From: Buxus sempervirens
Taxonomy: Eukaryota; Streptophyta; Magnoliopsida; Buxales; Buxaceae
Direction of reading: 5' to 3'
NCBI GenBank assembly: GCA_947561395.2
Contig: OX387185.1
Location: 30,484,213 to 30,548,212, forward strand
DNA: 64,000 bases
The translations under genes were made by a program, and so were the position numbers. Below are positions 1-64,000 of this stretch, one piece after another; the first letter of the stretch is position 1; the number at the start of each line of letters is the position of its first letter. The notes below the pieces were generated by a model. It was not told the origin of the DNA. It ran no database searches and saw only the letters and a list, made by a program, of their open reading frames with translations.

Positions 1-17
1 CAAGGCCTAACCCAGAT

Positions 18-420
18 ATGGACGACAGGATCACTTGGACTCCCTCCCACACTAGAACCTACAGCACCAGCAGCACCTATAAAACCTTGGAGACTAGTCG
101 GTCTTCCGTTGCTTGGGCGAGATTGGTTTGGTTTTCAACCAACATCCCCAAGCATTCATTCGTGACATGGCTTGCAATTAAGAGAGCTCTCCTGACTAAA
201 GACAGGCTCAACAGGTGGGGTATCATACATAATGCGGTATGTGTCCTTTGTCGCAAGTATAATGAAACCATTGAACACCTTTTTTTCCAGTGTGACTATG
301 GTAGACAGGTTTGGAGAACTCTTATGATCAGGAACGGTCTTAACACTACGACTCCTATTCTCTCTTGGGACCATATGGTTGAGTATGGTGCTCGAGCATG
401 GTGCTCTAAGTCTCCCTTAC
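18..420 (+). pseudogene. ORF2 zf-RVT fragment of LINE-A
   Basis: This open frame reads as the C-terminal part of a plant L1 ORF2. It has the segment that precedes the zinc finger (IPKHSFVTWLAIKRALLTKD) and then the zf-RVT signature CVLCRK with downstream HLFFQCDY, a CCHC metal site of the reverse transcriptase zinc-binding domain. The frame is cut at about 420, where LINE-B enters, and runs on only 20 bases into LINE-B sequence. No start codon belongs to it because the ORF2 start lies upstream of the window. It is a displaced gene fragment and not a functional protein. Confidence 0.88.
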
Positions 421-3400
421 AACGATGCTTTGGTTCGTAAAGACCTTTGGCGATGCTTGCGCCTATGTTTTGTGGACAGACCATGGATGCTGATTGGAGA
501 CTTTAATTGTGTTAGGAAGGATTCCGACAAGGTTGGAGGAAAGCAAATAAACAAGGCAGCCGTGCAAGACTTCAACTCATGCATCAATGACTGTTTTTTG
601 ATTGAAATGAATTACAAAGGGTTTGCGCACACTTGGAGCAACATGAGTGCAGGTCAAAGGCGTATCTCTTGTAAGTTGGATCATGCCCTGGTTAATATTG
701 CCTGGATTCACCAGTTTAATCACTCAGAGATAGATTTTCTGCCTCCTGGAATCTCTGATCACAGTCCTGCTCTAGTCACAGTTGACCCTGATATGCTGAA
801 GAGTAACAGACCATTCAAGTTCTTTAACTTCTGGACTACCATGGATGATTTCCTTCCTTTGGTTGCTGATGTATGGAGACACCCGGTTGTCGGTAAGCCT
901 ATGTTTCAACTCATTTCTAAGCTTAAGAAGTTGAAAGTCCGCCTCAAAGAATGGAGTTCGAAGAAGCAATTCTCTCAAGTTTCCATGAAAGTTATCGAAG
1001 TTAGGGATAAACTTGAGATATGCCAGAAAGCTTTGCAAAGCAATCCTTTGGACGCCCATTTGTCCACCACTGAAGGGAAGCTTAGGAAGGAGCTAGCTAT
1101 CCTTTTGCGAGTTGAAGAAGCCCAATACCGGCAGAAATCCAGAATTCAGTGGATGAAAGATGGAGACCAGAGCACTAAATTCTTCTTTAATTCCGTCATC
1201 TTCAGGCGTTCCAGCAATTCCATTACCAAATTGTTTGATAATAGCAGCGAGATCACTGACCAAGCCCAAATAAGGCAGCACATTGTATCTCACTACTCTT
1301 CCTTACTGGGGGAGAAGGATATGTCTTTGGAGTCCTTTCGGGCTGATTTTGATCGTATTCTCACTCATGACCAGATCCAAATGTTGCAATCTCCTGTCTC
1401 TATAGATGAGATTAAGACCACAATGTTTTCACTCAAGGATGAGAAGGCACCAGGCCCAGATGGCTTTACCCCAGCTTTCTTTAAGAAGACCTGGGATCTT
1501 GTTGGGGAAGATGTCACGGCCGCCATCAGTTCATTCTTCTCTTCTGGGAAGCTTCTTAAACAAGTGAACCACTCTCTTATCAGTCTTGTTCCTAAGAAAG
1601 GTAAGCCTTCTTTGGTTTCAGAGTTCAAACCCATCTCGTGTGTCAATACAATTTACAAATGCATATCAAAGATTTTAGCCAACAGGTTCAAGACTGTAAT
1701 TGCAACCTTGGTTGGCACTCATCAATCAGCTTTCATACCAGATAGAAGGATGGCAGACAATATCCTATTAACCCATGAGCTGTTCAGAAACTACCATCTT
1801 AATAAGGGTACGCCCAGGTGTGCTCTCAAGATTGATTTAAAGAAAGCCTTTGACTCCGTTGATTGGCATTGTATTGAAGAGGTTCTGAAAGGTTTCAGAT
1901 TTCCTTCACGGTTTATCTCATGGGTAATGGAGTGCGTTACTACTACATCATTTTCAGTTATGATTAATGGTAGTATGGAAGGTTTCTTTAAGGGAGGGAA
2001 AGGCCTCAGGCAAGGAGATCCTATCTCTCCTTACTTATTTGTCCTTGTTATGGAACTATTTGACAAGGTCTTGAAGGATAAGACAGCCGTGAATTTTATT
2101 CCTCACCCCAAGTGCCACCAACCTTCCATCAAGCAATTGTGCTTTGCTGATGACCTTTTCGTCTTCTCCCACGGGGATGTCAATTCTATTACCTGTGTTG
2201 CCTCTGCTATAGACATGTTCGGTAGACTATCTGGCTTGTTGGTCAATAGAGAGAAAAGCGCAGTGTTCACGGCTGGCATCTCTGATTCTGTGAAGGAGGA
2301 AATCATCCAGGCTTTGGGTTTCAAGGAAGGACATATTCCTGTAAAATATTTGGGCCTCCCTCTCATCTCTACAAGATTGACAGCAGCTGACTGTGCGCCC
2401 CTCATCCAAAAGCTTATTGTCCGAACGCAGTCTTGGCAAGGTAGACATTTGTCTTATGCAGGCCGTTTGCTACTTGTCAAATCAGTTCTTTTCTCCATTG
2501 CAGTTTACTGGATGTCAATTTTCATTTTGCCCAAGGAAGTTATCTACAAGATGGAAAGAATATGCAGGCACTTCTTATGGGCGGGTCCTTCCCAAGATGC
2601 TAAGGTTTGTAAGGTCAAATGGGATCATGTTTGTTCCCCCACAGATCAAGGTGGCTTGGGGATCTTGGATCTACACTTATGGAATAAGTGCGCCGTTTTA
2701 CGCCAAGCATGGCTTGTGGGAAGTAAGGCTACTAACCTTTGGGTCTCTTGGGTCAATGCCAATCTTCTTAGAGGTAGAAATTTCTGGAAAGTCCAAATTC
2801 CTTCCACAGCTTCTTGGGTTTGGAGGAAAATACTCAAGCAAAGAGATGTTGCATCCAGGTACACAGAGCATAGAATCAATAATGGGAGAAGCACTTCACT
2901 TTGGTATGATAATTGGCATCCCCTTGGCCCTCTAGCCTCAAGGTTTGGTACCAGACTGATCTATGACTCAGGGCTACCTGACAGTGCTTTAGTTCAAGAA
3001 CTTATAAATGGTGATGATTGGGATAATCCGATTGCTTCTTCCTTGGACTTGACTGAAGTGTGGGCAAGAATTCAAGACCTACCAAGGCCTCACCCAGGCG
3101 TGGAAGATAGAATCACCTGGACCCTCTCCAGGTCTGGAAACTACAGTATTAGTGCGACTTACAAGGCCATGGAAGTTATTAGGCCATCAGTTTCTTGGGC
3201 TCAGTTAATCTGGTTCTCCCCCCACATTCCAAGGCACGCGTTCGTGACATGGCTTGCGATACGGAATGCGCTTCTCACCAAGGATAGACTCATGAGATGG
3301 GGTACCATTCACAGTGCGGTATGTGTTCTTTGTCATAAATCCAATGAATCTATTAACCACCTCTTCTTCCAATGTGATTATAGCAAGCACATCTGGCGAT

Positions 3401-3723
3401 TTCTTTTGGATAAAAATGGTCTCAATGTATTGGATCCTATCCCCCCCTGGAACCTTATTGTTGAAGCGGGTGCCAGATCATGGAGATCCAAGTCCCCCCT
3501 TCAGCTACTTCGACGCCTATCTTTGTCTGCTGCCATGTACCACATTTGGTGTGAGAGAGACCGAAGGGTCTTCAAAAATTCAGCTCTGCCTGAAGAGGAG
3601 ATATGTAAGGTCATCATCCAGGACATCTCTTACAGAATTAATGGCTTATCATTTGTCCTTAAGGATAACAGCTATCATAGGCAGATTGTGTTGCAATGGG
3701 GCCTTACATGTAGGTTCGTGTAG
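379..3723 (+). CDS. ORF2 polyprotein of LINE-B, 5'-truncated, open to its natural stop
   Basis: ORF2 protein of an L1-type LINE nicks target DNA and reverse-transcribes the LINE RNA onto it. This frame is open for 1,114 codons. The first ~14 codons come from LINE-A read in another frame. LINE-B then supplies the second half of the EN domain (GDFN near residue 41, SDH near 126), the RT (APGPDGF near 350, KKAFDSVDW near 490, GLRQGDP near 545, catalytic FADD at 588) and the zf-RVT finger (CVLC near 982). It ends about 85 residues after the finger, with no RNase H domain. The N-terminal half of EN is missing, so autonomous activity is unlikely. It has no ORF2 start of its own; a TTG or an upstream ATG would give a chimeric N-terminus. 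Confidence 0.9.
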   Translation: MSMVLEHGALSLPYNDALVRKDLWRCLRLCFVDRPWMLIGDFNCVRKDSDKVGGKQINKAAVQDFNSCINDCFLIEMNYKGFAHTWSNMSAGQRRISCKLDHALVNIAWIHQFNHSEIDFLPPGISDHSPALVTVDPDMLKSNRPFKFFNFWTTMDDFLPLVADVWRHPVVGKPMFQLISKLKKLKVRLKEWSSKKQFSQVSMKVIEVRDKLEICQKALQSNPLDAHLSTTEGKLRKELAILLRVEEAQYRQKSRIQWMKDGDQSTKFFFNSVIFRRSSNSITKLFDNSSEITDQAQIRQHIVSHYSSLLGEKDMSLESFRADFDRILTHDQIQMLQSPVSIDEIKTTMFSLKDEKAPGPDGFTPAFFKKTWDLVGEDVTAAISSFFSSGKLLKQVNHSLISLVPKKGKPSLVSEFKPISCVNTIYKCISKILANRFKTVIATLVGTHQSAFIPDRRMADNILLTHELFRNYHLNKGTPRCALKIDLKKAFDSVDWHCIEEVLKGFRFPSRFISWVMECVTTTSFSVMINGSMEGFFKGGKGLRQGDPISPYLFVLVMELFDKVLKDKTAVNFIPHPKCHQPSIKQLCFADDLFVFSHGDVNSITCVASAIDMFGRLSGLLVNREKSAVFTAGISDSVKEEIIQALGFKEGHIPVKYLGLPLISTRLTAADCAPLIQKLIVRTQSWQGRHLSYAGRLLLVKSVLFSIAVYWMSIFILPKEVIYKMERICRHFLWAGPSQDAKVCKVKWDHVCSPTDQGGLGILDLHLWNKCAVLRQAWLVGSKATNLWVSWVNANLLRGRNFWKVQIPSTASWVWRKILKQRDVASRYTEHRINNGRSTSLWYDNWHPLGPLASRFGTRLIYDSGLPDSALVQELINGDDWDNPIASSLDLTEVWARIQDLPRPHPGVEDRITWTLSRSGNYSISATYKAMEVIRPSVSWAQLIWFSPHIPRHAFVTWLAIRNALLTKDRLMRWGTIHSAVCVLCHKSNESINHLFFQCDYSKHIWRFLLDKNGLNVLDPIPPWNLIVEAGARSWRSKSPLQLLRRLSLSAAMYHIWCERDRRVFKNSALPEEEICKVIIQDISYRINGLSFVLKDNSYHRQIVLQWGLTCRFV

Positions 3724-3904
3724 AGCTAGCCTCCATCATTGTTCTTGGGTGTCATGGTCTGTTCATTGTTGTGTTATGTTCACTGTCTGTCTCTTTAGCA
3801 AGTTGCTAGCAGAGACTTGCCCTGGTTAGTGGGTATGCCCACTTGTTGCTTGTACATATTTCCTTCTTCAATCTATCTCACTTAATTTCCAAAAAAAAAA
3901 AAAA
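419..3904 (+). mobile_element. LINE-B, young 5'-truncated LINE inserted in LINE-A
   Basis: This LINE begins inside the EN domain and ends in a 14-base poly(A) at 3891-3904 preceded by TTAATTTCC. The flanking LINE-A sequence is continuous across it: the SPLQ codons lie before it and the RLSLAAAVFHIW codons after it. The 5' junction falls in ACAACG (419-424), which fits both LINE-A and the full-length relative LINE-G, so about 6 bp of microhomology was used. I see no target-site duplication. LINE-B is nearly identical to LINE-G on the minus strand (27258-36830), including the 3' UTR, so both belong to one recently active subfamily. Confidence 0.95.
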
Positions 3905-4116
3905 GGCGCTTGTCCTTGGCTGCGGCTGTGTTTCACATATGGTGTGAGAGAAATCGAAGGGTATTTAAGAACTCTGCCTTGCCTGAAGAGGAGATTTGTA
4001 AGTTCGTATACCAGGACATCCACAACAGAGTGGCAGGTACTCCATTAGTGCTTAGTGATAACAGTTATCATAGGCAGGTTATGCAGAAATGGGATCTAAA
4101 TTGTACTTTTATCTAA
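3905..4116 (+). pseudogene. C-terminal end of LINE-A ORF2, after the LINE-B insertion
   Basis: This is the last ~68 codons of the LINE-A ORF2, resuming directly after the LINE-B poly(A). It carries the conserved tail AAAVFHIWCERNRRVFKNSA, which follows the zf-RVT finger in all LINEs here, and stops at 4114-4116. It matches the equivalent tail of LINE-B at about 3500-3720 but differs at many residues, so LINE-A and LINE-B are related subfamilies and not copies of one insertion. Confidence 0.88.
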
Positions 4117-4660
4117 GGATGGGGGTCTTCTTCAGTATTAATTTCTCATAGGCTTGATTGTATCGTGTTTACTATAGTTTGAGCGTGGCTGCTCCTTGTT
4201 GTGCTTGGTGGGTATGCCCACTATCTGCTTTGTACATACTTCCTTTTATTTAATCGTACCTTCTTAATTTCCAAAAAAAAAAAAAAGCTTATCAAATTCT
4301 CAAAATTCCACTCCCAAAAACAATCATTCAACAGAATTTTTTTTTTCATAACCGTGACATGCTTTATTTAACAACACTAACATGAAATAACACATTCGGC
4401 CATAACAATAACATGCTTTGTATTATTTTCACTTTGAAAATTTAACAATACTAAAAAAAATACTTGATTAAAGAATCAACAAATAAAATAAAATCAAAAC
4501 CTGGTATGGAGTCGATTTCCTGGAAACTGGTGAGCACAACTCCGGATGTTTCCCCCCTTTTTCTTGCACAAACTTCTTCCACCTTTTTTTTTTCTTCCTT
4601 CTTTGCTTTAAAGAACTCTCTCCTTTTTTTTTCACCTCCCTTTGCTCTCAACTTCAAGCC

Positions 4661-4672
4661 CTTTTATAGAGG
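4661..4672 (-). promoter_or_regulatory. TATA box in the G1 3' LTR
   Basis: On the minus strand the sequence reads CCTCTATAAAAG and is GC-bounded, as in many plant LTR promoters. It is conserved at 41091-41102 in the 5' LTR. It lies downstream of the AACTAACCC repeat array in element sense, so the array is U3 and transcription should start about 30 bp further left. Confidence 0.6.
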
Positions 4673-4871
4673 ATTCCCACCCCTTCAAATTCTTAATCCC
4701 AAACCTTTCCTCTTCCTCTTTTAAACCCTTAACTCTTCCTCTTCTTCTTCTTAAACAACTAACCCTTCTTCTTCCTCTCTTAAACAACTAACCCTTCCTC
4801 TTCCTCTTCTTAAACAACTAACCCTTCCTCTTCCTCTCTTAAACAACTAACCCTTCTTCTTCAACTAACCC

Positions 4872-7800
4872 AGGGGGAGCTAGGAGGCGGGATGAGGGGG
4901 ATGATTTCCTATGATTAAGATTGGAACGTGGAACATTAGGGGTCTTAATGACCCTGCCAAGCAAAGTGAAGTAAAAGCATTGATAGCTACTCGGAAAATC
5001 AGTTGTATGTGCCTCATCGAGACGAAAGTGAGACAAGTGAACTCGTATTTTGTGAAGAACTTGCTGTGTCCGAACTGGAGCTTGATTACTAATTACGATC
5101 AATCTATCAAAGGGCGTATTTGGGTACTGTATGATAACCAAATTTTGAGAATAAATACGATAAGTATAACGGATCAGATGGTTCATTGTTATATGGAGAT
5201 GTTTCTGGTTCAAAAGAGTTGTTTCTTCACTTGCGTTTATGGATCTAACGATTACAAGGAAAGGAGAGAGTTGTGGCAGCAGTTAAGGCATAACACAGTG
5301 GATTATCCTTGGATGGTCATAGGGGATTTCAACTGTGTGCGTAGCCAGGAGGAGAAGGTAGGTGGCAAAAGTGTCAAGCGGCAACCAACTGCGGATTTTA
5401 ACAATTGTCTAAACGCTTGTGCCTTGTCCGATTTGAAGTCCAAAGGGTATTTGCTTTCCTGGAGCAATAGAAGTTCATCTTCAAGAAGAATTGCATGCAA
5501 GCTCGATAGATCTCTTGTGAAAAAGGGTTGGATGACTGAATTCTCATCTTCGGAAGTGGAGTTTTTAAATCCTGGAATTTCTGATCATTGTCCGATGGTA
5601 GTAACTTTTTATCTGGATATTCAAGGGGGGGCAAGACCGTTTAGATTTTTCAATCATTGGTCTACTCATGAGAAGTTTATTCCTTTGGTAGCTGAAGCAT
5701 GGAAACACCAATTTCAAGGTCACCCAATGTTCCGTGTTGTAAAAAAGCTTCAGATGGTGAAAGCATCTCTCAAGGCTTGGAGTAGAAAAGAGGATTTCGT
5801 TAATATCTCGTGTAAAGTCGCTCAGCTTAGAGACGATTTAGCAGATATTCAGAGGAGGTGTTATGTGTCTACACCGGCTGAGGATGATGTAGTCAAAGAG
5901 AGATCACTAAGAGCTGAATTGATGAAGGCTACCAGAATTGAAGAATCACAATTGAAGCAAAAGTCCAGGATCTCTTGGCTACAGGAGGGGGATAAAAATA
6001 CGTGGTTCTTTCATAACCATGTGATCTCTAGAAGGGCTACAAATAAAATTCTCAGTAACACTCAAGAGGATGATAGTATCATTTCAGATCAAAAGGGTAT
6101 TAGTAGAGCCTTTGTGGACCATTTCTCGAATATTATGGGTAGAGATGACCCAATTGACTTGCAGAATTTCCCGTGTCTTCCTAGAAAGTTATCAGAGGAG
6201 CATGTTAGAAGTGTTATGGAGGAGGTTACAGCTGAGGAAATAAAGGTCACCTTATTCTCTTTAAAGGAGGATAAAGCTCCTGGAACAGATGGATTCACGG
6301 CTGCTTTCTTTAAGAAAGCTTGGGCGATTGTAGGGTCGGATGTGATAGAAGCTATTCTTAGCTTCTTCAAGGATGGTAAATTACTGAAGCAAGTTAATTC
6401 AACTACCATTACTCTTGTCACCAAGTGCCTTAATCCAGCTAAGGTATCTGACTTCAGACCCATTTCTTGTGTGAATACTCTTTATAAGTGTATTTCGAAA
6501 ATCATTGCTAACAGATTCAAGATAATCATTGGTGATATTGTTGGAGAATACCAAGCTGCTTTTATTCCGGGAAGGTCGATTGCTGATAATATTTTGTTAA
6601 CCCATGAGCTACTTCATAGCAATCATCTAAACAAAGGCATGCCGAGATGTGCTATTAAGGTTGATATTAGCAAAGCTTATGATTCAGTATCGTGGAAATG
6701 TGTAAGGAAAACGCTCTCTGTGCTTGGTTTTCCGCATAAGTTCATTGGGTGAGTGATGGAATGCATATCGACTACATCATACTCGATAATGATTAATGGC
6801 GGTATGAATGGTTTCTTCAAAGGTGCTAAGGGCTTGAGACAAGGTGACCCTATGTCCCCATATATCTTTGTTCTCATCATGGAAATGTTTAATGCTATTC
6901 TTCAAGAGAGCACTATCAAACCAGCTTTCAAGTTCTTCCCCAAGTGCTCCAAGTTGAACATCAAATTGGTAAGTTTTGCGGATGATTTGATAATCTTTTT
7001 TGCTGGTGATGAAGGTTCTATTGAATGTTGCATGGAAGCATTGTAGAAACTCCATATCATTTCAGGTCTCAAAGTAAACAATGACAAAACTACCATGTTC
7101 CTGGCCGGTATGGATGATAGTATGAAGAATTTTCTAAGTGCTAGATTTGGGTTGAAGCTTGGAACTCTCCCTATTAAGTACTTGGGGCTGCCGTTACTGT
7201 CTTCTAAGCTAACCCCAAGGGACTGTGAGCCATTGGTGTCTCACATAAAAATGAGAATCCAATCTTGGAAGAATAGCAACCTATTTTATGCGGGAAGGCT
7301 CACACTCATAAACTCGGTTCTATTCTCCATTGCAGTATATTGGCTTTCAATATTCGTCATTCCCAAATGTGTTTCCAATGAGATTCAAAAGGAGTGTCGT
7401 CACTTTTTGTGGGCTGGGCAGAACTCATCAAAAAAGGTATGCTCTATAGGTTGGAATGTTATTTGTGCACCAAAAGACCAAGGTGGGCTTGGGGTAAAAA
7501 GTTTGCATATCTGGAACAAGGCGGCCATTCTAAAGTATATATGGGCAATTGTCAACAAGTCACAATCACTTTGGGTGAAATGGACTCGAAGCTACCTCAT
7601 AAGAGACAGGAATTTTTGGGCAATACAATGCCCATCAAGGTGTACATGAATCTGGAGGAAGATTTTAAAAGCTAGATGCCATGCTGTAGACATTCTGAAG
7701 GCTAGAGTTTACAATGGTGTCGACACCTCGCTTTGGTATGATAATTGGCATCCAGATGGTCCAATTGTCCCAAGGTATGGGCATCGAATTGTTTATGATT

Positions 7801-8763
7801 CAGGCCTACATATTTCAGCACCGGTGAGTAGTATTATCGAGCATAATGAGTGGTCGGTTCCCCCAGCTGTCACCATAGAGGTCATGGAGGTATGGAGCAA
7901 ATTATGTTTACTACCAAAACCTGATGACTCAAGGGAGGATAGGGTGGTATGGACAGCGTCTAAATTAGGTGTGTTTGACATTGCGAGTACTTACAACTAC
8001 ATGCTTCCATCACTTCACCGGGTTCCATGGAAGAAGGTAGTGTGGTTTCCGTTGAACATTCCGCGGCATGCTATGATTTTATGGATGGCGATTAATAACA
8101 GCCTACTCACACTTGAAAAACTTCAGAAGTGGGGAGTGGTCTCCCAATCATCATGTGTGTTGTGTAGACGTGCTAATGAATCTCTTCACCATCTTTTCTT
8201 CATATGTAGTTACAGTTGGTAGGTGTGGAAAAGTATGCTCCAAACAAATTGCAAGCGTAGAACCAATCGAAGATGGACCAGGTTGATCGAGTGGATGGGA
8301 AGAAGATGTTCTAAAGCAAATCCAATCAATACCATCTTGAAGTTATCATTGGCAGCATCGGTATATCACATTTGGAGGGAAAGGAACAGGAGGTGCTTCA
8401 AGAATAGTTACTTGCCAGCTCAAGAGGTGAGTAATCATATTCGATTTGATGTCCAAGCAAGGTTGTCCAACTCCAGGTTCACAGTTAAGGATACTGACCA
8501 CAATAGGAAGGTCGTTGAAAATTGGGGTCTCACATCATCGTTTCAATTCTCTGGGCTATAGCATCTTGTATATCTCTTTAATGTATTGTATGTTTATGAG
8601 AAGGTGGGGTTTTTAGCCTAGAATAAGGTTCCTGCTGTATCCCGTGGGTAAGAGGTGGTTTCTATGGTTACCTTAGTGTGTACAGGGTATCCGTGTGTTG
8701 TCTGAGCCTATTGTAATTATTTTTCTCTATTAATATACTTTGGACTTAACTTCCAAAAAAAAA
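4872..8763 (+). mobile_element. LINE-C, LINE inserted in the U3 repeats of the G1 3' LTR
   Basis: This L1-type LINE is 5'-truncated at the very end of ORF1. It begins about 40 bp before the ORF2 start and ends with ACTTCC and poly(A). The target duplication AACTAACCC occurs at 4863-4871 and 8764-8772. Because the target is a tandem repeat, the exact duplication length is ambiguous. It has a 3' UTR of about 200 bp (8562-8754). Confidence 0.93.
4911..8561 (+). pseudogene. ORF2 of LINE-C, full length with four in-frame stops
   Basis: Full-length L1 ORF2 (1,217 codons) in one uninterrupted frame. The start is ATGATTAAG, giving MIKIGTWNIRGLND, the usual EN beginning. EN motifs are ETKV, GDFN and SDH. 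RT motifs follow with FADD near 6978, and then zf-RVT (CVLCRR near 8154). Premature stops lie at 6750-6752, 7044-7046, 7647-7649 and 8220-8222. The first and third replace a conserved tryptophan codon (TGG to TGA), as expected from methylcytosine decay. I see no frameshift. The TTCCTATGATT context fits the ATGA overlap with a lost ORF1 seen in other copies. Confidence 0.92.
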
Positions 8764-9406
8764 AACTAACCCTTCCTCTTCCTCTCTTAAACAACTAATC
8801 CTTCTTCTTCCTCTCTTAAACAACTAACCCTTCCTCTTCCTCTCTTAAACACCCTCATTCAATTAGGTTTGGTCAAAGTCCATTTTGTCCCACATTTTTA
8901 TTAGGCTTATGTATTTTTTAAGCTTTGTTTCAATATCTCAAGAGAATATGAGTTGGACCAATTCGTCCAACTCATTTCTCTTTGTTTATTTTTATTATTA
9001 TTATTTTTTTAATCTTAAACTTTTATTAACTTTGTTATTTATTTGCATAAGAAACCCCATTAGGAAACTTACTTATTTACTAAAACAACCCCACAAAATT
9101 TTAATTTGTCATTGGTTACATGGCAGCCACCATGGCGTACACGTGGCTGCCATGTGGCATCCAATTTCGGTTTTGTAAAAATCCCCAAACTACCCTTTAA
9201 TTATTTGATTCATAACTTAGCCGTTTGACATCCGATTTGAGCACGGTTTGGTGCATCAGAATCGGCTCAGAATTCTCTTTATTATGGGCTTGTTATTTCA
9301 AAAAGATGGGTCCACTATAAAAACCTTGATTTACGTGCCCACCATATATGCCGGTTTAAGATATGCTTCTTGGGCAATTTTATAGTGCAAAAATGGGGTG
9401 CTGACA

Positions 9407-9422
9407 GCTGCCCCTCTTTTTC
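9407..9422 (-). other. Polypurine tract of G1
   Basis: On the minus strand the sequence GAAAAAGAGGGGCAGC abuts the LTR start TGTCAGCACC. A purine run next to an LTR 5' end is the primer for plus-strand synthesis in LTR retrotransposons. It fixes the element's orientation and the inner edge of the 3' LTR. Confidence 0.85.
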
Positions 9423-9733
9423 AGAGTCACCAAGGTGATGAATGACAGAATAAAAAGAACCCTATTTTTGCATTTTGCATTTTTGTCGACATAACTGATG
9501 AGTCAAGTCCTTTAATGTTTTCAAAGATGTGGAAGCGCCGGTGCAAGCTCTACGTTGCTTTGACTCACTTCCCAGTTCTGGGGAATTTCCTTGCCGTTGG
9601 GCGTTTGGAATTGTTCCCTTTTTTTTAGTTTAAGTTGAAAATGATGGGTTGGACTTAGACTCACCAACTTGTTTCGGCGTTGATGCAAAAATGCTCTTTT
9701 CTTCTTGTTTGTTCCATTGACTTTTGACTTCTT
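9423..9733 (-). other. G1 interior next to the PPT, noncoding
   Basis: This is unique-looking, T-rich interior sequence between the PPT and LINE-D. No protein domain is seen on either strand. The last 15 bases (9719-9733, GACTTTTGACTTCTT) are one copy of the LINE-D target duplication, and the interior resumes at 21052. Confidence 0.7.
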
Positions 9734-9931
9734 TTTTTTTTTTTTGGAAATTAGTTAAGTTCCATTAGTAAAGGAAAAAAAAAAGATATAATGTACAACC
9801 GAGGTCGATGCCGACAAGGAGATTAGTCCAATCTCCAACCACAACAAAACATAGACCTACTCACCTATGCAACATAGTTACAACGAACCATCCCCCAATA
9901 AGTCTCACACGGCCTAGAGAGATGTCAACAC

Positions 9932-12382
9932 TCATGCATGACCACTATGTGGTTTCCACGAAATCCCCCAATTATGTAGGACTTGTCTCGCTCTTACACT
10001 ATCAGGGGGAGAGATACTAATCATTGCAACTTTGTCCTTAATATCAGCTATCACAATCGTATGAACCCTTTGTGCTGGGAGATAACTTGCTTTAAATACT
10101 CGTCTGTTCCGCTCCTTCCAAATGTGGTAAACACTTGCTACAAGAGAGAGTCTAGCAAGGGTATTATCTAACCCTGGTCTTGTGAACTCGATCGATGCCC
10201 ATTGAATGAGGTCCTCCCAAGTCCTCTGCAATGGTGGGATACCATTCTTTTGTAGAAGCTGCTTCCATATTTTCCAACTGTATGTGCACTCAAAGAAGAG
10301 ATGTGGAATGGACTCCTCCTGCTGTCTGCAAAGGACACATGTTTTGGTCCCCACAATGCCCCAATCAAACAGTCTGTTGACTGTAGCAAAGCCCTTCTTA
10401 AAAGCGAGCCAGAGAATGAAGGAATGCCTCGGAATACAAGGCGTGGCCCATACCAACTTTGACCATGTCACAGCTGGTTTATGAGGTAGTAATGCTCTGT
10501 ACGTTGCTCCCATGTCAAATTTTCCAGACGATGACGGGGTCCATATAACCTCATCATCAAGACTACTATCAGGCTTAGGCATGAGGTCAAGCTTATTCCA
10601 TATGTCAATCAGATCTGGTGAGGCAGCAACTGGCGGATCCCATTCCTGTTGGTTAATAATCTGCTCGACCAATGCTGCTTTATGCATGCCAGAGTCATAA
10701 ATCATTCTCTGCCCATACCTGTCAAAGAGAGGACCATCCACATGCCAAGCATCATACCATAGTGATGTGCTTCTTCCATTATGAACAATATGCTTCACAA
10801 ATGATCGAACTTTGTCTCTATTTCGCAGGATCTTCCTCCATGCCCACGAACATGAGGATGGTATATTCAGCTCCCAGAAATTATGGCCTTTGAGAAGCCA
10901 TTTATACACCCATGCAATCCACAAGCAGTCCTCCCTTGCTAAGATTCTCCATATGTGTTTGAACACAGCAGCTTTGTTCCATTCGTTCATTCTGAATAGA
11001 CTAAGTCCTCCAACTTCTTTCGGGGAACAAACCGAATCCCAGCTCACTGGAACAATCTTCTTCCTGGTATTTGACCCTGTCCATAGGAAACATCTGCAGG
11101 TTTTATCAATTTCCTTCAACACTCCTTTAGGGAGTATAAAATTTGATATCCAGAAGATACATATAGATTGAAGCACTGACTTTACAAGGATGAGTCTCCC
11201 TGCATAAGAAAGGTTTCTACACTTCCATGATTGCAATCTAGCTTGGACTCGGTCCACAAGCGGCTGACAGTCTTTTGCCGATATTCTAGTTGATGTAAGT
11301 GGTAACCCAAGGTACTTTACTGGTAGATCACCCAGTTGCAGGCCGGAACTCTCTAGCATTGAGAGCTTCATATTCTCTTCAACCCCACAGAAGTAAATCG
11401 AGCTCTTCTCCTTATTAGATTTCAACCCTGCCACCTTCTCAAGTTTCTCAAGACTTTGAAGCATACACTGCATGGATTGCTTGTCCCCATGGCAAAAGAG
11501 AAAAAGGTCATCAGCAAAACACAACATCTTGATGTTTTGAGCTTGGCATCTATGATGGTACTTGAAACCAACTCTCGTTGTTTCCTCAAGTTGCATTTTG
11601 AACATCTCCATTACCAGCACAAACAGGTATGGGGAAAGTGGATCTCCCTGCCTAATCCCATTCGTTCCTTTGAAGAACCCTGTTAGACCTCCATTTATCA
11701 TTAGTGAAAATGAGGGAGTAGATATGCATTCCATGACCCATTCTGTAAATTTTGGGGGGAACCCCATTCCAATGAGAATACTTCTAATACATACCCATTT
11801 GATGGAGTCGTACGCCTTGCAAAGATCAACTTTCATGGCACATTTTGCATGTGGGCTTTGCAGGTGGTAGTTATGCATCAACTCATGAGTGAGTAATATA
11901 TTATCTGATATACTTCTCCCTGGGATGAATGCTGACTGGTACTGCCCAACTAAAGAAGATATGATCCCTTTAATTCTGTTTGCCAAAATCTTTGAGATGC
12001 ATTTGTACAATACGTTAACACAAGAGATAGGTCGATAATCAATAGCCTTTTCTGGATTGCTACACTTGGGAACCAAAGTGAGAGATGTGGCATTCATTTG
12101 CTTGAGCAACTTACCTGAAGTGAAGAAGTCCTTTATTGCTTCAGAGACATCCTTTCCTACTACTGCCCATGCACATTTAAAAAACTTAGCTGTAAATCCG
12201 TCAGGTCCTGGCGCTTTGTCATCTTTGAGGGAAAACATGGTGCTTCTAATCTCTTCCATCGTGATATCAGCTTGAATCACTCGAGCTTGCTCCTCAGTCA
12301 GTTTACTATAGAATTCAGGCATATCAACTTCCTCATGTATGGGACTTGAATAGTTGCCCAAGAGCCTTTGGAAATGCTGCAC
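9932..12382 (-). CDS. ORF2 of LINE-D, RT to zf-RVT part, open
   Basis: This is an open run of 816 codons covering the linker before the RT, the whole RT and the zf-RVT finger. RT landmarks are KAPGPDGF (near residue 55), KAYDSIKW, GIRQGDP, and the catalytic FADD at residue 289 (11507-11518). The finger reads CVLCRQ with HLFFECTYS downstream. The protein ends about 85 residues after the finger without RNase H. Just upstream (12424) the gene is interrupted by LINE-E; the EN half continues at 17173. The Met at 12382 is only the first ATG of the open run and not the real start. Confidence 0.88.
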   Translation of the reverse strand: MQHFQRLLGNYSSPIHEEVDMPEFYSKLTEEQARVIQADITMEEIRSTMFSLKDDKAPGPDGFTAKFFKCAWAVVGKDVSEAIKDFFTSGKLLKQMNATSLTLVPKCSNPEKAIDYRPISCVNVLYKCISKILANRIKGIISSLVGQYQSAFIPGRSISDNILLTHELMHNYHLQSPHAKCAMKVDLCKAYDSIKWVCIRSILIGMGFPPKFTEWVMECISTPSFSLMINGGLTGFFKGTNGIRQGDPLSPYLFVLVMEMFKMQLEETTRVGFKYHHRCQAQNIKMLCFADDLFLFCHGDKQSMQCMLQSLEKLEKVAGLKSNKEKSSIYFCGVEENMKLSMLESSGLQLGDLPVKYLGLPLTSTRISAKDCQPLVDRVQARLQSWKCRNLSYAGRLILVKSVLQSICIFWISNFILPKGVLKEIDKTCRCFLWTGSNTRKKIVPVSWDSVCSPKEVGGLSLFRMNEWNKAAVFKHIWRILAREDCLWIAWVYKWLLKGHNFWELNIPSSCSWAWRKILRNRDKVRSFVKHIVHNGRSTSLWYDAWHVDGPLFDRYGQRMIYDSGMHKAALVEQIINQQEWDPPVAASPDLIDIWNKLDLMPKPDSSLDDEVIWTPSSSGKFDMGATYRALLPHKPAVTWSKLVWATPCIPRHSFILWLAFKKGFATVNRLFDWGIVGTKTCVLCRQQEESIPHLFFECTYSWKIWKQLLQKNGIPPLQRTWEDLIQWASIEFTRPGLDNTLARLSLVASVYHIWKERNRRVFKASYLPAQRVHTIVIADIKDKVAMISISPPDSVRARQVLHNWGISWKPHSGHA

Positions 12383-12627
12383 AAAAGTGTCTTTAACCCT
12401 TGGAGGATCCGTGATTGTCTGCCCTTCAGAATCCTTTTTTTTTTTTTTTTTTGGAAAGTAAGTCCAAAGATTATATTAAGAAAAAGAAATGTACAAGAAG
12501 ATGCCCAAAGCAAATGGAAAACAACCATACATGCCACTACCGGCATAACAAGATAGACATGACAATTCTATGAATCACAATACATGTATCACTATGTACT
12601 CCTCATAGTAAGAATCCATGAATCCCA

Positions 12628-15600
12628 CTATGGTGCTGTAGGCATTATACACCAATTCTGGCAAACACGAGAGGCTTCATGGCACATATCGTTCCTCTCC
12701 TCCCTTGAGAACTTGAGCCTAAGGTCCATAATCAGCCAATTGTCAAGATCTTGGGGTGGCATCGCCTTATTTTGGAAGATCCTTCGATTCCGCTCCCTCC
12801 AAAGGTGGTAAACCGCAGCTGCCATTGAAGCTTTCCTTAGTTTGTCAACTAATCTTTTCCCACGGAACCTCTTGGTAGCCCACTCGATGGTAGCACTCCA
12901 TGAAGCTGATGTCCTTGTAATGCCGTTCCGCTTCAACGTATTCTCCCATATATGGTTGGAATACCAGCATCCAAAGAAAAGATGGTCCACATTCTCGTTA
13001 TGCATCCTGCAAAAAGGGCATTGTGAAGAGCTTACCACATTTAGGCTAAGAAGAAGGTCCTGAGTGAGCAATCTTCTGTGTATGGCAAGCCAAAGGCAGA
13101 ATGCATGTCTAGGTACATTGCCATCAAACCAAACAAGATCCCACCATGCCACGTTTTGCCCACTCACACGAAGCGCATGATAAGTATCTTTGATTGTAAA
13201 CCGCCCTGAAGGGGATGGCAACCATAGTACTTGGTCGTCTTTGGTAGGATCAGGCTGCATTGCATTGTGTAGCTTGTTGCCCACCTCTATCAAGTCATGA
13301 GAGACTGCCGGCAGATCCCAATGGTTATCATCAATTATCACGGCCACATTAGCATTCCTTGGAAGTCCAGAATCATAGATAATTCGGTCCCCATACCTGG
13401 AGTGGATAGAATCATCAAATAACCAATTATCATACCATAGTGAGGTTCGGTTCCCATTTCCAATTTTCATCTTGATGAAGCGTGATACTGTGTCTCTCAA
13501 TTTCAGAATCTTGCGCCATGCCCAAGTTGCAGAAGTTGGGGTCCTCACTTGCCAGAGCGACTTGTTCCTCAAGTTATTTGCTTTTATCCATTTGACCCAA
13601 GGGGAGTTGTCGTCCACAGCTAGTCGCCAAATGTACCTACTTAGAGCAGCCTTGTTCCAATGATGTATGTTGATAATTCCCAGCCCTCATTCACTTTTGG
13701 GGGAGCAAATGGCAGCCCACGACATAGGGGTAATACGTCTTCTTGTCTCAGCTCCTGACCATAAGAAGTTCCTGCACATTTTATCAACCTCTTCTAGAAC
13801 CCTCTTTGGCAGACAGAACACAGATAACCAGTGCACTGCTATGGCAAAAAGCACTGATTTGATCAATTGAAGTCTTCCTGCATATGACAAGAATCGTGCT
13901 TTCCAAGTTTGAATTCTATTCTTTATCTTCATCAGTAAAGGCTCACAATCCACAAGTCTTAACCTTGTAGATATAATTGGTACCCCCAAATAAGTAACGG
14001 GAAGAGAACCCAAGACAACGCCATACCTGTCCACAATTTGTGTCTGTATCACCAAGGGAGTGGCGCTCATGAAAATCTGACTTTTGGATGGATTGATTCG
14101 GAGACCGGATAAGTTACCAAACAGTTCTAGAGAGTGAAAGATAGGGTCCATAGACCCGAAGTCCGGTCTGGAGAAAATCATCAAGTCATCTGCAAAACAC
14201 AAAGCCCTAACCCCTGTCCTGTTGCACTTCGGGTGGAAGAGAGCCCCATTTTGTGTGTGAGTCGTTAGAATTCCCATGAATAACTCCATGATCAGAACGA
14301 AGAGGTATGGTGACAAGGGATCCCCCTGACGAAGACCCCTCTTGCCTTTAAAGAACCCCACAAGTCCACCATTCAAGACAAGAGAGTACGCTGGTGAAGT
14401 TACACACTCCATAATCCACCCAATAAATCGGTCCGGTAAATTCATAGCCTTCAGAAGCAGGGGAAGAAGGTCCCATCGAACTAAATCAAACGCTTTCCTG
14501 ATATCCACCTTCAATGCACAACGTGATGGTCCATTGTGCTGATGATAGTTGTGGAGCACCTCTTGAGCAATGAGAATGTTATCCACCATCTTTCTCCCAG
14601 GAATAAAAGCAGTTTGGAACTCTCCAACCAGACTCTCAATGACGTTCTTGAGTCTATTCGCAATAATTTTAGCAATACACTTATACACAGTATTCACACA
14701 AGCAATGGGCCTGTAATCTGCAACTGAGGTGGGATTCTGACTCTTGGGGACCAAGGTAAGAAGTGTTGCATTTAGCTGCTTAAGGAGGCGACCATCAATG
14801 AAGAAGCTCTTAATAGCCTTAATAGTATCGTTACCAACAATGTGCCAAGCCTTCTTGAAGAAAATAGGAGTGAACCCATCCGGGCCTGGGGCCTTATCCT
14901 GCTTGAGACCAAATAGTGTTGATTTAATTTCCTCATCAGATACTTCCTTAATTAGACCAAGCGAGGTCTCCGAGTCAAGCCTTCTTGAGATGAAGTGGTT
15001 AATCTCCCCAGTGTGCCGAGAATGCGGATCTTGAGTACCCAATAGACGAACATAGAAATCCTCAAACACTTTTTGTATCTCTTTCCACTCAACAAATTTT
15101 GACCCGTCCTCATCATAGACTGAAAGGATTCTGTTGTTAGCTCTTCTGCTGGTGAGGGAGGCATGGAAAAAGTGAGTATTTGAATCCCCTTCCCGTAGCC
15201 AACTAACCCGGCTCTTCTGCTTCAGTTGAGCTTCGAGGTTTCTGTCTGCCACAATGAGCTTTGAGGATAGCTCCTGTTCCTTTTTTCTGAAAGCCACATC
15301 CTGGGGATTAGTAGCATGGCTCCTTTGGCATAATTCCAGTTCCTTTCTAATAGTCTGCACCTGGCCTTCCAGATTTGCAAATTCATGCCTACTCCATTCT
15401 TTGAGGGCATATTTTACGGCCTTTAACTTCCTCACAAGACAGAACATTGGGGACCCTCTCACCTGGATAGACCAAGCTTGCTCCACCAGTGGGATAAACT
15501 GCTCATGGAAGCACCAAAAGTTGAAGAATTTGAACGGCTTGGGCCCTGAACCAAAGGTCTGTGAGATAGAGATGATCGCTGCACTATGATCAGAAATTCC

Positions 15601-16263
15601 CGGGGGGATGAAATCAGCTTCTGAATTAGGAAACTCCTGCAGCCATTCAAGGTTAATCAACACTCTATCCAACTTGCATTGAATTAAGTTTGTACCTGGG
15701 CTCTTGTTACTCCATGTATGGATTGAACCCTTGTATTTCAGGTCTGAGAGACAGCAGTAATCAATTAACTCGTTAAATTCATTGGTTGCCTGCCCATTAA
15801 TTGGTTTTCCGCCACACTTCTCCTGGGTACTTCTAACACAGTTGAAGTCTCCCATTATGATCCAAGGACATCCAGGGCTTGAGTGCTTGATGTCATACCA
15901 TAGCGATCTCCTCATTCTGAAATCATTCATTGCATAAACAAATGATGCCATGCAAACCTGCTGAGTTGATAGAATACCAATTTGACAGTGTATCATTTGA
16001 TCAGAGACAAAACAGGGGTTTACTACCATATCCTTCGGATTCCAGCACAACCATATTCGGCCTTTCAATGCCTTGGCATAATTGTCCACCGAACTCCATG
16101 AAGGGCAAATAGCAGATAGCACCATCGCTTTATTTATACTCCTTACTTTAGTCTCCACTATACATATTAAGTTAATTTTGTTTTTCTGGATTAGAGATCT
16201 TACCTCACACTGCTTAGCAGTGTCATTCAACCCTCTTATATTCCAAGTAGCCCACTTAATCAT
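12628..16263 (-). pseudogene. ORF2 of LINE-E, full length with one in-frame stop
   Basis: ORF2 of 1,211 codons plus stop in a single frame from ATGATTAAGTGGGC at 16263. EN covers about residues 1-230 (WNIRGLN at 6-12, ETKV, MGDFN, SDH). RT follows with KAPGPDGF, GLRQGDPLSPYLF and the catalytic FADD at residue 690 (14185-14196). The zf-RVT finger (CPFCRM, HLFFGCWYS) lies near residue 1,080. One premature TGA at 13687-13689 falls just after the RT, where relatives have the first glycine of GGLGI. No frameshift is seen, which makes this one of the best preserved ORF2 copies in the window. The start overlaps the ORF1 stop as ATGA. Confidence 0.92.
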
Positions 16264-17141
16264 GAGGAATTAAGAGTAGGACCAATCTCTGCATGCTTAG
16301 AAGCGATGACCTTCCTAGCCTCCTTCATGGCAATTTCATCCACCAGCAGAACCCCTTTCTTCCTTCTCTTAGCCTTAGCCTTTTTTCCACCACTTCCTGA
16401 TGAGGATTCCACCATGTCCACCAATGCATCATTTTGAAGAGCCGAGTACTGGTTCGGGCTAGAGACTATGGGCTGTAATTCCTGAGATGCAGCCAATTGC
16501 ACATTGCCCGCTCTAGTCTGGTTCTTGTCCACCAAGGCCGAAGGCCCTTTTGTGGGACTACTACTGCCATGGCCAGAATCAACTAGTACGATATCATTGT
16601 CACTTCCATAAGCACCCACAATACCTGCATCAGGAAGCACCCGTATATGGTCGATAGAGTCTCTTGTCTGTCCACTGTCAACACTGAAATCAGCCCTCGT
16701 GCCATTCGTCTTGCTTGCTTCAGGCCCATCCACCAAAGTCTGATCATCACTTGAAACGTGTGCCACTCTCTTCCCTTTAGATACAACCGACCATTGTACC
16801 TGCTCCTGGATTCGATCATGCACAAGCGGCTGCCCCTCTTCCAGGTTCTGAACGTGTCCATTGGACGTACCAGACTTCCTTGATTCATCACAAGTATCAC
16901 CCTCTGCACCCCGCGGGCTCAGCACCACCTCTGCTCCTGGACTGTCAGGGACAATTCTTCCGGTTGGCAACCATTGGCTCTTGGAGGTATTGGGGCATCG
17001 AGCTTCAGCATGCCCAAACACCTTGCAAGAATTACATTTGACAGGTCTCCACTCATAATCAACATCAACAGTTATGGTCTCAGAACCTTGGACATTGAGG
17101 TATAAGGTACTTGGGAATGAGCATTCGATGTCTATCTCCAC
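16260..17141 (-). pseudogene. ORF1 C-terminal part of LINE-E (zinc knuckle and basic tail)
   Basis: ORF1 of plant L1 LINEs is an RNA-binding protein. This copy keeps its zinc knuckle (CNSCKVFGHAEARC, CX2CX4HX4C) and the following WLPTGRIVP motif, then a long polar stretch. It ends with KRRKKGVLLVDEIAMKEA shortly before the stop at 16260-16262. The DUF4283-like N-terminal domain is lost by 5' truncation at about 17141. The stop overlaps the ORF2 start (ATGA), suggesting coupled termination and re-initiation. Confidence 0.85.
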
Positions 17142-17172
17142 ACATTGAGGTATAAGGTACTTCAGAATCCTT

Positions 17173-18296
17173 GACACTCTGCACACTATTGAATGCCCTT
17201 CTAGCTACCATGTGGTTGTGGAAGAATGCTGTATTCAGGTCCCCATCTCTCATCCAAAGTACACGAGACTTCAGTCTAACTTGCGCCTCCTCATCTTTCA
17301 ATAATTGCATTAGTTCAGATCTCATGGCTTGCTCCCTTCTATGCAAAACTGGACACATGGGTTTAGATTGAATCTCCTTCTGACACTAGTCAAGGTCATC
17401 ACGAACCGCCTTTACCTTGGCTTCTAAATGTGAGAACTTCATTCTCTTACTCCAAGCTTTTAGTTTTACTTTAACTTGCTGTAATTTCTTCACCACCCTA
17501 AACATTGGGGTCCCCACTACCTGCACCTGCCAAGCTTCTTTGACAATATGCATACATTCTTCATGTTCGAACCAAAAGTTAAAGAACCTGAAAGGTTTGT
17601 TACCTTGACTACTGGAGAGTGATCCGAAATCCCTGGGTTCAAGAACTCTGCCTCGGAATGCTGGAAATCAGATACCCAACCAAGGTTGGTAAGAGCACGA
17701 TCCAACTTGCATGTGATCCTTCTCATGCCTTCACTGTGGTTCGACCATGAATAGAACGCTCCCTTGAACTTAAGGTCAAAAAGCCGAGATTGGTGAATAA
17801 AGTTGTTTAACTCCTGGGTTGGCCTCTCTTTGATGCTCCTGCCCCCTATCTTCTCATCTTCCCTTCTAACACAGTTGAAGTCCCCCATTACAAGCCATGG
17901 TATATCAGTATACTCCTTTGCCAAGTCATTCCACAGCATAGATCTTTCGGTACTATCATTGGACGCATAAATGAACGTTATACAGCATTGCTTTTTGTCC
18001 TCCACGAACTCCACCCCACAGTGTATGAACTGATCGGATGCTGAGATCTTTGTTATTTTGATGTCCCTCGGGTTAACTAGTATCCATATACGACCCTTAA
18101 GTGCTTTATCATAATTGGATAATAACTCCCACTGGGGAGCAATCAAGTTCTTCACTACTTGGGCATTAACTGCCCTCACCTTCGTCTCAACAAGACACGC
18201 TAGGGATAACCTGTTATTGTCAATCATCTTCCTCACTGCAAGCTGCTTGGCGGGACAATTCAGTCCCCTAATGTTCCATGAGGCAATCTTGATCAT
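17173..18296 (-). pseudogene. ORF2 endonuclease part of LINE-D, frameshifted
   Basis: This is the apurinic-like EN domain of LINE-D. It starts MIKIASWNIRGLN at 18296 and contains ETKV, MGDFNCV and PGISDHSPVV. After SDH the frame is lost near 17600 (a frameshift), and a TAG replaces a conserved glutamine codon near 17387. The linker to the RT (MRDGDLNTAFFHNH in relatives as KEGDxNTxFF) is still readable to 17173, where LINE-E enters. The ORF2 start overlaps the ORF1 stop in ATGA (18293-18296). Confidence 0.88.
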
Positions 18297-19828
18297 TTAG
18301 AGAGATATGAAACCTGTCTATCAAGCTTCCGCTTGTCCCCTTGATGGCCATCCGACTTCTTTGCCAACTTCATAGCCATTTCATCCACAAGAATCTTTTT
18401 CTTTTTCCTATTCTTCCTTTTAGAAGAATTCTCTTCACTTGTCACCCCGACATTGCTGTCCATGCCTTGTTGGTCCACATTGGACAGTAGGTCGAACCTG
18501 TTTGAGCTGCCTTCCATATTGTCACCTTGAGTCGCACCCTCCATTGAACGTTGCCCACTATCCTGGGCAGAAAGTTCAGGCATATTACTGACCATGTTGC
18601 TGCTCTCCCCTTGCTCCCCGACATTAGTTCCCATCCTTAGCTCGGTCCCAATGACTTCTTTTCCTTTGGCTCCAATCGTTTTCCAGCACTCAGATGCCTC
18701 ATTTGCACAAGTGACCACTGGGTCTTCAGGTACCTGTGGCCTCTCTGCCCCTGGATTCGCCCCAACATGCTCAAACGGGGTTGCATTTTCTTCACCAAGC
18801 TGCACAAAGTTGGCCACTCTGCCCGTGGGTCTCCACTGTTGTCTCACCGGGTTGACTTTGCAATTGTTATCACCATGTCCAAAGACCTTGCAATGGCTGC
18901 AACTCAGAGGCTTCCAATCATACTCAATGTCAATTTGGAGTCCAGCATCACATTCACTTCCTCCTGTGCTAAGGACGATACTCGTTGGCCATGTAGACTC
19001 CACGTTAACCTCAACGCATACTCTTGCATAGGATAGTCTTGTTCTCTTCTCCGTGTGCTCGTCCATAAAGAGAGGCTTGCCCACCCCACTAGCAATGAAG
19101 CTCAACCCATCCTGTGTCCAAAACTCCATTGGTACATTAAAGAACTTGATCCAGACCGGAAGCTTACTCAACTGAGATTTCACAAATTGCATGCTTGGTT
19201 CCCATTCCTTTAAGATGAGGAGACGCCCAGCTAGATGCCAAGGTGCCTCTTGCAAGACTTTGGCTCTCATGTTATCATCTTCAAACTTAAAAATAAAGAA
19301 GCCATTGTCCACAGCCGATACACTAACTTTCCCAAACTTTCTCCACATTCTCTCCACCATCCCTTTCACTACTGTATAAGGGAGTCGTCTGTCAAGAAAA
19401 TGGCCCACTAAGCTTCCCTGCCAAAGCTTTATCCCCTCCTCTGCCACTGCAGGGGGAGGGCACACCAATACCTTGCCATCTCTAAGCACCGGCTGATGAA
19501 AGTGCATTTGTGCCCTTGGGTAGTTTGACTGATCAAACAACCTGCTCCAGGTTTTTTCGGGTCCTGCCCTTCCTTTGTTAAGTAGCCCACCTGATGGATC
19601 AGAGGACTCAGCACAGCAGTTGCTAGAAATGGCAAGGTTCCCCCCTGCCACATTGTGCAACCCAGCGGGTACCTCAGGAGATAAGCTCATTGCCGACTCT
19701 GAAACAGCAGGCACATTGCCAGGCCTACTCATAGCCACCACACCTGGCTCCTGGGCAGCAGGCTGGCCAGGTAGTGGAGGGAACTCCAAATTCAAACCCT
19801 CCTGCCCAGGAGCACCCGATTCGAACAT
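18293..19828 (-). CDS. ORF1 of LINE-D, intact DUF4283 and zinc-knuckle protein
   Basis: An intact 511-residue ORF1. The N-terminal ~110 residues are polar and low in structure. A DUF4283-like domain follows (about residues 110-215, including VGHFLDRRLPY and WHLAGRLLILKEWEP). Next come a block typical of plant LINE and related proteins (LPVWIKFFNVPMEFW, SYARVCVEV) and a CX2CX4HX4C knuckle (CSHCKVFGHGDNNC, near residues 309-322). The C-terminus carries KNRKKKKILVDEMAMKLA. It should bind LINE RNA in a ribonucleoprotein; this is family knowledge and was not shown here. The start ATG at 19826-19828 follows the 5' UTR, and the stop TGA overlaps the ORF2 ATG. Confidence 0.9.
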   Translation of the reverse strand: MFESGAPGQEGLNLEFPPLPGQPAAQEPGVVAMSRPGNVPAVSESAMSLSPEVPAGLHNVAGGNLAISSNCCAESSDPSGGLLNKGRAGPEKTWSRLFDQSNYPRAQMHFHQPVLRDGKVLVCPPPAVAEEGIKLWQGSLVGHFLDRRLPYTVVKGMVERMWRKFGKVSVSAVDNGFFIFKFEDDNMRAKVLQEAPWHLAGRLLILKEWEPSMQFVKSQLSKLPVWIKFFNVPMEFWTQDGLSFIASGVGKPLFMDEHTEKRTRLSYARVCVEVNVESTWPTSIVLSTGGSECDAGLQIDIEYDWKPLSCSHCKVFGHGDNNCKVNPVRQQWRPTGRVANFVQLGEENATPFEHVGANPGAERPQVPEDPVVTCANEASECWKTIGAKGKEVIGTELRMGTNVGEQGESSNMVSNMPELSAQDSGQRSMEGATQGDNMEGSSNRFDLLSNVDQQGMDSNVGVTSEENSSKRKNRKKKKILVDEMAMKLAKKSDGHQGDKRKLDRQVSYLSK

Positions 19829-21051
19829 GCTGGCCGTCTGAAAACCACTGTGGTATCAGAAAACCACTGTCGCAGTTCCGAAGCCAAGCTGCAGCAACCC
19901 AGACACTTCTCACAGGCGACTAACCCAGAGAAACATTAGATTTCACCACGCAAAAGAATAGTCTTCCCAAAGAAAACCAACGAGAAAATCAAAGCTATAG
20001 TAATCTTCCCCCAGGACGAACAGATCACGAACACATCACGACTAGATCCCCGAACATCCAAGTCCCATTCACTAAAAACCAGAACTCAGTGCACTAACAA
20101 AGTACGAGCTAATCAGAACCGGCGCTCAGTCACGAACCCAGCAAAGAGTCACGAACCCAGCAATAATCACGAAACAGCAAAAAAATGCTCACTAGCAGAA
20201 AGCCCAAGGCCACCAATCCCACGAATAGAAATCCCAGATGAACAAGTACTGCTCACGACCAAAAACCCACGAACGATAATCTCAGGTGCACAAGTACTGC
20301 TTACGAACAGAAACCCGACGAACAGATAAGCCCAGCTTCACGAACAGATAAGCCCAGCTCAGGAACAGATAATCTCACAAACAATAATACTCCAAGATGC
20401 AGAAGATAATCCCAGGTCACGACCAGAAATCCCACGAAACTAATAGTAATAATTCCAGATGCACAGGAGATAAAATCCCACGAAAGATAATCCCAGATTC
20501 TCCGAGCAGAAAACCAGATGAACTTCGAGCAGGTACCCAGATGCACAAGCGATGCTCACGAACAGAAAACCCAAAGTTGAACGATAGACCCAAATATTGC
20601 TAGTTTAAAACTTCACGAACAGAATCTCGTCCAGAAACACGACCCAGAACTTGGATGCTTGCCCACAAAACGATATCACAAACGAGAACAAGGAACCCCA
20701 CGAACAGATCACACCAAACGACCCTGACGGAGCAGCTCACGAACACCAGTTCAAGCAGCGCCTTACGAACACCAGCAGACCTTGGTGCCTCACGAACCAG
20801 GAACACGAACACCACGAGCCTACTGCCTCACGAACACCAGGAATAGCCCCCCAAGCTTGCTCACGACCATCCACAAGAGCCGCCGGAGAGACGAGGTCGC
20901 CGGCGAGAGCCGGTGAGCGAGCCTTGCTTGCTGCCTCACGAACCTTGCTACCTCACGATCCTTGCTACCTCACAAACCTTGCTCATGAGGGATTTAACCT
21001 CAAGTTGTTTCACGAGGGATTTAACCTCACGAGGGGAGCAAAAGTCACGAG
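19829..21051 (-). promoter_or_regulatory. 5' UTR / internal promoter region of LINE-D with GTTCGTG repeats
   Basis: About 1.2 kb lie between the left edge of the insertion in element sense (21051) and the ORF1 ATG. On the plus strand it is crowded with CACGAAC and related CACGACC or CACGAAA words, often followed by AGAAACCC or AGATAATCCCAG, so in element sense it is a degenerate array around GTTCGTG. Plant L1 promoters lie in the 5' UTR, so this array is a candidate promoter. Open frames on the plus strand here (for example 20651-21259) are by-products of the repeat. Confidence 0.65.
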
Positions 21052-21066
21052 GACTTTTGACTTCTT

Positions 21067-23391
21067 CTTTTATCTTTTCAGATTTATTCACTCTCTTTTC
21101 TTCTTCTTCTTTCTTCTTTCTTCTTTCTTCTCTTTTCTTTCTTTTCTTCTTCTTCTTTCTTTTTTTTATTATTTATTTTATTTTATTTTTTATTATTATT
21201 ATTACTTTTTTTTTAAGTTTGAAGTTCTTTATCTCCCATGTAGGTGCACTACCCCCTAATTCTATTTGGCTAAGAGTCACTGCTGCCCAGAACACCGAGG
21301 AAATCTGAATCCTGGTTCAAATCCTATGATACAAAAGTGGGAAAATGAAAATTACATGAGGGCCTTCTCTGCCCTTTAAATCTTCAAAACATGTCTTCTC
21401 CTCTTATTCTTGAGCTTGCCTGAGCTTTATTATCCTTGATGATTCTCCACTGGGATTTGTAAGACTCCCTTTTAAAGGAAAATTCTTCTGGGAATTTTAT
21501 GAGAACCTTTCCATCTGTCATTCTATTTCACCCAGTGTGTTCCTATGGCGCCGTTCTTTCGCCTATCTGAGATTCTCATGTTCTGACAATGTCTCTCCCT
21601 TCAATTGGTACTTTGCTTCTGTTGGATAATCACTTCTTCTCGACAAGGAAACTCCACTGGGCATTTGTAGAGGAAGGTGCCACCTCTCTTGCTTTCTTTT
21701 CGACATTCTCTAGTGGGGTCTTGGATGAGAAGCTTGTGTGTCCTTTTGAGTGTACTCATCTTCTTTGTGGCGGATTCCCCTTGTTTGCTTCTCTTTCCCT
21801 TTGCCTGTTTGCTCTTTTTTTTGTTTTTGTTTTTGTTTTTGTTTTTTTTTTAAGCTCCAGTATCAAAACCATTTGATTTCCCGCCTCGCATGGGCCTGCA
21901 AATTTCTCAAGATAATAGTGAGGTATCTGAAATTCAAAATGTAAGCACAAATGGCTTACTTGGTTATTTTTGTGTGTGAATGCATAGGAATGAAATGAAA
22001 ACAATTTTTCTTTTCTTTTTTTTTTTTTTCAAAAAAAAAACTTTTTCTTAGAAACTTTGTGCTAGTGCTTAAAAGGGAAAGGCAAGACCAATGACCATGG
22101 TAAATTGCCTTATTAGCTTGAGGTGTTTTGAGATAGTGTGCCTGACACGCTTTCTCATGAATTTCTTGACTTGTGCCGTCATTGACTCTCGGAGGTTCTA
22201 CAAAGGCTTAAAATGATGATCATCTCAAGGAATGCTTTCCTAGCCCCAGTTCTAATTTTTCTCACTTTAATCCAGTCTTAAGTGGTTTCAAGATTTTGCA
22301 ATTGAAGGCTTTCCCTTTCTTTTTCTCCCCGAGGTTAGTGCCTGCCCCAGTTTAAGGGTTTAAACTGACTTTCATGCATGCCCTTTAGATCTAAGAGGTC
22401 TTTAAAATAGGACGAAACATTGGCCGAGTTTTAAGTCTAAGAAATGATGGGATATAAATCTCAAGTTCTTGTGTTTCTTAGGTTAACGGTTTGTGTCTTG
22501 CTAAAGCTGATTCTTCTTTTGAATTCCTTAATCACTGATCTACATAGATCCAAATGTCACATTTTCTGCAATCAAAAAGGACTTTCTCATAGGATGAAAC
22601 GAAGTCTAAGGTCTTGGTTTTTGAAAGAAAGGGAAGATGGCTCAAAGTTTTACAAATGGGTTGAGTCATGTTTTGAACCTTTTCTTGATTGCTTGGGCCT
22701 TGTCAATGCCTTTTCATTTTCTTTCATTTTCTTTTTGGGTCTTTTGCGACCTTCGCCTTTTCCTTGCCCTTTTCTTTCATTTTCTTTGGGTGTCTGCCTT
22801 GATTCGTATGCCCTAGTGTGCTTTCTGTTTTCTTTTTGCTTCATTTTTGCACATCCATGTTTTTTTTCTTTTTCTTCTTTCATACCAAGCACTATGTTTA
22901 GGGCTCATGATTCAATGGGTTAGAAAAAAAAATTAGGCTCAACTGATTTGACTAGGGATTTTGTTTTGAAGACTTGATAGATAAGCAAGGATGGCCTTTC
23001 ATCATTTTGCAGAAGTTGTAACAACTTGGTTTAGGTATTCGATGCAAATTTAGTTCAGGAATAGTTTGCTTCCTTTTGTTCTTATTCTTTTTGGCTCTGC
23101 CCCAGTGTGGGGTGGCTAGACACAATACAGGTATTTGAATAACATGAATAAGCCCAAAGTGTTTGACTAGCGATTATTGATTCAGGATGCAGAAGGATGG
23201 CCTCTCATCCTTTCTCAAAGACATGATGCAAAAGTCAACCTTGACCCTTAGCTGGTTTAGGCACTTTTCTTTCCTTTTCTTTTCCTCTTTTTGCTCTCAG
23301 GGATCGCTCTAGCCCAATGTAAAGATAGGTGTGGAAGGAAAATCAGGGTCTGGATCAGGAAAGGATGGCCACTGGCTTAGTAAAGGTTCTT
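21067..23391 (-). other. G1 interior downstream of gag, noncoding, with ~200-bp imperfect repeats
   Basis: G1 interior between LINE-D and LINE-F. It is rich in T tracts on the plus strand. No pol domain can be read on either strand. At 22947-23391 an imperfect unit of about 200 bp occurs about twice, marked by TTTGACTAG and by AAGGATGGCCTYTCATC (near 22991 and 23190; a third partial match near 23362). Open frames such as 22444-22923 (+) are low-complexity F/L/S-rich runs with no family resemblance. Confidence 0.6.
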
Positions 23392-23602
23392 ATGGGAGCA
23401 ATATCTTTTTTTTTTTTGGAAAAAGTAAGATTCCATTAGAAAGGAGGGAGAATGTACAAAGAAGAAGAGTAGTCCGCTAGGACATTACATAGCACCAGGC
23501 ATCCAAGTGCACATTGAACCAAAACAGAACAAATGAAACCGTGCTAAAGCTTCCATGTGCATGCAACACCAAAACAAAAACGAACCAGACCATGCTAAAA
23601 GA

Positions 23603-24030
23603 TTAACAAAAAAGGAAGTTGATATTCCATTGGAGTGCAACTTTCCTGTGGATGTCGTTGTCCTTCAGTGGCATCAATAGACCGTCAACTCTATAGGAGA
23701 TGTCCAGCTCAATAAGTTTGCAGATTTCATCCTTGGGTAAGGCTGAATTCTTGAAAATCCTGCGGTTCCGTTCACACCAAATGTGATAGACGGCAGCACC
23801 TAAAGAAAGATGTCTTAACAGATGTATAGGCGTCTTGGCATTCCAAGCGCAAGAAACAAGTTGGATGATGGAACTCCATGAAGCTGATGCATAAGCCGAG
23901 TTCAAGCAATTCTTCTTTATAAAATGTTTCCATATGAAGTTGCTGTAGTAGCAACAGAAAAAAAGGTGCTCAATGGATTCATTGGTCTTACGGCATAGAA
24001 CACATACCGGGCTTTGGAGAATACCCCATT
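23603..24030 (-). pseudogene. ORF2 C-terminal part of LINE-F (zf-RVT to stop)
   Basis: The minus-strand frame begins at the inversion point with WGILQSPVCVLCRK, the zf-RVT finger, and continues through the FHNxNRRIFKNSA-type tail to the stop at 23603-23605. One cysteine-to-tyrosine-region change and a frame break appear near 23940 compared with LINE-M, because the finger part and the tail part are in different frames. It is truncated at its N-terminus by the inversion. Confidence 0.82.
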
Positions 24031-25576
24031 CCGAGTAGAAGGCTTGTGGACAATGTGCTTATCACTCATGAACTATTCCGGAATTATCACCTTGACAAGG
24101 GCACTCCAAGGTGTGCTCTCAAGATTGACATTAGAAAGGCCTTCGACTCAGTGGACTGGAAGTGCCTGGAAGAGGTACTCAAGGGTTTCAGGTTCCCCCA
24201 TCGTTTTATCTCATGGGTCATGGAATGTGTCAGATCTACCTCCTACTCTATTATGATTAATGGCAGCATGGAAGGGTTCTTCAAGGGTGCCAAGGGGCTT
24301 AGACAAGGCGATCCTATGTCTCCTTATCTGTTCGTCTTAGTCATGGAATTATTTGATAAGGTATTGAATGATAGCACATCAGCCCACTTCAAGCCTCACC
24401 CCAAATGTGCCCAGCCCCTTATCAAGCAGCTCTGTTTCGCTGACGACCTCCTTATCTTTGCGCATGGGGATCTCAGGTCAGTACAATGCATTAGTTCTGC
24501 TCTTGATCTCTTTAGCAGGATGTCTGGGCTTCATGTTAACAGGGACAAAAGTGCTTTATTTACTGCTGCTATTCCAACTCATGTGAAGAATAACATCATC
24601 ACGTTGTTGGGCTTTACGGAGGGACATCTTCCGATTAGATATTTGGGAGTTCCACTCATATCCACTAGGCTGTATGCTCGGGATTGTGAGCCATTAATCC
24701 AAAAACTGGTAGCCAGAACTGCTTCATGGCAAGGGCGGCACCTGTCTTACGCAGGTCGGTTGGTACTGGTTAAATCTGTTTTATTCTCTATTGCTGTCTA
24801 TTGGTTGTCTATATTCATCTTGCCCAAGGAAGTTATCTACAAGATTGAGAGAATATGCAGAAATTTCATCTGGTCAGGCTCTAGTCAAGACATCAAAATC
24901 AGCAAAGTTAGATGGGACCAGATCTGCTCACCTAAGGATCAAGGTGGGCTGGGTGTCTTGAACATACAGCTTTGGAATAGATGTGCCATATTAAGACAAG
25001 TCTGGCTCGTGGGTAGCAAGGCTGGAAACCTTTGGGTTTCTTGGGTTACTACCAACCTTCTCCGAGGCCGAAACTTCTGGAATGTTCCTATCCCCTCCAC
25101 TGCTTCCTGGGTATGGAGGAAAATTCTCAAGCAAAGGAACTCTGCTACCACCTTCATAAAGCACTCCATTCACAACGGAAGGAACTCCTCATTGTGGCAT
25201 GATAATTGGCATCCCCTAGGCCCCCTTCTCCCAAGGTTTGGTAGAAGATTGATCTATGACTCTGGACTTCCGGATGATGCCTTAGTCCACGACATTATTT
25301 GTGATTCTGATTGGGACACTCCAGTTGCGACCTCTTTTGATCTGATGGAAGTTTGGTCTATGCTCCAGGTCTTACCAAGGCCTAAGCCTGATGAGAATGG
25401 CCGCATTATTTGGACTCTCTCTCCTTCTGGCACTTATGAGACTCACAGCACATACAAAGCCCTAGAAGCTGCACATCCCAATGTTCCTTGGTCGAAATTG
25501 GTGTGGTTCCCTTCCAATATTCCTAGACATGCCTTCATCCTATGGCTAGCAATCAGGAAAGCCCTTCTCACCAAAG
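24031..25576 (+). pseudogene. ORF2 RT part of LINE-F, inverted segment
   Basis: The plus-strand open run starts in the RT (PSRRLVDNVLITHEL at 24031) and includes RKAFDSVDW, GLRQGDPMSPYLF and the catalytic FADD near 24442. It goes on through the region before the zinc finger and ends at LAIRKALLTKD where the target duplication begins. It is open throughout (about 515 codons), so it is a recent copy. The EN domain and the finger are not part of this segment. Confidence 0.88.
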
Positions 25577-25592
25577 ATGGGAGCAATATCTT

Positions 25593-25921
25593 ACACCCAG
25601 CTGAAGACACCTTTGAGCAACTTGGCATCTTTCCATGATCATGGTCATGCCAAAAAGGTAGTGGTCTCAGAGCGATGTCATCGTCGCTCTGAGCAACTTG
25701 CCAATTTTTATTTTTTTTTCTTATTTATTTATTTATTTTTTCAAAAGTTTTTAAAGTTTGCATGAAAGTAAAGGTATGCAAAAACACTTACAAAATGATT
25801 GATCCTGCTCGGGATAGTCGGTGCAAAAAAAATAAATAAATAAACTTAGCCTTGAAATGGTGGACTTGGAGGAGAACCATGTCCGGGAGTTGGTTGTACC
25901 TTGCAACCTTGCTTGATTTCT
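25593..25921 (-). other. G1 interior just after gag, noncoding
   Basis: This interval joins the gag stop region to the LINE-F target site. It is T-rich with an A/T run near 25710-25745. I see no protease or other domain in any frame, which supports the absence of pol in G1. Confidence 0.6.
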
Positions 25922-27257
25922 TCAACTTGTCCTGCTTGAATATGCCCCCTTGTGATCTGGAAGAGGGTTTTGAGTCACAGCAGTGGCTGGTGTGTTGGTT
26001 GGAGTAGGAGGGTCCACGGTGAGGCGTTTCTGATCAATCAAGTCTTGGATATCATGCCTCAGATCCCAACATCTGTTGGTGTCATGTCCCGGTGCCCCTG
26101 AGTGGTACCCACATCTCTCATTAGGATTGTAATTCTTGCCGATGAATGTTCTAGGATTTGGCGGCTTGATTTGCAAATACTCTCCTTTTAGTAATGTGGG
26201 TAGTAACTCAGTTGGTGTGTAGGGAAGTGGAGTGAATACTCTTCTCAGCCTTGCCTCCATTTCTTCTCTTGTCCTTCTTGGTGGACCCTGATATGGTACG
26301 GCCATTTGTCCCTGATTCTGTGGAGCTGTTGTCAGGGACCTCTGGGAGATGTGATAAGGTTGAGTAGGTTGAACATAGTTCACTGCCTGCCCTTCAGTTC
26401 TCCATGGTTGCTCTTGCCCCTGGCTTCTATTGCTTTGATTCGCCATTGGTCTCCTCTGAGTGGCATTTTGCCCACTGCTATCTATCTTTCTTGACCTTAC
26501 TGCATCTTCAATTCTGTCAGCTGTCAAAATCAAGTCATTGAAACTTTCAGAACTTTGCCCCAGTAATAGAGTGAAGAAAGGTTGACCAAGTGATGCTATA
26601 AACAAAGATGCCATCTCTTGTTCTAGCAGTGGTGGTTGGACCAGTGTTGCCAACTCTTTCCATCTCTTAGCATAGTCTCAAACTGATTCATGACTCTTCT
26701 TTGCTAACCTTTGCAGCTCTGCCCTTGTTTGAACCATCTGGCTGTTCAAACGATATTGCTGAATGAACACTGCAGCGAGATCATTCCAAGTCTTTATCTT
26801 GGCTTTGTATAAGCTCAAAAACCAATAATAAGCAGCCCCAGTTAAAGACCCCAGAAAGAATTTTACCATGATTTTCTCATTTTTTTTGCGTATTAGCACA
26901 TGTCGCCTGAATACGACCTTAAATGGTTTAGCGGACAACCAGTTCCATTAAGCTGGTGCAACTCAGGACATTTGAATTTGGCAGGGAGTTGTATATCTGA
27001 AAAAAAAAACAGAGGTTTTCCAGAGTAGCCTCATTCTGAACCGTGTTTGGCTGCAGCTGCTTCAAAAGATCTTCCTTCATGGCCGCCAGACGGGCCTCGA
27101 ATTGAGCTTCTTGCGTTCTATACCAGTCTTCTTCATCCTGCCCCAGTTGGACAGGCGCGAATTGTTCTTGCTGCTGTATCGGGTGGACAAGATCTACCAC
27201 AGGAGGTGGGAATGGAACAGCTTGCTGTGGTGGTGCCATAGGTGGAGGTTGTGCTGG
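25922..27257 (-). pseudogene. gag region of G1, larger part, broken
   Basis: This minus-strand region reads as Ty3/Gypsy Gag. It has a proline- and glutamine-rich N-terminal stretch, the capsid-type retrotransposon gag segment (for example YYWFLSLYKAKIKTWNDLAA), and near the C-terminus a CX2H...GH...C element (CGYHSGAPGHDTNRCWDLRH) followed by IQDLID, typical of Tat/Ogre Gag. It is broken, with at least two breaks. The first part of gag lies at 36831-37063 on the other side of LINE-G. Confidence 0.85.
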
Positions 27258-27438
27258 TTTTTTTTTTTTTTGGAAATTAAGTGAGATAGATTGAAGAAGG
27301 AAATATGTACAAGCAACAAGTGGGCATACCTACTAACCAGGGCAAGTCTCTGCTAGCAACTTGCTAAAGAGACAGACAGTGAACATAACACAACAATGAA
27401 CAGACCATGACACCCAAGAACAATGATGGAGGCTAGCT

Positions 27439-28223
27439 CTACACGAACCTACATGTAAGGCCCCATTGCAACACAATCTGCCTATGATAGCTGTTATCCT
27501 TAAGGACAAATGATAAGCCATTAATTCTGTAAGAGATGTCCTGGATGATGACCTTACATATCTCCTCTTCAGGCAGAGCTGAATTTTTGAAGACCCTTCG
27601 GTTTCTCTCACACCAAATGTGGTACACGGCAGCAGACAAAGATAGGCGTCGAAGTAGATGAAGGGGGGACTTGGATCTCCATGATCTGGCACCCGCTTCA
27701 ACAATAAGGTTCCAGGGGGGGATAGGATCCAATACATTGAGACCATTTTTATCCAAAAGAAATCGCCAGATGTGCTTGCTATAATCACATTGGAAGAAGA
27801 GGTGGTTAATAGATTCATTGGATTTACGACAAAGAACACATACCGCACTGTGAATGGTACCCCATCTCATGAGTCTATCCTTGGTGAGAAGCGCATTCCG
27901 TATCGCAAGCCATGTCACGAACGCGTGCCTTGGAATGTGGGGGGAGAACCAGATTAACTGAGCCCAAGAAACTGATGGCCTAATAACTTCCATGGCCTTG
28001 TAAGTCGCACTAATACTGTAGTTTCCAGACCTGGAGAGGGTCCAGGTGATTCTATCTTCCACGCCTGGGTGAGGCCTTGGTAGGTCTTGAATTCTTGCCC
28101 ACACTTCAGTCAAGTCCAAGGAAGAAGCAATCGGATTATCCCAATCATCACCATTTATAAGTTCTTGAACTAAAGCACTGTCAGGTAGCCCTAAGTCATA
28201 GATCAGTCTGGTACCAAACCTTG
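27439..28223 (-). pseudogene. ORF2 C-terminal part of LINE-G
   Basis: From the LINE-H junction to the stop at 27439-27441. It covers the region before the finger, zf-RVT (CVLCRKSNES, HLFFQCDYS) and the tail AAVYHIWCERNRRVFKNSA. It differs from the LINE-B equivalent (3000-3723) by only a few residues. The rest of the gene is at 31356-34181, separated by LINE-H and a 28-bp loss. Confidence 0.88.
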
Positions 28224-31202
28224 GCCCCAGGTATTTCGGATCATGGTCCTTTGGTGGTGACAGTGTGCTCTGATTTTATGAAACAGAACAGGCCATTTAA
28301 GTTCTTTAATTTCTGGACTGGAAAGGATGAGTTTATTCCAATGATTGAGGGAGTGTGGAGGAGTTCTGTTATGGGCTCTCCTATGTTTAATCTGGTGCAC
28401 AAACTGAGGAAGGTGAAAGCACTTTTAAAGATATGGAGTGGGCGTGAAAGGTTCTCTCAAATCTCAGGGAGAATGGATGACTTGAGAAACAAGCTTGAGC
28501 AATGTCAGAAGGAGTTGCAGGTACGGCCCAATGATCATGGGCTCTGTTCATTGGAGAGGAGATGGAGAGTGGATTTGGCCATGCTCCTGAAGGATGAAGA
28601 AGCTCAAATTAGACAGAAGTCACGTATCCAATGGTTGAAAGAGGGTGACCAAAACACACAATTTTTCCTGAATTCACTAAAGGTGAGACAGTCCATGAAC
28701 AAGATTATTTCTTTGGCAAATGATGAAGGGGAAATGGTGACCAACCAGGAGCTTATTAGAAGGTATATTGTTAATCACTTCCAACGTGTGTTGGGAACCA
28801 CCGCTATTAGAATGGAGGCCGGTCATGGTGTCTTTGAAAGAACTTTATCTAGTGACCAAGTAAGAAGGTTGGAGCAACCTGTGACAGATGAGGAGATTGA
28901 ACGGACAATGTTTTTACTCAAGGATGATAAAGCTCCGGGCCCAGACGGATTTACAGCTTGCTTCTTCAAGAAAGCATGGAGAGTGGTAGGTAAGGATGTC
29001 ATTGCTGCTATCAGATCGTTCTTTTCTTCTGGGAGGTTACTTAAACAGATGAATCACTCATTGATCACGCTGGTGCCAAAGAAAGGTAAGCCTTCCTCTA
29101 TTGGTGATTTTCGGCCTATTTCTTGTGTTAACACGATTTATAAGTGCATATCGAAGTTGTTGGCAAATAGGCTTAAGGAGGTGGTGGGTGATTTGGTAGG
29201 CCATTACCAAACGGCCTTTATTCCAGGAAGAAGAATGGTGGATAATATTCTTATTACCCATGAATTGCTCAAAGACTACCATTTGAATAGGGGTACGCCA
29301 AGATGTGCGTTTAAGGTTGATATTAAAAAGGCTTATGACTCAGTCCACTGGGGATGTGTGGAAGAGGTGTTAAATGGGTATGGTTTTCCAGCAAGGTTTA
29401 CTTCATGGATTATGGAGTGCATCACTACGGCATCGTACTCTGTTATGGTGAATGGTAGTATGGAGGGTTTCTTCAAAGGTCAGAGCGGACTTCGGCAAGG
29501 TGATCCTATATCGCCTTACTTGTTTGTCATGCTTATGGAAGTTTTTGATGGTGTCTTGAAGGACCATACACGTGAAGGATTTCGATTACATCCCAGATGC
29601 TCACACCCAACTATTAAGCAACTATGTTTTGCAGATGACCTTTTCATATTTTCCTATGGGGACGTGAGGTCTGTACAGTGTATAGCACATGCGTTAAGCA
29701 AGTTTGAGAGCATATCTGGATTGTCAGTTAATAAAGACAAGAGTGAGGTTTTCATGGCTGCTGTCCCAGATCAAATAAGACATGAGATTGTCCAGCTATT
29801 AGGTTTCAAGGAAGGCACCTTACCAGTGAGGTATTTGGGAGTTCCACTCTTATCATCTAGGTTGTCGGCAAAGGATTGTGAACCATTGATACAGAAGGTG
29901 CAAGCTCATGTGGCTTCATGGAGGGGTAAGGCGTTGTCATATGCTGGTCGACTAATGCTTATAAGGTCAGTGTTGTTTTCTTTGACTGTTAATTGGTTGA
30001 CGGTGTTCATCCTCCCTAAGGAAGTAATCTATAAGCTAGAAAGATTGTGTAGACAGTTCCTTTGGGCAGGTGCAGGTAATGAGAGGAAAGCAAGCAAGGT
30101 TAAGTGGGAGCATGTGTGTGCTCCTAAAAACCAAGGCGGCCTAGGGTTGGTGAGCTTGCACTTGTGGAACAAATGTGCAACATTGAGACAGGCGTGGCTG
30201 GTGGCAAGTAGAGCCAATAACCTCTGGGTAGCATGGGTGAATAGAAACTTGCTTCGGGGAAGGAATTTTTGGGTGGTTCAAATCCCGTCGGCTCCATCAT
30301 GGGTGTGGAGGAAGATTTTGAAGTCAAGGCCTGTGGCTAGTACTTTCATCAAGCACCGGATTAATAATGGAAGGAATACGTCATTGTGGTATGATAATTG
30401 GCACCCAGTAGGTCCGCTTGCTCAGATGTATGGGACGCGGTTGATTTATGATTCCGGGCTTCCGGTGACAGCTACAGTGAGTGATATTCGGGAAGGGGTG
30501 GACTGGAACCTACCAGTGGCAGTGTCGGCTGACCTTCTTGAGGTGTGGGCGAGAATCCATGAGGTACAAACTCCTTGTGCAGGTGAAGAGGATAGGATCA
30601 TGTGGACGACATCGGATACAGGTCTGTTTCATCTTAGTAGCACTTATATGAAGCTTGATACTGGACGTCCAGGAGTGAGATGGAGTGGGTTGGTGTGGTT
30701 TCCAAATAATATCCCCAGGCACGCTTTCATACTTTGGATGGCTATCCGGCTGGCTTTACTAACCAAGGATAAGCTACTGAAGTGGGGTCTTTCCTATGGG
30801 ACGGTTTGTGTTCTGTGTAGGAGGGGGGATGAGACTATTCAACATTTGTTCTTTGAGTGCAGCTATTCTAAAGCCATATGGAGACAGCTGTTGAGAAGAA
30901 ACTGCTTGCGTAACCCAAGCTTGACATGGGAGGCCTTGATCCAGTGGGGCTCATCAAATTGGGTATCTACTAACCCCATTAATCTCATTAGGCGGCTTTC
31001 ACTAGCAGCGGCTGTGTACCACATTTGGAATGAGAGAAATAGACGGATCTTCAAGAATTCGGCTCTCCCTCATGGGGATGTGTGTAAGTTCATTTATCAG
31101 GATGTACTCTGTCGTTTACATGATAGTAGGGGTGTACTTAAGGATAACGATGTCCGTAGGCAGGTGGTTATTAATTGGGGTCTTACTTGGTCATTGGTCT
31201 GA
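28221..31202 (+). CDS. ORF2 of LINE-H, 993 codons, open, 5'-truncated
   Basis: Open frame with no internal stop. It starts at the EN C-terminus (APGISDH), then has the linker (KEGDQNTQFF), RT (KAPGPDGFTACFF, KKAYDSVHW, GLRQGDPISPYLF, catalytic FADD at residue 470, 29628-29639) and zf-RVT (CVLCRRGDE, HLFFECSYS), and ends about 85 residues later. Most of EN is missing and there is no proper start codon; the frame opens with a TTG. Domestication was considered but there is no sign beyond openness, which recent insertion explains. Confidence 0.9.
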   Translation: MAPGISDHGPLVVTVCSDFMKQNRPFKFFNFWTGKDEFIPMIEGVWRSSVMGSPMFNLVHKLRKVKALLKIWSGRERFSQISGRMDDLRNKLEQCQKELQVRPNDHGLCSLERRWRVDLAMLLKDEEAQIRQKSRIQWLKEGDQNTQFFLNSLKVRQSMNKIISLANDEGEMVTNQELIRRYIVNHFQRVLGTTAIRMEAGHGVFERTLSSDQVRRLEQPVTDEEIERTMFLLKDDKAPGPDGFTACFFKKAWRVVGKDVIAAIRSFFSSGRLLKQMNHSLITLVPKKGKPSSIGDFRPISCVNTIYKCISKLLANRLKEVVGDLVGHYQTAFIPGRRMVDNILITHELLKDYHLNRGTPRCAFKVDIKKAYDSVHWGCVEEVLNGYGFPARFTSWIMECITTASYSVMVNGSMEGFFKGQSGLRQGDPISPYLFVMLMEVFDGVLKDHTREGFRLHPRCSHPTIKQLCFADDLFIFSYGDVRSVQCIAHALSKFESISGLSVNKDKSEVFMAAVPDQIRHEIVQLLGFKEGTLPVRYLGVPLLSSRLSAKDCEPLIQKVQAHVASWRGKALSYAGRLMLIRSVLFSLTVNWLTVFILPKEVIYKLERLCRQFLWAGAGNERKASKVKWEHVCAPKNQGGLGLVSLHLWNKCATLRQAWLVASRANNLWVAWVNRNLLRGRNFWVVQIPSAPSWVWRKILKSRPVASTFIKHRINNGRNTSLWYDNWHPVGPLAQMYGTRLIYDSGLPVTATVSDIREGVDWNLPVAVSADLLEVWARIHEVQTPCAGEEDRIMWTTSDTGLFHLSSTYMKLDTGRPGVRWSGLVWFPNNIPRHAFILWMAIRLALLTKDKLLKWGLSYGTVCVLCRRGDETIQHLFFECSYSKAIWRQLLRRNCLRNPSLTWEALIQWGSSNWVSTNPINLIRRLSLAAAVYHIWNERNRRIFKNSALPHGDVCKFIYQDVLCRLHDSRGVLKDNDVRRQVVINWGLTWSLV

Positions 31203-31355
31203 GTAGGGTCTGGGGGTTATGCCATGATGTATCTTGTGTGCCCTGTTTAGGGCTTTGTCTGTCGTCTCGGTTTGGTTGGGTGATGTGAGCACCCCTTCTT
31301 TGTACATATTGCCTATTCTCTCTAATGGAACTTACTTAATTTCCAAAAAAAAAAA
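28221..31355 (+). mobile_element. LINE-H, LINE inserted head-to-tail against LINE-G
   Basis: This plus-strand LINE is 5'-truncated at the end of the EN domain and ends in TTAATTTCC with an 11-base poly(A) at 31345-31355. LINE-G sequence resumes on both sides. Comparing with the uninterrupted relative LINE-B (about 2906-2948) shows that 28 bp of LINE-G target are missing and nothing is duplicated. LINE-I (41362-42291) is the nearest relative in the window. Confidence 0.95.
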
Positions 31356-34181
31356 TCATACCAAAGTGAAGTGCTTCTCCCATTATTGATTCTATGCTTT
31401 GTGTACCTGGATGCAACATCTCTTTGCTTGAGTATTTTCCTCCAAACCCAAGAAGCTGTGGAAGGAATTTGGACTTTCCAGAAATTTCTACCTCTAAGAA
31501 GATTGGCATTGACCCAAGAGACCCAAAGGTTAGTAGCCTTACTTCCCACAAGCCATGCTTGGCGTAAAACGGCGCACTTATTCCATAAGTGTAGATCCAA
31601 GATCCCCAAGCCACCTTGATCTGTGGGGGAACAAACATGATCCCATTTGACCTTACAAACCTTAGCATCTTGGGAAGGACCCGCCCATAAGAAGTGCCTG
31701 CATATTTTTTCCATCTTGTAGATAACTTCCTTGGGTAAAATGAAAATTGACATCCAGTAAACTGCAATGGAGAAAAGAACTGATTTGACAAGTAGCAAAC
31801 GGCCTGCATAAGACAAATGTCTACCTTGCCAAGACTGCGTTCGGACAATAAGCTTTTGGATGAGGGGCGCACAGTCAGCTGCTGTCAATCTGGTAGAGAT
31901 GAGAGGGAGGCCCAAATATTTTATAGGAATATGTCCTTCCTTGAAACCCAAAGCCTAGATGATTTCCTCCTTCACAGAATCAGAGATGCCAGCCGTGAAC
32001 ACTGCACTTTTCTCTCTATTGACCAACAAGCCAGATAGTCTACCGAACATGTCTATAGCAGAGGCAACACAGGTAATAGAATTGACATCCCCGTGGGAGA
32101 AGACGAAAAGGTCATCAGCAAAGCACAATTGCTTGATGGAAGGTTGGTGGCACTTGGGGTGAGGAATAAAATTCACGGCTGTCTTATCCTTCAAGACCTT
32201 GTCAAATAGTTCCATAACAAGGACAAATAAGTAAGGAGAGATAGGATCTCCTTGCCTGAGGCCTTTCCCTCCCTTAAAGAAACCTTCCATACTACCATTA
32301 ATCATAACTGAAAATGATGTAGTAGTAACGCACTCCATTACCCATGAGATAAACCGTGAAGGAAATCTGAAACCTTTCAGAACCTCTTCAATACAATGCC
32401 AATCAATGGAGTCAAAGGCTTTCTTTAAATCAATCTTGAGAGCACACCTGGGCGTACCCTTATTAAGATGGTAGTTTCTGAACAGCTCATGGGTTAATAG
32501 GATATTGTCTGCCATCCTTCTATCTGGTATGAAAGCTGACTGATGAGTGCCAACCAAGGTTGCAATTACAGTCTTGAACCTGTTGGCTAAAATCTTTGAT
32601 ATGCATTTGTAAATTGTATTGACACACGAGATGGGTCTGAACTCTGAAACCAAAGAAGGCTTACCTTTCTTAGGAACAAGACTGATAAGAGAGTGGTTCA
32701 CTTGTTTAAGAAGCTTCCCAGAAGAGAAGAATGAACTGATGGCGGCCGTGACATCTTCCCCAACAAGATCCCAGGTCTTCTTAAAGAAAGCTGGGGTAAA
32801 GCCATCTGGGCCTGGCGCCTTCTCATCCTTGAGTGAAAACATTGTGGTCTTAATCTCATCTACAGAGACAGGAGATTGCAACATTTGGATCTGGTCATGA
32901 GTGAGAATACGATCAAAATCAGCCCGAAAGGACTCCAAAGACATATCCTTCTCCCCCAGTAAGGAAGAGTAGTGAGATACAATGTGCTGCCTTATCTGGG
33001 CTTGGTCAGTGATCTCGCTGCTATTATCAAACAATTTGGTAATGGAATTGCTGGAACGCCTGAAGATGACGGAATTAAAGAAGAATTTAGTGCTCTGGTC
33101 TCCATCTTTCATCCACTGAATTCTGGATTTCTGCCGGTATTGGGCTTCTTCAACTCGCAAAAGGACAGCTAGCTCCTTCCTAAGCTTCCCTTCAGTGGTG
33201 GACAAATGAGCGTCCAAAGGATTGCTTTGCAAAGCTTTCTGGCATATCTCAAGTTTATCCCTAACTTCGATAACTTTCATGGAAACTTGAGAGAATTGCT
33301 TCTTCGAACTCCATTCTTTGAGGCGGACTTTCAACTTCTTAAGCTTAGAAATGAGTTGAAACATAGGCTTACCGACAACCGGGTGTCTCCATACATCAGC
33401 AACCAAAGGAAGGAAATCATCCATGGTAGTCCAGAAGTTAAAGAACTTGAATGGTCTGTTACTCTTCAGCATATCAGGGTCAACTGTGACTAGAGTAGGA
33501 CTGTGATCAGAGATTCCAGGAGGCAGAAAATCTATCTCTGAGTGATTAAACTGGTGAATCCAGGCAATATTAACCAGGGCATGATCCAACTTACAAGAGA
33601 TACGCCTTTGACCTGCACTCATGTTGCTCCAAGTGTGCGCAAACCCTTTGTAATTCATTTCAATCAAAAAACAGTCATTGATGCATGAGTTGAAGTCTTG
33701 CACGGCTGCCTTGTTTATTTGCTTTCCTCCAACCTTGTCGGAATCCTTCCTAACACAATTAAAGTCTCCAATCAGCATCCATGGTCTGTCCACAAAACAT
33801 AGACGCAAGCATCGCCAAAGGTCTTTACGAACCAAAGCATCGTTGTCCCCATAAACAAAGGACAAGAAAGATGTTTTTCCAGTAGCCTTGAAATTCAACC
33901 CAACAGTGAATAAGTTGATGTGATTCAAACACTTTAGAAACACAGATGGCGGATGGATCATAACAAACCCAAATGCGCCCCTTTAATGCATGATCGTAGT
34001 TTGTGATATAGTTCCAAGATGGACAAATGACATTCTTAACATAATCTGCATTCACTCTTCTAACCTTCGTCTCCACCAGGCATAGCAAGTTAAGCTTATG
34101 AGAAGCTAAAAGATTTTTAACCTCTCGCTGCTTAGAGGGGTCATTGAGACCCCTAATGTTCTAGGTTGCGATCTTGATCAT
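31356..34181 (-). pseudogene. ORF2 EN and RT part of LINE-G, broken
   Basis: The start ATGATCAAG is at 34181. Codon 7, a conserved tryptophan of WNIRGLND, is TAG (34161-34163). A frameshift lies near 33950, and a CAG-to-TAG stop lies at 31955-31957 just before the LGFKEGHIP segment. Otherwise EN (GDFN, SDH) and RT (KAPGPDGF, GLRQGDP, CFADDLFVF) match LINE-B almost residue for residue. LINE-H cuts the gene at 31355. Both stops fit C-to-T decay on one strand or the other. Confidence 0.9.
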
Positions 34182-35839
34182 TGGGGGTAAGATGGTTGCT
34201 GGGATCACTACAAGAACCACCTGAACCGGGTAAGAGAGATAAACTTGCATTCCAGGCTTCCTTCATTGCAAATTCATCCACCAACAATCTTTTCTTGATT
34301 CTCTTACGCTGCTTCTTTGAGAGAGAATTGGAGCTTGTGCATGTGTTCGGAACTTCACTCAATAGATCAAACTGGTTGGGGCTCGACACGATACCATCAT
34401 GACATATCTGTGACAGTGGCCTAGATCGAATATGATTACTGTTCAGAATGGTGTCCACGACCACCACTTGCTTGCCTTTGGAAATACTCAACGAGGGCAT
34501 GGTCGATGGCCTCGTTAGGATCAGCATGACTAGCCAAGTGGACGTGCTGTACAGGTTCCACATTTCCATCGAGAGCCACTGGTTCCACTTGTTTAACAGC
34601 CCCAACCTCTTTAACCGCTGAGGGAGTATTAGGAGTATTAGCCAACACCTCTGAGGATTCACATGCCACCGCCACCGCCTCCCCACGTTCCTCATGATCC
34701 ACCAGATCAACAGGTTCCGAAAGCTTTTTTTTTTTTTGGAAGTTAACAGGTTCCGAAAGCTGTCCCCCCACAGTGCTACCATCAGGGAATTCAGAAACAT
34801 CAAGGATAGAATTGAATGTTCTCCCGGTGGGTCTCCATTCTCTAGCTCGTACCCTGGAGCATCTGGTGTCTGAGTGTCCAAAAACGTCACATACCTTGCA
34901 TTTGATTGGTTTCCATCCATACTCAATAGAGATTACAGACCTGGCATTATTAGCATCATGCTGAATAAAGACCTTATCAGGGAAGGCACAAGTGGTGTCA
35001 ACTTCAACACACACACGGGCATAACTCAACTTGGATTTCTTCTCCGTCATCTCATCAAGAAATAACGGCTTGCCAATGCCACTAGCTATAATACTTAACC
35101 CTGTATGTGTCCAAAGTTCAAGAGGAACATTGAATAGCTTGACCCAGATTGGGACTTTAGACAGTTGAGACTTTTCGAGAGTTAGGTTTGGCTCCCATTC
35201 CTTGATAACAAATAGCCGGCCAGCCATGTACCAGGGACCCTGGTGAAGCACCTTATCTCTGACATTGTTGGACGAGAATCTGAGGATATAGAACCCGTTT
35301 TCAATGCTAGATATCTCCACTTTCCCCCATATCTTTGATGCAATGCTTTTGATAACACTTAGAGGCAAGCTTCTGTCTAAAAAGTATCCTATAAGACAGT
35401 CCTTCCAATGTTGGATACCTTCATTAATCACCTCCAAAGGCGGTGAGACCACAACGTTACCATCGATAATTTCAGGAGCAAAAAACGATAATTTTGTTTT
35501 GCTGGCCAGCTCACATTGGAAGAGGTCAGACCAGGACTTTCCTTTGGAGGAAAGGTTCAAATTCTTCCCAACACCTAGCACAGGAGGCGAGCCAAAACGA
35601 GGGCCTGGAACGCTGCCATGTTCCAGAGCCACAGAGCCAACCTGAACCGCCCCACATCCGCTGCTGCACTGACCGAAGTCAGCGCCTGTTGGAGGACGCA
35701 AAGGCGGGAACGATTCACCAAGCAAGACTCGCCGATTGGTCAACTCGGCCTCCCCCTGGTTCACAAATGGATCGCCTGCCGGAGCCGGAGCAAGGATACC
35801 TGGGCACCGGGAAGACACCGGGACGGTAGCCGACTCCAT
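34153..35839 (-). pseudogene. ORF1 of LINE-G, frameshifted, with a 36-bp in-frame addition
   Basis: Starts at ATG 35837-35839. It has the DUF4283-like domain (GYFLDRSLPLSVIK, WYMAGRLFVIKEWEP), LPIWVKLFNVP-like block (here VPIWVKLFNVPLELW), SYARVCVEV and the knuckle CKVCDVFGHSDTRC. At 34725-34744 a 20-nt LINE stub and its 16-bp duplication add 12 codons in frame. The frame shifts near 34480; the true C-terminus, with KKRLLVDEFAMKEA, continues in another frame to a stop at 34153-34155. Here ORF1 overlaps ORF2 by about 29 bases and not by the four-base ATGA seen in the other families. Confidence 0.87.
34725..34744 (-). mobile_element. 20-nt LINE stub with 16-bp target duplication
   Basis: Between two perfect copies of AACAGGTTCCGAAAGC (34709-34724 and 34745-34760) lie 13 T and then GGAAGTT. 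In sense this is AACTTCC followed by poly(A), the same terminus as LINE-C and LINE-I. It is best read as a LINE insertion aborted after copying the tail and seven element bases. Confidence 0.85.
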
Positions 35840-36830
35840 AATCGCTCAGAGAAGCCTCCCGGCTTCCATACAACTCAGAGCCTCCCCACAGTCACAGGCC
35901 ACACCAACTGTATCGAATTCAAGCACAACCCAAATACCACGAACAACTCCAACTGTATCGAATTCAAACACCTTAAATCTGGGTAATGGAATTCCACGAC
36001 CAATCCCGCGAACAACTCCACGACCAATGCCACAGACCACTGCCGGAACCCCACTTCCAGGACCACAACAACGAAACGTTAGCCTGGATGATGGATACAC
36101 CAACGAACGACGAACGAGCTCCGTCAGCACTCTTACTCCACGAACATATTCTTTGGCTAACCACAGCAGCTCTGAGTTGCTCACCAGCGATAGCCGACGA
36201 GCAAGAGGAGAACCTTCTGCTCACGAACCTTACTACCAAAGCTGTCTTGAAGAGAACACGTACCAGAACCAGCGAATATCGGAACGGCGCCTCAAGAAAA
36301 CCAGGCCATGCACACGAACAGCACCTCGGGCAACCTCAGACCAGATCTGCAGACCACCACGAACCTCAGACAACCACCTCAGATAGCCACAGAACAACAC
36401 CTCAGACAACACCTCAGACCATCACGAACAGCATCTCAGACCACCAGAAACCACCACGAATCAGCACCTTAGACCGAGACAGAACCTCAGACCGAAACAG
36501 AACCCCAGTCCACCACAGACCACCTCCGACCACCACAAACCACCTCAGACCACCTCAGAACAGAACCTCCTACGACCATGAACCACCTCGAACAGCACCT
36601 CATACCACCTCAGAACGGCACCTCAAACCACCGCGAACCACCACGAACCACCTCACCACAGCACCTCAGCACCACCACGAACCTCAGCACCTCAGCACCA
36701 CCACGAACCTCAGCACCTCAGACCACCGCGAAGCACCACGAACCTCAGACCACCTCAGCACCACCACGAACCTTAGACCACCTCAGCACCACCACGAACC
36801 TCAGACCACCTCAGACCACCTTCACTTATT
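35840..36830 (-). promoter_or_regulatory. 5' UTR / internal promoter region of LINE-G, with CACGAAC repeats
   Basis: About 1 kb upstream of ORF1. On the plus strand it is a degenerate array of CCACGAACCACC, CACGAACCTCAG and CTCAGACCACC words, densest at 36340-36825. A unit AACAACTCCAACTGTATCG (35943 onward; partial copy near 35900) also recurs. In element sense the shared word is GTTCGTG, as in the LINE-D 5' UTR. Long proline/threonine-rich frames on the plus strand (35736-36891) are by-products. The outer edge near 36830 is approximate. Confidence 0.6.
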
Positions 36831-37063
36831 GGAAGCGGTATTGTTGGCACTTCTGCTCGTGGTGGAAGTGGTGGTTGGTGCTGTTGAGTGATTGGAACTA
36901 TTGGTTGAACTTGTTTCAGATCCTTGATCTCTGCCATGAGGGACTGAATAACCATAGTCATGTTTTCGACCTTTTGGGTTAGGTCATTAACCACTTGGGT
37001 TTCACTAGATTCCGCTTGGTACTGAGCTGGCGGAGTCTGATTTCCTTGTGCATCCATATCCAA
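36831..37063 (-). pseudogene. gag of G1, first part, cut by LINE-G
   Basis: The minus-strand frame starts MDMDAQGNQTPPAQYQ at 37063. It has a short helical stretch with heptad-like spacing (VVNDLTQKVENMTMVIQ) followed by a proline-rich part, as at the start of Tat/Ogre-type Gag. It is interrupted near 36830 by LINE-G; the remaining gag sequence lies at 25922-27257. Confidence 0.75.
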
Positions 37064-37329
37064 TCTTTTGCGAGATCGAAGATTGTATGGGCTTCTGGGA
37101 GCAATTTTGGATACTTGTTGATCATTTTACAAAAGTTAGTGCATTTATTTGGCAATTAATCATTTTTACATATCTTTTTATGTTTGTTTGTTTGTTTTTT
37201 TTTTTTTTTTTTGCTTTTGGAATCTATTTGCATATTCTTAATTTTTTTTTCTTTTCCATGGTCAATCTAGATCAAATTTGTGATTTGATTTAACTGTATG
37301 GAAGCAACTTAGGGGGAATCTTTGAAAAT

Positions 37330-37622
37330 GTATCTTTTTAGTTATACAAAGGCAACTGGGAGAGAAAACTTGAAGGAATGATCTGTTTTAGCTGTACAAA
37401 GGCAACTGGGAGAGAGAACCCAAGGTAGTGATCTATTTTAGTTACATAAAGGCAACAGGGAGAGAGAACCCAAAGTCTAGAGGTCTATTTTAGTCATTTT
37501 GTGAACGACTGGGAAAGAGAACCCAAGGGATTGATCTGTTTTAGCTGCGTCAAGTCAGCAAAGAAAGAAAACCTATAGAATTTGATCTATTTTAGTCGCT
37601 TGAGACAAGGAAAGAGAACCTC
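37330..37622. repeat. Tandem array, about 56-bp unit, six imperfect copies, in G1 leader
   Basis: The unit runs roughly GATCTATTTTAGCTGTACAA then AGGCAACTGGGAGAGAGAACCCAA. The two cores, TTTTAG and GAGAGAACC, recur at intervals near 55-58 bp. Copies diverge toward the right end. Confidence 0.8.
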
Positions 37623-37679
37623 TTGGTTCATGCCCTAATGAACCGGAGCTTGTTTATAATGAATTGAACTCAATATCAC

Positions 37680-38115
37680 GGGATTGGACTTATGTCTCCG
37701 CAGGGGGTGAGCTAAAAAACAACACCCGGGCTCACCCGGCTGGTCTCCAATTTAAGAATCGGTCGCCAGGAGCCACAATTTTTGGACTCAAGTCGAGTCT
37801 CCGTAGGGAAAGGGCTAAAAATAGCCACCTCCGGGTTCACCCAGTGGGTCTCTGATTTAAGAATCGGTCACCAGGCACCACAAGTTTTGGACTTATGTCT
37901 CCGCAGGGGGTAAGCTAAAAAGCAAATACCCTGGTTCACCCAGTTGGTCTCCGATTTAAGAATCGGTCACCAGGCACCACAATTTTTGGATTTATGTCTC
38001 CGCAGGGGGTAAGCTAAAAAGCAAATACCTGGGTTCACCCAGTTGGTCTCCGATTTAAGAATCGGTCACCAGGCACCACAATTTTTGGACTTATGTCTCC
38101 ACAGGGGAAGGGCTA
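37680..38115. repeat. Tandem array, about 99-bp unit, four to five copies, in G1 leader
   Basis: Units start near 37686, 37787, 37888, 37987 and 38087 with GGACTTATGTCTCCGCAGGG. Each contains GCTAAAAA and TTTAAGAATCGGTCACCAGG. The third and fourth copies are nearly identical, which suggests recent unequal exchange or slippage. Confidence 0.85.
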
Positions 38116-39732
38116 AAAATAGCCACCTCCGGGCTCATCTGAAGGGTTGGTCTTGACGGGGCGATCTTCAAATGCCACCAATTTGGATCGTTGGATCCAG
38201 GGCAAAAACCGAGTGATCTTGTGAATAAGATGCATTCGGGTGTGATTTGAGTTCAATCCATGAGTGCTTTAAGAAACGCCTATAGGTATTAATATTAGAA
38301 TAATTAAAGAGTAGGATTAGAAGCAAGAGGTCTAATGTGACCAGATATCGCGGTTTTGCATAACCGAAAATTGGGGTTTTTCCAACAAGCATCTGCAAAT
38401 TGTTTTACTGTTTTTTTTTTATGCTTTTGTTCTGTCCATTCAAAATTAGAATTAAAGCATTAAACTGAAATAAAAAGTGTGTGATCCTAAGGGTTGGTGC
38501 CTGTCAAGGCACGACTTCTAGACATACTTGTGTAAGGAAGCACACCCAAGTCCTGACCAGCCTTATTCTTTTATCTGCTCTTTCATCTGTTGATGTAAAA
38601 CTTACAACTTGCCAGCTAGGGAGAAAATTACATGATGTTCAAAAAACTGAAAGAGAATGCAGTCTTAGGGTTTTCGAGAACTCTAAGAAAGGATACATTT
38701 AATTCAAAAAGGGTAGGTTAAAAAGGCCTAAATCTAGGGTTCAAATTTCTCGGTTCTGATCTGGCCTGCTTTCATTTGCTTAAAGATTGATCCGGACTCA
38801 AGATACTTCCTACGGACTCAATGGGTCGAGGCCCACGGCTCTCAGGACTCAATGCATGGATCTGGGGTGGTTCCCCTGATCAAAGTTTAGTAGGTAAGCT
38901 CCCTAATTTAGGGCTGAGGTAGCCCAGAATCTAGGGTCTACTCAATTTGATACAAAAGAAGACAAGGGTTGTTGCCTCTGATGGACTCTTGGGTTTTAGA
39001 TTTCATTCATCATTCACATTCACATTCACATTCACATAGTAGGGTGTATCAAAGCATTAGGTGGGAAAAGGGTACCCAGCCCGAGACAAATGCCTACAAG
39101 GGTCTGAGCCAAGTATTAGATCCTCGCATACCACGGCAAGAAACCAGTGGCACTATAGGAATCCAGATACCTGGGGGGATGTTTTACCTCGCTTTCCCTG
39201 GCAAGCCAAGGGCGCGTGAGGCTAATACCATCCCAAAATTTGTTTATACGATAAAGAAGGGTGGCTGCTAGAGAGATCTAGGTTTTGGTAATCATTCAAT
39301 CGGATCACCCACGCGGGGTCCCTCGCGCGTGTCACCCCACACAATTTATATCAAAGCATCTAAAGAAACCACAGTGTGTGTGAGTGCACATGTGTGCATG
39401 GGAAGTAATTTTCACTGTCTCATATAGTAAAGTGATGAATTGGTACACAAAACAATGTTCCGGGAGAGTTCCCAGGTAATTGGAGGGGTCACAGTGGTCC
39501 CACTTAAAAACCAATTTCCTTAGGCAATTATCTCGTCCTTTATGACAGAACTCCCCAGAATATGTTCTTGTATATATTCAACACTTACTAAATAAGACGG
39601 CAAATCTTCCTTGACCCATTTGTGCAAGTGTGTGCATATGTACAAAAAGAGTGTGCGTGCATGTGCAAGTGTGTGCACATGTGCAAAGAATAAACCCATT
39701 ATAATCCAACTAATCAAACCGGGTGAGGTCGG

Positions 39733-39750
39733 TCCCCAGCAGAGTCGCCA
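39733..39750 (-). other. Primer-binding site of G1
   Basis: On the minus strand TGGCGACTCTGCTGGGGA lies three bases after the LTR end. It begins with TGG, as a PBS complementary to a tRNA 3' CCA must. From memory it matches the tRNA-Arg type PBS of Ogre-like elements; the tRNA identity should be confirmed by search. Confidence 0.8.
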
Positions 39751-41090
39751 AGCTGTGCGCATCTCGAGCGCGTTGAAAAAGCGTGTTACATGTTTTATGG
39801 AGTCGCCACTACCTGAAATGGTGCAGGTAGACACCACTTTGACTTTTGGTCTGAACCAGTGATTCCGGATAAGTGACCTAATTACAACCTAGGGAAGTCC
39901 TTGAACACCCTGAGTTGCCCCACCAAAATGGGTTTCCTTAAATTAGTTGGATAATATTTGGGTTGTTTTACTATTATTTAATTCTTCTTTTTTTTATCTT
40001 TTATATATTTTTTATTTATTCTTTTTATGATCACATGTATACAAATATTGGAGGAATGAAGGTTGCTATACTACATCATGTATAATACTTATATAAAAAA
40101 TCCAAAATAATGAAATCTAAATCAAACATTTTATCATGGAGCAATGTACTTGGTTACTTCAAAATATATTTTTTTTCTTTTTCTTTTTATTTTTTATTTA
40201 TTGTTTTTATCTTATCTTTCTCATATATACAAGAGATTAGAGGAATTAACATGCTCCATTATCCCAATCATTTTTTATTGTTTTCTTATTTTTTTATGAT
40301 AATTTATTTGCACAAAGCATGTGTAAAAAAATTCAATCATATTTAATCATTGAAGATTACACTTTATTTTTTTCCATTTTTTAAGGATTTGGATAAGATG
40401 AGAAGTGTTATAAGAAATTAATAAAAGTTACAAATGTTTAAGCCTATGATTAAAATTAAATATGGCAGTTAAGCCTATTATCTAAGAATTAAGAAAAGAA
40501 TAAAAAAAATCTAGTTAGTATAGTTAAATATGTTAATTAAGCATATTATCTAAAAATAATTAAGAAATTAAGAAAAGAATTAAAGAAATAAAGAAATAAT
40601 AAATGAAACCTAGGGGTTCTTAAAAAAGGGTTTTAAAGAAGGACTAAACATAAAATACAATAAGTTCTTTTATAAATCCTTGAACTTTTCAGAATAGCAA
40701 ATTAGGCATGATAGCTTATCAAATTCTCAAAATTCCACTCCCAAAAACAATCGTTCAACAGAATTTTTTTTTTCATAACCGTGACATGCTTTATTTAACA
40801 ACACTAACATGAAATAACACATTCGGCCATAACAATAACATGCTTTGTATTATTTTCACTTTGACAATTTAACAATACTAAAAAAAATACTTGATTAAAG
40901 AATCAACAAATAAAATAAAATAAAAACCTGGTATGGAGTCGATTTCCCGAAAACTGGTGAGCACAACTCCGGATGTTTCCCCCCTTTTTCTTGCACAAAC
41001 TTCTTCCACCTTTTTTTTTTCTTCCTTCTTTGCTTTAAAGAACTCTCTCCTTTTTTTTTTTTCACCTCCCTTTGCTCTCAACTTCAAGCC

Positions 41091-41102
41091 CTTTTATAGA
41101 GG
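41091..41102 (-). promoter_or_regulatory. TATA box in the G1 5' LTR
   Basis: CCTCTATAAAAG on the minus strand, identical to the copy at 4661-4672 of the 3' LTR. It lies about 60 bp downstream (in element sense) of the U3 repeat array. Confidence 0.6.
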
Positions 41103-41372
41103 ATTCCCACCCCTTCAAATTCTTAATCCCAAACCTTTCCTCTTCCTCTCTTAAACCCTTAACTCTTCCTCTTCTTCTTCTTAAACAACTAACCCTTCTT
41201 CTTCCTCTCTTAAACAACTAACCCTTCTTCTTCCTCTCTTAAACAACTAACCCTTCCTCTTCCTCTTCTTAAACAACTAACCCTTCCTCTTCCTCTCTTA
41301 AACAACTAACCCTTCTTCTTCAACTAACCCTTCCTCTTCCTCTCTTAAACAACTAACCCTTCGGACTCTGGA

Positions 41373-41951
41373 TTGTTTGATATAAGCAGCACTTATAGGA
41401 AACTTGATATTGGCCATACTGCAGTATGTTGGAGTGGGTTGGTGTGGTACCCAAATAATATTCCCAGGCACGCTTTCATACTATGGATGGCTATCCGTCT
41501 TGCCGTATTGACCAAAGATAAACTTTTCAAGTGGGGACTTATTCAAGGGGCGACATGTGTTCTATGTAGGAGGGAGGACGAGACCACCCAACACTTGTTC
41601 TTTGAGTGTAGCTACTCTAAAGCCATATGGAGGAAGTTGATGAGGAGAAATTGCTTGCGATACTCAGGTTTACAATGGGAAGCTCTTATACAGTGGGGCT
41701 CACTGAATTGGGTTTCTAATAATCCGATTAATTTACTTAGAAGGCTATCATTGGCAGCAACTGTGTATCATGTTTGGCTTGAGAGAAACAGGAGGATCTT
41801 CAAGAATGTGGCTCTACCTCATGGGGATGTTTGCAAGTTCATTTACCAAGATGTTTTATCACGTTTGCATGGTACTAGTTTCACAGTTAAGGACAATGAC
41901 GTCCATAGACAGGTCCTTGCTAATTGGGGTCTTAATTGGTTGTTAGTTTGA
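41373..41951 (+). CDS. ORF2 C-terminal part of LINE-I
   Basis: Open for 192 codons to the natural stop. It contains NIPRHAFILWMAIR, zf-RVT (CVLCRREDE, HLFFECSYS) and the tail RRLSLAATVYHVWLERNRRI. It is a fragment without RT or EN, so it has no likely function. Confidence 0.85.
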   Translation: MFDISSTYRKLDIGHTAVCWSGLVWYPNNIPRHAFILWMAIRLAVLTKDKLFKWGLIQGATCVLCRREDETTQHLFFECSYSKAIWRKLMRRNCLRYSGLQWEALIQWGSLNWVSNNPINLLRRLSLAATVYHVWLERNRRIFKNVALPHGDVCKFIYQDVLSRLHGTSFTVKDNDVHRQVLANWGLNWLLV

Positions 41952-42088
41952 TTACGTCTTTGGGGTCTTTGTGCATGCAATGTTTGTATATTGAGTACCC
42001 ATAGTTTGTGGTGTTCCCGTGTGTACGGTTGGTTGGGTGATGTGGGCACCCTCTCTTGTACATATTGCTTATCTTCTTAATGGAACTT

Positions 42089-42256
42089 TTTTTTTTTTGG
42101 AAGGTAAGTCCAAAGTGATATATTAAAATAAAGATATGTACAATGACAAGTCAAACAAAATAACCCAATGTGCTCCTTAATGTATCAGGGCACATGACAA
42201 GAACACAAGAGGATACAAGATTACCCAATCATCACCTTACAAGTTCCCACTCACCT
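42089..42256 (-). mobile_element. 168-bp LINE 3' stub inside LINE-I
   Basis: T-run then GGAAGGTAAGTCC (sense GGACTTACCTTCC plus poly(A)), flanked by the perfect 16-bp duplication CTTCTTAATGGAACTT (42073-42088 and 42257-42272). Only 3' UTR is present. The terminus is of the type seen in LINE-E and LINE-L. Confidence 0.88.
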
Positions 42257-42978
42257 TCTTAATGGAACTTACTTAACTTCCAAAAAAAAAACTAACCTTT
42301 CTTCTTCAACTAACCCTTCCTCTTCCTCTCTTAAACAACTAACCCTTCTTCTTCCTCTCTTAAACAACTAACCCTTCCTCTTCCTCTCTTAAACAACTAA
42401 CCCTTCCTCTTCCTCTCTTAAACACCCTCATTCAATTAGGTTTGGTCAAAGTCCATTTTGTCCCACATTTTTATTAGGCTTATGTATTTTTTAAGCTTTG
42501 TTTCAATATCTCAAGAGAATATGAGTTGGACCAATTCGTCCAACTCATCTCTCTTTGTTTATTTTTATTATTATTATTTTTTTAATCTTAAACTTTTATT
42601 AACTTTGTTATTTATTTGCATAAGAAACCCCATTAGGAAACTTACTTATTTACTAAAACAACCCCACAAAATTTTAATTTGTCATTGGTTACATGGCAGC
42701 CACCATGGCGTACACGTGGCTGCCATGTGGCATCCAATTTCGGTTTTGTAAAAATCCCCAAACTACCCTTTATTTATTTGATTCATAACTTAGCCGTTTG
42801 ACATCCGATTTGAGCACGGTTTGGTGCATCAGAATCGGCTCAGAATTCTCTTTATTATGGGCTTGTTATTTCAAAAGATGGGTCCACTATAAAAACCTCG
42901 ATTTACGTGCCCACCATATATGCCAGTTTAAGATATGCTTCTTGGGCAATTTTATAGTGCAAAAATGGGGTGCTGACA

Positions 42979-45900
42979 GTGGCTACTCTTTGGTGATTTC
43001 AACTGTGTCAGAGATGGGAATGAGAAGTATGGTGGTAGAGAAATAAATACTAAGAGCACTAAGGAGTTTAATAATTGTATATAGCAGTGTGCTCTTATTG
43101 ATTTGAAATTCAAAGGTATGCTTATGTCATGGAGTAACAAAAGTGAAGGACAAGGAAGGATTGCGTGTTAGCTGGACAGAGCCATGGTTAATTTGGGATG
43201 GATTAGAGAATTTAGCACGTCTGAGGTTGAGTTCCCAAGCCCTGGTATATCTGATCATTCCCTAGTAGTGGTTACAATATTTAAGCCCAATGTCCAATGG
43301 AATAAACCATTTAGGTTTTTCAACTTCTAGGCTAATCATGATGCCTTTCTTGTAGTAGTGGAGGAAGCTTTGTGTGTATACCTGGGTCCCCAATGTTTAG
43401 GTTGGTAAAGAAGCTACAATCAGTTACGGCTCGGCTTAGAGTGTGGAGTAAGCAGAAGAAATTCTCAGATTTGGCATCCAAGATCAAAGTTATTCGTGAA
43501 GAGCATACGAAGTGTCAAGTGGAGCTACATGATAATCCTATGAATACTAAACTCCCAGCCTTGGAGAGGAGGTTACATCAAGAGCTTATAGCGTCTTTAG
43601 CTAACGAGGAAGCTCAGGTTAGACAGAAATCCAGGGTGCAATGGATGAAGGGGACTCGAATACTCAATTTTTCCATAATAGTTTGGTGGCTAGAAGGGCT
43701 TGTAACAATATTCTCAGTATTTATGATGAACAAGGCCAAAAGCAATCTGATCCAGATACAGTTTCGGAGCTAATTCTGAAGCACTTTCACAAGGTGTTAG
43801 GGAGTGAAGTAGGGGAGCAAGTAAGTGTTGAAGAATCTGGTATGCCTCAGTTTAAGTCCCGGTTGATCAGGGATCAAGGGGACAAACTTCAGGAGGAGGT
43901 ACTTATGAGGAAATCAGAAGTACGTTATTCTCTCTTAAAGATGATAAGGCACCAAGGCCTGATGGTTTTACGGCTCTATTTTTCAAAAAGGCGTGGACAA
44001 TTGTCGGTCCGGATGTTTGTGAGGCTATCAGCAGCTTCTTTAAGGCAGGCAAATTATTGAAGCAAATCAATGCTACGGCTATTACCCTTGTCCTGAAGTG
44101 CCCAAATCCAGGAGGGGTTCATGACTTTCGACCTATATCCTATGTCAATATTGTGTACAAGTGCATCTCCAAGATAATAGCTAATAGACTAAAGGAGGTT
44201 ATTGGAGGACTAACGGGCTATACTAGTCAGCGTTTATTTCGAGAAGGTCCATATCTGATAATATTCTTCTTTCCCATGAATTACTCCACAACTATCACTT
44301 GCATAGTAGGCACCGCAAGTGTGCTATGAAGATTGATATCAGCAAAGCCTACAATTCTGTCAAATGGGTGTGCATACAGAAGGTGATGGACCGAATGAAT
44401 TTCCCAGGTAAATTCATAAATTGGGTTATGGAGTGTGTTTCCTCTACTACATTTTCCATCATGATTAATGGGTGCTTAAAGGGTTACTTCTATGTGATGA
44501 ATGGGCTGAGACAGGGTGATCCATTATCACCATATCTGTTCGTATTGATTATGGAATTGTTCTACATTTTGGTGGAGGACAATACTAAACAAGGATTCAG
44601 ATACCATTATAGGTGCCAATAGCATAATATCAAAATGTTATGCTTTGCTGACGATGTTTTGGTCTTTACTCCTATCGATTGTATCAACATAGCCTTGGAG
44701 AAGTTTCATGAGGTGGTAGGATTAAAGATTAACAAAGACAAGAGTGTTATTTATCTCAGTGGCATGGATGAAGTTACTAAATCGGAGTTGTGTGCCAGGT
44801 TTGGGCTGCAAGAAGGTCATCTACCTGTGAAGTATCTAGGTCTGCCCCTTATATCTACGAAGTTACCGCCAAAGGACTGTGACCCTCTTATTCGAAGGAT
44901 TAAGGCCAGGATGCAATCTTGGATTTGTAAGAATCTATTGTATTCAGGGAGGCTCACCTTGATTACAGCAGGAATCCATTCCATCTGTGTTTATTGGCTG
45001 CAGATTTTTTCTCTCCCAAAAGGTGTCCTTAAAGAAATATATTAGATATGTAGGAGGTTCTTGTGGGAGGGATTAAAGCAGAAAAGAAAATGGTCTCCAG
45101 TGTGTTGGGACGTGTTGTGCTCTCCTAAAGAAGTAGGACGCCTAGGAATTCTAAATATTCACACATGGAATAAGGCAGCGATTATGAAGCATATGTGGAG
45201 AATTGTCAACAAGGATCAATGCTTATGGGTGTGCTGGGTGTCGAAGTGGCTAATGAAACACAGGAATTTCTAGTCCCTAAAAATTCCTTCTAAGTGTTCA
45301 TGGGTTTGGAGGAAACTTCTTGTGCATATGGAGGAGGCTTCAAAGCTGATTAAGTACAATGTAAGGAATGGAAAAGAAATAGCGATCTGGGATGACAATT
45401 GGCATCCGGATGGCCCTTTGTTCGTGAAGTATGGAGGGAGAGTGATTTACGATTCTGGACTTCAATGAGAATCAAAGGTGGAAAGCATCATCAGTGGCAA
45501 TGAGTGGGACGTTCCTCCATAAGTAACAGTGGAATTGATGGAGATTTGGAGTAAACTTCGCTTTCTGCCTAAGCCCAACTCTGAGTTCAATGATGAAGTT
45601 ACATGGACAGCCTCCCCAACAGGTGTGTTTTAGATTAGAACCGCTTACAAAGCTCTTTTGATTGCGTGCCCTATTGCAAAGTGGACAAAGCTGTGTGGTT
45701 CTCGCTGTGTATTCCTAGACATGCGTTTGCCCTTTGGTTGGCGATCAACAATGGATAGGTTGGAGAGTTGGGGAGTCGTTCAAATCCCAACATGTGTTCT
45801 CTGTAGAGTGGAGAAGGAATCCGTCCCCCATCTATTCTTTGGCTGTAGGTACAGCTCCAAAATTTGGTTTAACATATTGAAGAAGCATTGTAAAAGGCAG

Positions 45901-46287
45901 CTTCATCAAGGGTGGGGCGAGTTGGTAGAATGGGCTTCGTCAAGTTTCCCAGGTATTGATCCAACAAGAACATTGTTCAAGCTATCTATGGCAATTGCTG
46001 TTTATCATGTTTGGAAGGAGCACAATAGAAGGATCTTCAAAGCCAGTTATCTACTAGCTAGGAAAATCCTCAGTTTCGTGGTGAATGATGTGCAAGATAA
46101 GTTTAGCTTGGCTAAGATGACAGTCATGGACAATGGCTATAATAGACAGGTGTTTTACAATTGGGGATTACCATGGAGATTGTCACTTTGCATTTTGTTT
46201 GTTTTGTTTAGTTGCTCCCCTGTGTTCGGAGACGGTTTTGGCCGGGATGTAGCCTTTCATCGTTTTGGCTTGTACAGTTCTTTTTAG
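42979..46287 (+). pseudogene. ORF2 of LINE-J, heavily decayed
   Basis: The EN C-terminal half (GDFN, SDH near 43250), RT (FRPISYVNIVYKC near 44130; GLRQGDPLSPYLF near 44505; CFADDV near 44643) and zf-RVT (CVLCRVEKES, HLFFGCRYS near 45800) are recognisable across several frames. Stops and frameshifts are numerous (at least eight by eye), for example TAG in place of Q/W codons near 43080 and 43330. It is a clear pseudogene. Confidence 0.85.
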
Positions 46288-46327
46288 TCTTTATTACACA
46301 TACTCACTTATTTTTCAACAAAAAAAA
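42979..46327 (+). mobile_element. LINE-J, older decayed LINE, apparently the host of G1
   Basis: Plus-strand LINE starting abruptly in EN (FGDFNCVRDG) exactly at the outer edge of the G1 5' LTR, and ending in a short A-rich tail at 46319-46327. It has many stops and frameshifts, unlike the LINEs inside G1, so it is older. Its 5' part should lie left of the G1 3' LTR, outside the window. Confidence 0.85.
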
Positions 46328-46837
46328 TGAAATAATCTTCTTCCTGGTAATCACAGTAATCCCCTGGAGTCTCTACCCCAGCAACGTTCTCACCAGGAAT
46401 ATCTAAAAACAAAATCCATAAATAATAATGTGAGAAACATCTCAATAAGTAATGCAAATAGTTGACCACAGTAAAATATGCAACGCTTAATCAGGATAAC
46501 CACAATAAATATAGATCAGCAACAATTTAATGAAAAATAGATCAAATACATTTGTTCACCTCATGGGACTCATGAAACAGTAAACCGGAGAAAGAGAGTA
46601 GCCATGTGCCAATATGCTACCTAACCAAATTACAAGTGGACCAGCCGCCCTGCAGTCTGGCTATTCAACACCAACGGAAGAACCCAACCATGGGTTAGCA
46701 TGTATGGCCCAACCTATCCAGGAGCGGTACCACCCTTGAGATGATGGAATGCCTATGACACAAAATTCAAAGCCCTCTAATAAACATTTCACTTACTAGC
46801 TATTCTATGGATCCATATAACTGCTAAGCCCACTCAA
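46328..46837. other. Unassigned 510 bp between LINE-J and LINE-K
   Basis: No open frame of note and no match to any other part of the window. It contains ordinary A/T-rich sequence and a GC-richer block (46600-46750). It may be a fragment of an LTR or old intergenic DNA; I cannot say which. Confidence 0.4.
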
Positions 46838-48821
46838 TAGTGGGCTGCTCTTAAGCAAGTTTTTGAAAGCTATTACAAGAACCTACTTGGGCCGAATACA
46901 TATGGAGAAGGACAGAGGAGCTGGTATGTCCAAGAGTTTATATCCAAGAGGTTAAGCTATGATAGTGCGTTGGATATGGAGAGGCATATTACCCCCGAAG
47001 AAGTAAAGGCTGTGTTATTCAGTTTAAAAGATGACAAAGCTCCAGGGCCTGATGGTTTTTCAAGTCTATTCTTCAAGCATGCTTGGTGCATCGTGGGGGA
47101 TGATTTCACACAAGCGGTGTTGAGCTTCTTTTCTGAGGGAAAATTTCTAAAACAAGAAAATATCACTGTCATTACTCTTGTCCCAAAAATCAGCAATGCC
47201 ACGATTGTAGCGGATTACAGACCTATATCATGTGTCAACATTGTTTATAAGTGCATTGCCAAGATCATTGCAAACAGATTGAAGCCACACATTGCATCTC
47301 TAGTGGGGCAGTACCAGTGTGCATTCATTCCTGGAAGGAGGATGGTGGACAATGTGCTTCTCTCACAAGAAATCTTGCATAACTATCATTCCATGAGAGG
47401 TAAACCTAGATGCATTCTAAAAGCAGATATAAGGAAAGCCTTCGACTCTATCAGGTGGGAGGTAATCCCTACCATTCTAAAGGCTATGAACTTTCCAGAC
47501 AGGGTTAGAGTGTATAACCACCCCCATGTTCTCTCTAAATCTAAATGGCACCATGGTTGGTCACTTCAAAGCCTCGAGAGGGATTCGCCAAGGTGACCCC
47601 CTATCTCCCTATATCTTTGTTTTAGTTATAGAACTATTTGCGGGTGTTCTCAGCAGGTATGCTTCAAGGGGTTTCACTCACCATCCTCAATGCAAGAACT
47701 TGGATGTAAAGCTTTTATGTTTTGCGGATGACCTCATGATTTTTTCTGCTGCTGAAGCCACTTCTATAAATGCTATCTTTCAATCACTACAGAAGTTTGA
47801 AGCCTTGTCTGGACTTGCTATCAACTCTAATAAAAGCACTATCTTCTTTGGTGGGGCTACTCAAGAGCTACAAGAACATGTCATGAGCAGGTATAATGTG
47901 AAACCGGGAAGCCTACCGGTAAAGTATTTGGGACTCCCTCTCATCTCTTCAAGACTGTCCTATTCAGATTGTGAGCCCCTCCACCAAAATAAAGGCAAAA
48001 ATTCAGTCATGGAAGGTGAAGGCTCTCTCATATGCAGGTAGAGTGCAATTAGTTAAATCTGTGTTATTCTCCATTGCGGTTATCTGGCTTTCTTCATTTA
48101 TTTTACCTAAGAGAATTATTGCTGAAGTGGAGCAAGTGTGTAGACACTTTCTATGGGCAGGGCATGATCAAAAGAGGAAGATAATACCCTTAAGCTGGGG
48201 GATTGTATGTAAACCGATTGATGAAGGGGGCTTAGGAATCATTGATATTACCTTGTGGAATAAGGCAGCCATGGCTCAGCTCCTATGGAGGCATAGTACT
48301 GAAGACGAGTCACTCTGGGTAACATGGATGAAGGAAACCAGATTGAGGGGGCGAAGTATTTGGCAAGTAAATATCCCTAGCTCATCTTCATGGTCTTGGT
48401 GTAAAATTCTCAAATATAGGGATATTGTCTATCATCGTATGAAGTATAAAATTGGAAATGGAGAGAAAGCTTGGCTTTGGTATGATAACTGGCACCCATT
48501 TGGGTCCTTGTATGGAAGGTATGGAGATAGAATCATCTATGACTCAGGGCTTTCAGCAAATGCAAGTGTGGTGGAAATCATCAGTGGCAACTCATGGAGT
48601 GTTCCCCCAACTAGGACACATGCCCTTGATGAAGTGTGGAATGAGCTTCAAACCATGCAACGACCAGACCCAAGTAAGGAGGATACAATTGTTTGGCTCC
48701 CTTCCTCCTCTGGGACGTTCTCCATTAAAAGCATGTACTATTACTTGCGTGAAACATGTGCTCCAATCCCTTGGAGGAAACTGGTGTGGTTTAAAGTTAA
48801 TGTCCCTAGGCATGCATTCAT
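46838..48821 (+). pseudogene. ORF2 RT part of LINE-K, frameshifted
   Basis: RT is recognisable (KAPGPDGFSSLFF, RKAFDSIRW, GIRQGDPLSPYIF, catalytic FADD near 47728) in three frames, with frameshifts near 47510-47590 and near 47970-48040. It runs on to NVPRHAFI, just before the zinc finger, where LINE-L interrupts. Confidence 0.87.
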
Positions 48822-48958
48822 TTTTTTTTGGAAGGTAAGTCCAAGTGATATTAATAAGGAAAATATTTACAAGATAAGGCTCAAACAAAAAAAACCAAGG
48901 AAAACATGCCCCTTATACATTGAGGCTCACAACATGCATGCATGGAACACAACCAACA

Positions 48959-51445
48959 TTACACAAGATCCCACTTAAGGTTCCAACTAGTGACTAGGTG
49001 ACGATGTAGTGGTGAATCTGGGAGCATCACTCGATCGAGATTTGCTTTATCTTGAACATCAGCAACTATGTTGGCCTCAACAAATTGCCAAGGTACATAA
49101 GAGTTCGTGAAGATCCGACGGTTCCTCTCTCTCCATATATGGTATACAGCAGCTGCAAGAGACAACCTGAAAATGAATTGGGCGTGGTGACTACCCAGGC
49201 TCAAAGTCGAAGCCCAATGCACAAATTCTACCCACGGGCGGTTCACTCTAGTTACACTAGTACGTTGAAGAATAGGGTGCCAAATTTGGGAGCTAAACTG
49301 ACACTCAAAAAACAGGTGGGCATGTGATTCATGGTTAAGCCTGCATAATACACACGTTGTCTGAGTGGTAATGTTCCTCTTGCACAACCGGTCACGAGTA
49401 AGAAGCCTTTGATTCACTGCTAGCCATAGTGTAAAAGCTTGCTTGGGAAACCAAACCAGCCCATTCCATTCCACTCGGTCTCTACCAATATCCAAACTCT
49501 TATATGCACTAGCAATATCAAACATACCTGACTTTGATGGCATCCATATCAGTACATCTTCACGGTTCGGTACTGGGTCCTTAAGTGTTGCAAGTTTAGA
49601 CCAAACTTGAATTAAATCCGGCGATGCTGCAACCGGAGGGTCCCACTCATGACCTGAGATTATAGTGCTCACTGTAGCCTATCTTGGAAGCCCCGAATCA
49701 TAAATCAGCCGATATCCATATGTAGCAAATAATGGTCCATCCGGGTGCCAATTGTCATACCACAACGAAGTGCTCATGCCATTAAAAATCCTTACCTTTA
49801 CCAGGTGAGCCATGTCCCGCCTAAGCTTAAGAATCTTCCTCCATGCCCATGAAGAGCTAGCCGGTGTGGTAAGGGTCCACAAGTTTCGATCCTTAAGAAG
49901 ATACTTATGCACCCATTTAACCCACATCGACTCACCCTTTAGCAAGATTTTCCATAGGAGCTTCATGGTTGCTGCCTTGTTCCATACATGCAAGTTAAGA
50001 ATGCCAAGCCCACCCTCATGTCTTGGAGTACATATAATTTTCCAGCTGATAGGATTCATCTTGCGCTTGAGATCCGGCCCTGACCACAAGAAACTCCTGG
50101 ATATCCTCTCCAATTCTGATATAACCCTTTTGGGGAGGACAAATGTAGATAGCCAGTGAACCTTAATAGAAAATAGCACGGCTTTTATGAGAGTGAGCTT
50201 ACCCGCATAGGACAAACTCCTACCCTTCCACGATTGTGTCCTCGCCATTACTTGATTGATAACTGGTTCACAATCCTTCCATGATAGCTTAGATGTGAAA
50301 AGGGGAAGGCCAAGATACTTAACTGGCAAGTCTCCAATCGGAAACCCAGACAATCTGCTTAACTCGTCTTGCATGCTGTTATCCACTCCACTAAGATACA
50401 TAGCACTCTTCTCCTTATTAATTTGTAAGCCTGTGAGCTGTTGGAATGCTTCAAGAGCTCTCAAAATACATTGAACTGAAGCCCTGTCTGCTTTAGAGAA
50501 AATGAACAAGTCATCAGCAAAACAAATAAGCTTAAGACCTATAGCCTCACACCTGTGATGATAAGTGAAATTTTGGCTGGTATTCTGCTGCAGCACCATA
50601 TGAAAGATCTCCATCACCATGACGAAAAGGTAGGGCGACATGGGGTCACCTTGTCGTAACCCTTTTGCTCCTTTAAAGAACCCCACCAGATGGCCATTAA
50701 GCATCACCGAATATGAGGGAGATGTCACACATTCCATGGTCCAAGATATAAACCTATCTGGAAAGTTCAAAGCAACTAACATTGCCCTTATGCTCCCCCA
50801 TGTAACTGAATCATACGCCTTCCGGATATCCACTTTAAGAGCACATTTCTGGGTGCCCCTCAAGTGGTAGTTATGCAGTAGTTCATGAGTCAGAAGCACG
50901 TTCTCTGCAGCTCCTCTACCTGGGATAAAAGCCGACTGATAGCTACCAACAATATCCCCCACAACAGTCTTGAGCCTATTTGCAAGTATTTTGAAGATGC
51001 ACTTGTAAAGGGTATTGACACAAGAAATAGGCCTAAAGTCAGACATCTTACTTGGATTCCGGCACTTCGGTACCAAAGAAATTGCTGTAGTATTCCATTG
51101 TTTAAGCAAGCTACCATCTTTAAAGAAACTCAAGATTGCTTCCACTGTGTCCTCCCCTACAATATCCCAACACTTTTTGAAGAATAGGGGAGAAAAACCA
51201 TCAGGACCTAGCGCTTTATCATCCTTTAAGGAAAAAAGCGTGGTTTTAACCTCATCATGGGTAACATCCGCCATCAAATTGACTTTTTGGTCTTGAGATA
51301 TAGATCTTGAGAATGGGGGCATATCATGAGCCTGTCCAATACCATCCTCTCCCAGTAAGTGTTGGAAATATTTCACCACATGACTTGTTACTTGCCTTTG
51401 GTCAGTCAACTTGGTGCCATCATCAGTCATAATAGAAGAGATGTT
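48959..51445 (-). pseudogene. ORF2 RT to zf-RVT part of LINE-L
   Basis: RT with KALGPDGFSPLFF (the usual APGPDGF is ALGPDGF here), RKAYDSVTW, GLRQGDPMSPYLF and the catalytic FADD near 50510. The zf-RVT finger (CVLCRLNHES, HLFFECQFS) is near 49340. One in-frame stop at 49679-49681 divides an otherwise single frame that ends at 48959. LINE-M cuts the gene at 51446. Confidence 0.88.
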
Positions 51446-52353
51446 TTTTTGGAAAAAGTAAGATTCCATTAGAAAAGGAGGGAGAATGTACAAAGAAGTA
51501 GTGGTAGACCACTAGGACATTACATAACAACAGGCATCGAAGTGCACACTGAACCAAAACAGAACATATGAAATCGTGCTAAAGCTTCCATGTGTGTGCT
51601 AAACCAATAGGAAGACATGCCAGACCATGCAAAGATTAACAAATATGGAAGTTGATATTCCATTGGAGTGCAACTTTCCTGTGGATGTCGTTGTCCGTTA
51701 GTGGCATCGATAGGCCGTCAACTCTATAGGAGATGTCAAGCTCAATAAGTTTGCAGATCTCATCCTTTGGCAAGGCTGAATTCTTGAAAATCCTGCGGTT
51801 CTGTTCACACCAAATGTGATAGACGACAGCACCTAAAGAAAGACGTCTCAACAAATGTAAAGGTGTCTTGGCATTCCAAGCGTGAGAGACAAGTTGGATG
51901 ATGGAGATCCATGAAGCTGATGCATAAGCCGAGTTCAAGCAGTTCTTCTTAATAAAGTGTTTCCATATGAAGTTGCTGTAGTCACAATGGAAGAATAAGT
52001 GCTCAATGGATTCATTGGTCTTACGGCATAGAACACATACCGGGTTTTGGAGAATACCCCATCTGACGAGCCTGTCCTTGGTGAGGAGGGCGTTCCTGAT
52101 TGCTAGCCATAGAATGAAGGCATGTCTAGGAATATTGAGAGGGAACCACACCAATTTCGACCAAGGAACAATGGGATGTGTAGCTTCCAGGGCTTTGTAG
52201 GTGCTGCGAGTGTCATAAGTGCCAGAAGGAGAGAGGGTCCAAATAATGCAGTCATTCTCATCAGGCTTAGGCCTTGGTAAGTCCTGGAGCCTAGACCAAA
52301 CTTCCATCAGGTCAAATGAAGTCGCAACTGGGGTGTCCCAATCAGAATCACAA
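51446..52353 (-). mobile_element. LINE-M, LINE 3' fragment nested in LINE-L
   Basis: Minus-strand, 5'-truncated before the zinc finger. The duplication ATAATAGAAGAGATGTT (17 bp) occurs at 51429-51445 and 52354-52370. The 3' terminus and 3' UTR match LINE-F closely, so both are one subfamily. It is third level in a nest: LINE-K contains LINE-L, which contains LINE-M. Confidence 0.95.
51636..52353 (-). CDS. ORF2 C-terminal part of LINE-M
   Basis: Open from the insertion edge (ICDSDWDTPVATS) through IPRHAFILWLAIR and zf-RVT (CVLCRKTNES, HLFFHCDYS) to the stop at 51636-51638. By chance the frame is continuous with the upstream LINE-L frame, giving a chimeric open run from 52556. It has no RT or EN and no expected function. 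Confidence 0.87.
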
Positions 52354-52370
52354 ATAATAGAAGAGATGTT

Positions 52371-53504
52371 GTTCACTGCCCTTCTTGATGTTACCACATT
52401 ATGGAAAAAACTAGAATTACTGTCACCCTCTTGTAGCCATTGGATTCTTGATTTCTGCCTGATTTGGGACTCCTCACATCGCAGCAAGGATGCAAGGGAA
52501 TGCCTGAGATCTGTCTGGTGGGTAGCAAGAGCTAGGTTATGAGGATCATCATGCAATAGCTTCTACACATTCTCAAGATTTCGTCTCATATCATTTACCT
52601 GAGAGGAGAGTTGAGAGAACTTCATTTGTTTACTCCATTGCCTCAGTTTCATTTTTACTGCTTGCAACTTCTTTGAAACTCGGAACATGGGAGAACCCCA
52701 CACATTCATCTGCCAAGCTTCCCCAACTAGAGCCATGAAATCAGGTTTGTACGTCCAGAACTTGAAAAATCTGAATGGCTTTTTGCCTTGCTGCCACTGA
52801 GGAAAAATTGAGATCACAAGAGGAGAATGATCAGATATACCTGGGTTAAGTACCTCCACTTCCGAAGGGCTCATTTCATTAAGCCAAGCCAGGTTAATCA
52901 GTGCCCGGTCAAGAGTACATGATATTCTGCTTTGCCCCACACTCTGATTTGCCCATGTATGTACAAACCCCTTGGCCTTAAGCTCCTCCACTTCACATGC
53001 CTCAATACAATCATTAAAATCTGCCGAATTACGATGATTTATTTGCTTACCTCCAACCTTCTCAGATGCCATACGTACACAATTAAAATCACCCATGATT
53101 AACCATGGATGTGATGAGACAAAACGAGGCAGTTGCCTCCACAGGCTCCGTCTCTCCATTGGATCATTTGACCCATAGACCACTGTAAGAAAACAGATCT
53201 TTTGTAGACAAACAATATTCACATAGCAATGGATAAGCTGGTCACTAGTATCAAGCTTCTAGATTATAACCTCTACGGGGTTAAACAGAATCCAAATGCG
53301 ACCCTTTAATGCACTATCATAGTTAGCAATCATCTCCCAATTGGGAGCAATCAAGTTTTTCACAACTTGGGCATTGATGCTACGAACCTTCGTTTCCACT
53401 ACTGCCAATACACTTAACTTCCTTGCACTGATCAGATTACGCACCTCCATTTGTTTCTCAGGACCATTTAGGCCCCGTATATTCCATATAGCAAAGTTAA
53501 TCAT
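52371..53504 (-). pseudogene. ORF2 EN part of LINE-L, two in-frame stops
   Basis: Starts MINFAIWNIRGLN at 53504. EN motifs are ETKV, MGDFNCV and PGISDHSP; the linker KSRIQWLQEGDSN follows. In-frame stops lie at 53259-53261 and 52563-52565. The frame is unbroken otherwise. The start overlaps the predicted ORF1 stop as ATGA. Confidence 0.88.
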
Positions 53505-53726
53505 GGAGTGGTATCCCCCCCCCCCCCCCCACCACTAGTAAGCCCTTCAAGCCCCATGTCCACTGAAGATGTCTTCTTTGCATGCTTCATAGCAATTTCA
53601 TCGACAAGGATCTTCTTCTTCTTTCTATTCTATTTACGGGATGAAGAAGACATAGAACTACCCTTGGGATCAATAGAATCACTAGCATCAAGATCTGGTA
53701 TGTGAAACCTGTTCGGAGTAATAGAT
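53501..53726 (-). pseudogene. ORF1 C-terminal fragment of LINE-L
   Basis: In the frame that ends TGA at 53501-53503 it reads PNRFHIPDLD, then the basic tail NRKKKKILVDEIAMKHA, then a glycine run. The glycine run is encoded by 16 consecutive G (53515-53530), a length that sets the frame of the ATGA overlap with ORF2. One TAG precedes the basic tail. Everything upstream, including the knuckle, was lost by 5' truncation. Confidence 0.8.
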
Positions 53727-53736
53727 ATGCATTCAT

Positions 53737-54271
53737 CCCGTACGACAAGAGACTTGCTATACATAAGAGACTTCCTACAAAGAATTGGCTAGCGAAGCAC
53801 TCAATTATTCAGACCAGTACATGTGTTTTGTGCCAGTGTCACATGGAAGACATAAACCATTTATTCTTTGAGTGCATTTACTCGAAGGAAGTTTGGAGAA
53901 ATACCATGAAGAAAAACTGCATCAATAAGAGTGTTGGCCCTTGGGACGGCTTGGTGGAGTGGGCCACTCGTGTACTGGGAGGAAGGGACCTCATATCCAT
54001 TGTAAGGAAGTGCTCCTTTGCTGCAATGATATACCACATATGGAGAGAAAGAAATATGAGATCCTTCCAAAACAAAGCTTCTACCATTGAGGAAACAGTG
54101 GAGCGGATTGATAGGGATGTCAAAGGAAAGTGTCATAACAAGGACCATGTACTAAAGGACACCCCTAGACATCGAGAAGTATGCCTGAATTGGGACATTC
54201 ATCCAATCTGGACGATGTTATTTTATGTTCTTTTCTTTGTGTCTAATTTTGTAAGCCTCCTCTTGCTTTAA
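53737..54271 (+). pseudogene. ORF2 C-terminal part of LINE-K (zf-RVT)
   Basis: Resumes after the LINE-L duplication with RLAIHKRLPTKNWLAKHS, then CVLCQCHMED and HLFFECIYS (zf-RVT), and the tail AAMIYHIWRERN. It stops at 54269-54271, followed by a 3' UTR of about 80 bp and poly(A) at 54352-54363. Confidence 0.85.
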
Positions 54272-54646
54272 GAGCTGAATGTTGCTCTTGTGTGATAGGC
54301 ACTTCATTGTAAATTACTCTTTCTCATTTAATACAATTTGGACTTACTTTCAAAAAAAAAAAACTGTGGAAAAACAAACCAAGGAATGGACATACTTCTC
54401 AATAACACCTACAAATACATAACTTCATCTGTATAACCAAATACGCCTTGCGGAAACCAAGACACCAGGCACCTGCCTTGTCACAACTGTGACCCAAAAC
54501 CAAAACAAGATGTACCAATTCATATGTCCAAACTCCAGGTTTCAACAGGCAAATATGTCCCGAATGTGTATCGACTCCATCGATGCACAAAACACCTTCA
54601 TATCACCCAAATACAGGTTATGAACTCACAAAATCAACTTTGGTTG

Positions 54647-54850
54647 GATGGTCGGCTTCCACTTTTTTCTCTACCTCCTTTTTCTTTTGTCTTGTGGACA
54701 TTAGTAGTCCTGTGCCCTTATTGATGTACTTTGCTTTTTCTGTATTGTTGGGTTGATTCTCATGTGCGTCTCTGTGACATTAGTTGAGCTGTCACTGTAA
54801 ATATCTCTTTATTAATGCATTTTGGACTTACTTTCCAAAAAAAAAAAAAA
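54647..54850 (+). mobile_element. 204-bp LINE 3' stub
   Basis: 3' UTR only, ending GGACTTACTTTCC with 14 A. The duplication ATCAACTTTGGTTG occurs at 54633-54646 and 54851-54864. The terminus is of the LINE-E / LINE-K type. Confidence 0.9.
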
Positions 54851-56647
54851 ATCAACTTTGGTTGAAAATAAAATCATTTGGAACAATGGTATTAAGTAAA
54901 AATGCTTCTTTGGTAAAATCTACTCAAATTCTTTATAAAAAGGAATTTTAAACATCCGCCAGTGCAAAAAATCTCCAAATACCCTAAACTTGATGGTACA
55001 TAGGTTATAAATGGATAAAAACAATTTCGTAGTGAAAAACTAGGCTGAAAGGCCAATGTTTGAAATTCTAACAGACAGGGCACTCGAGCAGTCAAGGGCA
55101 CTCGAATGGCCTTATACTTTGGTCGTTTCAGGGTTGGTCGCTCGATGGATTCGCTCGAGCGACTGTTGGGGCGATAGTTCATTCTGGAAAAATTGCTTTC
55201 GGGTTTGAAAAACACACAAAGAGCGCTCGAGCGACTGCTGAGGCGGCCCGATACGAAGAAAATTCTAAAATTTACAAAATTCAATAAAAATTCCACAACT
55301 CAATATCCAATGCATCAAATCCATTCTAAATCATTCTAAAACACTTTATAAACATGTTAGAACAATTTCCAACAAGTAAAACATCATAAATAACAAATAC
55401 AACTCATCAAATCACCGAATAAACACGAATTTATTTTTGTGCAAGATTTAAATGGACTACTTACCTGGTTTTGGGAACTAAAACCTTCTCTAGAAGCACT
55501 AAGATTTCACCCCAAAGATGCTCTAATCACTCACAACAAGTCTTGATCTCGTCTGGTTCAAAAATCACACTTTTAAGACTCTTAAACATGCGCAAATATC
55601 TAGAACAGAAACTTATTTCTATTTGGCTCTTACTTGGGTTTTTGTGCATGAAAATACTCCTTATTCCTTCTCTAAGATGGCTCCAACAAGTCCTGGAGTA
55701 CTAGGGTTTGCTCTTTGGAAGAAGAAATAAAAGTAGAGGGAATAGAAATATGAGACGTGTGGCTTCTATTCTCTACGATATTATGAACGTGAATAGCCTA
55801 TTTGCATGCATATTAGGTTATTTAATTTAGTTTAAGTCTTTTACCATAATACCCCTTCTTCTTTAAGCCAAACCAATCTTTGGGTCAACCCACTTTCTTA
55901 TGGTTTGACCAACTCTTCTAGTTCCTTTTTCTTTTAATTAGTTCTTACTAATATATACCATAGCACAACTACAAATTATTATATTAAAATTATATTTGGC
56001 CTAAAATCATGAACTCACCTTATATAGGCTCTCCCATCTCCTCCGGTTCAATTTGAACTCCTCCGGTTTGAATCAATATCTCATTGTTAGCACCTGATTT
56101 TTGCACCCCCCAAAATAAAGAAAAATGAAAAGTCAAACTAAAAGTCAAACCCTGAGGGGGTCAAAAATTGACTTTTTGATTCAAGAGAATTTGGCCATCA
56201 AACTTCATATCATTGAAAAGAATATGTCGACACGATTCCAACGCAACTGAATTTGCTGGAATCGGAGTCCGGATGAGAAAGATATGAGCTGGTCAAACTT
56301 TTGGGGGGCGAAAAGTTGACTTTTTGCTCGACCCTAATTCAACTGCCAAACTTGATCCCAATGGATAGGTGGTTCCGAGCTGATTCCAACGACACTAAGT
56401 TTGTTGAAATCGGACACCGGATAAAGAAGTTATGAGCAGTTGAAGTTTCAGAAAAACTGCCCATGTGGCAAAAAGGCAGCAAAAATGGACTAAACCAATA
56501 AAATAAATAAGATAAATGTGTTTAATAATATTTTAATAAAGAGAATCTCGCTTTTTTAATAAAATAATCGAAAAATCGGATAAAAATCCTGCAATAAGCC
56601 AAATTGAATAAAGGTTTGAAATCCACACATTTTTAAAACGTGCGGGA

Positions 56648-56862
56648 CCGTATTTACATTACGGGCAAGGCATGCCCGTATTTAAAGTATGGGCACGCTT
56701 CTAGAAGGACAACACGCGTCGCTGTACGGCGAGACACGCGTCCCGTACGGCCGAATCTGCGATAATTGCAAATATTCGTTTTTCGCCCGTATTTGAATTA
56801 CGGGCAAGGCACGCCCGTACTTGAAGTACGGGCAAGGCATGCCCGTAATTCAAATACGGGAA
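56648..56862. repeat. Inverted ACGGGC repeats upstream of the solo-LTR TATA box
   Basis: Several interrupted palindromes of the form TACGGGC-AAGGCAT-GCCCGTA occur at about 56660-56680, 56800-56819 and 56826-56846, with CCCGTATTTGAA spacers. They end 12-30 bp before the TATA box. Further single ACGGGC words occur at 57749-57851. Confidence 0.75.
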
Positions 56863-57122
56863 CGGGATTTTTGCCTATAAATAGAGAGGCCACCCCCCTT
56901 CATTTGGACAAGCCATCCTTCCCTGGCCTCTCCCCTCTCTCTCCTGGTGCACTCCACGGCCGGAGCCCTGCCCAACCACCACCATCCTTAACCCATACTT
57001 CTTTTATCCCCAAACTACCCCTAGGTTCATAGAGCCATGCCAAAATCATGCAGAAAATCTTCTTTAGTTTAACTCTCAAGCTCATCTCCTAACCAAACCT
57101 TGTCTAACAACTTCCAAAAATT

Positions 57123-57253
57123 TGAGAGGACGCGGAAGCGCTGCCCAATTCACCGGAGAATTCATCATTAACTCAAAACCACATTGTAAGTATGTTGAGA
57201 GGACGCGGAAGCGCTGCCCAATTCCGTGTGGACGCGGAAGCGCTGCCCACACA
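57123..57253. repeat. Short tandem motif GGACGCGGAAGCGCTGCCCA, three copies, in solo LTR
   Basis: Copies begin near 57128, 57199 and 57229. They lie about 250-380 bp downstream of the TATA box, so in the transcribed part of the LTR. The core AGCGCT is palindromic. Confidence 0.75.
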
Positions 57254-58652
57254 CTCAATGAAGAGGTCTTGGATGGGAACAAGCGAGAAAGGGCGTTCAT
57301 TTCTTTTTTGCTTCTAAGTTTCTTTTAAACACCTTCTTATGTTACTAACTTGATTGTTATTTTTGAGTATCATGAGGATATGGTATTATGAAATGGACCA
57401 TTGCAAGGAAGAAAGAAAAGAAGTGCCTAAAAGAACATTTCAATAAATTTAAGTAAATAACCTTTTTTTTTAGTTCCTAATGTGACAAGACTGAACCCTT
57501 CTTGAAGACAAATGGGTTCCCTATGATTTCCCATTTCCCTTCTTCACAAAATGATCATGGACAATCCAGAAGGCTGTCAGCACTCATAGTGAAAAAGAAG
57601 AAAGAAGAATGAAGGCCTTTTAGGCCAAACGAAGCCAATGAAGTATCCGGAAGAATCTGGAAGCCCAGTTGAAGCTGCAGAAACACTAAAGGAAGCCGCC
57701 GGAATGATCCCAGAAAGAATCGGCAGCAAACATGCAAATTGAGTTGTGCCCGTAAACTCAGGCCGGTCCAACCTGGACCGTGTCTGATTCACGGGCGAGG
57801 GGGACCGGAATCCCTTCACGGGCAAGCCGGACCGTAGAGAAAATACGGGCATTTGTAAAATAATGTAAAATTTGTCATTTCTTGGTTCGGTTGGACCTGA
57901 TCCGGTCTAAGCCGGTTTGAACCGCTCCCTTAAACCATTTGGGCTATCTTAAGCCCATTTTTGACTTTGGGCCTAAATGGGCCCATCAAGATCCCTTTGG
58001 CCCACATGTATGGTCCATCATAGACCGGCCCAAACCAAGCCTGTTTTCAATAAACAGGCCTGGGCCCCTTGATCTTTGACTAATGGGCCAAATCCAAGCC
58101 CACTAAGCCCATGAAATTTGTAAATAAATAAGATAACCAAATGGGTTACCCAATAACCCAACTGGGCCCAAGGCCCAACCATGGCAACCCACGGGTCTTC
58201 CAACGGGACCCGGGTCCGACCCACTCCACTAAATAAAAAAGATAAAATCAAAATAAAAGGGACCCACACCCTCTGAGGGCCCCACCAGACCCAATAAACA
58301 ACATGCTGGTCTAGGAAGGGTGAAATTGACTCATAAACCAGGGAGACCCGAGGGACCCGTCAGACCGACGGGGCGGGCCGGGGTGTCTTAGGGCTTCCCC
58401 GGACGTAACCGAGGACTTAGCTAGAACTCTGAAAAGCCGCAGACCAGACTTAGACCCAATTAGGGCAAAACCGTGTCTGCCTGCACTCTCAGGCAGTGGC
58501 GACTCTGAATATCCCGAGGCACGCACCAAAGGTGCGCCCGGTGTGCGATCTAGGCCAGGTTTAGGTGGGCACACTCATCTCCTGCATATTATTTACCCAA
58601 TTAGTTTATTTAATAATTAGTTTTATTTATTATTAAAATCTGGGATTTTACA

Positions 58653-59680
58653 TAATAGGGTAGCTTGGATTTCCTCATACGTGACCTTAGCATGAAGCAT
58701 ATCAGCTTGATTAGGGCTGATCTTTGATGTGAACGTAGGGATACCCTCCTCCATTTCAGTACCACTACTTCCCAACAGGTTTTTGAAATGTTGCACCACT
58801 AAATCCCTGATTTTCATCTGGTCGGTTACCTTGTTACCTTCACCATCACCCATGCTATAGATACTAGTCATAGATCTTCTAGCAACTAGGTTATTGTGGA
58901 AGAATGTAGTATTTAGATCTCCCTCTTTCATCCACAATACCCTAGACTTTTGTCTAGTCTGGGCTTTCTCATCCCTTATGTTTTGCAACAACCCTTGCCT
59001 TATGGCTCTATCTTTGACTTGCAAGGATTGATCATCAAGTTGCTCTTGAATTCTTTGCTGGGTCCTTTCTAACTCAGCACGAAGGACCTAAACTTTATAT
59101 GATAGATCAGAAAATTTCTTCTCTTTACTCCAGGTTCTTAACTTTGCTTTGACCTCTTGGAGTTTCTTCACCACTTTGTACATGGGTGACCCAAAGACCT
59201 CCTTCTTCCAGGCTTCAGATACTATATTCAAGAATTCTTCATGACGAGTCCAATAATTAAAAAACCTAAAAGGTTTCTTAAAATGATGATCTATAGAGTA
59301 AAGGGAGACAATTACAGGTGAGTGACCCGAGATTCCAGCATGCATAAACAATGCTTCAGATTGAATGAATTCTGTTAGCCACCCCATATTTACCATGGCT
59401 TTGCCAAGCTTTCACGATATTCTCTTATGTCCCATGCATTGGTTGCTCCATGAGTGGAAATTTCCTTTTGCTTTCAAGTTAAATAAGCCATTCTGTTGGA
59501 TAAATTTGTTGAATTCCTCCGTTGGTCTTTGTTTGATAGCCTTGCCACCTTTCTTTTCAGCTAACCTTGTAACACAATTAAAATCTCCCATTAGCAACCA
59601 AGGTAGATCAGTATAGGCAGAGTTTAAATCCCTCCATAAATCATTCCTTTCTTCATTATCGTTTGCTCCATAAATGAAAG
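58653..59680 (-). mobile_element. LINE-N, relic LINE segment between two LTR insertions
   Basis: Minus-strand LINE segment from mid EN (FIYGANDNEERNDLW) to the first residues of the RT (TYEEIQATL). It has neither natural end: the left side abuts TGTAAAATCCC at 58652 and the right side abuts TGTAGGCATC at 59681, both plausible LTR starts. So two LTR elements landed in it. Confidence 0.82.
58653..59680 (-). pseudogene. ORF2 EN-to-linker fragment of LINE-N
   Basis: Shows LLMGDFNCVTRLAEKKGG, HAGISGHSPVI (the EN SDH triad is SGH here, so Asp is replaced) and the linker KSRVLWMKEGDLNTTFFHNN. In-frame stops lie near 59410 (within the CKLDRA-type motif) and near 59086. No RT catalytic motif remains. 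Confidence 0.82.
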
Positions 59681-60373
59681 TGTAGGCATCAAAATTTGCA
59701 AGGCCCAAAAAACCCATGTTTGTAAATGGGCTTGTCAAAAAAATAGCTCATTAAGCCCAAATTGTGAGCCCATATCCTATATTTATAAATATGGGATATT
59801 TTAATTTAAAATTCAGTTATTTATCCCTTAAGGGTTAAATGTGTCAATTCCTTGTAATTTTAACTCTATAAATAGAGGACACAGATCAAATCAAAGAGGG
59901 GTAGAAAGGCTGAAGCTCTGGAGAAATTCCCTTGAAGAGAAAACCCGTCAACTGAAGAGAAGCAGATCAAAGAAGTCCTAGAGGAATTCTCTTGAAGAGA
60001 AAACCCTCTACCAAAAGCATAAACAACTCAAAGGCAGGAGTAGATCCTCCACCAAACGAAGAAAGGAGCACTTCTCTTGAAGAGAAAACCTCCTCCCAAA
60101 GAAGAAAGAGGCACTTCTCTATAAAGAGAAAATCCTCTCTCAAGTCAACAAACTAGTAGAAGCAAGCGCAAATCCCGGAGTGAAGAACACATACAACCAC
60201 TCCGAAATTGAAGAACGTCACCTGGCATTCATCTACATCAAATCACTCGTCAATTAGAGGACACTCACGTGATCGAGCACCAAAGAGAGTAAAATCCCTC
60301 TTTTTATCAAATTCATATTATCTGTAGTAACTTTATTTTGTGTTAAAGGAAATACACGAAATTTGTGTTTACA
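59681..60373 (+). repeat. 5' LTR of the Gypsy element at 59681
   Basis: Starts TGTAGGCATC and ends near TTTACA (60368-60373), six bases before the PBS-like site. A TATA box CTCTATAAATAGAGG is at 59864-59878. Downstream, a purine-rich unit (CTTGAAGAGAAAACC, 59931-60135) recurs about five times in the transcribed part. The end is approximate. Confidence 0.75.
59864..59878 (+). promoter_or_regulatory. TATA box in the Gypsy LTR
   Basis: CTCTATAAATAGAGG, a strong plant TATA context about 185 bp into the LTR. Confidence 0.65.
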
Positions 60374-60379
60374 AATTTG

Positions 60380-60397
60380 TGGCACGCCCGATGGGAC
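60380..60397 (+). other. PBS-like site of the Gypsy element
   Basis: TGGCACGCCCGATGGGAC begins with TGG shortly after the LTR end, as expected for a site complementary to a tRNA 3' CCA end. The tRNA is not identified. Confidence 0.6.
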
Positions 60398-60740
60398 CCT
60401 CTCTTCCTCTCATCTTTCGAGTTCAAAAGAAGAAGTTATCACTGCAGAAATGGCATCAAAGCAAACTATGGTTGCTGCCTCCAGTAAGACTTCTGGTGCT
60501 GCTGCTAAAGCCGTGCCAACAACCCGGTCCAGTAAGAAACATTAAGAAAGTGGCTGCACCGAAAATTGTAGATGTTCATCCATCCTCACCCTCCTACGGG
60601 AAGGAAGGATCCGGATACTCCTTCTTTACTACTAATACCGTTGCACCGATAATGATGGTGGAAGCTTCGACATCAGATGATCGCTTTCAACAAATGGCTG
60701 AGACCATTGAAAATTACAACAATCCCTGGCGGAAAAAGAC

Positions 60741-62727
60741 ATGCAAATTGCAACTCTGGTAAGCAATCTTGAGTTACAGAACCAACCGGCTGAAGTTAGT
60801 CACGATACTCCAAATCCTCCAGGATTCACTCCCCAACCAATTCCTAATACTCAGGAGCAGCAGCAACAACAGGAGTATCGTGAACGAGCGGTGTCACAAA
60901 ATATGATGCATGATACTACACAGATGTCAGTTTCATCACTTTCAGTGCAACAACTCCAACACATGATCATAGACATCATACGAGCCCAGTACGGAGGTTC
61001 GCCATAGTCTTTATTGGTTTATGCTAAACCATATTCTCAACGCATCGATGAGATGCTCATGCCGATGGGTTACCAGCCTCCAAAATTCCAACAGTTCGAT
61101 GGGAAGGGCAATCCTAAGCAGAACGTTGCTCATTTCATTGAAACATGCAATAATACCGGCACATACGGTAACCTCATGGTGAAACAATTCGTCCGGTCTC
61201 TCAAGGGTTTTGCCTTTGACTAGTATACTGATCTCAAAGCTGGCTCAATTGATAGCTGGGATCAGCTTGAGCGGGAGTTCCTTACTCGTTTTTACAGCAC
61301 CCGACGGACCGTGAGTCTTCCGGAACTTGCTGCAACCAAACAAAGAAGGGAAGAACCTGTTGCTGAGTTCATTGAAAGATGGAGAAACTTGGTTCTCAAC
61401 TGCAAGGAACGAATCAGCGAAGCATCTTCCATTGACATGTGTGTCCAAGGAATGCATTGGGGATTGCTGTATAGCCTGCAAGGAAACATGCCCCGCACCT
61501 TCGAGGAACTTGCAACTCGAGCCCATGATTTGGAAATCCAAATTACTAGGCCTGGAAGTTACATTCCAAGTGATCCACGAGACAAGAAAGATTCAAGGAA
61601 GGATGTGAAGAAGGATGCAAGGCCGTCTAAAGAAAAGGTGGTTATGGCAACCACTACCTCTTCAACCCCGGCTCCTCCTGCCCGCATTTCAAGTCGAAAG
61701 AAAATAGTAGAAGTTGACTCTAAACCTGCTCAAGGTCAATCCCATGAAAGAAATCGCCCAACACTGAAAGAACTTGAAGCGAAGAAATACCCGTTTTCGG
61801 ATTCCGAAATTCCATGCATACTGGATGAACTCCTAAAACTCAAAATCATTGATCTCCCGACCCCGAAGAGGCCCGAGGAGTCAGGACGGGTAGATGACCC
61901 AAATTATTGCCGATATCACCGGATTGTCAGTCATACACTTGAAAAATGCTTTGTTCTAAAAGAGTTGATCCTCCGCCTGGCCAAAGAAGGGAAAATCGAG
62001 TTGGACGTAGGAGATGATGTGGCCACAACCAATGTTACAACAATAACATTTGGTTCGCTTGACCCTGTACTAGTTCAAACTCCTATGAAATTTGAGAAAG
62101 CTTTGCCTCTCACCCAGGAGGCACCTACATCAAAGGAGGCTGTACCAACTGCGCTTCTTCCACCAGAAGGTTTCAACCGTTTATGCATACCCAGATATGC
62201 CGAGAATGGGAAATCCAAATATACTGACTCTTTATGAGTTGTTCACTGATGATTTAGATATCTAGGAAGAATCCTCTGTGTTTGAAGATGAAATCGAGGA
62301 TGGATATTCAGCATTCATCAGCAAGAAAGAGAAATACAAGAAATCATGTGTACAAGCAATGAATTCTGTCCAGATGATCCGGCCACAAATGTCGATGATT
62401 ATAGACGAGTTCAAGGATGATGACTCAGGATGGAAGCTTGTTTCTCGTCGCAAGCGCCGTAATCCTCGCCCATCAGTTCCGACCACTAATGCAAGACAAG
62501 CTACAATAAAAAGATGGCGTCCAGCTGCTCCAAAGCTAAGGAGGCACAATAAGAAAGAATCTTACCAGCAACGCCGCCCCAAGCCTGTCACATTATGGGA
62601 GTTTATGCCAAAGGAACTCTTTCCAGAGGACTATGCCACAACTTATACCGTCAGTTGTGAAGATGATTCATCTCAAATGGATCATAAAACATCAGAAGAA
62701 AGTCTAGAAAAAGACTACACCACCTAG
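60741..62727 (+). pseudogene. gag region of the Gypsy element, broken
   Basis: Readable Gag segments include PYSQRIDEMLMPMGYQPPKF, FDGKGNPKQNVAHF and the C-terminal half of the retrotransposon gag domain ([36 protein letters not shown]). Downstream is a CRYH...H..EKC zinc-like element. These are hallmark motifs of a common plant Gypsy Gag. The region is broken, with several breaks. Confidence 0.85.
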
Positions 62728-62752
62728 CTTAGGTTGGTCTGATGCTCTTTCT

Positions 62753-63659
62753 TTGCCATTGGCGGATCGCTATGCATTAGCACATGCTTTAGTGGATCCG
62801 AACAAGTACAAAGGAAAGATTGCAGCCCTGTCTGAAGAAAATGCATATGCAAATTGTCTAACCGCTATCTCATTCTCAGATGAAGACTTGAAGCTGGGTT
62901 CACATCCACATAACAGACCGCTCTATGTCGCCGGATACATTCGTGAACATAAAGTTTCACGCATCCTTATTGATTGTGGATCGTCTGTTAACATTATGCC
63001 AATTCATAAAATGAAGCAGCTGGGGATTTCTAGAGATGAACTATCCAAAAGTCGGCTAACAATCCAAGGCTTCAATCAAAGGGGGCAACGTGCTATTGGC
63101 ATGATGCGGATCAATATGGAAATGGGAGAACTAATATCGTCGGCCCTATTCCATGTTATTGATTCCAAGACGTCCTATGAGTTGTTGTTGGGACGACCGT
63201 GGTTACATGAGACAGGAGTAGTACCATCTACCTGGCATCAATGTTTGAAATACATTCGTAATGGTGAACAGAAACGAGTGGTTGCTGAAACTGAACCTTT
63301 CACCAAAGAAGAATCACACTTTGCTGATGCCAAATTCTATGCTAAGGCAGAAGTCATCTCAGAAGTTCTTCCTGCAAAAATTCCAAAAGAATGCAAGATT
63401 AAGCTTGTTTCAAAGGAGAAACCCTGTCAAGATCCTGACACTAAAGTTGAAAAGGAAGATAGTCAAATTCCTAGGCCATCATCCACCTTCATATCTACAG
63501 CATCATCACAAGTTCGCCATGTACTCAAATATGTCGTGAAAGCAAAACGACAGGAAGAACAGTCTCAAGAGCGAGTGTTGCAAGAAAATCCCGAATCTTC
63601 ATTTTCCACAGAAGATCTTGAAATTCTGAAAAATGAAATGACGTTGCCAGCTCCAACAT
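62753..63659 (+). pseudogene. Protease region of the Gypsy element
   Basis: An aspartic-protease-like segment: ILIDCGSSVNIMPIHKMKQL (a retropepsin active-site region, with the usual DSGAT/DTGS type replaced by DCGSS as is common in this plant Gypsy group) and the second motif ELLLGRPWLHETG. It is interrupted at 63677 by a LINE stub; whether pol continues intact is outside the window. Confidence 0.8.
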
Positions 63660-63677
63660 TACTCAAGGCATCAATCT

Positions 63678-63834
63678 TTTTTTTTTTGGAGAATAAGTCC
63701 ATATGCATTAAAGTAAATACCAAATTACAAAGATAATGGCAGAAAGTAGGTACCGTGAGGCACCCCTAACGAATACATACAAGAAAACATAGAAAGCAAG
63801 AAGAAGAGCCCCAAAAGGTGGTTTAACCCATACA
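63678..63834 (-). mobile_element. 157-bp LINE 3' stub in the Gypsy element
   Basis: T-run then GGAGAATAAGTCC (sense GGACTTATTCTCC plus poly(A)). The perfect 18-bp duplication TACTCAAGGCATCAATCT occurs at 63660-63677 and 63835-63852. Only 3' UTR is present. Confidence 0.9.
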
Positions 63835-64000
63835 TACTCAAGGCATCAATCTCCAAGCCAATTCTTCAAAAAATTCAAAAATCTCCGAAAGGGTGGTTTA
63901 ACCCGCAAGCATCCAAGCTTCTCAAGAATGCTGGAGGAAAAAGAAATGAATCTGAACATTTAAGAGATTTAGATGAAGTCCTGACCAATACCAGCCAAGT

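Follow-up and report, generated by a model that had tools for sequence, protein, structure and literature searches.

TR-GAG elements, reportedly described by Chaparro et al. in 2015, are LTR elements with gag as their only frame, found beside an autonomous relative. For soybean, Du et al. are said to have reported in 2010 an LTR swapping in which non-autonomous lineages adopt the LTRs of autonomous families. In the wording given for Inpactor, a TR-GAG has only a gag, or a gag and a protease, domain (PMC6022998). A Copia gag-only element with a 562-aa gag is described as transposing in Arabidopsis ddm1 (Kirov et al. 2021, PMC8704663). The wheat gag-only element RLG_Quinta and the autonomous RLG_Cereba are presented as identical in PBS, in LTR ends and in the regulatory half of the LTR, and the non-autonomous partner is thought to contribute gag (PMC11302176). 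For the wheat Angela elements, partner switching is described, with LTRs of autonomous elements taken over by non-autonomous lineages (PMC9744471). The Ogre clade is characterised by a plant mobile domain ORF before gag, present in 57% of Ogre elements, and by a second RNase H before the integrase, which Retand also has. Its layout of two frames with a spacer between them, and an intron in two legumes, is given as an average feature and not as a requirement (Neumann et al. 2019, PMC6317226). Non-autonomous Retand elements of the Tat lineage are described as recently active, domain-deficient and thought to depend on complementation (PMC11963269). Gag-only elements are often regarded as leftovers, and a literature search on Ogre and TR-GAG returned no report of an Ogre-type TR-GAG.

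The window, a 64,000-nucleotide stretch of Buxus sempervirens DNA, contains an LTR element, G1. It is very probably a dead member, riddled with LINEs, of a multi-copy TR-GAG-type family that belongs to the Ogre branch of Ty3/gypsy and is moved by a coexisting autonomous partner. G1 lies on the minus strand, and its LTR starts, at window positions 42978 and 9406, both carry TGTCAGCACC (minus strand, 42969-42978 and 9397-9406). The LTRs, PBS and PPT named in a preliminary description were all located by sequence (Table 1). The 5' LTR ends in GCGCACA before the PBS, and a tract near-identical to the PPT, GAGGGGCAGC, sits before the 3' LTR in the related copies L069, L070, L073 and L074. Inside the window the LTRs are 1.3-1.4% divergent (K2P 0.0125 over 646 bp for 8760-9406 against 42333-42978; 0.0141 over 575 bp for 4287-4862 against 40714-41292), and identity over the last 956 bp is only 95%. 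At position 4287, previously taken as the end of the element, a LINE has inserted; beyond it the 3' LTR continues from C6:30464584 to its end at C6:30463612, which lies 20.6 kb left of the window. The 5-bp repeat GTGGC occurs on both flanks as a target-site duplication, and the total span is ~63.6 kb, insertions included. The ORFs scanned between the parts of G1 are those of LINEs (RVT_1, zf-RVT, endonuclease). This copy is dead, its gag being disrupted by LINEs, stops and frameshifts. An Rfam search of the window gave no match at gathering score.

Table 1. Features of G1 and its insertions (window positions unless marked C6).
Feature	Position	Strand	Remark
G1 5' LTR	39754..42978	-	TG at 42978, CA end at 39754
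5'-truncated LINE in 5' LTR	~41350-42290		inside 29-bp tandem repeats
Target-site duplication GTGGC, right	42979..42983	.	
Target-site duplication GTGGC, left	C6:30463607-30463611		outside window
Primer binding site TGGCGACTCTGCTGGGGA	39733..39750	-	3 nt beyond LTR end
Leader, short form without ORF1	37058..39732	-	
gag 5' piece	36831..37057	-	ATG at 37057, MDAQ...
Nested LINE block inside gag	27258..36830	.	
gag 3' piece	25922..27257	-	native stop codon 25922-25924
Middle segment, part 1	25577..25921	-	noncoding, occupies pol place in gag-only copies
LINE insertion splitting middle segment	23408..25576	.	
Middle segment, part 2	21836..23407	-	96% to L069
3' noncoding part	21137..21835	-	common to partner family
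Nested LINE block in 3' region	9746..21136	.	
3' noncoding region, last part before PPT	9423..9745	-	
Polypurine tract	9407..9422	-	adjoins LTR start directly
3' LTR, first piece	8760..9406	-	
LINE in 3' LTR	4875..8759	+	same 29-bp tandem repeats as 5' LTR LINE
3' LTR, second piece	4287..4874	-	
LINE with site repeat AGCTTATCAA			parts second 3' LTR piece from last 960 bp, C6:30463612-30464584

The gag pieces reported earlier for G1 are collinear (window 37494-36831 and 27259-25577) with the gag-only copies L069 and L070. The L069 gag matches Pfam Retrotrans_gag (1.2e-12). The open stretch of the G1 gag used as a query, 26677-25922, had no Pfam match when searched alone, and the 3' piece is unreadable in one frame, with 20 stops in the frame examined. 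The absence of a readable pol after gag was borne out, and no hidden pol was detected in its place: in tblastn of partner pol pieces against the interior (21240-23410 and two shorter pieces), the best E was 3.8, so that the pol hit which the preliminary description had set as a refutation did not appear there.

The junction at the gag stop occurs at 70 genome sites spread over many contigs, with none for a reversed-pattern control. In all 30 gag loci fetched, the gag stop is followed by one and the same noncoding segment; it matches over ~1.5 kb in 26 of them, is in two pieces in L045, and extends for only 327-335 bp in L039, L040 and L048. The first two of these short cases represent G1 itself and a duplicate of it, in which LINE sequence comes next. 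A 409-kb duplication was also noted. In none of the 30 loci did the partner protease-RT-RNase H give a tblastn match at E 0.001 within 1.5 kb downstream of gag, and a tblastn search for pol remnants inside L069, inside L070 and within the window reached a best E of 2.0; a hidden or degraded pol was rejected for the stretches so searched. Well-kept members have two ~2.0 kb LTRs, a PBS, a leader, a 546-547 aa gag frame with its stop, a 1.9-kb noncoding segment replacing pol, a 3' part common to the partner family, and a PPT. Dead and recent copies coexist in one genome. The family thus combines these features of a TR-GAG: multiple copies, two LTRs with PBS and PPT (and the target-site duplication of G1), no RT or integrase domains, and gag as the only domain in L069 and L070, where it is the sole interior frame of at least 150 aa, the gag of G1 itself being broken. 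The state is the opposite of the BARE-2 type, in which gag is lost and pol kept.

Copies that share this interior but lack pol, for which the preliminary description had proposed a search, therefore exist in number, and its reading of G1 as a TR-GAG with a partner is supported by this family together with a distinct set of copies that do have pol and whose LTR is nearly the same. Its argument from LTRs, PBS and PPT alone was weak, because a fresh deletion relic would also retain all three; the family evidence decides. The sequence TGTCAGCACC alone is unsuitable for a family count, as its 1863 sites (246 in the control) are only partly LTRs: among eight fetched, L003, L004, L007 and L008 are LTR-like and the other four are not. 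The middle segment was compared with the partner's own 3' region, which offers only a 111-bp patch at 72%, and with the 3' region of a family with 2804-2807 aa frames (L076), which offers patches of 68-72% over 76-198 columns plus shorter ones; both were rejected as its source.

The gag-pol junction of the partner family occurs at 49 genome sites (control 0), and its gag-pol is a single open frame of ~2515 aa. Among the matches listed, at least 18 gag rows have 2512-2516 aa frames, of which 16 of 18 are stop-free in the matched stretch, one of the 16 being the recombinant L072 discussed below. Pfam domains comprise RVT_1, two RNase H domains and an integrase core; L071 has RVT_1 and RT_RNaseH, and L073 has RVT_3, then Integrase_H2C2 and rve, so that a second RNase H lies between RNase H and integrase as in Ogre. 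No protease was found in the partner slice by Pfam search, and a 34.5% match to the protease ORF of a second element points to a putative one. Partner copies carry in the leader a 495-aa ORF1 with a plant mobile domain (PF10536, 7.8e-22; DUF7745, 2.5e-23), which precedes gag at 39 of the 49 junctions; an ORF1 before C3:33259312, suggested by a distance rule, was not borne out by protein search. Forms with and without ORF1 occur in both the gag-only and the partner sets. In leader, gag, 3' end and LTR, the gag-only L069 is 88-98% identical to L071 and L073.

Two dated gag-only insertions are recent. Their LTR pairs differ at 0/1576 and 2/1578 positions, compared with 1/1578 in a partner copy; the dating covers two gag-only and two gag-pol elements. 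The LTR tree (L010 left out as a duplicate of L009; L023 and L037 unlabelled) has two LTR subfamilies, each holding gag-only and gag-pol copies. The gag tree, without L039 as a duplicate of L040, includes one ORF1-bearing partner copy, L071, and the middle-segment tree omits L039, L040 and L048, where the segment is cut. For eight of the 14 gag-only copies with a long frame, dN/dS is 0.07-0.12 against the partner L071 and 0.13-0.56 among themselves. In six pairs, replacement changes fall short of the neutral expectation (p 3e-5 to 3e-25, at an expected replacement share of 0.77 chosen by the analyst). Judged from these substitutions, the gag of the gag-only copies is under purifying selection, although part of the signal may stem from a past autonomous background.

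The informative sites of L072 are divided 70:2 and then 0:22 (Fisher 2e-19), with the breakpoint between 3921 and 3925. L072 is a single-crossover recombinant, joined within gag, and represents a gag-only lineage that got pol back, together with an entire frame of 2516 aa. The no-pol middle segment is also present in another, commoner gag-only family (351 junction motifs; 542-574 aa frames in 49 of 150 rows), so the gag-only junction may pass between LTR backgrounds. As a tentative proposal, which seems quite possible, the gag stop and the noncoding segment may form a heritable "gag-only cassette" moved by template switching between Ogre LTR/gag backgrounds, the non-autonomous state outliving any one partner. 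Traffic would then run both ways, with the recent L072 as a regain of pol.

The data suggest a division of labour in which gag-only copies most likely produce their own capsid protein and the enzymes of the Ogre-type partner, near-identical to them in LTRs, PBS, PPT and leader, would copy and integrate them. The two RNAs are probably co-packaged, as the recombinant between them indicates. Mobilisation in trans by the partner is the most likely course, given the recent insertions and recombinants.

Internal deletions are common in plant elements, and the close identity of L069 to the pol-bearing L071 and L073 would suit a reading of G1 as a mere pol-deleted relic of an autonomous Ogre element, with no family of its own. 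This is hardly credible, however, given one junction common to 70 sites, a segment absent from the partner in 30/30 loci and the two recent insertions; the shared junction refutes it, and sites on so many contigs cannot be a single duplicated block. Passive parasitism is unlikely; in that case gag would be a mere remnant, and everything, capsid included, would come from the partner. Non-autonomous elements without any gag (LARDs) do exist, and the complete gag frame is missing in 17 of the 30 loci. Yet the other 13 keep an unbroken frame between MDAQ and the native stop, dN/dS is low between gag-only subclades, and long frames persist in the commoner gag-only family. A 546-547 aa gag under purifying selection also sets the family apart from LARDs, which are defined by the lack of interior coding capacity.

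Capsid retention with borrowed enzymes, the preferred reading, leaves the identity of the helper to be weighed. Since sister families share the LTR start and PPT with the gag-only family, the helper need not be the 2515-aa partner alone. That the main helper is another Ogre family, such as that with 2804-2807 aa frames, is distinctly improbable: other families (L003, L008) do have this LTR start and a PPT that resembles it, and the middle segment is common to another gag-only family, but the LTRs of four young gag-only copies nest inside the partner LTR cluster (end branches 0.2-0.4%, several forks weakly supported), and the sole recombinant found joins to the 2515-aa partner.

TR-GAGs and partnerships of gag-only and autonomous elements are already known; this family is unusually well preserved. 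One genome holds gag-only copies, the partner, forms with and without ORF1, and a recombinant whose breakpoint is sharp. The question of parasite or capsid contributor can thus be asked by counts and not by analogy, as can that of the reversibility of autonomy loss. The partner resembles Ogre, as characterised in the clade description, in its upstream plant mobile domain ORF and second RNase H, and differs in having one ~2515-aa gag-pol frame where Ogre has two with a spacer. Retand, a neighbouring Tat lineage, likewise has recent domain-deficient members, but most of the non-autonomous Retand elements listed in that account have no gag and none is described there as gag-only. Unlike in soybean LTR swapping and the Angela case as outlined, the Buxus no-pol segment seems to be retained across backgrounds, and pol was regained once. 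The Buxus family shares with TR-GAGs the sole gag frame and the autonomous relative; it differs in its Ogre-type Ty3/gypsy affiliation, the conserved noncoding segment that replaces pol, and the recombinant with its partner. RLG_Quinta and RLG_Cereba, as presented, form a similar pair of gag-only element and autonomous partner, but they are centromeric and their gag genes barely align as DNA, whereas the Buxus gags are 93.5% identical (L069/L071) and a crossover within gag has been caught.

G1, the gag-only Tat/Ogre-like LTR element on the minus strand of the window (C6:30484213-30548212 of a 676.5-Mb genome), retains both LTRs in broken form, as seen by self-comparison of the window. Its PPT adjoins the left (3') LTR, and its PBS is presumably the usual Ogre-type one. 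The preliminary description placed the element at 4287..42978; its LTRs, PBS and PPT stood up to scrutiny, but 4287 is not the element's end. A genome search for the part that the left LTR lacks found, among the best 40 of 1103 candidates, a match at C6:30463615-30464574, where the LTR resumes 20 kb beyond the window's left edge. At that locus the LTR passes into different sequence at precisely the point where it stops at 4287 (common word AGCTTATCAA), and its end is preceded by GTGGC, the pentamer that also adjoins the right LTR at 42979. G1 therefore has two LTRs and a target-site duplication; with its insertions it is about 63.6 kb long.

Features of G1, its surroundings and its relatives (window coordinates)
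Feature	Position	Strand	Details
LTR pair, piece 1	8760-9419 / 42333-42991		98.0%, window self-comparison
LTR pair, piece 2	4286-4862 / 40713-41292		97.8%, window self-comparison
LTR starts, G1	9406 and 42978	minus	each reads TGTCAGCACC
Right LTR end, G1	39754		GCGCACA
PBS, G1	39750-39733		TGGCGACTCTGCTGGGGA, three bases beyond right LTR end
29-bp tandem repeats struck by LINEs	4686-4874 / 8752-8880 and 41087-41380 / 42267-42453		TTCCTCTTCCTCTCTTAAACAACTAACCC type
LINE copies	419-2910 and 31355-33846	opposite orientation	99.3% identical
Second Ty3/gypsy element	61224-63736	plus	runs past window edge
Gag-only copies L069, L070			leader, gag 547/546 aa, 1.9-kb segment, 1.05-kb 3' part, PPT, ~2.0-kb LTR
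Partner (L071/L073)			495-aa ORF1 with plant mobile domain, gag, RT, RNase H, second RNase H, integrase

Within the window, 16 substitutions separate the LTRs of G1 over 1221 aligned bp (K2P 0.0125 and 0.0141); their last 956 bp match at 95%, no better than between unrelated copies. The gag is broken by a LINE block and unreadable in one frame. Six of the ORFs interrupting or following G1 were scanned; they carry RVT_1 (five), zf-RVT (three), an endonuclease domain (one) and DUF4283 (the sixth). LINEs struck both LTRs in the same tandem repeats, which suggests that these are a preferred target, and the near-identity of two LINE copies points to recent activity. The second Ty3/gypsy element has a gag (PF03732, 5e-10) and an aspartic protease (gag-asp_proteas, 6e-5, below cut-off), and matches the partner pol stretch at 34.5%. 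A second, nearly identical copy of the nested block lies at a distance of 408.68 kb (C6 ~30054939-30116236 versus window -20.6 kb to ~40 kb). The two differ at 0/956 and 0/501 bp, and at 1/3753 in L039/L040; either the segment was duplicated recently in the genome or the assembly has doubled it. Slices L009 and L010, compared without alignment, differ at 192/3501 places, probably an indel effect, since the offset shifts by 1.

G1 belongs to a multi-copy family. A 251-aa C-terminal gag query gave 151 matches (best 150 scored of 9366 candidates). Among the matches listed, no frame in the top tier (94-100% identity) exceeds 561 aa, and many are 546-547 aa long; in the second (88-90%), at least 18 rows have frames of 2512-2516 aa, and 16 of these are free of stops across the matched stretch; in the third (72-78%), the longest frames reach 2807 aa. 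The preliminary description had proposed looking for further pol-less copies with a shared interior, and such copies exist: the gag-only gag-stop junction occurs at 70 genome sites (≤3 mismatches; reversed control 0), the corresponding gag-pol place at 49 (control 0). Each of the 30 gag-only loci retrieved carries the same segment after the gag stop; it extends for ~1.5 kb in 26 loci, is split in two in L045 and covers 327-335 bp in L039, L040 and L048. Hidden pol was not detected: the partner pol stretch from protease to RNase H (tblastn, E 0.001) matched 0/30 loci within 1.5 kb after gag, and partner pol including integrase gave nothing better than E 2.0 against the interiors of the well-kept L069 and L070, where gag is the sole frame ≥150 aa.

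The autonomous partner is represented by two adjacent slices of a single copy, L071 and L073. Its leader, 3' part and LTR are almost the same as in L069, with identities of 97.1% across the first 1.37 kb and 97.6% across the last 3.1 kb, and the 1.9-kb segment was not found in it, except for a 111-bp patch at 72%. A genome search with ORF1 gave 87 matches (86 scored of 8444 candidates); judged by the 51 rows of ≥83%, ORF1 lies upstream of at least 39/49 gag-pol and at least 7/70 gag-only junctions. Among these seven, only C3:10159303 has a stop-free ORF1. Since it is 100% identical to that of the partner while its gag (L050) falls in the gag-only clade, this locus looks like a recent re-acquisition of ORF1.

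A tree built from 29 LTR tails divides with full support into two subfamilies, each containing both kinds: 10 gag-only and 2 gag-pol copies in that of G1, and 4 gag-only, 11 gag-pol and 2 undecided in the other. The gag-only label is somewhat clustered (7 changes, where shuffled labels average 10.0; 19/500 shuffles go as low), and four gag-only copies (L017, L025, L026, L028) fall among the partner LTRs, with terminal branches of 0.2-0.4%. The gag tree (29 gag-only and 2 gag-pol rows) places L072, a gag-pol copy without ORF1, within a gag-only subclade. At the 94 sites distinguishing L070 from L071, it has 70 gag-only against 2 partner states through position 3921; from 3925 onward all 22 states are those of the partner (Fisher 2e-19). 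Because of this switch, L072 most likely arose when a gag-only and a partner RNA recombined once, inside gag. It has a 2516-aa frame and LTRs identical across 1576 bp.

Over the 3' 1576-1578 bp of the LTR pairs of the four elements dated, the gag-only copies show 2 and 0 substitutions, the partner 1 and the recombinant 0. Among eight gag-only copies, dN/dS is 0.13-0.56, highest in the closest pair, and 0.07-0.12 against the partner L071; replacement changes are too few in six pairs (p ≤3e-5, against an expected share of 0.77 set by the analyst). The gag frame from MDAQ to its native stop is kept in 13/30 loci and lost in 17/30.

A 34-letter word of the no-pol segment occurs at 755 genome sites (control 0), a tenfold excess over the 70 junctions. 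At two more of these sites (L079, L080; 801 bp each, pol not found in either), a gag end is followed by a stop and then by the segment, collinear with L069 at 77% identity over 552 and 440-452 bp. None of 150 rows retrieved with this gag end (best 150 scored of 7596 candidates) has a frame above 574 aa; among the matches listed, 49 by the analyst's count have frames of 542-574 aa, the short frames of the others saying nothing of their downstream part. A gag-stop word of this second gag-only family occurs at 351 sites (control 0). The gag of the G1 family matches the partner at 93.5% at the DNA level (L069/L071), and the second family at only ~80% over 62-67 bp. Its gag is thus close to the partner, yet the segment after the stop is common to both gag-only families and not to the partner. 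The plainest account, a likely one with the two sequenced second-family loci as its basis, is recombination: the junction would have been inherited from an older gag-only lineage, while its LTR, its leader and the greater part of its gag would have been newly supplied by the present partner. The second family also stands in rows with even ~10-11 kb steps (C12:5108259-5151238, C14:39903303-39944300, C6:22762376-22796758, C9:1504800-1515741), frame length being mostly equal or nearly so within a row, the C6 row excepted; these resemble arrays from unequal exchange between LTRs.

The G1 family fits every TR-GAG feature that could be examined. The gag-only kind is already known; what makes this case noteworthy is how well it is preserved, together with the recombinant and the no-pol segment common to two families. 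Other families (L003, C1:3317286-3320295; L008, C1:4097651-4100660) have the LTR start TGTCAGCACC and a PPT similar to that of G1, so there may be more than one helper with compatible ends. The partner is claimed as a putative Ogre member on its domain order and plant mobile domain; its single long frame is unlike the usual Ogre layout. The wheat pair Quinta and Cereba offers a parallel in its working to the G1 family and its partner. The probable recombination behind L072 is comparable to that of Arabidopsis Onsen, in which RNAs packaged together are reported to recombine pairwise while being reverse transcribed (PMC5668417).
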